Virus record (IMG/VR): IMGVR_UViG_3300003873_000030
Location: 1 to 36,160 of that record
Reading direction: 5' to 3' (one strand)
DNA: 36,160 nt
Origin: a virus
Shown here: positions 1-36,160 of the stretch, piece after piece
How the letters are laid out: every line of letters begins with the position of its first letter
Numbering within the stretch: position 1 is the stretch's first letter
Program-made: the position numbers and the translations under genes
The notes under the pieces: model-generated
Seen by the model: the letters and a program-made list of their open reading frames with translations, nothing else
Told to the model about the DNA's origin: nothing
Database searches by the model: none

Positions 1-485
1 TTAGTTTGTACACGTGCCATGATTTGTGTATCATCATATGATTTAGATAGTTGATTTATTCTATGATACATAATTTTAAAATCAAATAAAGCGTTATGAA
101 CTACTACGTGTCCTTGGTAGTTTGTTAACCAATTCCATACACGTAGTTCAGTTTCTAAGTTATAGCTAATTATGATGTAGCTAAAATCTTCTGATACCCC
201 AAATATAAAATGAGTTACTTTAGTGAGTGCTGGGTATGATAGTCCAGATGATTTACCAATTTGTCTGATTAGTTTTTGGTCTGTACGTGAATATTTTGCT
301 TCAGCTGCTTTATCTTTTTTCCACTGTTCGACTAATTTTGCAGCTTTAGTGCGTTCTTCTTTAGTGTACACAGATTGAGCTTCTGTATCAAAAGCTAACA
401 ACGGTATAGATTCAAGTTTACGAAGTATTTTACCTATTGTATAGCTAGTAGATGCTATTTCATAATTAACGTGAATTGTACTCAT
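1..485 (-). CDS. DNA polymerase, 3'-5' exonuclease end (partial)
   Basis: This is the N-terminal 161 residues of a gene that runs off the left edge. It reads as the proofreading exonuclease domain of a family A (Pol I-like) phage DNA polymerase. Exo I is LAFDTEAQ with D33 and E35 (the DxE metal-binding pair), and Exo II is VVVHNALFDF with N131 and D135. A further YDDTQ follows near the edge. Residues 40-75 are a charged insertion between the motifs. The ATG at 485 follows a good ribosome binding site (AAGGAGT), 16 bases after the upstream gene stops. Exonuclease identity is visible; that a polymerase domain follows is inferred from the N4-like context, since a stand-alone exonuclease would look the same here. 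Confidence 0.8.
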   Translation of the reverse strand, partial: MSTIHVNYEIASTSYTIGKILRKLESIPLLAFDTEAQSVYTKEERTKAAKLVEQWKKDKAAEAKYSRTDQKLIRQIGKSSGLSYPALTKVTHFIFGVSEDFSYIIISYNLETELRVWNWLTNYQGHVVVHNALFDFKIMYHRINQLSKSYDDTQIMARVQT

Positions 486-501
486 AGTTACTCCTTTGCT
501 G

Positions 502-957
502 TTAGTTGGTTCCACGTTCTTCTTTACCTATTACTTCTATTTCATCAGGCAATTCTCCAGTACTTCTATACTGTGTTATAATGCTAGGATTTAATAAGAC
601 TTTATATAAAATTGTACCTTTAGTAGTTGATTCTTTTATAATAAGTAAATAGTTAGCTTTTTTTAGCTGACTCTTTAATCTAGTCACTTTAGATTTTGAC
701 CACCCAAAAATATTACCTATACCTTCATCATCTGTTGGTATCATCCTACCATTAGCTCTAGTAGTATCATAAAAATACTCATATAAAATATAAGCATCTG
801 CACCTAAGTTTTTTACTATGTTTCGTTTAAATTCTTGTGATAACATATATTCCCCTCTAACATATTTTACTGGTTTAACACCATCTATCGGATAACTATT
901 GTTTGGCTTATAACCTTTAGTTACTACTTTAAGGTAATTTTGTGTATAATTACTCAT
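502..957 (-). CDS. Winged-helix DNA-binding protein, replication-initiator-like
   Basis: A 151-residue protein. Residues 50-125 resemble the winged helix of plasmid and phage replication or regulatory proteins: a helix (GADAYILYEYFY), then a turn and recognition helix (IGNIFGWSKSKVTRLKSQL) and a wing (YLLIIKESTTKGTILYKVLL). The gene lies directly upstream of the polymerase exonuclease gene, with a 16-base gap that holds that gene's ribosome binding site, so the two are probably co-transcribed. The protein at 29928-30329 has the same general plan and may be a distant paralog. Role as an initiator or a transcription factor cannot be told apart from sequence alone. Confidence 0.6.
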   Translation of the reverse strand: MSNYTQNYLKVVTKGYKPNNSYPIDGVKPVKYVRGEYMLSQEFKRNIVKNLGADAYILYEYFYDTTRANGRMIPTDDEGIGNIFGWSKSKVTRLKSQLKKANYLLIIKESTTKGTILYKVLLNPSIITQYRSTGELPDEIEVIGKEERGTN

Positions 958-1213
958 GACTTTCCTTTATACGGTTATTACATTTAACAGTTGGAGCTAT
1001 TAAATATAAGTAATTATACCGTATTCTTCCTTAAATTTAACTATTTCTTTAGTACTTTTCTATATATTTAACTAGTGTTAATTACCGGAAAACGCCAAAT
1101 TTAGGCACTTTCTGCTAATTTTATCAATTATCATATATATATATATAATTAATAAGTAGTTAAAGAAGTAAGAAAAGAAGTAACTAAAGGCTGCGCTAGG
1201 CTGTAACTATATC

Positions 1214-1228
1214 CAAACCTTCGGTTTG
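1214..1228 (-). promoter_or_regulatory. Hairpin with C(GAA)G triloop
   Basis: A perfect 6-base-pair stem, CAAACC/GGTTTG, with a three-base loop that reads GAA on the minus strand. C(GAA)G is an unusually stable DNA mini-hairpin class, and the promoters of N4 virion RNA polymerase are hairpins of this kind. Here the polarity would drive rightward transcription, where there is no gene, so a promoter role is doubtful. Confidence 0.3.
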
Positions 1229-1337
1229 TCTACTTTCGCTTAGGAACCTGCTCCTTTGCCTTACGGCAACCGCAGAACCCTGCACTCAAGAAAAAATAAG
1301 AGGAGAGTAAAGTAAGGAGTACACAAAGAAAACGAAG

Positions 1338-1380
1338 CACCGCCAGCCGAATTGATACGAAGTATCTCGGCCAGGTGGTG
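1338..1380 (+). promoter_or_regulatory. Long composite hairpin with C(GAA)G triloop
   Basis: Three stacked stems: CACCGCC/GGTGGTG (one G-T wobble when read on the plus strand), GCCGA/TCGGC and GATAC/GTATC closed by the triloop GAA, with small internal loops. On the minus strand the wobble becomes an A-C mismatch, so the plus-strand single strand or transcript folds better. If the plus strand is the template, as in N4 hairpin promoters, transcription would run left into the winged-helix and polymerase genes. Confidence 0.4.
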
Positions 1381-1433
1381 AGGCTTTCTGTAGTGTGGTA
1401 TGTTGACCAGCTTAGTTTTTGCACCGGGTTAAA

Positions 1434-1904
1434 TTAACATCTGTACAAGTAATAGGTTATACCATCCACAGTAGCTTCAACTTCCTCTTCATATGAAGAT
1501 AGTACTTCAGCGTAAGACCTGTTAGCAGTCATATCATTAGCTACTTCGTCTATGTCTATGTAGTAGGCTAACCAACTTTTAAGACCATCTACTAGAGCAT
1601 CTTCAACTAAAAATTCAGCTTGTTCTTGTATTGTCTGTTCAAAGGCTTCATCTCGTGATTGTTCACTGTCATAGATACTGTAATCATCTAGCTTATCGTA
1701 AGCTTCTTCATAAGTAGAGTAGCTATTTCTAAATAAAATTAATGCATGAACATACTCTTCACTTGAATCTAGTACTTTTTCTACATAGTTTAGTTTTGGT
1801 GGCTTATTAGGATCTGCTTTATGTACAAATTGTTCTTTCTGAGTGAATAAGTAGTCGTATAGTTCTTCAATTTCTTCAATAGTGAGTTCGTATTTATTTA
1901 ACAT
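1434..1904 (-). CDS. Hypothetical acidic protein
   Basis: A 156-residue, strongly acidic protein, rich in Glu, Asp and Tyr and mostly helical by composition. I do not recognise the family. Its start overlaps the end of the 197-residue gene upstream by 11 bases, indicating translational coupling within the same minus-strand operon. It is the last gene before the non-coding region at 958-1433. Confidence 0.7.
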   Translation of the reverse strand: MLNKYELTIEEIEELYDYLFTQKEQFVHKADPNKPPKLNYVEKVLDSSEEYVHALILFRNSYSTYEEAYDKLDDYSIYDSEQSRDEAFEQTIQEQAEFLVEDALVDGLKSWLAYYIDIDEVANDMTANRSYAEVLSSYEEEVEATVDGITYYLYRC

Positions 1905-2487
1905 CTAGCAGTCCTTTATTTTTAAGTACAGAAAGTAAAATAGGTCTAGTGAATTTATCTAATTTATCTGGTATATTAGGTAATCCATTAAGCTTACGTA
2001 AAGTAGCCTCTCTGGTCTTATAATGTAATTCAGGTAGAATGGATCGGATAATAGATTTATAAGTTTCTATAGCAGCTTGTAATGGTTTACTTACACGTGC
2101 TTTTTCACAGTATTTATAGGTATCTGTAATACGTGCAAAATAATAATCTTTTATAGCATTAAAAGAATTGTCTATATCTGAAGTGTTTATCTTATGTACA
2201 TTATTAGGTAAGTTATCTCGTAAAATACGTAGCTGTTTACTTGTTGTGGTAGAATACTTATACTCATCTATAAGAATATACGTAGCTTTCTTTGTATGTA
2301 CAAATTTAGCTACCTTTGTATTGTAACTAACTAGATAAGGTCCATCAAAACTAAGTCTACCTTGAGCCGTTTCTTTATAACGCCCATTAATTAAAACTTC
2401 ACCTTCTTTATATTTTTGTACTGTATTAGCTTCAATATAATTGGTAACTAATTGTTCATAATCGTATTGTGATTTACATGATTGCAT
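1894..2487 (-). CDS. Hypothetical protein (197 aa)
   Basis: A mixed alpha/beta protein without recognisable catalytic motifs. The N-terminal part contains a strand-rich stretch (VLINGRYKETAQGRLSFDG) and the C-terminal part is helical and basic. It lies 2 bases from the 70-residue gene upstream and overlaps the next gene by 11 bases, so it belongs to the same operon. Its position between replication genes suggests a DNA metabolism or takeover role, but nothing in the sequence proves this. Confidence 0.7.
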   Translation of the reverse strand: MQSCKSQYDYEQLVTNYIEANTVQKYKEGEVLINGRYKETAQGRLSFDGPYLVSYNTKVAKFVHTKKATYILIDEYKYSTTTSKQLRILRDNLPNNVHKINTSDIDNSFNAIKDYYFARITDTYKYCEKARVSKPLQAAIETYKSIIRSILPELHYKTREATLRKLNGLPNIPDKLDKFTRPILLSVLKNKGLLDVK

Positions 2488-2489
2488 AA

Positions 2490-2702
2490 CTAAATCTCCA
2501 CATAATCAATATTTTCTTTACGTAATTCGTTTAGTATGCTGTCATCTATATGTAAGTCTTCATAAGCTTCTATTACATCATCTATGCTGTATTGGCCAGT
2601 TTCACCGCTTAAGTCAATCATACTAGGTTCACAATTTTCTTTTACGTACTTCACTACGCTATCATTAATTGATGGCATATATGCTATTTTAAAAATATTC
2701 AT
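2490..2702 (-). CDS. Small acidic hypothetical protein
   Basis: 70 residues, acidic, with no recognised domain. It overlaps the upstream gene at 2699-2702 in an ATGA arrangement, which supports the start and points to coupled translation. Confidence 0.6.
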   Translation of the reverse strand: MNIFKIAYMPSINDSVVKYVKENCEPSMIDLSGETGQYSIDDVIEAYEDLHIDDSILNELRKENIDYVEI

Positions 2703-2974
2703 AATTGGTTAAGTTCCTCTTGTAATTGATTTATTTTATATAGTATTTTATCACGTTTATACTGTTTATCGTATTCAGTACTATCAGTAGTTAAATACTG
2801 TGTATCTACTATAAGATGTCTAACTGCTTTACCTTCAGTAGCTACTACTAAAGCTACTGGGTAAGGTTTCCCTGTATGTGTGCGATCTGTAAATAATTGT
2901 AATACTTTAGCTTTTACTACACTACTAAAGTCATTTCCATAGTATACTATATCATCTACTTTAATTTGTTTCAT
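2699..2974 (-). CDS. Small hypothetical protein, SH3-like fold possible
   Basis: 91 residues. The opening (VDDIVYYGNDFSSVVKAKVL) followed by short strands resembles small beta-barrel proteins that start with a VGDxV strand. The C-terminus is a short helix. It overlaps its neighbours on both sides (ATGA downstream, 14 bases upstream). Fold assignment is only by pattern. Confidence 0.6.
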   Translation of the reverse strand: MKQIKVDDIVYYGNDFSSVVKAKVLQLFTDRTHTGKPYPVALVVATEGKAVRHLIVDTQYLTTDSTEYDKQYKRDKILYKINQLQEELNQL

Positions 2975-3149
2975 CGTAGTTCTCCATTATGTTTTGCAAC
3001 ACTGCTTGTAATGTTTTAGACTTATTTATATTATTATCAAATGCCCATTTATCCCATTTGTGTTTAAATTCCTCAGTAACCTTAACTGTAATAGTTGTGT
3101 TACCAGATTTCCTTTTCACTACGTTTTTAGTTATTAGGTTAGTGTTCAT
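2961..3149 (-). CDS. Putative ribbon-helix-helix DNA-binding protein
   Basis: 62 residues. A basic N-terminus leads to a strand (NTTITVKVTEEFKHKWDKWA) and then helices (NKSKTLQAVLQNIMENY), the layout of Arc/CopG-type ribbon-helix-helix regulators. It shares its first base with the stop codon of the GIY-YIG gene upstream. The assignment is from pattern only and rests on a short protein. Confidence 0.5.
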   Translation of the reverse strand: MNTNLITKNVVKRKSGNTTITVKVTEEFKHKWDKWAFDNNINKSKTLQAVLQNIMENYDETN

Positions 3150-3595
3150 TAGTATAACTCCTTCGGTTTAAACCAACGTCCGTTAATGTTACGATTATAG
3201 AAGTCAGATGATTCCATGGTTTCATAACAGAATAGATGTTTAGTCTCTAAATATGTTAATTCACGTTTATCATAAGCTATAGCTAGAATTTGTTTTTTTA
3301 CTATTTTAGCTTCTGATGGTATGTCCTTGGATGAACTAGTATATGTTTTCCAATTACTTTCTTTACGTACTTTATCGAAGTAAACTCGCTTACCGTTTTT
3401 GTTTTTACCTATACGTTCAGAATTAGGACGTTGAGAGCCATTTTTAAGTGCAGGTAGTGTTCGGTATGAGTACAGATCTTTTTTGCCTATATAAGCTTTA
3501 TTTGTATCGTAAACTAACATGTATACGAAACCATACGCATTAGTTGGTAATTGAGTTATAAATGTAATTTCTTTATTGTTGTATATCCAGTTCAT
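3149..3595 (-). CDS. GIY-YIG-type endonuclease of the phage YIGKK group
   Basis: 148 residues. The N-terminal half has the paired motif GFVYMLVYDTNKAYIGKKD, which corresponds to the GIY and YIG strands of GIY-YIG nucleases. A conserved pattern follows: a basic segment with KVRKESNWKTYTSSS, then LAIAYDKRELTYLETKHLF with the Glu expected of the active site. This matches a phage group of probable homing endonucleases. It shares one base with each neighbour. No duplicated gene ends are visible around it, unlike the three cassettes elsewhere in this window. Confidence 0.7.
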   Translation of the reverse strand: MNWIYNNKEITFITQLPTNAYGFVYMLVYDTNKAYIGKKDLYSYRTLPALKNGSQRPNSERIGKNKNGKRVYFDKVRKESNWKTYTSSSKDIPSEAKIVKKQILAIAYDKRELTYLETKHLFCYETMESSDFYNRNINGRWFKPKELY

Positions 3596-3804
3596 TACTG
3601 CTTAATCTCCGTTTGTATGTGTGTATGTATTTTTATAAACTTTAGAAATGTTTTTATCTTATATATGTCACGTACTGCTTTAAATTTACCGTGGCTAGAA
3701 CCACAACATTTGCATGTTAGGTAAGCACTATCAAAACTATCTATATTACGACATTCACTACATACATATCCAGGTCTCCATTCAGTTTTTAGTATGTTAT
3801 CCAT
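3595..3804 (-). CDS. Small zinc-ribbon protein
   Basis: 69 residues. CSEC near residue 15 and CKCC near residue 31 form a likely four-cysteine zinc site. The C-terminal 30 residues are basic and aromatic, with no further motif. It sits immediately upstream of the GIY-YIG gene. Function is unknown; small zinc ribbons in phages are often nucleic-acid or RNA polymerase binding. Confidence 0.55.
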   Translation of the reverse strand: MDNILKTEWRPGYVCSECRNIDSFDSAYLTCKCCGSSHGKFKAVRDIYKIKTFLKFIKIHTHIQTEIKQ

Positions 3805-3813
3805 TTATTTCCT

Positions 3814-4011
3814 TTAATTAATTTTTATTTCAGTGGTCAGATGTATGTAACATAATACATTATCTCTCAGTTCTAAACTGAGCGAAGTAAGCTTACATTT
3901 ATCAATATCATGCAAAACTGTCGTTTCAGCTATGTACACTTGCTGTGATAAATTTGATAAAGTAACGCAACTGTCAGTGTCGACTCTGACTAGTTTACAG
4001 TCCTCTAACAT
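3814..4011 (-). CDS. Small hypothetical protein
   Basis: 65 residues with three cysteines and no recognisable domain. It lies between two operon members with short gaps. The reading frame is plausible only by context and length. Confidence 0.4.
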   Translation of the reverse strand: MLEDCKLVRVDTDSCVTLSNLSQQVYIAETTVLHDIDKCKLTSLSLELRDNVLCYIHLTTEIKIN

Positions 4012-4062
4012 CTGAAATAAAAACTAAAGTAGCACTAATTAGAAATGTAGTGCCAATGTTTA

Positions 4063-4281
4063 TTAAGGTTGTTGTGCTTGCAGTTCTTGCATTAGTGCAT
4101 AAGCTACTTGTGAATCTTTGAAACCTTTAGCCACTAAATGAGAATTCTCAAATGTGATTAATGCGTTTATTATATCAATGATATCCTCATTAGTAAGCAT
4201 ATGGTTAAATTCAATTATTTTGCGTTTAGCTCCTAAAGCATATGCATACTGCATAGCTAATGTGTGTTCTTCTTCAGTCAT
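4063..4281 (-). CDS. Small helical hypothetical protein
   Basis: 72 residues, predicted to be wholly helical, with a pattern MTEEEHTLAMQYAYALGAKR and no catalytic motif. Ten bases separate it from the next gene upstream, and AAGGATAA precedes its start. Family not recognised. Confidence 0.5.
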   Translation of the reverse strand: MTEEEHTLAMQYAYALGAKRKIIEFNHMLTNEDIIDIINALITFENSHLVAKGFKDSQVAYALMQELQAQQP

Positions 4282-4291
4282 TAGTTATCCT

Positions 4292-4531
4292 TTATGCTTC
4301 ATGTATATTTTTTAACAATTTAATAGCAGACTCTAATTCGTATATTGGTATATAATAAGTTTTAGAATCTACTATTAGTTCAATAAGTTGATTAGTCGTA
4401 GAATTCTTAGTGCCAATAAACCTATTATAATTAAATTTAATACTGGAATCCATTGTTTTCTTTCTCTTATCGAAAAAGTTATCTTTACTCCAACAGTTAA
4501 TAGTTGTATTACATTCTTTTTGGTATATCAT
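4292..4531 (-). CDS. Small hypothetical protein coupled to primase
   Basis: 79 residues from the ATG at 4531, which overlaps the primase stop codon as TAATG. GGAAGG inside the end of the primase gene provides the ribosome binding site. The open frame extends five codons further up, but the overlap start is better. No recognised domain. Confidence 0.5.
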   Translation of the reverse strand: MIYQKECNTTINCWSKDNFFDKRKKTMDSSIKFNYNRFIGTKNSTTNQLIELIVDSKTYYIPIYELESAIKLLKNIHEA

Positions 4532-6759
4532 TATTTTTCCTTCCAACGTCGTATTTGTGATAATATTGTTTGTTCTAGTCTAGTCCGTTCTAGAGGCAAT
4601 ACTTTGTAGTTATTGATTTCTTCTATAAGAGCTTCTATTTCTTCGTTAGATGCACCTAGGTCTCTAGCGTGGTATGCTGCTCTGATTAGTTTATTTGATA
4701 GTCCTGTGTATGTAGGGTGTTCAAATGCATAATCGAAGGTTTCTCTAGGGTCTGCTAACGCTGCTGATTTAGCCTTAGCTGATAGCTTAGATGGTTGTTC
4801 TGGTTTAACGTGGTTAGACGCATTGATTACATGTTGTTTAGCTTCAATAGGTTCTGCATCCGTTACTGATAGTACGTTATCTGAACCGTAAGCAAAGTAT
4901 ATTTGAGCTTTTGGTAGTAAATCAGAATTAACACCTAGTTCTTTTGATATTGATTCAATAAAGTATTTCCAGTTTTCTGAAGATACATCAACTAAACTAT
5001 CTAGTTCGAGTAATACACGGAACTTGAATACATTAGTTGCATCACTAGTAGTTGCTATGTGATGGTTATAGTCTGATAATAATAGATGACACTCTTCATA
5101 AGTAATATCTGAGTTATCTACATCCAAGACTATCCATTTGGTTTTGCCTACTAGGTTATCTTTATTACGTTTACCACCTTTAAACATAAACGGTGAATAA
5201 GCTGCATATTGCGATAGTACATCAGCTAAATCTTCGAAACTAGACTCATAAAATTCGTAACCTAAGCTGCAGGATTTAGCCATACGTTGTTTGAATTCTG
5301 CTGGGGATTCTGCTTCATGCTTAGTGAATGACAATAAAGATAGTCCACACTCAGAATCTTTAACTATTGGTTCATAGCATACTCCGTCATCACAACGAGT
5401 ATAAATGCCTTCAGCGTCATAAGATGAAGTTAATGTAAGTAACTCGTCAAGTTTAGCTTGGTAGTTGCTAGTAGCTGGTAAATAACCTAGTTTTTTAAGT
5501 TCATGTATAGATAGACTAAGCTTATCGTCATTACCAATATGTAATCGGCAGTAGTCAACAAATTGTTCATAAAGTTCCTTGTTAAGTTCTTTCTCAAACG
5601 CTTCAAGATCAGGAGCTAACTCTTCTACTGTATTAATAGCTAAGATGTAGTTCTCCTCACTTATTTCTTCTTCACCGTCAAGGATGGCGTAGTTACCTGA
5701 TAGTTTGAGTGCTAACCACTGCTTATGCTTACGAGATAGCTTAGTGATAGGCAGTTGAGGGCTAATGTTATGTGATAAGTTATCGTTGTATTCAAGGTAC
5801 ATGTCGAATGCTGCTTGTGCTTCTTTAGATAGAGTTAATGGTGTTGTAGTAGTGTATCCTACCATTTCTACTAAGTAGTTCTCTATATTTGATTTAGCTG
5901 TTTTGCTGTTTGTACGCTGTAGTTCGTGGTACTTTAGTAGTTCTTTTTCTGATTTATACACACGTGGTACTGGGCGTTGTTTAGAAAAGCTAAATAATGA
6001 ACGACGAGCTAGCTGAGTATTGAACATTAAACGAAATTTGGCTTTTATGAAGTTGTCATATAGGATTGCATCTTCTGATCCAAACATTAGAGCGTTGATT
6101 GGTAAATGCTCAATAGCACCTACACGGTTCTCTGCTGCTTTGACTACTTTGATTGGTACCTTACCTAGGTCATAACCTATGGCTATGGTTTTTACTATGT
6201 CTAAGAAAGATTGGTTGGTTTGCATTTCAGAACCTACTTCAGAGGAGTTAATAGATGCTGCTCCTAGTGGACTTTCTTCTAGCATAGCGAAATGTTTTAC
6301 CATACCTTCTGGAGTTCCTAATCCTACCTGTAATGCTGGTGGTGATTCATAATAGTTTAACCACTCTTCAGAAGACTCACCGTTATCTAGTGCTGTTTGT
6401 TCTGCTGCTTGACGTGCTAGTTGTTTGCGTCGTTGGTCAATGACTTCGTATGCTGGTTGAAGTGCTCTGCGTACTTTATTCATTGATGAGTCTTTACTTA
6501 CACCGCTAGCTGCAAGGGCAATAGAAATAGCATTACATGGTACTAATGTGCCATCTGATAGTTTAATATTCTTGCGTAAATGTGATGTAAGGGTAACTAG
6601 CTCAGATAATGTAATTGATAGTTTAAGATGTTCTGGAATATCTCCACTAATTGTTTGTGATGTGACATTAACTACTTCGTGAATAGTTGGAGTAAATGCT
6701 CCTCGTTTAGTTAAGTAGTTTTTAGTTATTGTTAGCGTATCTTTATGTTGTGATTTCAT
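4531..6759 (-). CDS. DNA primase / primase-polymerase-like replication protein
   Basis: 742 residues, close to the length of the large primase in N4-type phages. Residues 541-590 carry the archaeo-eukaryotic primase signature: WIVLDVDNS with D546 and D548, then HHIATTSDATNVFKFRVLL with a conserved His and Arg. The last 60 residues (TGLSNKLIRAAYHARDLG onward) look like a primase C-terminal helical module. The N-terminal 400 residues resemble the DUF3987-type region of phage replication proteins, but the nucleotide-binding loop is degenerate (ASGVSKDSS). It sits between the helicase and the polymerase, as expected for a replisome block. Primase activity is inferred from the motif. Confidence 0.7.
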   Translation of the reverse strand: MKSQHKDTLTITKNYLTKRGAFTPTIHEVVNVTSQTISGDIPEHLKLSITLSELVTLTSHLRKNIKLSDGTLVPCNAISIALAASGVSKDSSMNKVRRALQPAYEVIDQRRKQLARQAAEQTALDNGESSEEWLNYYESPPALQVGLGTPEGMVKHFAMLEESPLGAASINSSEVGSEMQTNQSFLDIVKTIAIGYDLGKVPIKVVKAAENRVGAIEHLPINALMFGSEDAILYDNFIKAKFRLMFNTQLARRSLFSFSKQRPVPRVYKSEKELLKYHELQRTNSKTAKSNIENYLVEMVGYTTTTPLTLSKEAQAAFDMYLEYNDNLSHNISPQLPITKLSRKHKQWLALKLSGNYAILDGEEEISEENYILAINTVEELAPDLEAFEKELNKELYEQFVDYCRLHIGNDDKLSLSIHELKKLGYLPATSNYQAKLDELLTLTSSYDAEGIYTRCDDGVCYEPIVKDSECGLSLLSFTKHEAESPAEFKQRMAKSCSLGYEFYESSFEDLADVLSQYAAYSPFMFKGGKRNKDNLVGKTKWIVLDVDNSDITYEECHLLLSDYNHHIATTSDATNVFKFRVLLELDSLVDVSSENWKYFIESISKELGVNSDLLPKAQIYFAYGSDNVLSVTDAEPIEAKQHVINASNHVKPEQPSKLSAKAKSAALADPRETFDYAFEHPTYTGLSNKLIRAAYHARDLGASNEEIEALIEEINNYKVLPLERTRLEQTILSQIRRWKEK

Positions 6760-6805
6760 AACGCTCCTTTTATTAAATTGGGGTAGAAGTATAGCTAATA
6801 AAAGC

Positions 6806-7057
6806 TTAATCTTCTACTTGTATTATTTCGTAATTCCAACGAGGAGTAATACTTTGCGCTTTGTCTCCAATTAGGAAGTTTTCTTTTATTTTTACTAGTT
6901 CAAATATGTTAGTAAATTGAGTAGCTTGGTTTATGTTAGTAGTCCATGATAGCTGTTTATCTATACATTTATGATTTTCAATAATATTAACTATAATGAT
7001 ATAGGAATCATTAGTAATTTCAGTAAGATCAGTTAATTTTAGTACAAATTTTTGCAT
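6806..7057 (-). CDS. Small NIFEAK-family paralog
   Basis: 83 residues from the ATG at 7057, which has AAGGAGTG upstream; the open frame also reaches a GTG two codons earlier. The segment ATQFTNIFELVKIKEN aligns with the cores of the proteins at 7029-7298, 9221-9454 and 10393-10632, all of which have an F-x-N-(I/V)-F-x-A/L-K stretch near the middle. This member is the most diverged. Function unknown. Confidence 0.55.
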   Translation of the reverse strand: MQKFVLKLTDLTEITNDSYIIIVNIIENHKCIDKQLSWTTNINQATQFTNIFELVKIKENFLIGDKAQSITPRWNYEIIQVED

Positions 7058-7298
7058 TATCACTCCTTGTAAAGGTTAAAACAGGTAATATTGAATAAAT
7101 GTATTTATTACCTTCTCCATTTTCTATGTCCATCATTTGTAGTTCTTTAATTAAACGTTTAGCTTTAAACACATTCATAAAAGTTGGTTTAAACATTGCA
7201 GTATTTATATTTTTCCATGTAGTTGTATTAGCATTTCCGTTTCCGAAGTAAAATGATTTATAGTTTTTATCAGCTAAACAGTAAATATAACATAGCAT
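7029..7298 (-). CDS. Small NIFEAK-family paralog
   Basis: 89 residues. FMNVFKAKRLIKELQ near residue 55 matches NIFEAKRIIAK and NIFEAKTFITE in two other small proteins of this block. The ATG follows an AAGGAA site that begins directly at the stop codon of the helicase relic (7308-7310). This spacing shows that the relic, not the present helicase end, is the original upstream neighbour. Confidence 0.6.
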   Translation of the reverse strand: MLCYIYCLADKNYKSFYFGNGNANTTTWKNINTAMFKPTFMNVFKAKRLIKELQMMDIENGEGNKYIYSILPVLTFTRSDNAKICTKIN

Positions 7299-7307
7299 AA
7301 TAATTCC

Positions 7308-7367
7308 TTATAGCTTTAAGTGTCTAGCATTGTATAAATTAGCCCTACTGCGGGTGCAAGCTACGTA
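7308..7367 (-). pseudogene. Relic of the original helicase C-terminus
   Basis: These 20 codons encode YVACTRSRANLYNARHLKL and a stop, a close match to the intact helicase end YVAVTRARANLHNARFLKL at 7776-7835. The DNA has diverged at most third positions. No start codon or ribosome binding site precedes the homologous part. The relic is separated from the helicase by a plus-strand HNH gene and keeps normal spacing to the next gene. It is the tail left behind when an endonuclease cassette with its own recoded tail entered the helicase gene. Confidence 0.75.
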
Positions 7368-7407
7368 TTTTCTAAGTAGTTGTTTATAGTTCTCGATGTA
7401 ATTATAG

Positions 7408-7413
7408 TATAAT
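7408..7413 (+). promoter_or_regulatory. -10 element for the plus-strand HNH gene
   Basis: TATAAT 18 bases upstream of the ATG at 7431, with AAAGGG between them as ribosome binding site. No good -35 is seen. It is the only plus-strand promoter candidate in this minus-strand block and fits an independently expressed endonuclease. Confidence 0.4.
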
Positions 7414-7430
7414 AACCTAAAGGGTTTATA

Positions 7431-7795
7431 ATGACAGCAAAAATATGTTATAAGTGTAAAAATAGTCTTAGTGTAAATAATTTTCATAAACAAAGTCGAT
7501 CTCCTGACGGGTTAGGTAATATATGTAAAGATTGTAAACGTATTCAAGATAAAGAATACCGTGAAAGAAATAAAGAAAAATTAGCTCTTAGCTAAAGAAC
7601 AAAATTATAACTGTAAATGGTGTAATAATCCTTTAAACTATGAATTACTTAAACAGATTCATTTAGATCATATAATACCTTTAGCAAAAGGTGGTATTCA
7701 TTCTATAAGTAATGTTTGCTGGTCATGTGCTAGTTGCAACTTTAAAAAAATCTTCTAAATTACCAGATGAATTCATTACAACTTTAAAAACCTAG
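7431..7795 (+). pseudogene. HNH homing endonuclease, frameshifted
   Basis: A plus-strand gene inside a minus-strand operon. The first frame (7431-7595) encodes 54 residues with a zinc-type start (CYKCK and CKDCK). The second (from 7594) encodes CKWC, then the HNH core HLDHIIPLAKGGIHSISNV and CASCNFKK. The frames differ by one base at about 7590. A second one-base slip in a run of seven A (7744-7750) would restore the C-terminus SSKLPDEFITTLKT, ending at 7795 in antisense overlap with the helicase stop. Either the gene has decayed or the read has two indels; both lie in or near A-rich stretches. Confidence 0.7.
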
Positions 7796-9212
7796 CATTA
7801 TGAAGGTTAGCTCTGGCTCTTGTCACCGCAACATACGCCAGTTTGAGTATTACTTTATCTTCTTCGCTTTCAGGTCCACCTTTGTCGATGATTCTAGATA
7901 CTGCATTATTGAGGTCCTCGTTGATGTGTACTGTCTCAAAACCTAAGCCTTTACAGGAATGAGCAGTAGAAACTAGTACTCGTGGATCACGCTTAACTTT
8001 CTTAGCTTCTGCTAGTACATCCCAAATGCTAATACGCTTTTGACGGAATGTTTGCAGGAGTTTGACAGTATTACGAATTTCCTCATCATCTACTTCCTCC
8101 ATAAGATAGGTCATAAAAGAGTTATAGCTAGACTTAACAAAATGCTTGTATTCACGCTCAAGGAACTTATACTCTCTATGGAATACTGATTTACCTGTAC
8201 TTGCTGTTAGTACTGCTAGAGGAGCTGCAAATATGTCTTTAATAGGTCGAGTTAATATGTAGCCTTGACCTTCACGGTGGAGATCGTTGATGGTTTCTAC
8301 AATGGATGCATTAGTGGCTGATAAGAAGGCTGTCTTGCCGTCTAATACGGGATGTTCGACACCCTTGAAGTGGAAATTAGCAGATAAATGCTTCTTACCG
8401 AAGTCTTCAACAGCTTCAGCTATGGCAGTAGAACAACGAAATGTTTGTGTAAGAGAAAAAGTAACTGTGTTATCCAATATTTCAAAGCCATTAACTAGGT
8501 TCATGAAATGATAAATTGATTGGTTCTGATCACCTAATCCGAGTTTGCCTTTAGCATTCATAAGCTTAAAGATCTCCAAAGCTACTGCGGTAGAATCCTG
8601 TATCTCATCGAATATGATTAAGTCATAACCTACTGATATTTCCTCATTGGCTAACATAAAGTGAAACCACTTAAGAAGATAGTTAAATGTAGGGTTTATT
8701 TTATCATTTATCATAAGATCTATATATTTAGTACAAATATTAGTTAATTTATCTGCTATTGTTGTGTGCTTTTCTTTATTTATTTCAGATTTAGATAGTT
8801 CTTTTTTAATATAAGTACTGATGTAGTCTTCCATATCTAAAGAAGCAGAACGATAAAACTCATCAATAGCTTTAATAATAATAGATTTGTAGTAATAAGT
8901 AATGTCTTCTTTGATACACTCATAAGTAAGCTTATCTATTTTAAGTTTAGGTTTGACTTTAGATAATGCAAGAGAGTGTAATGTACGACATTCAATAGGA
9001 GTACCTTCATAAAGTTCTTTGGCTTCATCTACAATACTGCGGTTAAATGCTGTATATAGGCCTTTCTTAGGTTTGAGAGCTTCTACTGCTTTAGTCGCTG
9101 TATGCGATTTGCCAGATCCCGCTACAGCGTTAACTAGTACAATAATGCCATTGCCAGCATGCTTCTTTAAGTAATTGATAGGAGCTAACTGCTCTTTGGT
9201 TAATGATTGCAT
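7776..9212 (-). CDS. Superfamily 1 DNA helicase (UvrD/Rep-like)
   Basis: 478 residues. Motifs run in order: Q-like start TKEQLAPINY, Walker A AGSGKS (31-36), motif II LIIFDEIQDST, motif III GLGDQNQSIYHF, motif IV LTQTFRCS, motif V STAHSCKGLGFETV and motif VI YVAVTRARAN. It is shorter than bacterial UvrD, as in N4-type phages. It is expected to unwind DNA at the phage replication fork. Its last 20 codons are a recoded copy of the relic at 7308-7367 and arrived with the HNH cassette, yet motif VI arginines are retained, so the protein should be active. Confidence 0.85.
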   Translation of the reverse strand: MQSLTKEQLAPINYLKKHAGNGIIVLVNAVAGSGKSHTATKAVEALKPKKGLYTAFNRSIVDEAKELYEGTPIECRTLHSLALSKVKPKLKIDKLTYECIKEDITYYYKSIIIKAIDEFYRSASLDMEDYISTYIKKELSKSEINKEKHTTIADKLTNICTKYIDLMINDKINPTFNYLLKWFHFMLANEEISVGYDLIIFDEIQDSTAVALEIFKLMNAKGKLGLGDQNQSIYHFMNLVNGFEILDNTVTFSLTQTFRCSTAIAEAVEDFGKKHLSANFHFKGVEHPVLDGKTAFLSATNASIVETINDLHREGQGYILTRPIKDIFAAPLAVLTASTGKSVFHREYKFLEREYKHFVKSSYNSFMTYLMEEVDDEEIRNTVKLLQTFRQKRISIWDVLAEAKKVKRDPRVLVSTAHSCKGLGFETVHINEDLNNAVSRIIDKGGPESEEDKVILKLAYVAVTRARANLHNARFLKL

Positions 9213-9220
9213 ATGTCTCC

Positions 9221-9454
9221 TTAATTTATTATTTGTATTTTATTAGTAGCAGGAATTAAGAAATAAACACATTCAGGATCGTCTTCCTTATCCTTAGCTA
9301 TTATTCTTTTTGCTTCGAATATGTTTAATGCTGTTGGTAATTCATTTCTTTTACACTCATCATGGCTTATCCATTGACCAGTTACATTACTTTGTCGATA
9401 CCAATAGCTATTTGCTTCAGTGTGTACTTGTATATAAAATAACATATCTGTCAT
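9221..9454 (-). CDS. Small NIFEAK-family paralog
   Basis: 77 residues. ALNIFEAKRIIAKD aligns with the other members of this small family in the block, followed by a short strand (CVYFLIPAT) that matches ILFEYWVEPIT in the member at 10393-10632. It lies 8 bases upstream of the helicase start and is co-transcribed with it. No function is known to me. Confidence 0.6.
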   Translation of the reverse strand: MTDMLFYIQVHTEANSYWYRQSNVTGQWISHDECKRNELPTALNIFEAKRIIAKDKEDDPECVYFLIPATNKIQIIN

Positions 9455-9459
9455 GATAG

Positions 9460-10251
9460 CTACTTATTGAATAAAGTATTGTATCTCTTAGCTATGTTAT
9501 AGATAAAAAGGTTATATTTGAGCTGTTTATGTTGGTCTGCTACTTTATGAGTATTAGATGTTACAAGTTCGTTATCTACTTTGATAGCACGTTGGACTTT
9601 GCCTTGTAGAGCATTATATTGGATACGTTGATAAGTATGCCAGATTGTCTTTGGTGTATCTTCAAGACGATGAGCTACATTGAGTTCCATAGGATCTACA
9701 ATACGGCCTGTAATGTCCTTATTTAGCATTTCTGCTACTTCTTCAGCATAACGGCCTTGATCGCCATAAGATAAATAGGTATTCATCATTTGCTCAATGG
9801 TTTGATTAGCACGATATTTAGCTGATTGGTATTCATTAGCTACTTTAGCTATTGTTTCTTTCCAGCCTTGGAATGTGTGCTTAATACGAATTGGTTCCAT
9901 AAGGTCATCACCGAACACGCAATCATTTGAACATGCATCACGGTAGTAACCTAAGTAAATACGAATACTAGTAGAACGGTCAAGTGAATTGAATAGTACT
10001 AAACGTAATGTACCATCAGGCATCTGTGCATCTTCAGGTTCAAGCATAATCATGTGCTTTTGCTTGTTTTCTTTTTCTAGTTTACGCACACGACTAGCTG
10101 AGAAGCCTACAGGCTTAATATCCATATATTGTTTTAACTCTGTAATAATATCCTCAGTTGATGTGTTGATGTATTTAGCTGATACGTTTCCGTATACCTC
10201 TTTGTTTGTAATGATGTTTTCGTTAACATCATGGTTTAGTGCAAATGCCAT
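9460..10251 (-). CDS. DUF932-like protein
   Basis: 263 residues. The central part (LRLVLFNSLDRSTSIRIYLG, then YRDACSNDCVFG and IRIKHT) follows the DUF932 pattern found in phage and plasmid proteins, in which an RLVLTNSHD-like strand is followed by R-x-V-C-S-N-G. The C-terminal 120 residues are helical. Biochemical function of the family is not established. It is placed between helicase and VWA genes, 5 bases upstream of the next gene, which fits a replication-linked role. Confidence 0.65.
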   Translation of the reverse strand: MAFALNHDVNENIITNKEVYGNVSAKYINTSTEDIITELKQYMDIKPVGFSASRVRKLEKENKQKHMIMLEPEDAQMPDGTLRLVLFNSLDRSTSIRIYLGYYRDACSNDCVFGDDLMEPIRIKHTFQGWKETIAKVANEYQSAKYRANQTIEQMMNTYLSYGDQGRYAEEVAEMLNKDITGRIVDPMELNVAHRLEDTPKTIWHTYQRIQYNALQGKVQRAIKVDNELVTSNTHKVADQHKQLKYNLFIYNIAKRYNTLFNK

Positions 10252-10261
10252 TAGTTCTCCT

Positions 10262-10409
10262 TTAAAAATTTATACCATTTGATATTGTTTGTAATTTATC
10301 TATGTATGTTAATAACTCTGGTTTAGTGCCTTGTAATGCGTTTTCTATAATCTGTATCGTTTTGCAGTTTATCGTATTCTGTTATACTATCGTTAATGTG
10401 TATTGTCAT
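10262..10409 (-). pseudogene. Small gene broken by a one-base frameshift
   Basis: The ATG at 10409 overlaps the end of the gene upstream and opens a frame (MTIHINDSITEYDKLQND) that stops at 10323. A second frame, shifted by one base near 10355, continues as IQIIENALQGTKPELLTYID and ends at 10262, directly before the ribosome binding site of the DUF932-like gene. Together they fill the whole gap with coding-like sequence, so this was probably one protein of about 48 residues. Could also be a base-calling error. Confidence 0.5.
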
Positions 10410-10632
10410 TTGAGTTCCTTGTTATTGGCTCTACCCAGTATTCAAAAAGTATTCTATCTATGTTTTGTTGCTCAGTTATAAAAGTCTTAGCTTCAAATAT
10501 GTTAAAAACTTTAAATGCAGTATTAGGTAATCCTTTACTTACAACTTCCCATTTATTATTAGTATATACTAAAATAGGGGAGTTATCTTTAACTAAATCT
10601 ACAGCTTTACCGTATACATGTACTTTTTCCAT
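10393..10632 (-). CDS. Small NIFEAK-family paralog
   Basis: 79 residues. AFKVFNIFEAKTFITEQQ is the clearest example of the family core, preceded by short strands (SPILVYTNNKWEVV) and followed by ILFEYWVEPIT. The start lies 2 bases from the stop of the VWA gene upstream. The family recurs at 6806-7057, 7029-7298 and 9221-9454. Confidence 0.65.
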   Translation of the reverse strand: MEKVHVYGKAVDLVKDNSPILVYTNNKWEVVSKGLPNTAFKVFNIFEAKTFITEQQNIDRILFEYWVEPITRNSNDNTH

Positions 10633-10634
10633 AA

Positions 10635-12074
10635 CTACTCCATCATAATATTTACAGTTGGAACTTTCATTGGATTATTAACCGGACATACAAGATAAGT
10701 TTTAAGCTGTTTTAAAATAGGATAGTTAGTCCATACTTGTTCTATGTTGCTATAGTTATCACTAAAACTAATATAAATTGTTTCTTGAGGGTTTTTTATA
10801 TTGGTTTGTAGCCATTTAAATACTGAACTATGTGATGTTCCCCCTGATTGGTATCTAGTAGCTAATGCATCTTTAAACTGAGGGTTGGTATCTATACCAT
10901 AGTCAGACTCAAGTACAAACTCTTTAGATATTTCTGTATCATGTATAAGTACAGTTAATTTACTAATTGATTTACCTTTATCTTCCATAAGGTATAGTAA
11001 CTTTTGTAGGCTGTCTTGAGGCATACTACCTGACTGATCAATTGATAATACTATCTCTAGTTTTGTGTCTAAATAGTATTTCTTTGGTGACTTAAAGATA
11101 GAACGGTATTTATTGTTTAGGTTGGACCATTTAGTGTAGTAGTTATGTGTCATGTAGTATACGTCACGTTCGAAAGTTGTTTTAAGCTTTTTGAACCAGT
11201 CTGTATTAATTTTAATACTTTCAAATAACTCTTCTGCTATAATTGCTGCTTGTGAGCCTTTAGCTTGAGATTGTATGACAGAATTAATTGATTGAGCTAA
11301 ATTAGCTAATTGTTCATCTGTTAATGTAGAACTATTTCCATTAGAATTACTTTCAGAAGGTTCACTAGTATTACCACTACCAGTGCCTACTTTCTTTATT
11401 TGCACTGTAGTATTACCTTTACCGTCAGTAACTTCTTGTAACTCATAATCTGTACCGTCTATTGGTGTTGTATTTACTTTACTGTTTTCTAGCAAGTCTT
11501 TAAGTATTTCAATATCAGACATTTTTTTAGAGTGATAAGTACTATCATATAAACCTTTATCTAGTAATATGTTTATCCCTGTTGAGCTACTCTCTGTCAA
11601 GTCTTTAATTGAATAGTTTATAAAGTAATCTTCAGCATAATTGATAAATTTATGTATTGTATTATCATCTAAACCAAGTTTAATTTCTTTAGCTATCCTA
11701 ATCATACGTTTATCAAATGCTGTTGTCGCATGTTTTAAAAGTATATGAAGAATTTCGTGTTGATATACATAAGCCCAAAAAGTTTGGTACTGCTCAATGA
11801 GTTTGAATAGTTTAGGTAAATCTTTATCTTCACTATAAAAGAAATCAAAGTATACTTCTGCTTCATTACCCATTTTCGTATAAGCTGTAAATGAAGTCTC
11901 AAGTTTAGAGTAGTCTACTGATGGTAGTTTAACTAAATTAATTATAATAGGTAATTTAAGGAATATGCCACTTGCTAATGGTGCAGTTTTATTTTGTCCA
12001 TATATGTTGTTAAACTCTTTTACAACTTCTTTGAAAATATACTTATCAATTTTGTATAAATATTCTTTAACCAT
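10635..12074 (-). CDS. Putative metallopeptidase / VWA-domain protein (DUF2201-like)
   Basis: 479 residues. The N-terminal half holds a zinc-protease motif HEILH (106-110) in a helix typical of DUF2201 proteins. A low-complexity Ser/Asn/Gly linker lies near residues 225-245. The C-terminal third is a VWA-like domain whose metal site DQSGS (D346, S348, S350) is intact. N4-type phages carry a VWA protein next to an AAA ATPase, and here the MoxR-type ATPase is two genes upstream. MoxR/VWA pairs usually act as a chaperone-like machine on a partner complex; the target here is unknown. Confidence 0.75.
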   Translation of the reverse strand: MVKEYLYKIDKYIFKEVVKEFNNIYGQNKTAPLASGIFLKLPIIINLVKLPSVDYSKLETSFTAYTKMGNEAEVYFDFFYSEDKDLPKLFKLIEQYQTFWAYVYQHEILHILLKHATTAFDKRMIRIAKEIKLGLDDNTIHKFINYAEDYFINYSIKDLTESSSTGINILLDKGLYDSTYHSKKMSDIEILKDLLENSKVNTTPIDGTDYELQEVTDGKGNTTVQIKKVGTGSGNTSEPSESNSNGNSSTLTDEQLANLAQSINSVIQSQAKGSQAAIIAEELFESIKINTDWFKKLKTTFERDVYYMTHNYYTKWSNLNNKYRSIFKSPKKYYLDTKLEIVLSIDQSGSMPQDSLQKLLYLMEDKGKSISKLTVLIHDTEISKEFVLESDYGIDTNPQFKDALATRYQSGGTSHSSVFKWLQTNIKNPQETIYISFSDNYSNIEQVWTNYPILKQLKTYLVCPVNNPMKVPTVNIMME

Positions 12075-12114
12075 GGTTTATTTTCCTTTTTACTTATTTT
12101 ATTATACGTCAATA

Positions 12115-12687
12115 CTACCTATTTATACTATTTATAATAGTTCTTTTAGGGTGTTTATAGCGTTTTTCTTTTTGTATATACCCTGATTTTATAATGTCAA
12201 CGATTTTTTTAGTTTCTGTAGGAAACGTAGAGTAGTTATTTAAATTAGGTTTAAAGCCTTCTTCTTGTAGCATTTGATTATATACTGCTATACGTAATTC
12301 TTTATACTTTAATAAAGAACAAGCTTTAGATTCAGACATAGTAGTAAGTACTTTATCCATAATCGCTATATCTCTAGTATCAGAAAATAATAGTACATCC
12401 ACGTAGTTACGCCCTAAAGTTGGTAATGCTTTTAATAAAAAAACTTCACCATATTTAGGTTTACTCGTAATATAACTGTTAAATGTTTGTTCTGCTACTA
12501 GTAATTTTTTACTTTTTAACTCAAATAATGATGTACCTAATTTATCTAAGTCGTTAATATGAAAGTAGAAATCGTAATCAGATGTTGGATTATGCAACCT
12601 TAAACGTCTAGACCCAAATAAATGCTTAGATATCTCAGATAAAGCATAAGTATCAATTACTATTTTGTTACTGAAAAATGCGGACAT
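12115..12687 (-). CDS. Nucleotidyltransferase-fold protein
   Basis: 190 residues. FGSRRLRLHNPTSDYDFYF (24-42) is the Pol beta-type signature: a GS motif, then D37 and D39 as the first metal pair. YVDVLLF supplies a likely third Asp at 97. The rest is helical with a basic C-terminus. It lies between the VWA and ATPase genes. The substrate is unknown; related minimal nucleotidyltransferases act on nucleotides, RNA or proteins, and phage copies can also be antitoxin-like. Confidence 0.65.
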   Translation of the reverse strand: MSAFFSNKIVIDTYALSEISKHLFGSRRLRLHNPTSDYDFYFHINDLDKLGTSLFELKSKKLLVAEQTFNSYITSKPKYGEVFLLKALPTLGRNYVDVLLFSDTRDIAIMDKVLTTMSESKACSLLKYKELRIAVYNQMLQEEGFKPNLNNYSTFPTETKKIVDIIKSGYIQKEKRYKHPKRTIINSINR

Positions 12688-12696
12688 GTTATACCT

Positions 12697-13836
12697 TTAA
12701 AAAAATTCTACAATGTATTTAAATAATGTTTCTCTTGACGGTATTGTGACCTTAGATGAGTCAGGTTTGATGATTGCATCAATAAGTAAACTAGTGCCTT
12801 TAGGAATTGGTTTACCTGCTTCACGTACTAAATACTTGTTATACAATTCACCAGTTAAGAAGCCTAAGAATGTGGCTTCGTCTATGTTTTTCTCAATTAA
12901 CTTTACTGCATATTTAGCATCTGCTTCTGATTCAATATAGTTTACAATATAAGCGTAAAGAATTGCGTCAATAGGTTTAAGTTTAGATACATCTACAAGC
13001 TTTCTACGTTCTACAATACCACTGAAATCAATTTTATGGATATACTCAATATGCTTAGCAAACTCAACTGCAGCGTTACGTGACATTTTCATTTCTGCTA
13101 GTTCTTTCGCATTAGCAAGAATAAATTCAGGAGTATATAGATCAAGCTCTGAACCGAAATATGTACATGAACGTGGTGTAAGAAATTGTTCGATGCCCGT
13201 TGACTCTTCTTCTTGAATGTATTGTGGGTATAGTTTGATAAATGATGAAATGTAGTAATTTAAGAATCTACCATGAGACTTGAACCATTCATCAAAGTTA
13301 AACTCTACTGGTAGGATTGAACAACGGTCTTTGATAGGTGAATCCATACCTGAGAAACCGGCTTCATCGGAATCGTTCATAGCTGCTACAAGAGCCACAC
13401 GAGAATCGAGCTTATAAGAGCCTAGAGCGCGTTCTTCTAGTAAACCGTATAGATATGGTGCTACTGACATATTAATGCGGTGAAGGTCATCTAACAGTAG
13501 TACACATCCACCTTTCTGCTCAGCTAAACGATTAGCTTCCATAATCATCATTGGTACTGTCCAATCAGTTGCTTGTGCTAACATAGAACCAGTTTTACTG
13601 TATTGTGCCATATCAGGAGCATCAACAAAATTAGGAAGTCCAGATAATAGTTCTGAATTCAGTTCAGGCACTGAATAGTGGACTAATCCTAACCCTAGTT
13701 TATTTGTTAAGGCTTCTATTGAACGAGTTTTACCTAATCCAGGCTTTCCGCTAAAAACTACCGGTTGTACGGGTTTACCTTCGATTTGTGCTTTAATATT
13801 TGCTTCTACTACTGTTACTGCTGTTTGTAATTCCAT
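12697..13836 (-). CDS. MoxR-type AAA ATPase
   Basis: 379 residues. Walker A is GKPGLGKT (30-37), Walker B VLLLDDLHR (112-120), and sensor 1 is VALVAAMNDSDEAGFSG. Sensor-like arginines follow at SPIKDRCSILPVEF. The C-terminal 150 residues are helical. N4-type phages have such an ATPase near their VWA gene. It is 9 bases upstream of the nucleotidyltransferase gene and overlaps by one base with the small membrane protein upstream. Expected role: ATP-driven remodelling together with the VWA protein. Confidence 0.8.
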   Translation of the reverse strand: MELQTAVTVVEANIKAQIEGKPVQPVVFSGKPGLGKTRSIEALTNKLGLGLVHYSVPELNSELLSGLPNFVDAPDMAQYSKTGSMLAQATDWTVPMMIMEANRLAEQKGGCVLLLDDLHRINMSVAPYLYGLLEERALGSYKLDSRVALVAAMNDSDEAGFSGMDSPIKDRCSILPVEFNFDEWFKSHGRFLNYYISSFIKLYPQYIQEEESTGIEQFLTPRSCTYFGSELDLYTPEFILANAKELAEMKMSRNAAVEFAKHIEYIHKIDFSGIVERRKLVDVSKLKPIDAILYAYIVNYIESEADAKYAVKLIEKNIDEATFLGFLTGELYNKYLVREAGKPIPKGTSLLIDAIIKPDSSKVTIPSRETLFKYIVEFF

Positions 13837-14030
13837 TATTTCTCCTTTAATTTATCTATGATTTTTTCAGCTTTATCATCTATTTGTATTTTTAAATCTC
13901 TTTGTAATGCTAACATAAATGCAAATAGTACACTTACAGAACTAATAACTGCATCGGTTATAGTAAAAGCTGCTATAAAAAATATTATTGACATAAAAAT
14001 ATCAAATTTATACTTCATTTTAGTTTTCAT
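13836..14030 (-). CDS. Small membrane protein
   Basis: 64 residues with one or two membrane segments (residues 11-42) and a charged helical tail that should face the cytoplasm. A ribosome binding site (AAAGG) precedes the ATG. The stop overlaps the ATPase start, so the two are coupled. Confidence 0.55.
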   Translation of the reverse strand: MKTKMKYKFDIFMSIIFFIAAFTITDAVISSVSVLFAFMLALQRDLKIQIDDKAEKIIDKLKEK

Positions 14031-14069
14031 TATATCGGCCTTTAATAAAATATTGATTATGTAATTTCA

Positions 14070-14300
14070 TTATTTTTCCCTATTGTTATTATTATCTTCG
14101 TTGCAGTTTTCGTCAGGTAAATCATATTTACCTATCCATTCACCATCTGGTGTTATTTGTACTTCTCCATTAGATGAGCCTACCCATTCCCCATCTGGAG
14201 TTAAAGTAGGTTGTCCACTTACCCAATTACCATCTGGTGTTAATGTTAGGTCTGCAAATAAGCTTGCAACTAATAATAATGTTAATGTTAAATGTTTCAT
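14070..14300 (-). CDS. Secreted protein with TPDGxW repeats
   Basis: 76 residues. The first 16 residues (MKHLTLTLLLVASLFA) are a typical signal peptide with a cleavage site after SLFA. The mature part is three copies of (L/I)TPDGxW(V/I)xG, at about residues 20, 32 and 50, then an acidic, Asn-rich tail. It should be exported to the periplasm. I do not know the family by name. Possible roles are envelope modification or superinfection exclusion, both conjecture. Confidence 0.65.
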   Translation of the reverse strand: MKHLTLTLLLVASLFADLTLTPDGNWVSGQPTLTPDGEWVGSSNGEVQITPDGEWIGKYDLPDENCNEDNNNNREK

Positions 14301-15148
14301 GAATTATCCTTTATATATTTATTCATTGTCTTTATGTTAGTTTTCCAGTTATCATTCATTTCTTGTAGATACTCAATGCCGAAAGTATGTATTAGTTCTT
14401 TAGCTAAAGTATCCCAATAATGATGATAAAAATTAGGTAATATATGTCTATTAGATAAAATATAGTAATAAAAATCGAGTATGTTATTTAAACCGTCTTC
14501 GATGTTACCATTTTTGACTACTACATCATATGCTCCATAACTACCTATATTCCAACTACTATTTTCAATAAAAGTTAAGAAATAGTCAGAATCCACTGCT
14601 TTACTATAAGAAATTAGTTTAGTACTGTTAAGTACTTTTAATTTACTTATAATGTTACCACTTAGACTACTATTTATATTGGTATAGTAAGAAGTATTTA
14701 AGTTAATACAAATAGTTGCTGCTAAATGTTCTTTTTTAAGTAGTTTGTTTAAATTAATAAATCTATCATATAAACTATTAGTTATAGTTAAGAATATCTT
14801 TTTAGAGTACTTAAATGTTTCTAATACATTATCTATAGTAAATTTAAAATCAGTTACGTTATTTTCTGCATTATCTAAAAATTTTTCTAATAACTTATTA
14901 CCGAAGTAGTCTTTTATTTCAGTAATAAATTTAGGTAGTTTCTCTTGATAATTTGGATAATAGTAATCTAGTAGTAAGCAATATATAGAATATGTTAAAG
15001 TAAAATCTTTATTAAAAAAATCACTATAACGACGATTATCTAATTCTATATATAATTCTCTTGCTAATGCTTCTTTAGCTTTTAGTGTTTTTAGGGATTT
15101 AACCTTTTCTATATATGGTAAATAAGTAAATTCATTTATAAGTTTCAT
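14297..15148 (-). CDS. Hypothetical protein (283 aa)
   Basis: A Tyr-, Asn- and Leu-rich helical protein, unusually AT-rich even for this genome. It overlaps both neighbours by four bases (ATGA type). No recognised motif, signal peptide or membrane segment. Composition resembles that of phage accessory proteins under little constraint. Confidence 0.6.
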   Translation of the reverse strand: MKLINEFTYLPYIEKVKSLKTLKAKEALARELYIELDNRRYSDFFNKDFTLTYSIYCLLLDYYYPNYQEKLPKFITEIKDYFGNKLLEKFLDNAENNVTDFKFTIDNVLETFKYSKKIFLTITNSLYDRFINLNKLLKKEHLAATICINLNTSYYTNINSSLSGNIISKLKVLNSTKLISYSKAVDSDYFLTFIENSSWNIGSYGAYDVVVKNGNIEDGLNNILDFYYYILSNRHILPNFYHHYWDTLAKELIHTFGIEYLQEMNDNWKTNIKTMNKYIKDNS

Positions 15149-15372
15149 TTCTTCTTCTTTAACTGTCTTCGTAACTCTTGCAATAAACGAAGATCTGATT
15201 CTTTTTGTTCTGTTAATACTGTTATAGTATGTTGTTGTTTCTGGATTTGTTGGTACAAATTACTAGTATCAGTATTTTTATGCGTAAGTGTAAACATTAC
15301 TATAAAATTGACACCAACTACTAGCCCTATAGTAAATGTGATTAAAGAATCACGGTTAATCGTTAATTGCAT
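15145..15372 (-). CDS. Membrane-anchored coiled-coil protein
   Basis: 75 residues: a single membrane segment at 11-30 (FTIGLVVGVNFIVMFTLT) and then a coiled coil of about 40 residues ending in KKKK. The layout is that of inner-membrane spanins and other small anchored coiled coils, but there is no partner lipoprotein nearby, and the endolysin is 3.5 kb away. Topology is visible; the role is not. Confidence 0.55.
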   Translation of the reverse strand: MQLTINRDSLITFTIGLVVGVNFIVMFTLTHKNTDTSNLYQQIQKQQHTITVLTEQKESDLRLLQELRRQLKKKK

Positions 15373-15482
15373 AGTTTTCCTTGATTTATATTTAACATAG
15401 CTTTAATAGTAAGAATATTATAAAAACCCCACTTATCATATATGCACAATTTAGTATATTTTCATTAGTAAATATTTTAGGC

Positions 15483-15713
15483 TCAGTATGAATCTATAAT
15501 CTCATTAACACCTATTATCCAATCATACTCTTCTAGCTGTTTAATAGCATATTTAAGTGTTTCTGCCGCTTCTTCTAATCTAAGTGAGCGTCCATTTATT
15601 TGTTCTAAAGCGAATTCCCAGTCTGTACGCATACGGTGCTCATAGTCTGCATCACGTTTAGCTTCTTCAAGCATATCTTGAGCCATCTCATCTTTTAGTT
15701 CTTGTATAGTCAT
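15483..15713 (-). CDS. Small helical hypothetical protein
   Basis: 76 residues, charged and helical throughout, with no recognised motif. Ten bases separate it from the gene upstream. The 110 bases after it hold only AT-rich sequence without a supported gene. Confidence 0.5.
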   Translation of the reverse strand: MTIQELKDEMAQDMLEEAKRDADYEHRMRTDWEFALEQINGRSLRLEEAAETLKYAIKQLEEYDWIIGVNEIIDSY

Positions 15714-15722
15714 TAGTTATCC

Positions 15723-15947
15723 TTATGGTCGTTTAAAATACTCATCTGGTATTACATACTCTTTAAAAGTTAATACTGGTGCTGAGCTATAATTTACAGC
15801 TCCATAGTTAGTGTAGTACTCAATGCTATCATCTGTAAAAGTAACTTCTATAGGATAGATTGTATTAGGTTTTATATTAGTTACTACACCTTTTCCATAA
15901 TTTATATCATAAACTACATCATCTTCTTTATAGATTGTTTTGCTCAT
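15723..15947 (-). CDS. Small beta-rich hypothetical protein
   Basis: 74 residues. The opening KEDDVVYDINYGKGVVTNI is the pattern of an SH3-like barrel (VxDxxYGKGxV), as in CarD- or KOW-like small domains. The ATG overlaps the thyX stop as TAATG. Confidence 0.5.
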   Translation of the reverse strand: MSKTIYKEDDVVYDINYGKGVVTNIKPNTIYPIEVTFTDDSIEYYTNYGAVNYSSAPVLTFKEYVIPDEYFKRP

Positions 15948-16854
15948 TAGTTATCCTTATATTTTTTACTTATAAGGTTAAGATATTTCTGTGGTGTAGC
16001 TTTAACTATTTCTTCAGCTAACCATCGTATACCAAAATATGCTGCACCTGAGTCACGAAGTTTAAGAAAATTAGATAAACTACGTAAATTCATAGTCATT
16101 ACCAAATCGACTTTCCAGTTATCTGTAACTACCCATTTGAAGTTATCTCCAACATTTCTTTTTTGTTTATTTGATTGTAAATATTTAAATATTTCATCAA
16201 TTGTACTTTTACTGTGATTAGCAACATACCATTCGTATGATGATTTTGATAATGCTAATTTATGAAATTCGGTATCAAGTTTCTCTACTTGATACCACAG
16301 TTTATCCCATAATTGGGATATTTCTAGATATTTAGCTTTATCTTCAACTACTAAAAAATTCATATCTTCTAAATACTTAATAAATACATCTTTATTATGA
16401 GTATGCATACATGCTATAAAAGCGTTAATAATAGGTGACATAGTATACCTAGTCGATTGTACCGTATAGCTAGCGATTCTATGACGTACTATCTCTTGTA
16501 GTACCCCACGTGGTGTACCTTTTATTAAGAAAGTAAGATTACAATGTTCAAGAACTGAGTCATGGTGGTATACATGGGCTAATTGGTCGAGTAAGTCTGA
16601 ATGTTCAATATCATTAAGTACAGGTTTAATATGATTAATGTTAGGTACAGCTACATCTGTATATTTAGTATTTATTACTTTATTTAATTCTGTTACTGCT
16701 GTATTTTCACTTTTATCAAATGAGTTATAGGCTGTACGCCCAGCTAGGCATACTCCGAAGTGCCAAGACCTGACTCTTGGAGTAAATAAACTTTAGGCCT
16801 ATTGTATGTAATCCCTGCTACTTCTGCGTTTTTATAGTCTTCTTTACTAATCAT
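15947..16854 (-). pseudogene. thyX: Flavin-dependent thymidylate synthase, frame broken near start
   Basis: The body, in frame from 16741 to 15947, is ThyX. GRTAYNS corresponds to the N-terminal AARxCY-like segment, and RHRIASYTVQSTRY is the signature motif RHRxxSxxxxSxRY. ThyX makes dTMP from dUMP with FAD and methylenetetrahydrofolate. The present 5' end starts at 16854 (MISKEDYKNAEVAG) and stops at 16744 because of a 5-base insertion compared with the relic upstream (17623-17721). The body frame has no start codon upstream of 16741, and its first ATG comes after the signature motif, so the gene looks inactive unless the insertion is an assembly error. Confidence 0.75.
16751..16792 (-). repeat. 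42-base direct repeat of thyX 5' end, copy in thyX
   Basis: Identical at 41 of 42 positions to 17639-17680, encoding VYLLQESGLGTSEY in both. Upstream of it the two copies diverge in DNA but still encode AGITY, so the match is a conserved duplicated gene end. The near-identity of this part suggests recent gene conversion between the copies. Confidence 0.85.
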
Positions 16855-17569
16855 TTTTATAAGCTCCTCTTTTATGTTTAATATTTTGTATAACGTCAGC
16901 TGATACATTATAAGTTTTTGCTATATTTTTAATAGTATCAGTTTTTAACAAGGCTTTAATTTCTACTACTTGATTTTTAGTTAATTTTTTCGTTGTTTTC
17001 TTTTCCGTTAAAGTGGGTAATTTAACGACTTTTTCAAAAGACCATCTAAAGCCTTTATGTGTTTTTCGTTTGCCTATTATAGCCATATGTAAGGTGCCTT
17101 GTGAACCGTTTATCTCCCTAGCTGCTTCTCCGGTAGAACCATAGCTACTAATATAGTTACCGTTTAAGTCGTATTTGTGTACTTCTTTTCCGTCAAACGA
17201 TTCGTAACCAGGCTTATTTTGATGTGTTACTACAGCACCACTAAGTTTTTTATTTAACACCTTGTAACTGTGTAACTCATTTTCTGACGGTGTAACCCAT
17301 TCAAGATTTTCAACTCTGTTATCATTATGTATTCCATTTTTATGGTTTATATGTGGTTTGTTTTCAGGATTTGGTATAAATGCTTTAGCTACTAATCTAT
17401 GAACGAATAAGTCTCTCCTAGTTCCGTCATCTGCTGTAAGTTGAGTCCGTCTATACCCTTTTCCGTCATCTCTATCTTTTTTAACCTTAGGTACCTTTCC
17501 CCAATAAGATAAGATTTCACCATACTCATTAATTTTATACTTAGGATACCCCTCTATTTCTTTGTACAT
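16847..17569 (-). CDS. HNH homing endonuclease (NUMOD4-HNH-NUMOD1)
   Basis: 240 residues. The N-terminus KEIEGYPKYKINEYGEILS is a NUMOD4 module. The HNH core is VHRLVAKAFIPNP, then HINHKNGIHNDNRVENLEW with the catalytic His and Asn. VHKYDLNGNYISSYGSTGEA is a NUMOD1 module for DNA recognition, and a final helix-turn-helix (IKNIAKTYNVSADVIQNI) closes it. A GCAGGAG site precedes the ATG. It lies between the thyX relic and the present thyX start, and its stop overlaps that start. It probably cleaves intact thyX alleles near the insertion point. Confidence 0.85.
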   Translation of the reverse strand: MYKEIEGYPKYKINEYGEILSYWGKVPKVKKDRDDGKGYRRTQLTADDGTRRDLFVHRLVAKAFIPNPENKPHINHKNGIHNDNRVENLEWVTPSENELHSYKVLNKKLSGAVVTHQNKPGYESFDGKEVHKYDLNGNYISSYGSTGEAAREINGSQGTLHMAIIGKRKTHKGFRWSFEKVVKLPTLTEKKTTKKLTKNQVVEIKALLKTDTIKNIAKTYNVSADVIQNIKHKRGAYKND

Positions 17570-17597
17570 TTTTACTCCTGCGATTTCATATGTCGCT

Positions 17598-17606
17598 ATT
17601 GTACCA
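17598..17606 (-). promoter_or_regulatory. Extended -10 promoter for the thyX HNH gene
   Basis: On the minus strand this is TGGTACAAT, an extended -10 (TGn plus TACAAT), within TATGGTACAATAGC. It resembles TATGGTATAATGTC upstream of the plus-strand operon. It is about 30 bases from the HNH start and lies inside the cassette, so the endonuclease may bring its own promoter. Confidence 0.45.
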
Positions 17607-17622
17607 TAATGTAGTGCATATA

Positions 17623-17721
17623 TTAATAACGTCCAGCGTACTCTGAAGTGCCAAGACCTGACTCTTGGAGTAAATAAACTTGTGGTTTTTTGTAAGTAAT
17701 TCCTGCTACTGTTTCATTCAT
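17623..17721 (-). pseudogene. Relic of the original thyX 5' end
   Basis: 32 codons and a stop. The ATG at 17721 follows AAGGACT, and the frame encodes an N-terminus containing VAGITY, then VYLLQESGLGTSEYAGR, then Tyr and TAA. Its last thyX-like codon is CGT (Arg), at the point where GRTAY continues in the ThyX body. It is the 5' part of thyX cut off by the HNH cassette; it may still be translated into a short peptide. Confidence 0.75.
17639..17680 (-). repeat. 42-base direct repeat of thyX 5' end, copy in relic
   Basis: Partner of 16751-16792 with a single difference. The HNH gene lies between the two copies, so recombination across them would delete the cassette and leave one thyX gene. Confidence 0.85.
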
Positions 17722-17722
17722 A

Positions 17723-17929
17723 CTAGTCCTTATTTTCAAATTGTTTCCAATCCGTATACTTTAATTTATACTCATTTGGATTTAACTTATAATATACCTC
17801 ACTGATAGTTTGGTTATTTTCTTTAGCTTTAGCTAATACATCATCTATATAACTAACATCGTAACTTATAAATATTGCTATAATAAAGGTAACTATACAA
17901 CCTAACATAAAAGCAAGTAATTCATTCAC
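17723..17929 (-). CDS. Small membrane protein
   Basis: 68 residues. One membrane segment at residues 4-23 (LLAFMLGCIVTFIIAIFISY) is followed by a soluble 45-residue part. Its stop is one base from the thyX relic start, the normal spacing of a gene pair, so the relic kept its original upstream neighbour. Confidence 0.55.
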   Translation of the reverse strand: MNELLAFMLGCIVTFIIAIFISYDVSYIDDVLAKAKENNQTISEVYYKLNPNEYKLKYTDWKQFENKD

Positions 17930-17931
17930 GG

Positions 17932-18396
17932 CTAATTCTCTAGTAGTTTCTGAGCTTCAATAGCCCAATCTGGGTATTCCCAAGGCATGAGTTTTTTATA
18001 GTCGGTATAACACAATCCATCTCTTTCACCACCTAGCCTAAATACACGTTTGTTTTTAGAATCATAGAATCTAAAGTTTCTACCAACTGTCATATCGCTA
18101 TCCCAACACTCAACAAGGTCTTTGTCCCAAAGCTCGTTAGGGTTAGATACTTCTTGCCATGTATCAGTGTCAGCACATTCTACCCAATCCGAGCTTATGT
18201 ATCCAACTTCATGAGCACAATTTTCAGATGTTGCAATTACTTCCCCCTTTTCCTTACCAGTAAATTTAACTATGTATTAACGAAATTTCGGTTTATTATA
18301 CGACAACATGTATTTAGGAGACTCGTTGTCCAATTGTTCTATCTCTTTCTTTAGCTCTTCTATTTTTTGAAGTAACTCTTCTTTGTTACAACTCAT
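17932..18396 (-). pseudogene. Gene of 154 codons with an in-frame TAA
   Basis: From the ATG at 18396, 39 codons (a helical, Glu/Lys-rich start, KEELLQKIEELKKEIEQL) run to TAA at 18277-18279. The same frame then continues for 114 codons with good coding character (VIATSENCAHEVGYISSDWV, then EYPDWAIEAQKLLEN) to TAG at 17932. There is no start with a ribosome binding site after the internal stop. A nonsense change in an otherwise intact gene is most likely; readthrough or a read error is possible. The protein family is unknown. Confidence 0.65.
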
Positions 18397-18406
18397 TTTT
18401 TATCCT

Positions 18407-18790
18407 TTATTTGTTTTGATTTAGTATCCATTCACATGCTTGGAATATTGCATCTTCTTCCATATCACAATAAAAAGATTCTTCACCAAATATGGTGGTG
18501 TTGTCTTTGGCTACAGTTAGATTTATTTTAGTTCTTCCTATACGAGGATCATATTTTATTGATATGAAATATTCTTTAGATAGCATCCATTTTTTACATT
18601 TGTCTGCCAACTGGTATAGATTTATATATCTACTGTGTGAAGATTCTTTATCTTGATATTCAAAATCTAAATCGATTGCACCATCTAACTCTGATTCAGA
18701 TATCCCAATTACTTTAATTATACCATTTTCATTTATGTTGTTAGATATTGGAATTCTTATTACTTCACTCAGCAATTCTTTAGATATCAT
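18407..18790 (-). CDS. Hypothetical protein (127 aa)
   Basis: A mixed alpha/beta acidic protein, three bases downstream of the endolysin gene. No recognised motif. It may belong to the lysis block by position only. Confidence 0.55.
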   Translation of the reverse strand: MISKELLSEVIRIPISNNINENGIIKVIGISESELDGAIDLDFEYQDKESSHSRYINLYQLADKCKKWMLSKEYFISIKYDPRIGRTKINLTVAKDNTTIFGEESFYCDMEEDAIFQACEWILNQNK

Positions 18791-18793
18791 TTT

Positions 18794-19246
18794 TTATCCT
18801 TCATAAATTAATTTGTATATATGTTTAGCACGTACACCTACTTGTCTATACCATAAAGAGTCTTTAAGAGCATTTGCAGCTCCATGATAATAATTATGGT
18901 CTAATCTCCATATAAAGACTTTAAATGTTAATAATCTAGGAATTCCTAGGTTATACGCTAAATCAATAAGTGCTACCTTTCTAGTAGAGTTTTGTTTATT
19001 GAACCATGAATACTCTTGTAATTTAAGATAGACCATGTTAAGCCTATACTTGAGTAATAACTCAGCTTCTGGTTTAGATAAGCCTTGAGTAAGGTTAGTT
19101 CCATATCCTACAGTTAAATTTCCTAAAGTATCATAGTATACAGCTTTACTATAACTTTCATGTTGTTTAACTAAAGTTAAAACAGTATTTGATAAATTGC
19201 TTGCATATAAATTAAATGCTAATAAAAGTAGCAGTATTGTTTTCAT
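18794..19246 (-). CDS. Endolysin, GH24 lysozyme with signal sequence
   Basis: 150 residues. The catalytic triad of T4-type lysozyme is present with the correct spacing: E30, D39 and T45 (QHESYSKAVYYDTLGNLTVG), matching E11-D20-T26 of T4 lysozyme. VALIDLAYNLG is the conserved helix. The N-terminal 16 residues (MKTILLLLLAFNLYAS) form a signal peptide or a release-type anchor, so export could use the host Sec system. It cleaves peptidoglycan between MurNAc and GlcNAc. The start abuts the stop of a 36-residue membrane protein gene. Confidence 0.85.
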   Translation of the reverse strand: MKTILLLLLAFNLYASNLSNTVLTLVKQHESYSKAVYYDTLGNLTVGYGTNLTQGLSKPEAELLLKYRLNMVYLKLQEYSWFNKQNSTRKVALIDLAYNLGIPRLLTFKVFIWRLDHNYYHGAANALKDSLWYRQVGVRAKHIYKLIYEG

Positions 19247-19357
19247 TTATTTTACCATATATACAAATAGAATAAACAGTCCAAAGATTATACTTCTTTC
19301 TAACCATTCAGCTTTTTTAGGGTTTTTATAAGCCCAAAACCAATATTTGAAATTCAT
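19247..19357 (-). CDS. 36-residue membrane protein beside endolysin, possible holin-like
   Basis: MNFKYWFWAYKNPKKAEWLE leads into one membrane segment (IIFGLFILFVYMV). The ATG overlaps the stop of the gene upstream as ATGA, and its TAA is followed at once by the endolysin ATG, so translation is coupled on both sides. A single-span protein translated just ahead of a lysozyme is a candidate holin, pinholin or anti-holin. That is inference from position and topology. Confidence 0.55.
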   Translation of the reverse strand: MNFKYWFWAYKNPKKAEWLERSIIFGLFILFVYMVK

Positions 19358-20028
19358 CTGTTTTCCTTTAATATGTCAATGAATTCTAATGGTGCAATAT
19401 TATCCCATTTGTTGCCATTCTTGTCTTGATAGTACTTTTCTTTACAGATACTATCAAGTTTACCTATTACCCAAAAATCATCTTTTACCAGTATATCATT
19501 ATTATCCCAAAATACACATAATTCCCCTGCTTTTGGTTTCCATCTCTTTACTACACTTCTATCGAAATTAGGTATACGAAAACGCTCTCCATTTAAAAGT
19601 TCTACGTTTTCATAATCAAGACTCTTATTCCACTGAGGCAAGTTTCCTGTGAATCTTTTAAACTGTTTTGGGTTTGAGCCTTTAATGGTAACCCAATCAC
19701 CAACTTTAAATCCTGGTTCTTCTGGTTTGATACGATACTGATTAACTGGATATGTAAAATCATCATTGGGTGTTTTATTATGGGCCATCCACTTACCCAT
19801 ATAATCTCTAATTTGTAATTGTTTACCATCAGCCAATGCTTTGCGAAACTCAGCATATTCGTCATTTTTAACATAAATCCCATATTCATCAAAAGAAGGG
19901 TCAGTTACTAAATACCATTCTTTTTGACCTTTAAAGTGCTTCCACCATACACCTTTATCAGGATTATCTATGAACCATTTCATTACTTCACCGTGTTTTT
20001 CAATTTGTTCTTTAATCATCATATCCAT
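19354..20028 (-). CDS. Hypothetical protein (224 aa), Trp-rich
   Basis: Rich in Trp, Lys and Tyr. The first 75 residues and the middle (FKVGDWVTIKGSNPKQFKRF) look like two separate small domains, the second SH3-like. Two alternative ATGs lie 2-3 codons in; AGAGG is best spaced for the inner ones. It overlaps the gene upstream by 17 bases. Similar layouts occur in phage accessory proteins; no function is assigned. Confidence 0.6.
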   Translation of the reverse strand: MDMMIKEQIEKHGEVMKWFIDNPDKGVWWKHFKGQKEWYLVTDPSFDEYGIYVKNDEYAEFRKALADGKQLQIRDYMGKWMAHNKTPNDDFTYPVNQYRIKPEEPGFKVGDWVTIKGSNPKQFKRFTGNLPQWNKSLDYENVELLNGERFRIPNFDRSVVKRWKPKAGELCVFWDNNDILVKDDFWVIGKLDSICKEKYYQDKNGNKWDNIAPLEFIDILKENR

Positions 20029-20419
20029 CCTCTGCTAGTTTTGCGTACTTCCAAGTGTTTACATCACTGGTTTCATCAACAGTCCAAGATGTTTTACCAT
20101 TACCCCAAAAGTAAACTTTACCATCTTCATACTTTGCAAAGTGTCTTTTCTCATAAGCATACTCTTTATTTAGTTTAACTAGAATAGGAGTATCTACTTC
20201 TACATCATACCAAAAACTATATTCTTCTACTAAATCGTATGGGTCATTTGCTTCATCCACATCGTATCTCCCATCTTTAGTGTAAGTGTGAATTGTATCC
20301 ACATCATGACTATTAATTAATGCCACTACTGGGTATTCATCACCTACTTTTTCAGTATAAATTACTTTAGCTTTTTTACCATTTCTGGTGAGATATGATT
20401 TATCCAATTCTAATTTCAT
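20012..20419 (-). CDS. Hypothetical protein (135 aa)
   Basis: An acidic, beta-rich protein. It starts LDKSYLTRNGKKAKVIYTEK, a strand pattern common in small phage beta-barrel proteins, and has a similar strand pattern in its second half (KYEDGKVYFWGNGKTSW). It overlaps the neighbours on both sides by 17-20 bases. Family not recognised. Confidence 0.6.
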   Translation of the reverse strand: MKLELDKSYLTRNGKKAKVIYTEKVGDEYPVVALINSHDVDTIHTYTKDGRYDVDEANDPYDLVEEYSFWYDVEVDTPILVKLNKEYAYEKRHFAKYEDGKVYFWGNGKTSWTVDETSDVNTWKYAKLAEDGYDD

Positions 20420-20594
20420 TTTTATCTCTCCTTTTATATTTACTACAGTAAAAATCTTCTAAATCTTTACCATATCTTAGATATACGTCTATTTCACAAC
20501 ATCCTGATATAGTTGTGTGTAATTCTTCTTTTTCTGCTGTATAGGCATCATCTTTTGAATACCATTTGCAGTTACTACATGATTTCTTTTCCAT
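20400..20594 (-). CDS. Small cysteine-rich protein
   Basis: 64 residues with CSNCKWY at the start, CC near residue 33 and FYCSKYK near residue 50. The spacing suggests a small zinc- or iron-binding knuckle, as in phage proteins that begin with CxxCxWY. It overlaps the gene downstream by 20 bases. Confidence 0.55.
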   Translation of the reverse strand: MEKKSCSNCKWYSKDDAYTAEKEELHTTISGCCEIDVYLRYGKDLEDFYCSKYKRRDKNEIRIG

Positions 20595-20614
20595 ACTTAA
20601 CTCCTATTATTATA

Positions 20615-20695
20615 TTATTTGTGAGTATACGTTATTAATAGCATACATATTGCTGCTGTAAGCATTATACCTGTTACTAGACCTAGTAAAAACAT
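20615..20695 (-). CDS. 26-residue membrane peptide
   Basis: MFLLGLVTGIMLTAAICMLL plus a short polar tail. It is one membrane helix filling most of the gap between two genes. The ATG is three bases from the upstream stop, but the ribosome binding site is weak, which lowers confidence. Confidence 0.4.
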   Translation of the reverse strand: MFLLGLVTGIMLTAAICMLLITYTHK

Positions 20696-20697
20696 AG

Positions 20698-20958
20698 TTA
20701 AGCGTATATTTTAAACTTATCTAGAGGTTCTGTTTTAGCTCGTGCTTTAAGTTCTTCTAGTTCTTTAAAACGTTTAAAGGCTATACTTCTCTCTAGTTCA
20801 AGATTATTATATGTATCGTTGTATTTATATACTAAAGAATTAACAAAAGTAGCTAATGCTTCAATATCTTTAATGCTGAATACTACCTCATCATGTTTAT
20901 GTGTATGTACTATATGATTAAGAGTTTTCTCCCAGTCTATTTTTGCTTTTGTACTCAT
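20698..20958 (-). CDS. Small paralog of the protein at 28964-29218
   Basis: 86 residues. Shared features with the 84-residue protein at 28964-29218: a Trp near residue 8, then FSIKDIEAL (here) against FTIKDIEDL (there), a coiled coil of similar length with a conserved LE, and the ending LDKFKIYA against LSDFSTYT. A strong ribosome binding site (AAGGAG) precedes the start. No function is known; the pair probably arose by duplication. Confidence 0.6.
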   Translation of the reverse strand: MSTKAKIDWEKTLNHIVHTHKHDEVVFSIKDIEALATFVNSLVYKYNDTYNNLELERSIAFKRFKELEELKARAKTEPLDKFKIYA

Positions 20959-21158
20959 AATATCTCCTTTAAGTTACAAGAACACTCCTAAGAGTGCTCA
21001 AGTAATTTAATTTTATAAATACGGTTTACGTGTCTAGCCCTACGTTAATATAAAGTTGCTCAGTTAAACTGCTTAAGGAGCTTCAGTACAGTCTTTCCTG
21101 TGGTCAAATAATGCCGCCTAATGGCGTTAGGATTTATATCTCGTTGGAATGCCTCAAG
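20959..21158 (-). other. 200-base non-coding stretch with hairpins
   Basis: No open frame with a start site is seen. On the minus strand an 8-base-pair hairpin (GAGCACTC/GAGTGTTC, one wobble, 20980-20999) precedes the gene downstream, and CGCC/GGCG closes a tetraloop at 21115-21126. The wobble makes the minus-strand RNA the better folder. It may be a leader or small RNA, or the remains of a lost element. Confidence 0.4.
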
Positions 21159-21335
21159 TTACATTAAAATACCATCACAGTAATTATCTTCATCGTTAAG
21201 TGTGTATTCTTCGAATTGTTCTAAAGTATTACACCAAAATTCTGTTGAGGTGTACTGTTCAGTATTGACTGGTTCTGTATACTCATCTTTTTCTATTTCT
21301 AGTAGGATATTGAGTAGTTCATTTGTTAATTCCAT
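21159..21335 (-). CDS. Small acidic hypothetical protein
   Basis: 58 residues, very acidic (about 17 Glu/Asp), with no motif. The ATG at 21335 follows a GG-containing purine stretch (AAAGGGTAAATA). The acidic composition resembles small phage inhibitor proteins or DNA mimics, but that is speculation. Confidence 0.5.
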   Translation of the reverse strand: MELTNELLNILLEIEKDEYTEPVNTEQYTSTEFWCNTLEQFEEYTLNDEDNYCDGILM

Positions 21336-21349
21336 TATTTACCCTTTAA

Positions 21350-21691
21350 TTAATTTAATATTTTTACAATTTTTATATTGATATCTTCTTTAATTTCATA
21401 CAAAGACAAACTAGGTTTAGTTATTTTTATAAACTTAGCTATAAAATATACTGTAGTATGCTGTTTAGATCTCCATAAGGTAGTAAAGTTTACTTTCTTT
21501 GCAGTTTTAACCCATAAGTGATCTATAGTATAACTAGTATTACATACAGTGATGTCTGTAAGTAACGAAGCTCTACAGGTATTATTATTTGTATTACCGT
21601 TTTTAATGTACGTTGCAGAACATACTAAAGGTTTACCAAGAAGACAGTTGTCTTCAAAATGCTGTAAACGTTCTGTTTTAACTGTCTCCAT
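21350..21691 (-). CDS. Hypothetical protein (113 aa)
   Basis: Thr-, Asn- and Lys-rich with several cysteines and a strand pattern in the second half (TVYFIAKFIKITK). The segment YTIDHLWVKTAKK is the most distinctive. No family recognised. It follows the 80-residue gene with 9 bases between. Confidence 0.5.
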   Translation of the reverse strand: METVKTERLQHFEDNCLLGKPLVCSATYIKNGNTNNNTCRASLLTDITVCNTSYTIDHLWVKTAKKVNFTTLWRSKQHTTVYFIAKFIKITKPSLSLYEIKEDINIKIVKILN

Positions 21692-21700
21692 GAATTTCCT

Positions 21701-21943
21701 TTAGTCTTGTTTAGCTATTAAAGCTGTTGCTTTTTTATAGTCTACACCTTGTTGTGTTCGTGTAGCTAGTTCAATTGCTCTGAGTTCTACTCTATAACTA
21801 TCAATAATAGTAATAGCCTGCTTGTAAACCATATCTGCTACTAATGGTGAAATTGAACCATCTCTAAGACCTATAATAGTTTCTGCAGCTTCTCTACGGA
21901 TTGTTTGTAGTGATGTATTTATTTCTTGATTTTTATTACTCAT
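21701..21943 (-). CDS. Small helical protein
   Basis: 80 residues, wholly helical. The pattern ETIIGLRDGSISPLVADMVYKQAITIIDSYRVEL resembles small phage proteins that pair helices as dimers; no motif is diagnostic. It overlaps the gene upstream by 8 bases. Confidence 0.55.
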   Translation of the reverse strand: MSNKNQEINTSLQTIRREAAETIIGLRDGSISPLVADMVYKQAITIIDSYRVELRAIELATRTQQGVDYKKATALIAKQD

Positions 21944-22451
21944 TTTGAGACTCCTTTAACTTTTGATTATATTTTTCTATAGACTTTAAATACTCATGTA
22001 CTTGCTTTTCTGTTTTATACTTTTTGATAAGCTCTATTCTATCTTTAATCGCTTCTTCTAATGTATTTCTTGTTTTTCCGTAAATACGTTTTTTATCCTT
22101 AGTAAAACGTAGTATAGCCATATAAGTAACAGTAATATTACCATCATTTTTAGTATATATCCTTATGGTACAGCCTAATATGCATTTAGTTGCTCTTTTA
22201 GTTTCACACTTGATTTTACTTAGTTTTCTTCCTGAGAAAGGTTTATATGCATTATATAATTTTTGTAATATAGCTTTATCTATACTTGTATTGTTATGTT
22301 TACAACTTGTGTATAGACTAGTAGAACAGAAATTACACATATATTCACTTAAATAGTCATATACAATCGCATTTATTTCTTTTCTAAGCTTGGAACTATT
22401 TTTACGTACAGTCTTTATAGCTGGCCTGTTTGTATTACATAGTTTACACAT
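21936..22451 (-). CDS. Zinc-finger protein with AP2-like DNA-binding region
   Basis: 171 residues. The N-terminus has CKLC and, around residue 39, CNFC, which could form a zinc site. The C-terminal part (ITVTYMAILRFTKDKKRIYG followed by a helix TLEEAIKDRIELI) follows the three-strand-plus-helix pattern of AP2-type DNA-binding domains found in homing endonucleases. No catalytic HNH is visible. AAGGAAA precedes the start. It may be a degenerate mobile-gene product or a regulator. Confidence 0.5.
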   Translation of the reverse strand: MCKLCNTNRPAIKTVRKNSSKLRKEINAIVYDYLSEYMCNFCSTSLYTSCKHNNTSIDKAILQKLYNAYKPFSGRKLSKIKCETKRATKCILGCTIRIYTKNDGNITVTYMAILRFTKDKKRIYGKTRNTLEEAIKDRIELIKKYKTEKQVHEYLKSIEKYNQKLKESQNE

Positions 22452-22460
22452 AACATTTCC

Positions 22461-22910
22461 TTACTCTGATTTAACGGATGCTTCTGATAGTTCTTCTTGA
22501 ATTGACTTCATAGTATTGCGTACTACATCTGCTGATTCAGTAGCTAATGGAGCTTCTTCGACTGCTTTACGTAGTTTGGCTAGCTCTTTATGAAGTTCTT
22601 TGAGTTTTCTTCTTGTAACTTTCTCTTTACCGTTTTTTACAGTTAGTGGTGAAAAGATAAGTGAACCTTTTGGTGAGGTCATAGCAGCTTTGTAAGTGTA
22701 TTGGTACTGTTTAACCCAGTTATGTACTGATTGCCAATTAACATTGAATTCTTCAGCAATACCTTCAAAACGGTCTTTAAGCGTACCTTCTCCAGTATGA
22801 ATACCGTTTTTAACGATGTGTGCTACTATTCTAGCTTTTGTTGCTACATCGTACCGCCAGTGACACCCCACTATTACCATTGTTTTTTCTAATTCTTTAA
22901 ATGTTTTCAT
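22461..22910 (-). CDS. Helix-turn-helix protein with replaced N-terminus
   Basis: 149 residues. FEGIAEEFNVNWQSVHNWVK is a helix-turn-helix of the transposase/Trp-repressor kind; the last 60 residues are a coiled coil. The first 17 residues contain TMVIVGCH, also encoded as TMVVIGCH in the relic at 23824-23889. The boundary between the recoded start and the shared body falls just after GGTGTCACT. The start has AGGATAAAAT upstream, weaker than the relic site, so expression may have dropped after insertion. Target sequence unknown. Confidence 0.65.
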   Translation of the reverse strand: MKTFKELEKTMVIVGCHWRYDVATKARIVAHIVKNGIHTGEGTLKDRFEGIAEEFNVNWQSVHNWVKQYQYTYKAAMTSPKGSLIFSPLTVKNGKEKVTRRKLKELHKELAKLRKAVEEAPLATESADVVRNTMKSIQEELSEASVKSE

Positions 22911-22920
22911 ATTTTATCCT

Positions 22921-23649
22921 TTATTTAATGTTATTTATTGCTTGTTGAGGCAAAATGCCTGTCATTTCTTTTTTCCATCTATCTGCTTCTTTTTTGCGTG
23001 CAAGTTTATACATTAAAGAAGCAACTTGCTTACTCTTAAAATATCCTAAACAAGTGTATCCTTTTTCTAGTGTGGAGATCTGCACTCTCCATAAATTGGT
23101 TTGTTTATTAAAGTTAACACCAATTTCTCCACTTGTATTGTCATTTTTCACATTAGTTAAAAAACTGTTTAATGCTTGTGGTATAAGTATACATGTGCTA
23201 GGAGAGTATATTTTAATTTTAGTAGAGAGTAGGTCTTTATCTAATTGCCAACCTTCTTCTTTATACTGTTTTTCGTACCATTTAGCGAATGTTTGAAAAT
23301 TATGCCATTCTTTACATACAGTAACCTCTTTATATGTAGGATATTTTTCCTGTGTTTTAGAGTCATAACATCTAGCAATCATATTATTCCAAGTATTATA
23401 AGAAAAGTGTTTTGAAGTGTATTTTCCTACTCCGAAGTACCCTACACCAAATACAGAAGGTTTAAAAGGGTATTTTATTTCTCCTGTTTTAATAACTGCT
23501 ACTTGTCGTTCTATTACCCATTCTTCGATTTTAATTGTAATATATCCTGGTTTAGTACTTGGAGCTATTACTTTTGCTGTGTACCCTTCATTTGTCAAGA
23601 AGTACGTACCTATATGCTTTTTACCATATTCTTTTGTTGAATTACTCAT
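22921..23649 (-). CDS. AP2/HNH-type homing endonuclease
   Basis: 242 residues of a common phage mobile-gene family. The middle has YNTWNNMIARCYDSKTQEKY and CKEWHNFQTFAKWYEKQY, then GWQLDKDLL, the family's conserved nuclease region. The C-terminus (GVNFNKQTNLWRVQISTLEK and YLGYF-like CLGYFKSKQVASLMY) is an AP2 DNA-binding domain. A TAAAGGATTGG site precedes the ATG, with a possible -10 (TATAAG) further up. It lies between the relic and the present start of the helix-turn-helix gene and is the probable mobile agent. Confidence 0.75.
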   Translation of the reverse strand: MSNSTKEYGKKHIGTYFLTNEGYTAKVIAPSTKPGYITIKIEEWVIERQVAVIKTGEIKYPFKPSVFGVGYFGVGKYTSKHFSYNTWNNMIARCYDSKTQEKYPTYKEVTVCKEWHNFQTFAKWYEKQYKEEGWQLDKDLLSTKIKIYSPSTCILIPQALNSFLTNVKNDNTSGEIGVNFNKQTNLWRVQISTLEKGYTCLGYFKSKQVASLMYKLARKKEADRWKKEMTGILPQQAINNIK

Positions 23650-23709
23650 CCAATCCTTTAGAGTCTTATAATTTTAATTGTCTTTTTAGTGTGAGTAAGT
23701 ATATGAAGA

Positions 23710-23790
23710 TTCCAAGCTTTACATACTTTAAAACACTTAAGTATGAGTAGTGTATGTAGGTGCTTGGAAACCTTGGTTACTACTCATACT
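23710..23790. other. Predicted H-type pseudoknot
   Basis: Stem 1 pairs 23710-23717 with 23762-23769 (TTCCAAGC/GCTTGGAA, 8 of 8) and continues as 23720-23726 with 23752-23758 (TACATAC/GTATGTA, 7 of 7), with a 2/3-base internal loop. Stem 2 pairs 23740-23751 in the loop of stem 1 with 23779-23790 downstream (AGTATGAGTAGT/ACTACTCATACT, 12 of 12). Loop lengths (13 and 9) allow both stems at once. It lies between the relic and the endonuclease gene. No known ribozyme class was recognised. Confidence 0.6.
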
Positions 23791-23823
23791 AAAATGCTTT
23801 AAAGTAGTATACCTTAATTACAG

Positions 23824-23889
23824 TTAAATTGGTATTAAGTGACATCCGATCACTACCATTGTTCTTTTGATTTTCTTTAATTCGTTCAT
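23824..23889 (-). pseudogene. Relic of the original start of the HTH gene
   Basis: 21 codons and a stop. A strong ribosome binding site (TAGGAGGGTAAA) precedes the ATG at 23889; the frame encodes MNELKKIKRTMVVIGCH, then LIPI and TAA. TMVVIGCH matches TMVIVGCH at the start of the gene at 22461-22910, and DNA identity ends right after TGTCACT. It is the native 5' end cut off by the AP2/HNH cassette and should still be translated to a short peptide. Confidence 0.7.
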
Positions 23890-23977
23890 TTTACCCTCCT
23901 ACAGGTTATTAAATTTTATAGTTTTATAACTTTACGGTTAAAGGTTATTTAAAAATTCTTTATTTATTGTTTATTCT

Positions 23978-24124
23978 TTACTCGTTAATCACTATGATAA
24001 TAAAGTTACTGTTGTTAGAGTAAAAACTATAAATCTCTACCCATTCATTATTAGTAAATTGTCCATCAAACCAACTAAGATATTTACCTAACCCTGTTTT
24101 AATATTTTCTACATAATAATACAT
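23978..24124 (-). CDS. Small hypothetical protein (48 aa)
   Basis: MYYYVENIKTGLGKYLSWFD and a hydrophobic, strand-like end. AAGGAGA lies 8 bases before the ATG, a strong site. No family recognised. The 110 bases upstream are AT-rich without a gene. Confidence 0.55.
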   Translation of the reverse strand: MYYYVENIKTGLGKYLSWFDGQFTNNEWVEIYSFYSNNSNFIIIVINE

Positions 24125-24234
24125 CTGTATATTCTCCTTAATATTAGCTTAAACATTGTATTTTATCCTTGAAGTGACTATACAGTTATTAAAAACTTTA
24201 TCATTGAAGTATAACACTAAAAGTGTACTTTTTA

Positions 24235-24657
24235 CTATACTAATTTTGAGTAATCTGTAGTTCTATCATATCCATAGTAATTGTGCTGTTTTTGGTGACA
24301 ACCATTGGGACCACTACATAATAAAATTACATCGTCTATTGTTTCATAACCTAGTGTGCGATAGTGAAGATGGTGCATATCTAATTGTTCACTTAGTTTA
24401 CCGCATTTTCCACAGCGATTGTTTTGCTGAATTAGTTTATTTACTTTTAATAAGCGCCAATACTCAGATTTAAGATGTGCTTTCTTTTGTTCAGCACTCA
24501 TAAATTGATTGCTTAATGTAGCTGTTTTGTTTGCTTTATTGTTATCGAATGATTTCTTATAAGCATTATCACTTATTTCATAATAAGATTTATCATAGAA
24601 TTGACTACCTATCCATATGAATAATGCAAAACCTACTAAAAAACTAAGGAATTCCAT
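24235..24657 (-). CDS. HNH nuclease with N-terminal membrane segment
   Basis: 140 residues. Residues 3-20 (FLSFLVGFALFIWIGSQF) form a membrane helix. The rest is an HNH domain: CGKC, then MHHLHYRTLGYETIDDVILL with the catalytic His pair, and CHQKQH at the end; two cysteine pairs should hold structural zinc. It overlaps the 50-residue membrane protein gene as TAATG. Homing endonucleases are normally soluble, so a membrane anchor suggests a role at the envelope, for example attack on incoming DNA. That role is inference. Confidence 0.75.
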   Translation of the reverse strand: MEFLSFLVGFALFIWIGSQFYDKSYYEISDNAYKKSFDNNKANKTATLSNQFMSAEQKKAHLKSEYWRLLKVNKLIQQNNRCGKCGKLSEQLDMHHLHYRTLGYETIDDVILLCSGPNGCHQKQHNYYGYDRTTDYSKLV

Positions 24658-24809
24658 TACTCTTTAGTTACCATGTAAAAAGCATAAGCTACTACTCCAG
24701 CCATAATAGGGATAAAAAATATAGCAGATACCGCTGTTAAAGCTATTGTAATACTTAATACTAACACTCCTACCATCCATAATGCTATAGTTGTAAATAA
24801 TTGTTGCAT
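24657..24809 (-). CDS. Small two-helix membrane protein
   Basis: 50 residues. Two hydrophobic stretches (IALWMVGVLVLSITIAL and AIFFIPIMAGVVAYAFYMV) are separated by a short turn. AGGAG precedes the ATG at 24809. Its stop overlaps the start of the membrane-anchored HNH gene, so the two proteins are made together. Confidence 0.6.
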   Translation of the reverse strand: MQQLFTTIALWMVGVLVLSITIALTAVSAIFFIPIMAGVVAYAFYMVTKE

Positions 24810-24817
24810 GTCAACTC

Positions 24818-25135
24818 CTATAAGTTGTATTTAGCTAAAATAGCGTCTAAATCTGTCTCTTTTGTTAGATCCGGATAAGATTCAGGTTCTGCTGTTTCAT
24901 TACTTTCTTTATTCCATTCAAGAAACTTGAGTGGAGTAAAAAATAAGTATAGTGACATAACTGCACTAGCTACAGTAGCAATTACAGCACCTCCAAAACT
25001 ACCTGCAAACATTGCATTAAGCAGCATTAAACTAACTACATCAAGTACAGCATCTGCATATCTAGCATGATTAAGTTTAGCTATAATAACAGCAAAGTTA
25101 AAAAATGCTACAACTCCTATAAACATAAAATCCAT
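24818..25135 (-). CDS. Membrane protein (105 aa)
   Basis: I chose the ATG at 25135 because GAAGGAG lies 9 bases upstream; the open frame reaches further back through a poly-T stretch that belongs to the terminator. Two or three membrane segments cover residues 3-75, and the last 30 residues are acidic (PESYPDLTKETDLDAILAKY). It heads the small operon with the 50-residue membrane protein and the HNH protein. Confidence 0.6.
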   Translation of the reverse strand: MDFMFIGVVAFFNFAVIIAKLNHARYADAVLDVVSLMLLNAMFAGSFGGAVIATVASAVMSLYLFFTPLKFLEWNKESNETAEPESYPDLTKETDLDAILAKYNL

Positions 25136-25180
25136 GATAACTCCTTCAATTAAATTTTCGTTACTTTCTTTATAAAAGAT

Positions 25181-25226
25181 AAAAAAAAAAAAAAATAACA
25201 ATACACTAGCATAATGCTAATGTATT
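25181..25226 (-). terminator. Rho-independent terminator after RNA polymerase
   Basis: On the minus strand, AATACATTAGCAT and ATGCTAGTGTATT (25200-25226) form a long stem with one wobble and a short loop. GTTA and 15 consecutive T (25195-25181) follow. It begins 45 bases after the RNA polymerase stop codon. Confidence 0.8.
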
Positions 25227-25270
25227 TCTGTTTGTTCGTAAAAGAAGAAAAAAAAAAGAGAATATCAACA

Positions 25271-25572
25271 CTATTTAAGTGCTGATATTTCTGCTTCAAG
25301 TTTACCTTCAAATGGTTCTACTAATGCCCACATTTTATCGAATGCTTTATCTGCTTTAGGACCTACTGCTCCTATTGATTCTCTATAGTTATTGAGAACT
25401 GAAATACGGTTTGCATGAAGCTCATTGAGTTGTGCTGTATATGCTTTTCTAGTAGCTAATGCTGTATTTGGCAATACTAAGAATGCGTCATGAATAGCTA
25501 TTACGTCATTACCTTGCTCTTGTACTCGTAAACAAGTATTATCTGCTATTTTGCTATCTAAATTGTGAACTA
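25271..25572 (-). CDS. RNA polymerase subunit 2, exon 2
   Basis: Two bases of a split Leu codon and 99 codons. Joined to exon 1 it reads ATG-LVHNLDSKIADN, then DVIAIHDAFLVLP. IHDAF is motif C of T7-class RNA polymerases (HDSF in T7) and carries the second catalytic Asp, residue 534 in the joined protein. Without splicing the product would end at GLTY and lack this Asp. The full protein is 605 residues. There is no good start codon at the head of this exon, which supports splicing. Confidence 0.8.
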
Positions 25573-26588
25573 CATTATGTTAACAGGGTCGTTAAGCCTG
25601 CTTAGTTTTGTTACTTTTATAATATACTACTTTCCAACCATCTCTGCCATACTTATTTATAGCACGCTGAACTTTAGACTTTAAACGAGATAAAGGAATA
25701 TCTAACTGCCTACTGGCTTCAGATATAGAGTGGAATTTATACACTTTTTCAGGTTCACTTCTATGTACTAGATGGATAGGAGAACAAGTAGAGTGATTAG
25801 CTCTATTCTTAGCTCTAACTATCTCAACCTGTTCCTTAGATATAGTTTTACCTTTATGGAAATTCCCTATAGTCTTTCTTTGCTCATCTGTCCATCTATT
25901 TTTCATACCTTTAAGTGGACTTACTTTTCCTTTATGAGCGTTTGCTATTTTTTCTTTAGCTTCTTCCGTATGGTGCTTACCCGTCCAGTCTGGACAATAA
26001 CCTCCTCCTACAGTACAGTTCCAACCGATAGATTTATCAGGTCTGTATTCCTTTTCTTTTGCTAAAGCTTCTTCTTTATTATCAGTTGTATATAACACTA
26101 TTTGTTCAATAGCTTCCCAACCATACTTATGTATGGCTTTATAAAAGATAGGATGGGCATTTCCATTAGCTGGATTCTCATACCTATAGTGATGTTCTTT
26201 ATTTCTGCGGTCTAAGTTGTTAGTAAATCCGATATAACCCTGAGTATAAGGGTCTATATGTTCTTTTAGCTTATACCAGTATATGTAGTATGTATTCATT
26301 TTTTATCCTTAAGTTTGACTCTTAAGGTATTGTAACAAAACTAATCTTATAGTTTCCTATAAGTATCGGACTATATCATCATATACTGTTAAATATATGA
26401 AAGGCGCTTCGATGGGCACTTGCCTCACCTACGGACATTATTAACTACAGCACTACTTGTTTAGCCTCTTGTCCTAGTCTCTGAACCTTCAAGAGTATTT
26501 CTACTCAAGCTTGGCTGCTGATTGGCATATCCTTTACAGGACTTAGCTTTCCAGCAATTCACCTTTTTTATACTGGGCTAGTATGTCA
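25573..26588 (-). mobile_element. Group I intron in the RNA polymerase gene
   Basis: All four conserved core elements are present in order on the minus strand: P AATTGCTGGAAA (26559-26548), Q AATCAGCAGCC (26523-26513), R GGTTCAGAGACTAGG (26487-26473) and S GATGATATAGTCC (26380-26368). GACTA in R pairs with TAGTC in S as P7. P1 is formed by exon ACTGGGT with GCCCAGT at 26578-26572, with the expected T-G wobble at the 5' splice site (26589). The 3' end is set at G25573, because splicing there restores frame and motif. Length is 1016 bases. Confidence 0.85.
25592..26299 (-). CDS. GIY-YIG intron endonuclease
   Basis: 235 residues. The N-terminus has YYIYWYKL and QGYIGFTNNLDRR as the GIY and YIG strands with the Arg of the active site; KEKEYR supplies the Glu. 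Three NUMOD3-type repeats (HTEEAKEKIANAHKG, then DEQRKTIGNFHKGK and ISKEQVEIVRAKN) and a NUMOD1-like helix-turn-helix (HSISEASRQLDIPLSRL) form the DNA-binding tail. The gene lies in the P9 region, after core element S, and ends 19 bases before the 3' splice site. It should cleave intronless RNA polymerase genes. Confidence 0.85.
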   Translation of the reverse strand: MNTYYIYWYKLKEHIDPYTQGYIGFTNNLDRRNKEHHYRYENPANGNAHPIFYKAIHKYGWEAIEQIVLYTTDNKEEALAKEKEYRPDKSIGWNCTVGGGYCPDWTGKHHTEEAKEKIANAHKGKVSPLKGMKNRWTDEQRKTIGNFHKGKTISKEQVEIVRAKNRANHSTCSPIHLVHRSEPEKVYKFHSISEASRQLDIPLSRLKSKVQRAINKYGRDGWKVVYYKSNKTKQA

Positions 26589-28104
26589 ACCCAGTTGCAA
26601 AGTAAGTTCTAAATGCATCATAATCAGGTACTCTGATAGGCTTATGCATAAAGAATGTCTTAGTACGCTTCTTAGCTGGATTCCACACCATATACGGCTT
26701 AAGATCACTAGCTACAACTTTAGATTTGTTTACTTCAACTATATACTCTTCATTCCAGCCTTTCACTTTGTATATTGGAGTTTGTACATCAGAGAACTTG
26801 ATTACTGCGTCTTTAAACGCTTTAATAACTGCAAATGCACCTCTATTGAACTCTTTACGTATAGCTCTAACTTCGTCTTTATCAACTTCTATATTGTTAG
26901 ATTTCAATAGTGATGCTACAGATGCAGAACTACCATAGAAAGTAGCTACTTGAGTTTTAGCTGATACTCTACGTACACCATCAATATGCCATGCATCTTG
27001 AATATCATCACGTTCTATCATGTTAGTTTTCTGCATAAGACGTTTATCGTTAGTTATACAAGCTAATACTTGAGCTAATGACATAGTTGCATCTACTTCG
27101 ATAGGAATATCCCATACAACTGTACCTACTTCGTTAAGCTCATCTAGTTTGTCATAGATACGTTCTAGCCATATATGTTCATGTAACTCTTTACGACCTT
27201 CTTCTGTGTCTAAGTTTATAGGTGGTAACTCTCTACGCTTATATGCTATCATACCTGCTAATATACGAGTAGAATAACGTTGGCGTTTAAGCCCTAGTAG
27301 TTCTGCTATAAAGCCATAAATGCTGTCTAGAGCATCTCTGCTGTCTAAAGTAATAGTTTGTCCTTCTGTGAAGCTAATAAGTGCTCTAGCGTCTTTATAT
27401 CCTATTGGATTAAATACACGCTTTAATGCTCCATAAATAGCTCTACCACGCTGGTCTGATACATTACACTCAAGGTTGTATTTACGTTCTGGATTAACTA
27501 GAATTTCTTCTAGAACTAACTCACTAATAACTGCATAACCGCTGGTATCGTCCATTACATAGTCATACTTAGAGGCTATCTTTTGCATAGACTTGATTGT
27601 ATTAGCTAAGATAGTATCATAATACTTTTCTAACATAACAGTATCATATGTATAATCTACTACAGCAGAAGTAGCAAAACCCTTACGAACTAAACCGTTG
27701 TCTTTAGTGCCACTAGGAGCTTTAGTTAAGTTAGTTGGTTGAGCTAGTACTTCACGTCTAGGCATATACTTAGTTAATTTAGCTTGTCTACGATATTCAA
27801 CAGTAGCTGTAAAACCACCTAAAACACTAAGTGCTATACGATTATCTATAGCTAATGATGCGTACTTATTACGAATTTCTATAGTAAGTAAATCTACACA
27901 TATAAAACTAAATACTTCCATAAATGCAACACCTACTTGGTCTGCCCAATATGGTAAGCTAATAGCTGATTTGTGCACATAAGCGTTGTCTAATGCTCCG
28001 ATAAGTCGGTTAGTATCCTCGCTATTGAAACCAATTGCTTCTTTTGCTTTACTGCTAAGGTTTGTATCTAATACTTTATAAGCTACTGTTTCTTCTATTT
28101 TCAT
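26589..28104 (-). CDS. T7-class RNA polymerase, subunit 2 (N4 type), exon 1
   Basis: 505 codons and one base. VSDQRGRAIYGALKRVFNPIG (from residue 216) matches the DWRGRVYAVSMFNPQG region of T7 RNA polymerase. VDATMSLAQ holds the first catalytic Asp (338, motif A), and RRVSAKTQVATFYGSS is motif B with the conserved Arg, Lys and Tyr-Gly. The fingers-palm half is present, while the N-terminal domain of T7 is missing, as expected for subunit 2 of N4 RNA polymerase II. It transcribes phage middle genes in N4. Unspliced, the frame runs three codons into the intron and stops. Confidence 0.8.
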
Positions 28105-28152
28105 TGTATTTCTCCTGTAATTAAAATAAATAAGGGCACTAAGGCCCTATAA

Positions 28153-28818
28153 CTATGCTACTTCTTCAAGTAGACTTTTATGGCGTTCAAGAGAAGCTTG
28201 CATATCTGCTAGTTCTGCTTTAGCTTTCTCAATGGCTGTAGCTTCTGCTCTCTTCCACTTAGCTAATGTTAGTTTGTTATCCACAACTGGTAAACCTACT
28301 ACGTCTGCAACTGTGATAACTGCAAACTCATACTCTTCTACATCAGGCTCAATACCGTCAACTATTTCTGCTTCATCTGATACGAAGGTATGGTAGCCTT
28401 TATACTCTTTGATATCTAACAGTAAATCAGCATCGATAGCTAATCCTTTACTAGCAAAGAAATCTAGCATGTCTTCCTGCAGTCCTGGTACTTCTGCTGG
28501 GTTACCGTGCCCTGTAATAGGCCATGCATACATGTTAGCTAAAATGTTAATGAGTGCTGGAATACGACCATACTCACTTCTACGAGTAACTGAAATCTTA
28601 CGCTCAAGTGCTTCTTCATCAAAACCGATAGTATCTGCTACATCACTAAGTAAACTAGTCATTTTACTGATTGCTTCTGCTCTAAGCGTACGGTCTATTG
28701 CCTTCTCACTAGTTAATCTAGTTACCTTTAACTCAGCTAAACGGTTAGCTCTTGCTTGTGCTACTTTAGCGTCGAACTCTGTTACTACTGCTTCTACATT
28801 ATTTGCTACATTTTCCAT
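28153..28818 (-). CDS. Probable RNA polymerase subunit 1 (N4 type)
   Basis: 221 residues. It lies 48 bases upstream of subunit 2, the place and rough size of subunit 1 in N4-type phages. ERKISVTRRSEYGRIPALIN and NILANMYAWP could be the region that contacts promoter DNA, but I see no diagnostic motif. The C-terminus is a coiled coil. A CTCC-complementary site (TAGGAGGT) precedes the start. The call rests on position and length more than on sequence. Confidence 0.5.
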   Translation of the reverse strand: MENVANNVEAVVTEFDAKVAQARANRLAELKVTRLTSEKAIDRTLRAEAISKMTSLLSDVADTIGFDEEALERKISVTRRSEYGRIPALINILANMYAWPITGHGNPAEVPGLQEDMLDFFASKGLAIDADLLLDIKEYKGYHTFVSDEAEIVDGIEPDVEEYEFAVITVADVVGLPVVDNKLTLAKWKRAEATAIEKAKAELADMQASLERHKSLLEEVA

Positions 28819-28963
28819 TGATTGACCTCCTACAGTCTGTTTAATTTATTTAGAACCTAATGGCTCTATAATACCCTACGAATAAGGTATTAAGAACTAT
28901 TGATGGTAATAAGCCCACACCATAGAAAGGTGATAGGCAATTAAGTTGGTGATTAAGTGGTGA

Positions 28964-29218
28964 TTATGTGTAAGTAGAGAAGTCAGATAGTTTGTGAGTA
29001 GGCTTAGTTAGAGTAGCAACTAATAGTTGTTGTTCTAGCTTAGCTATTCTGTCATTTTTTCGCTTAACTAATTTCTCTAGTGCTTCTATATTACTGAGCT
29101 TACTGTTAATATAACTATCAAGGTCTTCTATGTCCTTAATAGTAAACTCAATAGTATCTTCAGTATGGTTGTATATGATGTCCTTAAGGATACTATTCCA
29201 GAGTAATGTTTTACTCAT
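28964..29218 (-). CDS. Small paralog of the protein at 20698-20958
   Basis: 84 residues with the same plan as the earlier copy: an N-terminal Trp helix, the strand FTIKDIEDL, a coiled coil, and a C-terminal LSDFSTYT. Between this gene and the next (28819-28963) there is a hairpin TAATACC/GGTATTA but no gene. Confidence 0.6.
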   Translation of the reverse strand: MSKTLLWNSILKDIIYNHTEDTIEFTIKDIEDLDSYINSKLSNIEALEKLVKRKNDRIAKLEQQLLVATLTKPTHKLSDFSTYT

Positions 29219-29220
29219 AA

Positions 29221-29565
29221 CTACTTCTCCTTGTTATTAAACATATCGAATACTTTTAAGCATTCTTTTACTATTTCACGCTCTGTATAGCTATTATTAT
29301 AGCTATGAGCATAATCCCACCCGATAAAGTTATTTTTGATGTTATCAAATAGCTTACCTTCATAGGTAATCTCTACAGGTAACTCAGGATACTTTTCATA
29401 TACTTCATCTTCTGATAAATTTGTACTAATATACCCACAGTAATGTTCCATATCTAGTATTTCTACTATAACTAAAGTTTTAGCTTGGTCTTTATCATGT
29501 ATTGCCATAACTAACCTAACATTGCTATCTTCTGTTATTTTACCATTTTCTACATCTAATTTCAT
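29221..29565 (-). CDS. Conserved phage hypothetical protein
   Basis: 114 residues. MEHYCGYIS and GWDYAHSYNNSYTEREIVKE match the pattern HxCGYI...GFDxAHxGD...V...C seen in many phage proteins of unknown function. The start overlaps the stop of the upstream gene by one base. Confidence 0.6.
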   Translation of the reverse strand: MKLDVENGKITEDSNVRLVMAIHDKDQAKTLVIVEILDMEHYCGYISTNLSEDEVYEKYPELPVEITYEGKLFDNIKNNFIGWDYAHSYNNSYTEREIVKECLKVFDMFNNKEK

Positions 29566-29816
29566 TATTTCTCCTTTGGGTTGTCAATTAACCATTTTCT
29601 ATACTCTTTATCTTTAGAGTAGTCATGATAACTATGGTCTCTGTACTGTCTGTACTCTTCTGTCTGTTGTAACTCATTACTACGTTCTTCGAATGCTGTA
29701 AACGCTATTACTGCTGATATAAATGTAAGCATAGCTAGTATACTACCGTCTATAACAAACGCTGCTATTACTGTTATACCTACTATTAAAAGCGCAGCTA
29801 TGCTTAATATTTCCAT
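29565..29816 (-). CDS. Small membrane protein
   Basis: 83 residues. Two membrane segments cover residues 3-42 and a charged, Tyr-rich tail follows. An AAGGAG site sits 7 bases upstream of the ATG. Confidence 0.55.
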   Translation of the reverse strand: MEILSIAALLIVGITVIAAFVIDGSILAMLTFISAVIAFTAFEERSNELQQTEEYRQYRDHSYHDYSKDKEYRKWLIDNPKEK

Positions 29817-29826
29817 ACCGTACTCC

Positions 29827-29931
29827 TTAAAATAATTTATTTGCTAAGTTATCTAGCAACTTTGGGTTGACTGTATCTAGTACAGCAGCTATGGTGATGG
29901 TTACTACTATTAATGTGAGTAGTGTGGTCAT
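29827..29931 (-). CDS. 34-residue membrane peptide
   Basis: MTTLLTLIVVTITIAAVLDT is one membrane helix, then a polar amphipathic tail (NPKLLDNLANKLF). The ATG overlaps the stop of the winged-helix gene as ATGA, and its stop is followed by the ribosome binding site of the next gene. Both features support a real gene. Confidence 0.6.
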   Translation of the reverse strand: MTTLLTLIVVTITIAAVLDTVNPKLLDNLANKLF

Positions 29932-30329
29932 TGGGATTCCTTTATTTTCTTCCACTCTTTAAAAGTTTCTTTATAGCTATTTGGTACTATAAAATCAGGA
30001 TTGAATAAGTATTCAGAAGTAATACCTTTCTTAGTACGAATTACTATATTCTTTTTAGCTAAAGCTTTATACCCTTTGCTGAATACTACTTTATCTGTCT
30101 TAGATAAACTACTAGTACTAAACTTAGCATAGTTAGTTTTCCAATCTCTGCTATTCTTTAGTAGTATAAAAGCCATTGCCTCAGGCTTGCTAAAATTAGC
30201 TATTATATCTAATGCTTCCATTCCATCTCCTGTCATTGTGAACTGTGGTTTTTCTTCCCGTTTCTTAACACTTATATTATACTCTTCATCGGGATTTAAG
30301 CTCCGCAGCTGTATAATACTTTTATCCAA
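29928..30329 (-). CDS. Winged-helix protein, plasmid replication-like, TTG start
   Basis: 133 residues. Helix EAMAFILLKNSRDW, turn and helix SLSKTDKVVFSKGYKALAKK and wing IVIRTKKGITSEYLFNP form a winged helix like that of RepL-type proteins. The start is TTG at 30329, seven bases after AAGGAG; there is no ATG in place. It lies first in the leftward early operon. The ribosome binding site overlaps an inverted repeat that may be its own operator or an RNA switch. Confidence 0.6.
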   Translation of the reverse strand: MDKSIIQLRSLNPDEEYNISVKKREEKPQFTMTGDGMEALDIIANFSKPEAMAFILLKNSRDWKTNYAKFSTSSLSKTDKVVFSKGYKALAKKNIVIRTKKGITSEYLFNPDFIVPNSYKETFKEWKKIKESQ

Positions 30330-30336
30330 AACTTCT

Positions 30337-30369
30337 CCTTACGCTTTAATTTCTTCCTCTTGCGTAAGG
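30337..30369 (-). promoter_or_regulatory. Inverted repeat that covers the ribosome binding site
   Basis: CCTTACGC and GCGTAAGG are perfect 8-base arms with a 17-base loop. On the transcript the downstream arm includes AAGG of the Shine-Dalgarno sequence AAGGAG. Folding would block translation of the winged-helix protein. The same palindrome could be a DNA operator. A TATAAT lies three bases upstream of the outer arm. Confidence 0.55.
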
Positions 30370-30371
30370 AA

Positions 30372-30377
30372 ATTATA
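30372..30377 (-). promoter_or_regulatory. -10 element of leftward early operon
   Basis: TATAAT on the minus strand (in TTTTGTATAATTTCC), 43 bases before the TTG start, with AT-rich DNA upstream and a second TATAAT about 25 bases further. Transcription would begin within the inverted repeat at 30337-30369. Confidence 0.45.
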
Positions 30378-30425
30378 CAAAACATATAATTAACTCTTAC
30401 TGAAATTATATAAAATATATACTTA

Positions 30426-30459
30426 GATTTCTCTACAACTCCCTACTGCATGAGGTTTC
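30426..30459 (-). repeat. 34-base imperfect repeat, copy 1
   Basis: 25 of 34 positions agree with 30658-30691. The best part is the 19-base core CCCTACTGYAYGAGGTTTC (plus strand), 17 of 19 identical. It lies next to a TA tract in each case. Confidence 0.6.
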
Positions 30460-30657
30460 CCTATATATATATAATAAAGGGATTAAATTATATGGAAGAT
30501 AGTATGCTGTATTAAAGGTTGAGTATAGCTTGAGGATTTTAAGGTGGTTGATACATTTATTGTGGTAGGAATTAGTACTTAAAACTGTCTGAAACCCTTA
30601 AATTCATACAGATTTCTGGCTGAAAACCGTAATCTGAGACATTTCTAGGATTGGGTA

Positions 30658-30691
30658 AAATCCTCTGTAAGCCCCTACTGTACGAGGTTTC
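30658..30691 (-). repeat. 34-base imperfect repeat, copy 2
   Basis: Second copy, 232 bases from the first. In this copy the core is the loop of a CCCCT/AGGGG hairpin with a T run after it. Repeats of this kind in phage intergenic DNA are often promoters of the phage polymerase or operator sites. Confidence 0.6.
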
Positions 30692-30885
30692 AAGGGGTTT
30701 TTGCCCTATAGCTCATCAAATACTGCTATTATTATATATATATATAATATATAGAGTATTGAATACCACCCCACATAAAAAGGTGAAAGGCTGAAATATT
30801 TGTCATTGAAGTACAGTACTTTCGTAGAGGTAAAAAGTTCCCCTCTCTTAGCAATCGTACTTTCATAATAAGTGTAAAGTGTAGC

Positions 30886-30912
30886 AAAAAAACATATACC
30901 TCCGAAGAGGTA
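30886..30912 (-). terminator. Rho-independent terminator
   Basis: On the minus strand the stem TACCTC/GAGGTA is closed by a TTCG tetraloop (C-TTCG-G) and followed after four bases by seven T. It begins 5 bases after the stop of the gene at 30917-31252. Confidence 0.75.
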
Positions 30913-30916
30913 CACA

Positions 30917-31252
30917 TTAGAAGGTAAGCTCAACTTGAGACTCTTCTTCATATTTAGCTAATATAGATTTCTCCATTTTAGCTTTTATCTTAGCCTGAGT
31001 CTTTTCGTCACCATAGATATCTTGGAGATAGTCTAGTTCTGAAGCATTAGCTAATTGAAGCTCAGCTAATTCACGAGACATAAGCTCATCAGCATAGTCT
31101 ATAGCTTTACCAGCTAGATTGACAGTCTTACGTGCTTGTTTAGCTGTATCTACAGCTGTTCCAGCTAACTCACGAGTTACTAACCCTGTTGCTGTTGCTG
31201 AGATAACTACACCGTCTAAGAGTGCATTTGTTGCTTGTTTGATTGTTGCCAT
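30917..31252 (-). CDS. Early hypothetical protein (111 aa)
   Basis: Ala- and Lys-rich helical protein with a repeated AxxTAxxA-type heptad pattern in the first 60 residues. AAAGGA precedes the start. It is flanked by a hairpin pair upstream and a terminator downstream, so it forms its own transcription unit or the end of one. Confidence 0.6.
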   Translation of the reverse strand: MATIKQATNALLDGVVISATATGLVTRELAGTAVDTAKQARKTVNLAGKAIDYADELMSRELAELQLANASELDYLQDIYGDEKTQAKIKAKMEKSILAKYEEESQVELTF

Positions 31253-31312
31253 AATATGGTCCTTTAAATTAATTTAATAGCTATAAGGCACTACCCGCAT
31301 TAGTATTTAAGA

Positions 31313-31338
31313 GTCTACGAAATCAAAGATTTCTAGAC
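31313..31338. promoter_or_regulatory. Perfect hairpin with triloop
   Basis: GTCTA-C-GAAATC, loop AAA, GATTTC-TAGAC: 11 base pairs with one bulged C. It lies in the 150-base gap between two small early genes, three bases from a second hairpin. Confidence 0.5.
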
Positions 31339-31341
31339 AAA

Positions 31342-31365
31342 GGCAAAACTCGAAGAGTTTATGCC
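31342..31365 (+). promoter_or_regulatory. Hairpin with C(GAA)G triloop
   Basis: GGCA-AAACTC, loop GAA, GAGTTT-A-TGCC on the plus strand: 10 base pairs with one bulge. The loop and closing pair are of the class used by N4 virion RNA polymerase promoters. With the plus strand as template, transcription would run left into the gene at 30917-31252, about 90 bases away. Confidence 0.4.
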
Positions 31366-31402
31366 ATGTGCAGATGACACTACACCGTACCTCATATAGA
31401 GG

Positions 31403-31687
31403 TTAATCGACAGGAATCTCTGGCATAGAGGCAGAAGTTCCATTGTCGATTGGAGTGAGCTTCTTATTCTTAGCAGGCTTAGCTATTTCTATACCTGTGA
31501 GAATTGAAGCAACTGATGTAGCTTGGAGCTTAACGACTTGACCGCCTAGATTGACTAGGTAGTTAGATGCTTTGAGCGTATCGATAGCTTCAGCTGGAGT
31601 AACGCCTTTACTGTGGTAATAGATAGCTACTAGTTGATGAGCTTTGTCACCTGCTACTGCTTTAACGAATGGTTGTTGAGTATTCAT
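31403..31687 (-). CDS. Early hypothetical protein (94 aa)
   Basis: I start it at the ATG at 31687, which has AAAGGA 8 bases upstream; the open frame reaches 31726 without a site. It has helical halves separated by a Gly turn (VTPAEAIDTLKASNYLVNLG) and a Lys/Ser-rich tail. Family unknown. Confidence 0.55.
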   Translation of the reverse strand: MNTQQPFVKAVAGDKAHQLVAIYYHSKGVTPAEAIDTLKASNYLVNLGGQVVKLQATSVASILTGIEIAKPAKNKKLTPIDNGTSASMPEIPVD

Positions 31688-31812
31688 AATGAATCCTTTA
31701 ATTGAGGTAAGCACGAATGCTTCCATTACTCATAACTAAGGTAATAGGTAGAGCAGTAGCCACTCTGTTCTGTTCTTTCGTCTATGTGTAAAAATAAATA
31801 ACATAACTAACC

Positions 31813-31884
31813 TTAACGGCTAGCCATGTACATACGAACTTCACTCAATGATGAGTGAGTAGTTCCATCAGGTGCAATAAACAT
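31813..31884 (-). CDS. 23-residue peptide with strong ribosome binding site
   Basis: MFIAPDGTTHSSLSEVRMYM plus three residues. AAGGAGA lies 8 bases before the ATG, stronger than that of many larger genes here. It is the first gene of the leftward early block. It may be a leader peptide or a functional microprotein. Confidence 0.45.
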   Translation of the reverse strand: MFIAPDGTTHSSLSEVRMYMASR

Positions 31885-32204
31885 GATGTTCTCCTTGTAT
31901 TAGATTGATAGCTAGTAGCTACCTACACTCATACTAAAGGTAACACACTCATAGCTGCTCAATATGTAACGATAAGCTAGTAGGTAGGTAACGACATAGG
32001 CTAACGATAGAACGGTTGCTGAGCAGCTTGTATGGCACTGTAAAGTAACTAGTGCTGAATATAACTTAGGCTGCTATATTTAACAAGGGGGGGTGCATGG
32101 TTGATTGCGAAAGGTGTAGCTATACTACCGTTATTCCAAAAAATAAAAATTACTTACTTTAAGCCCCACCTTAAATTAAACTTATATACGTATAATAGTA
32201 GCTA
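31885..32204. promoter_or_regulatory. Divergent control region with iterated sites
   Basis: The region between the leftward and rightward operons. It holds three copies of TAACGAYA (31967-31974, 31989-31996, 32002-32009), a 9-base inverted repeat AGCTGCTCA/TGAGCAGCT (31953-31961 and 32020-32028), interleaved AGCTAGTAG repeats with ACCTAC/GTAGGT arms, and a run of seven G at 32087-32093. The pattern is that of an operator or origin. A 21-codon frame at 32097-32162 after the G run is possible but not convincing. Confidence 0.5.
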
Positions 32205-32213
32205 TGGTATAAT
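32205..32213 (+). promoter_or_regulatory. Extended -10 promoter of rightward operon
   Basis: TGGTATAAT, a perfect extended -10, 25 bases before the first start codon of the operon. The same TATGGTATAAT recurs at the right edge of the window. No -35 is evident, as expected for extended -10 promoters. Confidence 0.55.
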
Positions 32214-32238
32214 GTCATAACAAAACATAGGATTAGAT

Positions 32239-32289
32239 ATGATTAACGATGATGTAGATGACAGATACCAAGTTAGTAAGGTTAAATAA
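32239..32289 (+). CDS. 16-residue leader peptide
   Basis: MINDDVDDRYQVSKVK. It is preceded by TAGGAT and its stop overlaps the next start as TAATG. Its place at the head of the operon suggests a leader that couples translation. Confidence 0.4.
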   Translation: MINDDVDDRYQVSKVK

Positions 32290-32489
32290 TGGAAGAAGTA
32301 AGAAAACCACTGATAGTTAAGCTAACATTTGATGATGGTGAAGTAACACAGTATAGCTTCCCGGAATGTATACCAGACAATAAAGTTGTAGTTAGCGGAG
32401 AATGGGTTAGCTTGCCTGTACATGTGAATGATGAAGAGTCTGAGTGGATATTCAAGCAGCTAGGCCACTTAGCTTTTGGTAGGGATTAG
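32289..32489 (+). CDS. Small hypothetical protein (66 aa)
   Basis: Beta-rich start (LIVKLTFDDGEVTQYSFPE) and a helical end. It is coupled to the leader peptide and two bases from the zinc-ribbon gene. Not recognised. Confidence 0.55.
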   Translation: MEEVRKPLIVKLTFDDGEVTQYSFPECIPDNKVVVSGEWVSLPVHVNDEESEWIFKQLGHLAFGRD

Positions 32490-32491
32490 GT

Positions 32492-32611
32492 ATGAAGAAA
32501 GTATATCTAGAGCATTACTGCTGGAAGTGTAAAGAGGGTATGAAGATGGTGCTTGTAGTTGGTACTATTAAATGTCCTAAATGTGGTACAATAGTTTATA
32601 AGAAAGGTTAG
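32492..32611 (+). CDS. 39-residue zinc ribbon
   Basis: CWKC at 10-13 and CPKC at 28-31 (YCWKCKEG and IKCPKCGTIV) form a complete two-knuckle zinc ribbon of the rubredoxin or Com type. Two bases separate its stop from the next ATG. Com-like ribbons in phages bind RNA; this one is not assigned. Confidence 0.55.
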   Translation: MKKVYLEHYCWKCKEGMKMVLVVGTIKCPKCGTIVYKKG

Positions 32612-32613
32612 CT

Positions 32614-33057
32614 ATGACTTGTGAAGAAGAGTTAGAGATATACAAGAATATGGTTAGGTTGTATAAGTATGACCACCTTACTGGTATGAAGATGCGTAGA
32701 GACTTCGAAGTTGAGACTAGGGCTAAGATGCAGAACCAAACATTCTACTTAGTTATGTACGACGCTACTGGACTACATAAGGTTAATAGAGAGCAAGGAT
32801 ATGAGGCTGGTGATACACTTATTAGGCAGATAGCTATGGACATACAGGCAATAGATGGTTTGTGGGAAGTATATAGAATAGGTGGTGATGAGTTTATGGC
32901 TCTATTCTTCGATAATGCTGGCAGTACAGAAGTAGCTAATGCCACATCGGCTATGGTATACAGTGCAGACTACACTAGTTTCAATAAAATGGTAGAGACT
33001 GTAGATAAGTTAGTTACTGAGAAGAAAGCTAAATTAAATAGACGTAGAGGAGATTAA
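32614..33057 (+). CDS. GGDEF-domain protein
   Basis: 147 residues, one GGDEF domain. YDHLTGMKMRRDF (19-31) is the DPLTGLxNRRxF start; LVMYDATGLHKVNREQGYEAGD holds the metal-binding Asp50 and the GHxxGD-like segment. YRIGGDEFMALF has the signature intact (90-94). The RxxD product-inhibition site is missing. Diguanylate cyclases make cyclic di-GMP from two GTP as dimers. The domain is slightly short, with no sensor or membrane part, so it may be an unregulated enzyme, a nucleotide binder or a decoy. GGDEF genes are not typical of phage genomes. Confidence 0.8.
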   Translation: MTCEEELEIYKNMVRLYKYDHLTGMKMRRDFEVETRAKMQNQTFYLVMYDATGLHKVNREQGYEAGDTLIRQIAMDIQAIDGLWEVYRIGGDEFMALFFDNAGSTEVANATSAMVYSADYTSFNKMVETVDKLVTEKKAKLNRRRGD

Positions 33058-33059
33058 CA

Positions 33060-33398
33060 ATGATAGATAGTTATGTGATAATATACATAATATTTGTACA
33101 CTGGGTGGCAGACTTCGTAATGCAGACAGATAAGATGGCTAAAGGTAAGTCTAGCAGCAATAAGTGGTTATTAGTACATACAGGTACATACACCTTAGTT
33201 ATGGCAGTACTTACATTAAATCCTGTGTATGCATTAGTTAATGGGGTAATACATACTATAGTTGATTACTTTACATCTAGATGGAGTTCTAGACTATGGG
33301 CTAAAGGAAATGTGCGTAATTTCTTCATAGTTATAGGGTTAGATCAGCTAATACATGTAGTTACGCTAATAGTTACATATAAACTACTATGGCACTAG
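33060..33398 (+). CDS. DUF3307-like membrane protein
   Basis: 112 residues with three to four membrane helices. HWVADFVMQTDKMAKGKSSS and GVIHTIVDYFTSRW match the HxxxDFxxQ and H...D.. pattern of DUF3307, a family of small membrane proteins of unknown function that is common in phages. The His and Asp pairs within helices hint at metal binding. It overlaps the next gene by 10 bases. Confidence 0.65.
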   Translation: MIDSYVIIYIIFVHWVADFVMQTDKMAKGKSSSNKWLLVHTGTYTLVMAVLTLNPVYALVNGVIHTIVDYFTSRWSSRLWAKGNVRNFFIVIGLDQLIHVVTLIVTYKLLWH

Positions 33399-33901
33399 TT
33401 AAGCGTAAACCTATAGAAGGTGAGGTAACTAAGACTAGTCCATATGGGAGAGTGTACATATTCGAGATAGAGTTAGATGACGGTACTATGATACATAAGG
33501 TAGGTATGGTTAATAGCGATTCCATGAGTAGAGTAACAGATCGATTGATGGAAGTGCTAAGAAGTTTCTTCATGCAATATAGATACATACCTAAGAGCAG
33601 GATAGTTAAAGCTAAGAAGTTCCTCATACCGTATATAGTTGAAAACCACCTGCATAAGCTACTAGCTGAACTAAAATATAAATCAGATAAGAAGTACGAC
33701 GGATATGATGAGATGTTCTCTGATGTAGATATAGATGAGCTAGTTAGGTATATGGATAGTTTTCAGTATAGAGAACTGCTAGTAGGTGAAACTAAAATGG
33801 ACATAAGTAGATACGAAAAGATACGTGAGGCTGTAGAGTTAGATAAGATGGCTAATAGTAAGAAAAGTACGGCTAAAGGTACAGATGAGCTGCCGTTCTA
33901 A
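33389..33901 (+). CDS. Possible T5orf172 / GIY-YIG-related protein
   Basis: 170 residues. GRVYIFEIELDDGTMIHKVG (20-39), a later Arg, and ENHLHKLLAELKY with GYDEMF follow the pattern of T5orf172-type members of the GIY-YIG superfamily, where a VYxx...xKVG strand pair is followed by R and E...H. The C-terminal tail is Lys/Ser-rich and ends DELPF, like the acidic tip that ends single-strand binding proteins. Weak match; could be an unrelated phage protein. Confidence 0.45.
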   Translation: MALVKRKPIEGEVTKTSPYGRVYIFEIELDDGTMIHKVGMVNSDSMSRVTDRLMEVLRSFFMQYRYIPKSRIVKAKKFLIPYIVENHLHKLLAELKYKSDKKYDGYDEMFSDVDIDELVRYMDSFQYRELLVGETKMDISRYEKIREAVELDKMANSKKSTAKGTDELPF

Positions 33902-33907
33902 GGTTAA

Positions 33908-34204
33908 TTGAAGGCTACATTAGATAAACTTGCTTATCTAAAGAAAAGGACCCAGATGGATAATCCAAAGTCGATAGCCCCATTGATGACGAAGATGGCA
34001 GAGTTACGTAGAGTGTACTCTACTAAAAATGATGATAACCCTAGGTATGTAGTGTGTAACCAGTTTACAGCACAACAGCTAAGTAAAGAAGCACAGACAG
34101 TAGGTAAGCTACAAGGTAGTAATACCAAGATACTGATAGATAACTTAACGTTAGTGGTACATCCACAAGACCCTACACAACAGCTAGTTATGGAGGTAGT
34201 ATAA
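33908..34204 (+). CDS. Hypothetical protein (98 aa; or 82 aa from inner ATG)
   Basis: The longest frame starts with TTG at 33908, four bases after AAGG. An ATG at 33956 with AAAGGACC upstream is also possible and gives 82 residues. The protein is basic, helical first and beta-rich last (NTKILIDNLTLVVHPQDP). It overlaps the PhoH start as TAATG. Confidence 0.5.
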   Translation: MKATLDKLAYLKKRTQMDNPKSIAPLMTKMAELRRVYSTKNDDNPRYVVCNQFTAQQLSKEAQTVGKLQGSNTKILIDNLTLVVHPQDPTQQLVMEVV

Positions 34205-35577
34205 TGACATACATTATCGATAGCAACATTCCGTTATTAGATGCACATAACATATACACAATAGGCGGTATGGTAGATACAGTGGTCATTCCAGAAGTAG
34301 TGTTAGATGAACTAGATGCAAAGAAGAGCGGATTAGGTGAGCTAGCATACCAAGCAAGAGAATTTGGTAGGTTAATGACTGCTGCTGAGTACGTAAGTCA
34401 AGTTACTAAAGGTAATGCTACGTTTATAAATTATAAGTTAAAAGACAAGAGTGTGGTTGTTATAGCATTAAGTAAATACCCTAGTTATGAAGGTATGGAA
34501 AAGAATGTGATTAACGACAGGAAGATAATAGAGTGTGCATTAGCGTACAAAGGCGTAGTACACTCAGATGAGAAAGTAGTATTTATGACTAATGATATAG
34601 CATGCGGTATTAGAGCACAGTCATTGGGATTAGAGACTACACAGTTACGTGAGGTAGAGGATAAACAAGTAGCGTTTACTAAGAGTGTTACTGTAGACGA
34701 TGATGAAGCCTTTAGAGCTATGCATGGCAAGCAAATAGAAAGATATGATGTAGACTACATAGTAGGTAACTTTAACTACCTCTTCGAAAATGTATCTACT
34801 GGGCAGGTAAAGCTGGCTACAGTAAAACGGGGTATTATAAATGTACTAGGTAAAGAAAGTGAACTAGAGTTACGTAAACAGGAAGTAGTACCTAGAAACA
34901 GTGGACAGTTATTCTTGAGTAGAGCTATACAGGACAATACGATACCCTTAGTTATAGTAGAAGCTCCTGCTGGTAGTGGTAAGACGTTGGTTGCACTGAG
35001 TAATGCTATTAAGTTAATTAAAACTAATAGTCCGTACAAGAGCATTATGTACATTAGAGCCAGTGTGGATGACGTAGAGGATGTGGAAGCAGTAGGGTTC
35101 TTGAAAGGTAGTGCAGACGATAAAAATGCAATGTACTTCTACCCAGCATTAGATGCACTAGGGCACATAGCTAAACAGAGAATAGGTACTAAACTGAGAG
35201 GTAAGAAGCTAGAAGAGAGACTGAAGCAAACAGTAGATAAGATAGTTGAAGATTGTGACATACAGATGTTTACAGGATTGGGGATGAGGGGTCGTACGTT
35301 CGAAGATGCAGTGGTAATACTAGATGAAGCACAGAACATGAGTAAAGCTAGTATGCGTAAAGTGTTAACTAGATTTGGTAAGAACTGTAAGATTATAGTC
35401 GGAGGTAGTAATAAACAAATAGATAATCCTTACGTGACTAAGTATACGAATGGGTTAAGTGTGCTATTAGATGCAGCTACAAGTGAACAGCAAATAGATA
35501 TACATGTAGTTAGCTTAGATAAAGTAGTTAGATCAGAATTTGCAGAATTTGCAGAAAACATATTTGAAGGAAAATAA
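34204..35577 (+). CDS. phoH: PIN-PhoH family protein
   Basis: 457 residues. Residues 1-140 form a PIN nuclease domain (YIIDSNIPL with D6, VIPEVVLDELD with two acidic residues, and FMTNDIACG). Residues 225-457 are a PhoH-type ATPase: Walker A EAPAGSGKT, Walker B VVILDEAQNM, and the family's GRTF segment. PIN-PhoH proteins act as RNA helicase and ribonuclease, and phoH-like genes are widespread in phages. The gene overlaps both neighbours or abuts them. The symbol is by family, not by proven orthology. Confidence 0.85.
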   Translation: MTYIIDSNIPLLDAHNIYTIGGMVDTVVIPEVVLDELDAKKSGLGELAYQAREFGRLMTAAEYVSQVTKGNATFINYKLKDKSVVVIALSKYPSYEGMEKNVINDRKIIECALAYKGVVHSDEKVVFMTNDIACGIRAQSLGLETTQLREVEDKQVAFTKSVTVDDDEAFRAMHGKQIERYDVDYIVGNFNYLFENVSTGQVKLATVKRGIINVLGKESELELRKQEVVPRNSGQLFLSRAIQDNTIPLVIVEAPAGSGKTLVALSNAIKLIKTNSPYKSIMYIRASVDDVEDVEAVGFLKGSADDKNAMYFYPALDALGHIAKQRIGTKLRGKKLEERLKQTVDKIVEDCDIQMFTGLGMRGRTFEDAVVILDEAQNMSKASMRKVLTRFGKNCKIIVGGSNKQIDNPYVTKYTNGLSVLLDAATSEQQIDIHVVSLDKVVRSEFAEFAENIFEGK

Positions 35578-36150
35578 ATGTTAATAGAAATGCCAAAAAT
35601 GAAAAATGAGTACCAAAGAGTATGGGATACCCCGTGTCCAATAGTTAAAGTGAATGAGGAACTATATAGAGTGTACATGATGGATGAAATAGGTGCTCCA
35701 CAAGACTATGCAGATGTGGTAGAATTAATGCAAGACCTTGATGAAACTGTCACGATTGAATGGTTCCTAAACTCCCCTGGTGGCGTACTTAGCACAGCTA
35801 CAATGTTACTAGACAGCATGGTCAACTGTAAAGCTAAACTAGTAGGTAAACTAAGCGGCTTTGTAGCCAGTGCTGCAACAATGCTGATGCTAGGGTTTGA
35901 TGAGGTAGAGATTGCACCGTATATTGAATTCCTAGTTCATAACTATAGCGGGTCTGTTTCTGGAAAAGGTTCAGAAATTAAAAGTCAGCAAGCCTTCGTT
36001 GAAAAAGAGACAGCTAAATTGTTCAAAGAGATGTACAAAGGGTTCCTTACACCGGCTGAGATTAAGAAGGTAATGAATGACCAGGATCTGTGGATGGGCA
36101 AGGAAGAGATAGAAAAGAGACTAGCTAAGCGTAAAGAACTTATGGTATAA
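35578..36150 (+). CDS. ClpP-like serine protease
   Basis: 190 residues. NSPGGVLSTATMLLDSM is the ClpP strand-turn-helix, S98 in SGFVASAATML is the nucleophile and H121 in EFLVHNYSG the catalytic His. The length matches ClpP, without a propeptide. The start abuts the PhoH stop. In phages such proteases can mature capsids or act on host proteins; no capsid gene is visible nearby, so the substrate is open. It may assemble as a ring, as ClpP does. Confidence 0.75.
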   Translation: MLIEMPKMKNEYQRVWDTPCPIVKVNEELYRVYMMDEIGAPQDYADVVELMQDLDETVTIEWFLNSPGGVLSTATMLLDSMVNCKAKLVGKLSGFVASAATMLMLGFDEVEIAPYIEFLVHNYSGSVSGKGSEIKSQQAFVEKETAKLFKEMYKGFLTPAEIKKVMNDQDLWMGKEEIEKRLAKRKELMV

Positions 36151-36151
36151 T
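36143..36151 (+). promoter_or_regulatory. Extended -10 at right edge
   Basis: TGGTATAAT within the last codons of the protease gene, the same sequence as at 32205-32213 with the same two bases before it. It probably drives the next gene to the right, outside the window. Confidence 0.4.
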
Positions 36152-36160
36152 TACGTATAT

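Follow-up and report, generated by a model that had tools for sequence, protein, structure and literature searches.

Endonuclease cassettes carrying spare gene ends in a phage genome, and stop-containing gaps at related loci

Three selfish nuclease cassettes in the phage record IMGVR_UViG_3300003873_000030 of IMG/VR (positions 1–36,160, the whole stretch analysed here and termed the window) each carry a spare copy of the displaced end of the gene they occupy: a helicase (locus 1), thyX (locus 2) and a gene for an HTH protein (locus 3). At all three the endonuclease gene lies inside its target near one end, as a preliminary description of this DNA had noted, and is flanked by two copies of that same gene end. 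Similarity scores between left and right copies are 52, 118 and 58 for loci 1 to 3, compared to a mean of 32 and a 99th percentile of 46 among 150 random pairs (one of which scored 114). The relics are short, and the scores at loci 1 and 3 would be modest taken alone, without the relative. No duplicated end was found at the other nucleases in the window (SegE at 3149–3595, HNH at 24235–24657 and an intron GIY-YIG at 25592–26299).

Displaced and replacement ends at the three loci

That the relic is the original end is borne out by cassette-free relatives, namely IMGVR_UViG_3300006076_000002 (G001) at the helicase and HTH loci and L109 at thyX. The UvrD-type helicase ORF (7776–9212, minus strand; Pfam UvrD-helicase/UvrD_C) is 75–93% identical to G001 in 60-nt stretches over its length and 56% identical in its last 57 nt, a sharp drop which separates the native body (about 7840–9212, minus) from a new, cassette-derived 3' end in the motif VI region (about 7776–7839, minus). 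The relic of the original 3' end (7308–7367, minus), which adjoins the old neighbour gene, is identical to the native helicase end of G001 at 54/57 nt (94.7%) compared to 32/57 (56.1%) for the cassette-side copy; alignment with a cassette-free relative, the check proposed beforehand, places the relic closer in DNA to the native single-copy end. In G001 the relic is contiguous with its downstream flank, and window segments 6700–7367 and 7840–9243 are contiguous there with a gap of 4 nt. The intervening endonuclease gene (7431–7795, plus strand), convergent with the helicase, is a degenerate HNH whose frame-restored reading matches HNH_5 and HNH; it is disrupted by two frameshifts, which corrects the preliminary description.

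At locus 3 the HTH protein gene (22461–22910, minus; weak HTH_Tnp_1 match) includes the cassette-side 5' end (about 22859–22910, minus), and the window is 77% identical to G001 over 21356–22898. The endonuclease (22921–23649, minus), an HNH of the AP2-HNH family by family alignment, is 46% identical to a G001 nuclease at 37227–37955. The relic of the original 5' end (23838–23889, minus) still has its native ribosome-binding site and its upstream flank; G001 10249–10353 matches both this flank and the relic, and window segments 22859–22898 and 23838–23951 both map onto this one copy. The native status of this relic is supported by the upstream flank, its coding part being not clearly closer to G001 than is the new copy.

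At locus 2 the endonuclease (16847–17569, minus; Pfam HNH_3, with a NUMOD-like C-terminus matching NUMOD1) separates a relic of the original thyX 5' end (17633–17721, minus; MNETVAGITYKKP...EYAG) from a cassette-borne new 5' end (16744–16854, minus), whose start overlaps the stop of the nuclease gene. Relic and copy have 28 amino acids in common (score 118). The relic matches the intact thyX start of L109, a cassette-free thyX of 62% identity in which a relic-type start runs in frame into the body of the gene, and ends in GCTGG, a sequence found again on the body side. Searching DNA directly for the pattern of the thyX motif gave no match, nor did a search with a single protein query; the cassette-free thyX was recovered only after an alignment-based search. 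G001 encodes a different ThyX; its positions 14137–14219 are a decayed copy of the first part of the new thyX 5' end.

The body was expected to be joined to the cassette-side copy, which holds in frame at loci 1 and 3 but not at locus 2. There the new end comprises a start codon and 36 codons, the last being GCC, followed by UAG; the body resumes 5 nt on (GCC-TA-GCT-GGG), a correction to the earlier reading. The gap, TAGCT (16742–16746, minus), is absent from L109, and its stop UAG overlaps the codon GCU at which the body would resume (16742–16744). The thyX body itself (15947–16741, minus; Pfam Thy1) is an open frame with no ATG, GTG or TTG before the M at 16441, and differs from L109 with dN 0.32 and dS 2.35. 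It does not follow, then, that the cassette enters without loss of function: at locus 2 function is not assured because the ORF is broken, and the protein would need a ribosome shift or hop. Nor does simple recoding as a protection against re-cleavage fit well, because the locus 1 copy looks like a divergent homologue, with amino acid changes as well, and the locus 2 copy is barely altered (88% DNA identity).

Locus 2 and its relatives might instead be introns, the upstream relic being exon 1 that is spliced to the body with removal of the nuclease and the copy. HNH_3 nucleases are frequently intron-borne, the ICP1 terminase is spliced beside nuclease genes (PMC10448857), the thyX relic and body would be in frame if spliced, and the window does hold a true group I intron (26346–26639). 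However, with that intron as positive control, the Rfam search of the thyX region gave neither a group I intron core nor any other match up to E 10, and representatives for the nine remaining gap loci described below gave none at gathering thresholds. There is also scant space outside the HNH ORF, and in four relatives (L210, L233, L227, L191) relic plus body lacks some P-loop codons, so that splicing could not restore the protein. We consider introns very improbable and reject them for locus 2.

Recurrence at other nuclease loci

Gene-end relics beside nuclease genes were also found elsewhere, and the idea that this design arose or was selected repeatedly gains support from further cases at other genes. 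A fourth case lies in G001 itself, where the AP2-HNH at 37227–37955 is associated with another gene and 54 repeated amino acids. Surveys of AP2-HNH and HNH_3 loci added cases in genes for terminase and DnaB-type helicase, among others (L073/L074, L158 at a DnaB C-terminus, L179 at a terminase C-terminus, L191, L210, L233 and L227); three additional loci scored there (L369, L379, L024) are candidates only. The majority of the surveyed nuclease loci have no duplicated end, and nine distinct loci among 332 reach a score of at least 70 compared to 2 of 475 control genes, a clear excess.

Ordinary mosaicism, with nuclease genes located at recombination boundaries and the short repeats arising as by-products rather than from any special cassette design, would accord with the position of homing endonuclease genes at exchange boundaries in phages (PMC10448857) and with the abrupt resumption of G001 similarity on either side. 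It seems quite improbable, since this geometry turns up with several families of nuclease and in several target genes, and the gene bodies remain intact at conserved motifs.

Stop-containing gaps and the proposed mechanism

A stop-containing gap where a new N-terminus joins the body is present at ten distinct HNH_3 loci, the window thyX among them. The gaps lie within conserved motifs and measure 5–6 nt or 32–42 nt. In 10/10 the take-off and landing codons are synonymous: GCC/GCT in the window, ACG/ACT in L142, CGG/CGG in L191 and GGT/GGC in L310, and likewise in L210, L229 and L231–L234. Six terminase gaps, all long, contain a hairpin with covariation; none was found within the 5-nt gap of the window or the other short gaps. 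Joined proteins align with cassette-free homologues without an alignment gap at the junction. An automatic scan for hop-like joins gave many chance candidates, and only those in which homology continues across the gap were retained. A search of 395 Bacteroidota genomes for more gaps returned the already known L310 alone, and the L233 gap region had no DNA match among GenBank phages.

The interrupted genes may simply be pseudogenes, broken by the cassette and with the gaps as debris. The window thyX could indeed be dead, its body having no start codon in the first 100 codons; the locus 1 nuclease is degenerate as well, and G001 carries another ThyX. We nevertheless think this unlikely, given the matched codons common to ten distinct gaps, the covarying hairpin common to six, and the constraint on bodies of the essential terminase (54–78% amino acid identity, with synonymous sites mostly saturated). 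Rescue by stop-codon readthrough, frameshifting or re-initiation is rather unlikely: the 6-nt gaps of L191 and L310 are in frame and L232/L233 have an ATG within the gap in the body frame, but the 5-nt gaps of the window and L142 are beyond rescue by readthrough, and no usable start precedes the motif in L210, L231, L234, L142 or the window. Judged from sequence, translation of the gapped genes at HNH_3-type loci probably relies on the ribosome hopping from one codon to its synonymous partner, as that of T4 gene 60 does. On balance we lean towards placing the window thyX in a so far unrecognised phage family of mobile cassettes with HNH_3 nucleases. Its members would insert a replacement N-terminus and a short bypass gap into conserved motifs of genes that are essential (thyX, the terminase P-loop, C5-methyltransferase motif I); ribosomes would hop between synonymous codons across this gap, which would also destroy the site cut by the nuclease. 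On this view T4 gene 60 exemplifies a broader class.

From the observed layout, its absence from the relatives, its recurrence and the gaps, we propose that each locus is very probably a free-standing homing endonuclease cassette with a replacement end. In a gene not yet invaded, the nuclease would cleave a conserved motif close to one of the ends, and repair from a divergent donor would be homologous on the long side of the gene, joining the body to the donor end and the nuclease gene. The other side would be repaired illegitimately, leaving the original short end as a relic, and the joined gene would have lost its intact cut site. Where a cassette of the HNH_3 type inserts at the N-terminus, the join would additionally acquire a gap that contains a stop.

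The layout shows how a selfish nuclease without an intron can get into the coding region of an important gene, namely by bringing the gene end along. If the gaps are bypassed, the oddity of T4 gene 60 becomes a recurrent strategy, and several natural short and hairpin-containing gaps become available for testing the requirements of ribosome hopping. Terminases and other genes beside HNH genes may, moreover, appear broken in annotation yet be intact.

Comparison with known systems

End replacement itself is already known from mobile ORFs in fungal mitochondria (Allomyces atp6; Glomus atp6, atp9, cox2 and nad3; PMC3630166), and the phage cases are a variant; the layout, likened beforehand to Allomyces atp6, is already general there. 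In both settings the endonuclease gene has the displaced native end on one side and, on the other, the body with a foreign end joined to it, and the identities to relatives in fungi (91–98% for native copies, 64–81% for inserted ones) resemble those at locus 1 (94.7% versus 56.1%). The fungal ORFs encode LAGLIDADG or GIY-YIG enzymes, whereas those of phage described here are HNH or AP2-HNH and replace 5' as well as 3' ends. The mitochondrial Byp elements of Magnusiomyces are numerous short inserts that the ribosome skips, as is proposed for the gaps here, with no nuclease or gene-end copy mentioned in the account consulted (PMC5009743). Free-standing HNH nucleases also occupy critical genes in Aeh1 nrdA/mobE and T4 39/60, where the protein is in two pieces, in contrast to the replaced gene ends here (PMC2988022).

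The T4 cassette shares with the gapped loci an upstream HNH gene, a short N-terminal ORF (46 codons in T4, 25–36 here), a take-off codon, a stop, a hairpin (here in the long gaps), a synonymous landing codon and an open body. Its gap is 50 nt with the stop directly after the take-off codon, compared to 5 nt and no hairpin in the window, and it was rejected as an end duplication, there being no repeat between the gene 39 end and the gene 60 start (score 28). The gene 39/mobA/gene 60 bypass cassette was reportedly the subject of Bonocora et al. in 2011. It is treated in several accounts (PMC3014915, PMC5009743, PMC11194080), and its bypass was called apparently unique in a 2010 review (PMC3014915). 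The stop-containing gap arrangement, previously described for that one phage gene, is present here in the window thyX and at least nine related cases.

Native and replaced gene ends

The window, a virus record of 36,160 bases, encodes a helicase most similar to those of Alteromonas podophages, PT11-V19 and AD45 among them. An IMG/VR search returned one close relative, the 92.9 kb record IMGVR_UViG_3300006076_000002 (G001), which is syntenic with most of the window. One gene has moved (window 18414–18628 matches G001 30805–31019, where it is not syntenic with its neighbours), and a SegE-type GIY-YIG gene (3149–3595) has the same position in both, at about 82% DNA identity, with no duplicated gene end in its flanks. 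The window also contains a group I intron (26346–26639, minus strand; Rfam, 83.8 bits), which adjoins or lies within a 508-aa phage gene (26578–28104) and has a GIY-YIG/NUMOD3 gene (25592–26299) beside it.

The preliminary description held that at three loci a nuclease gene had displaced the end of its target, leaving the original end beyond the nuclease as a relic and joining a replacement copy to the gene body. This observation was confirmed, and its interpretation was mostly right. At the helicase/HNH locus, window segments 6700–7367 and 7840–9243 match G001 21537–22191 and 20121–21532, which adjoin with a 4-nt gap between them; G001 is therefore cassette-free here. The relic (7308–7367) matches the native G001 helicase end at 54/57 nt, compared to 32/57 for the end in present use. 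Identity along the helicase is 75–93% per 60 nt but only 56% over its final 57 nt, a sharp boundary. The present end had been described as recoded, but the two ends also differ in amino acids (VACTRSRANLYNARHLNL vs VAVTRARANLHNARFLKL), a difference that suggests a divergent donor and not synonymous changes. The HNH gene, on the opposite strand and convergent with the helicase, contains two frameshifts, as would be expected of an old cassette with a decayed nuclease.

At the thyX/HNH_3 locus the relic (17633–17721) and cassette copy (16744–16854) have 28 amino acids in common. A cassette-free thyX (L109, body 62% identical) begins MTETIAGIEYKKPHVYLMNESGLGVAELAGRTAYNS in a single frame, like the relic, which therefore represents the native start. 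Ahead of a different, shorter ThyX, G001 has 83 nt of decayed cassette-side sequence (14137–14219), left when the cassette was lost or the gene replaced; the ancestor of G001 therefore probably once had the cassette.

At the HTH gene/AP2-HNH locus, window 22859–22898 (cassette side) and 23838–23951 (relic side) map to a single G001 copy (10249–10353). The relic retains the gene's native ribosome-binding site together with its upstream flank; the sequence upstream of the cassette-side copy is unrelated. Over the short coding stretch, the relic and the copy lie at about equal distances from G001, which leaves the flank as the only decisive part. Between the relic and the AP2-HNH start lies a long inverted repeat (23724–23806; 28-nt arms, 89% complementary), which possibly regulates the nuclease. 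The G001 HTH gene (10311–10760) has an in-frame TAA after LTVK, with further homologous sequence beyond.

Recurrence of replaced ends

Repeated origin or selection of this design had been proposed, and it was indeed found again elsewhere. One case is in G001, where a PD-(D/E)XK-like gene (named from homologue annotation) has at its 3' end an AP2-HNH nuclease with 46% identity to that of the HTH locus; 54 residues of the gene's end are repeated, with a stop, on the far side of the nuclease. We searched for protein-level repeats between the two flanks of nuclease genes at 87 AP2-HNH, 85 HNH_3, 80 further viral HNH_3 and 80 bacterial-genome loci (partly overlapping sets). Nine distinct nuclease loci scored at least 70, compared to 2/475 control genes, and the design is therefore recurrent, yet not the rule. 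Those examined closely include a replaced 5' end (L073/L074), the 3' ends of a DnaB-type helicase (L158) and a terminase (L179), and terminase 5' ends (L191, L210, L233). At L024, an AP2-HNH gene (3001–3789) lies between direct repeats of a short palindrome that appears to be non-coding.

Stop-containing gaps at the join

More striking than end replacement is the stop-containing join at the thyX locus and in its relatives, most of them metagenome contigs. The body had been described as joined to the cassette-side end; it does lie beside it, but on the minus strand the new start (MISKEDYKNAEVAGITYNRPKVYLLQESGLGTSEYA) runs into TAG, and the frame of the body (GRTAYNS...) starts 5 nt further on (TAT GCC TA GCT GGG CGT). 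In the window's ORF listing this frame has no ATG, GTG or TTG before 16441; it is open and conserved (dN 0.32, dS 2.35). The window thyX is either a dead gene or one expressed by ribosome shifting or hopping.

Short stop-bearing gaps at the join recur in HNH_3 cases replacing a 5' end: GCC-TA-GCT-GGG in the window thyX, ACG-TA-ACT-TCA and CGG-TGA-CGG-GGC in terminases L142 and L191, and GGT-TAG-GGC-GGC in C5-methyltransferase motif I on a Bacteroidaceae genome contig (L310). Long gaps (32–42 nt, landing codon included) lie within the terminase P-loop GGTSAG/KT in L210, L227–L230, L231, L232, L233 and L234. The stop directly follows the take-off codon in short gaps and comes after one extra codon in most long gaps (further on in L227–L230). 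Long gaps contain a CCCCC...GGGGG hairpin, with no broken pairs in six distinct sequences and compensatory changes at several positions. The take-off codon and the codon just before the frame resumes encode the same amino acid in 10/10 distinct gaps. Such a match arises automatically from a one-codon overlap, because both copies stem from the same gene; the notable point is its constant length of exactly one codon. No clear relic was found in L142, L310 or L234, and what these have in common is therefore gap and nuclease, not the duplicated end.

Joined proteins align with cassette-free homologues without a gap at the junction, and intact terminases with no nuclease at this site (L224, L250, L286) lack the gap. 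That the gap loci are introns is disfavoured: Rfam gave no match in the thyX region even at E 10, nor at gathering thresholds in representatives of the other nine loci, and relic plus body would miss P-loop codons in L210, L233, L227 and L191. Readthrough could not rescue the genes interrupted by 5-nt gaps. Inactivation to pseudogenes is possible for thyX alone, but less so for terminases, which are essential and constrained. We infer that ribosomes probably hop across the gaps.

Comparison with known systems

The gaps resemble T4 gene 60, which has an HNH gene upstream and a short first ORF whose GGA take-off codon is followed by a stop, then a hairpin, then a landing codon that matches it (PMC3014915, PMC11194080, PMC5009743); the T4 case has been termed apparently unique (PMC3014915). 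The title of Bonocora et al. 2011, a paper cited in PMC8300805, presents the nuclease together with the gap as a mobile cassette. Unlike the end-replacement cases here, T4 has no duplicated gene end in the sequence checked. End replacement in the window has the layout of Allomyces and Glomus mitochondrial elements, in which native copies are 91–98% and inserted copies 64–81% identical to relatives (PMC3630166).
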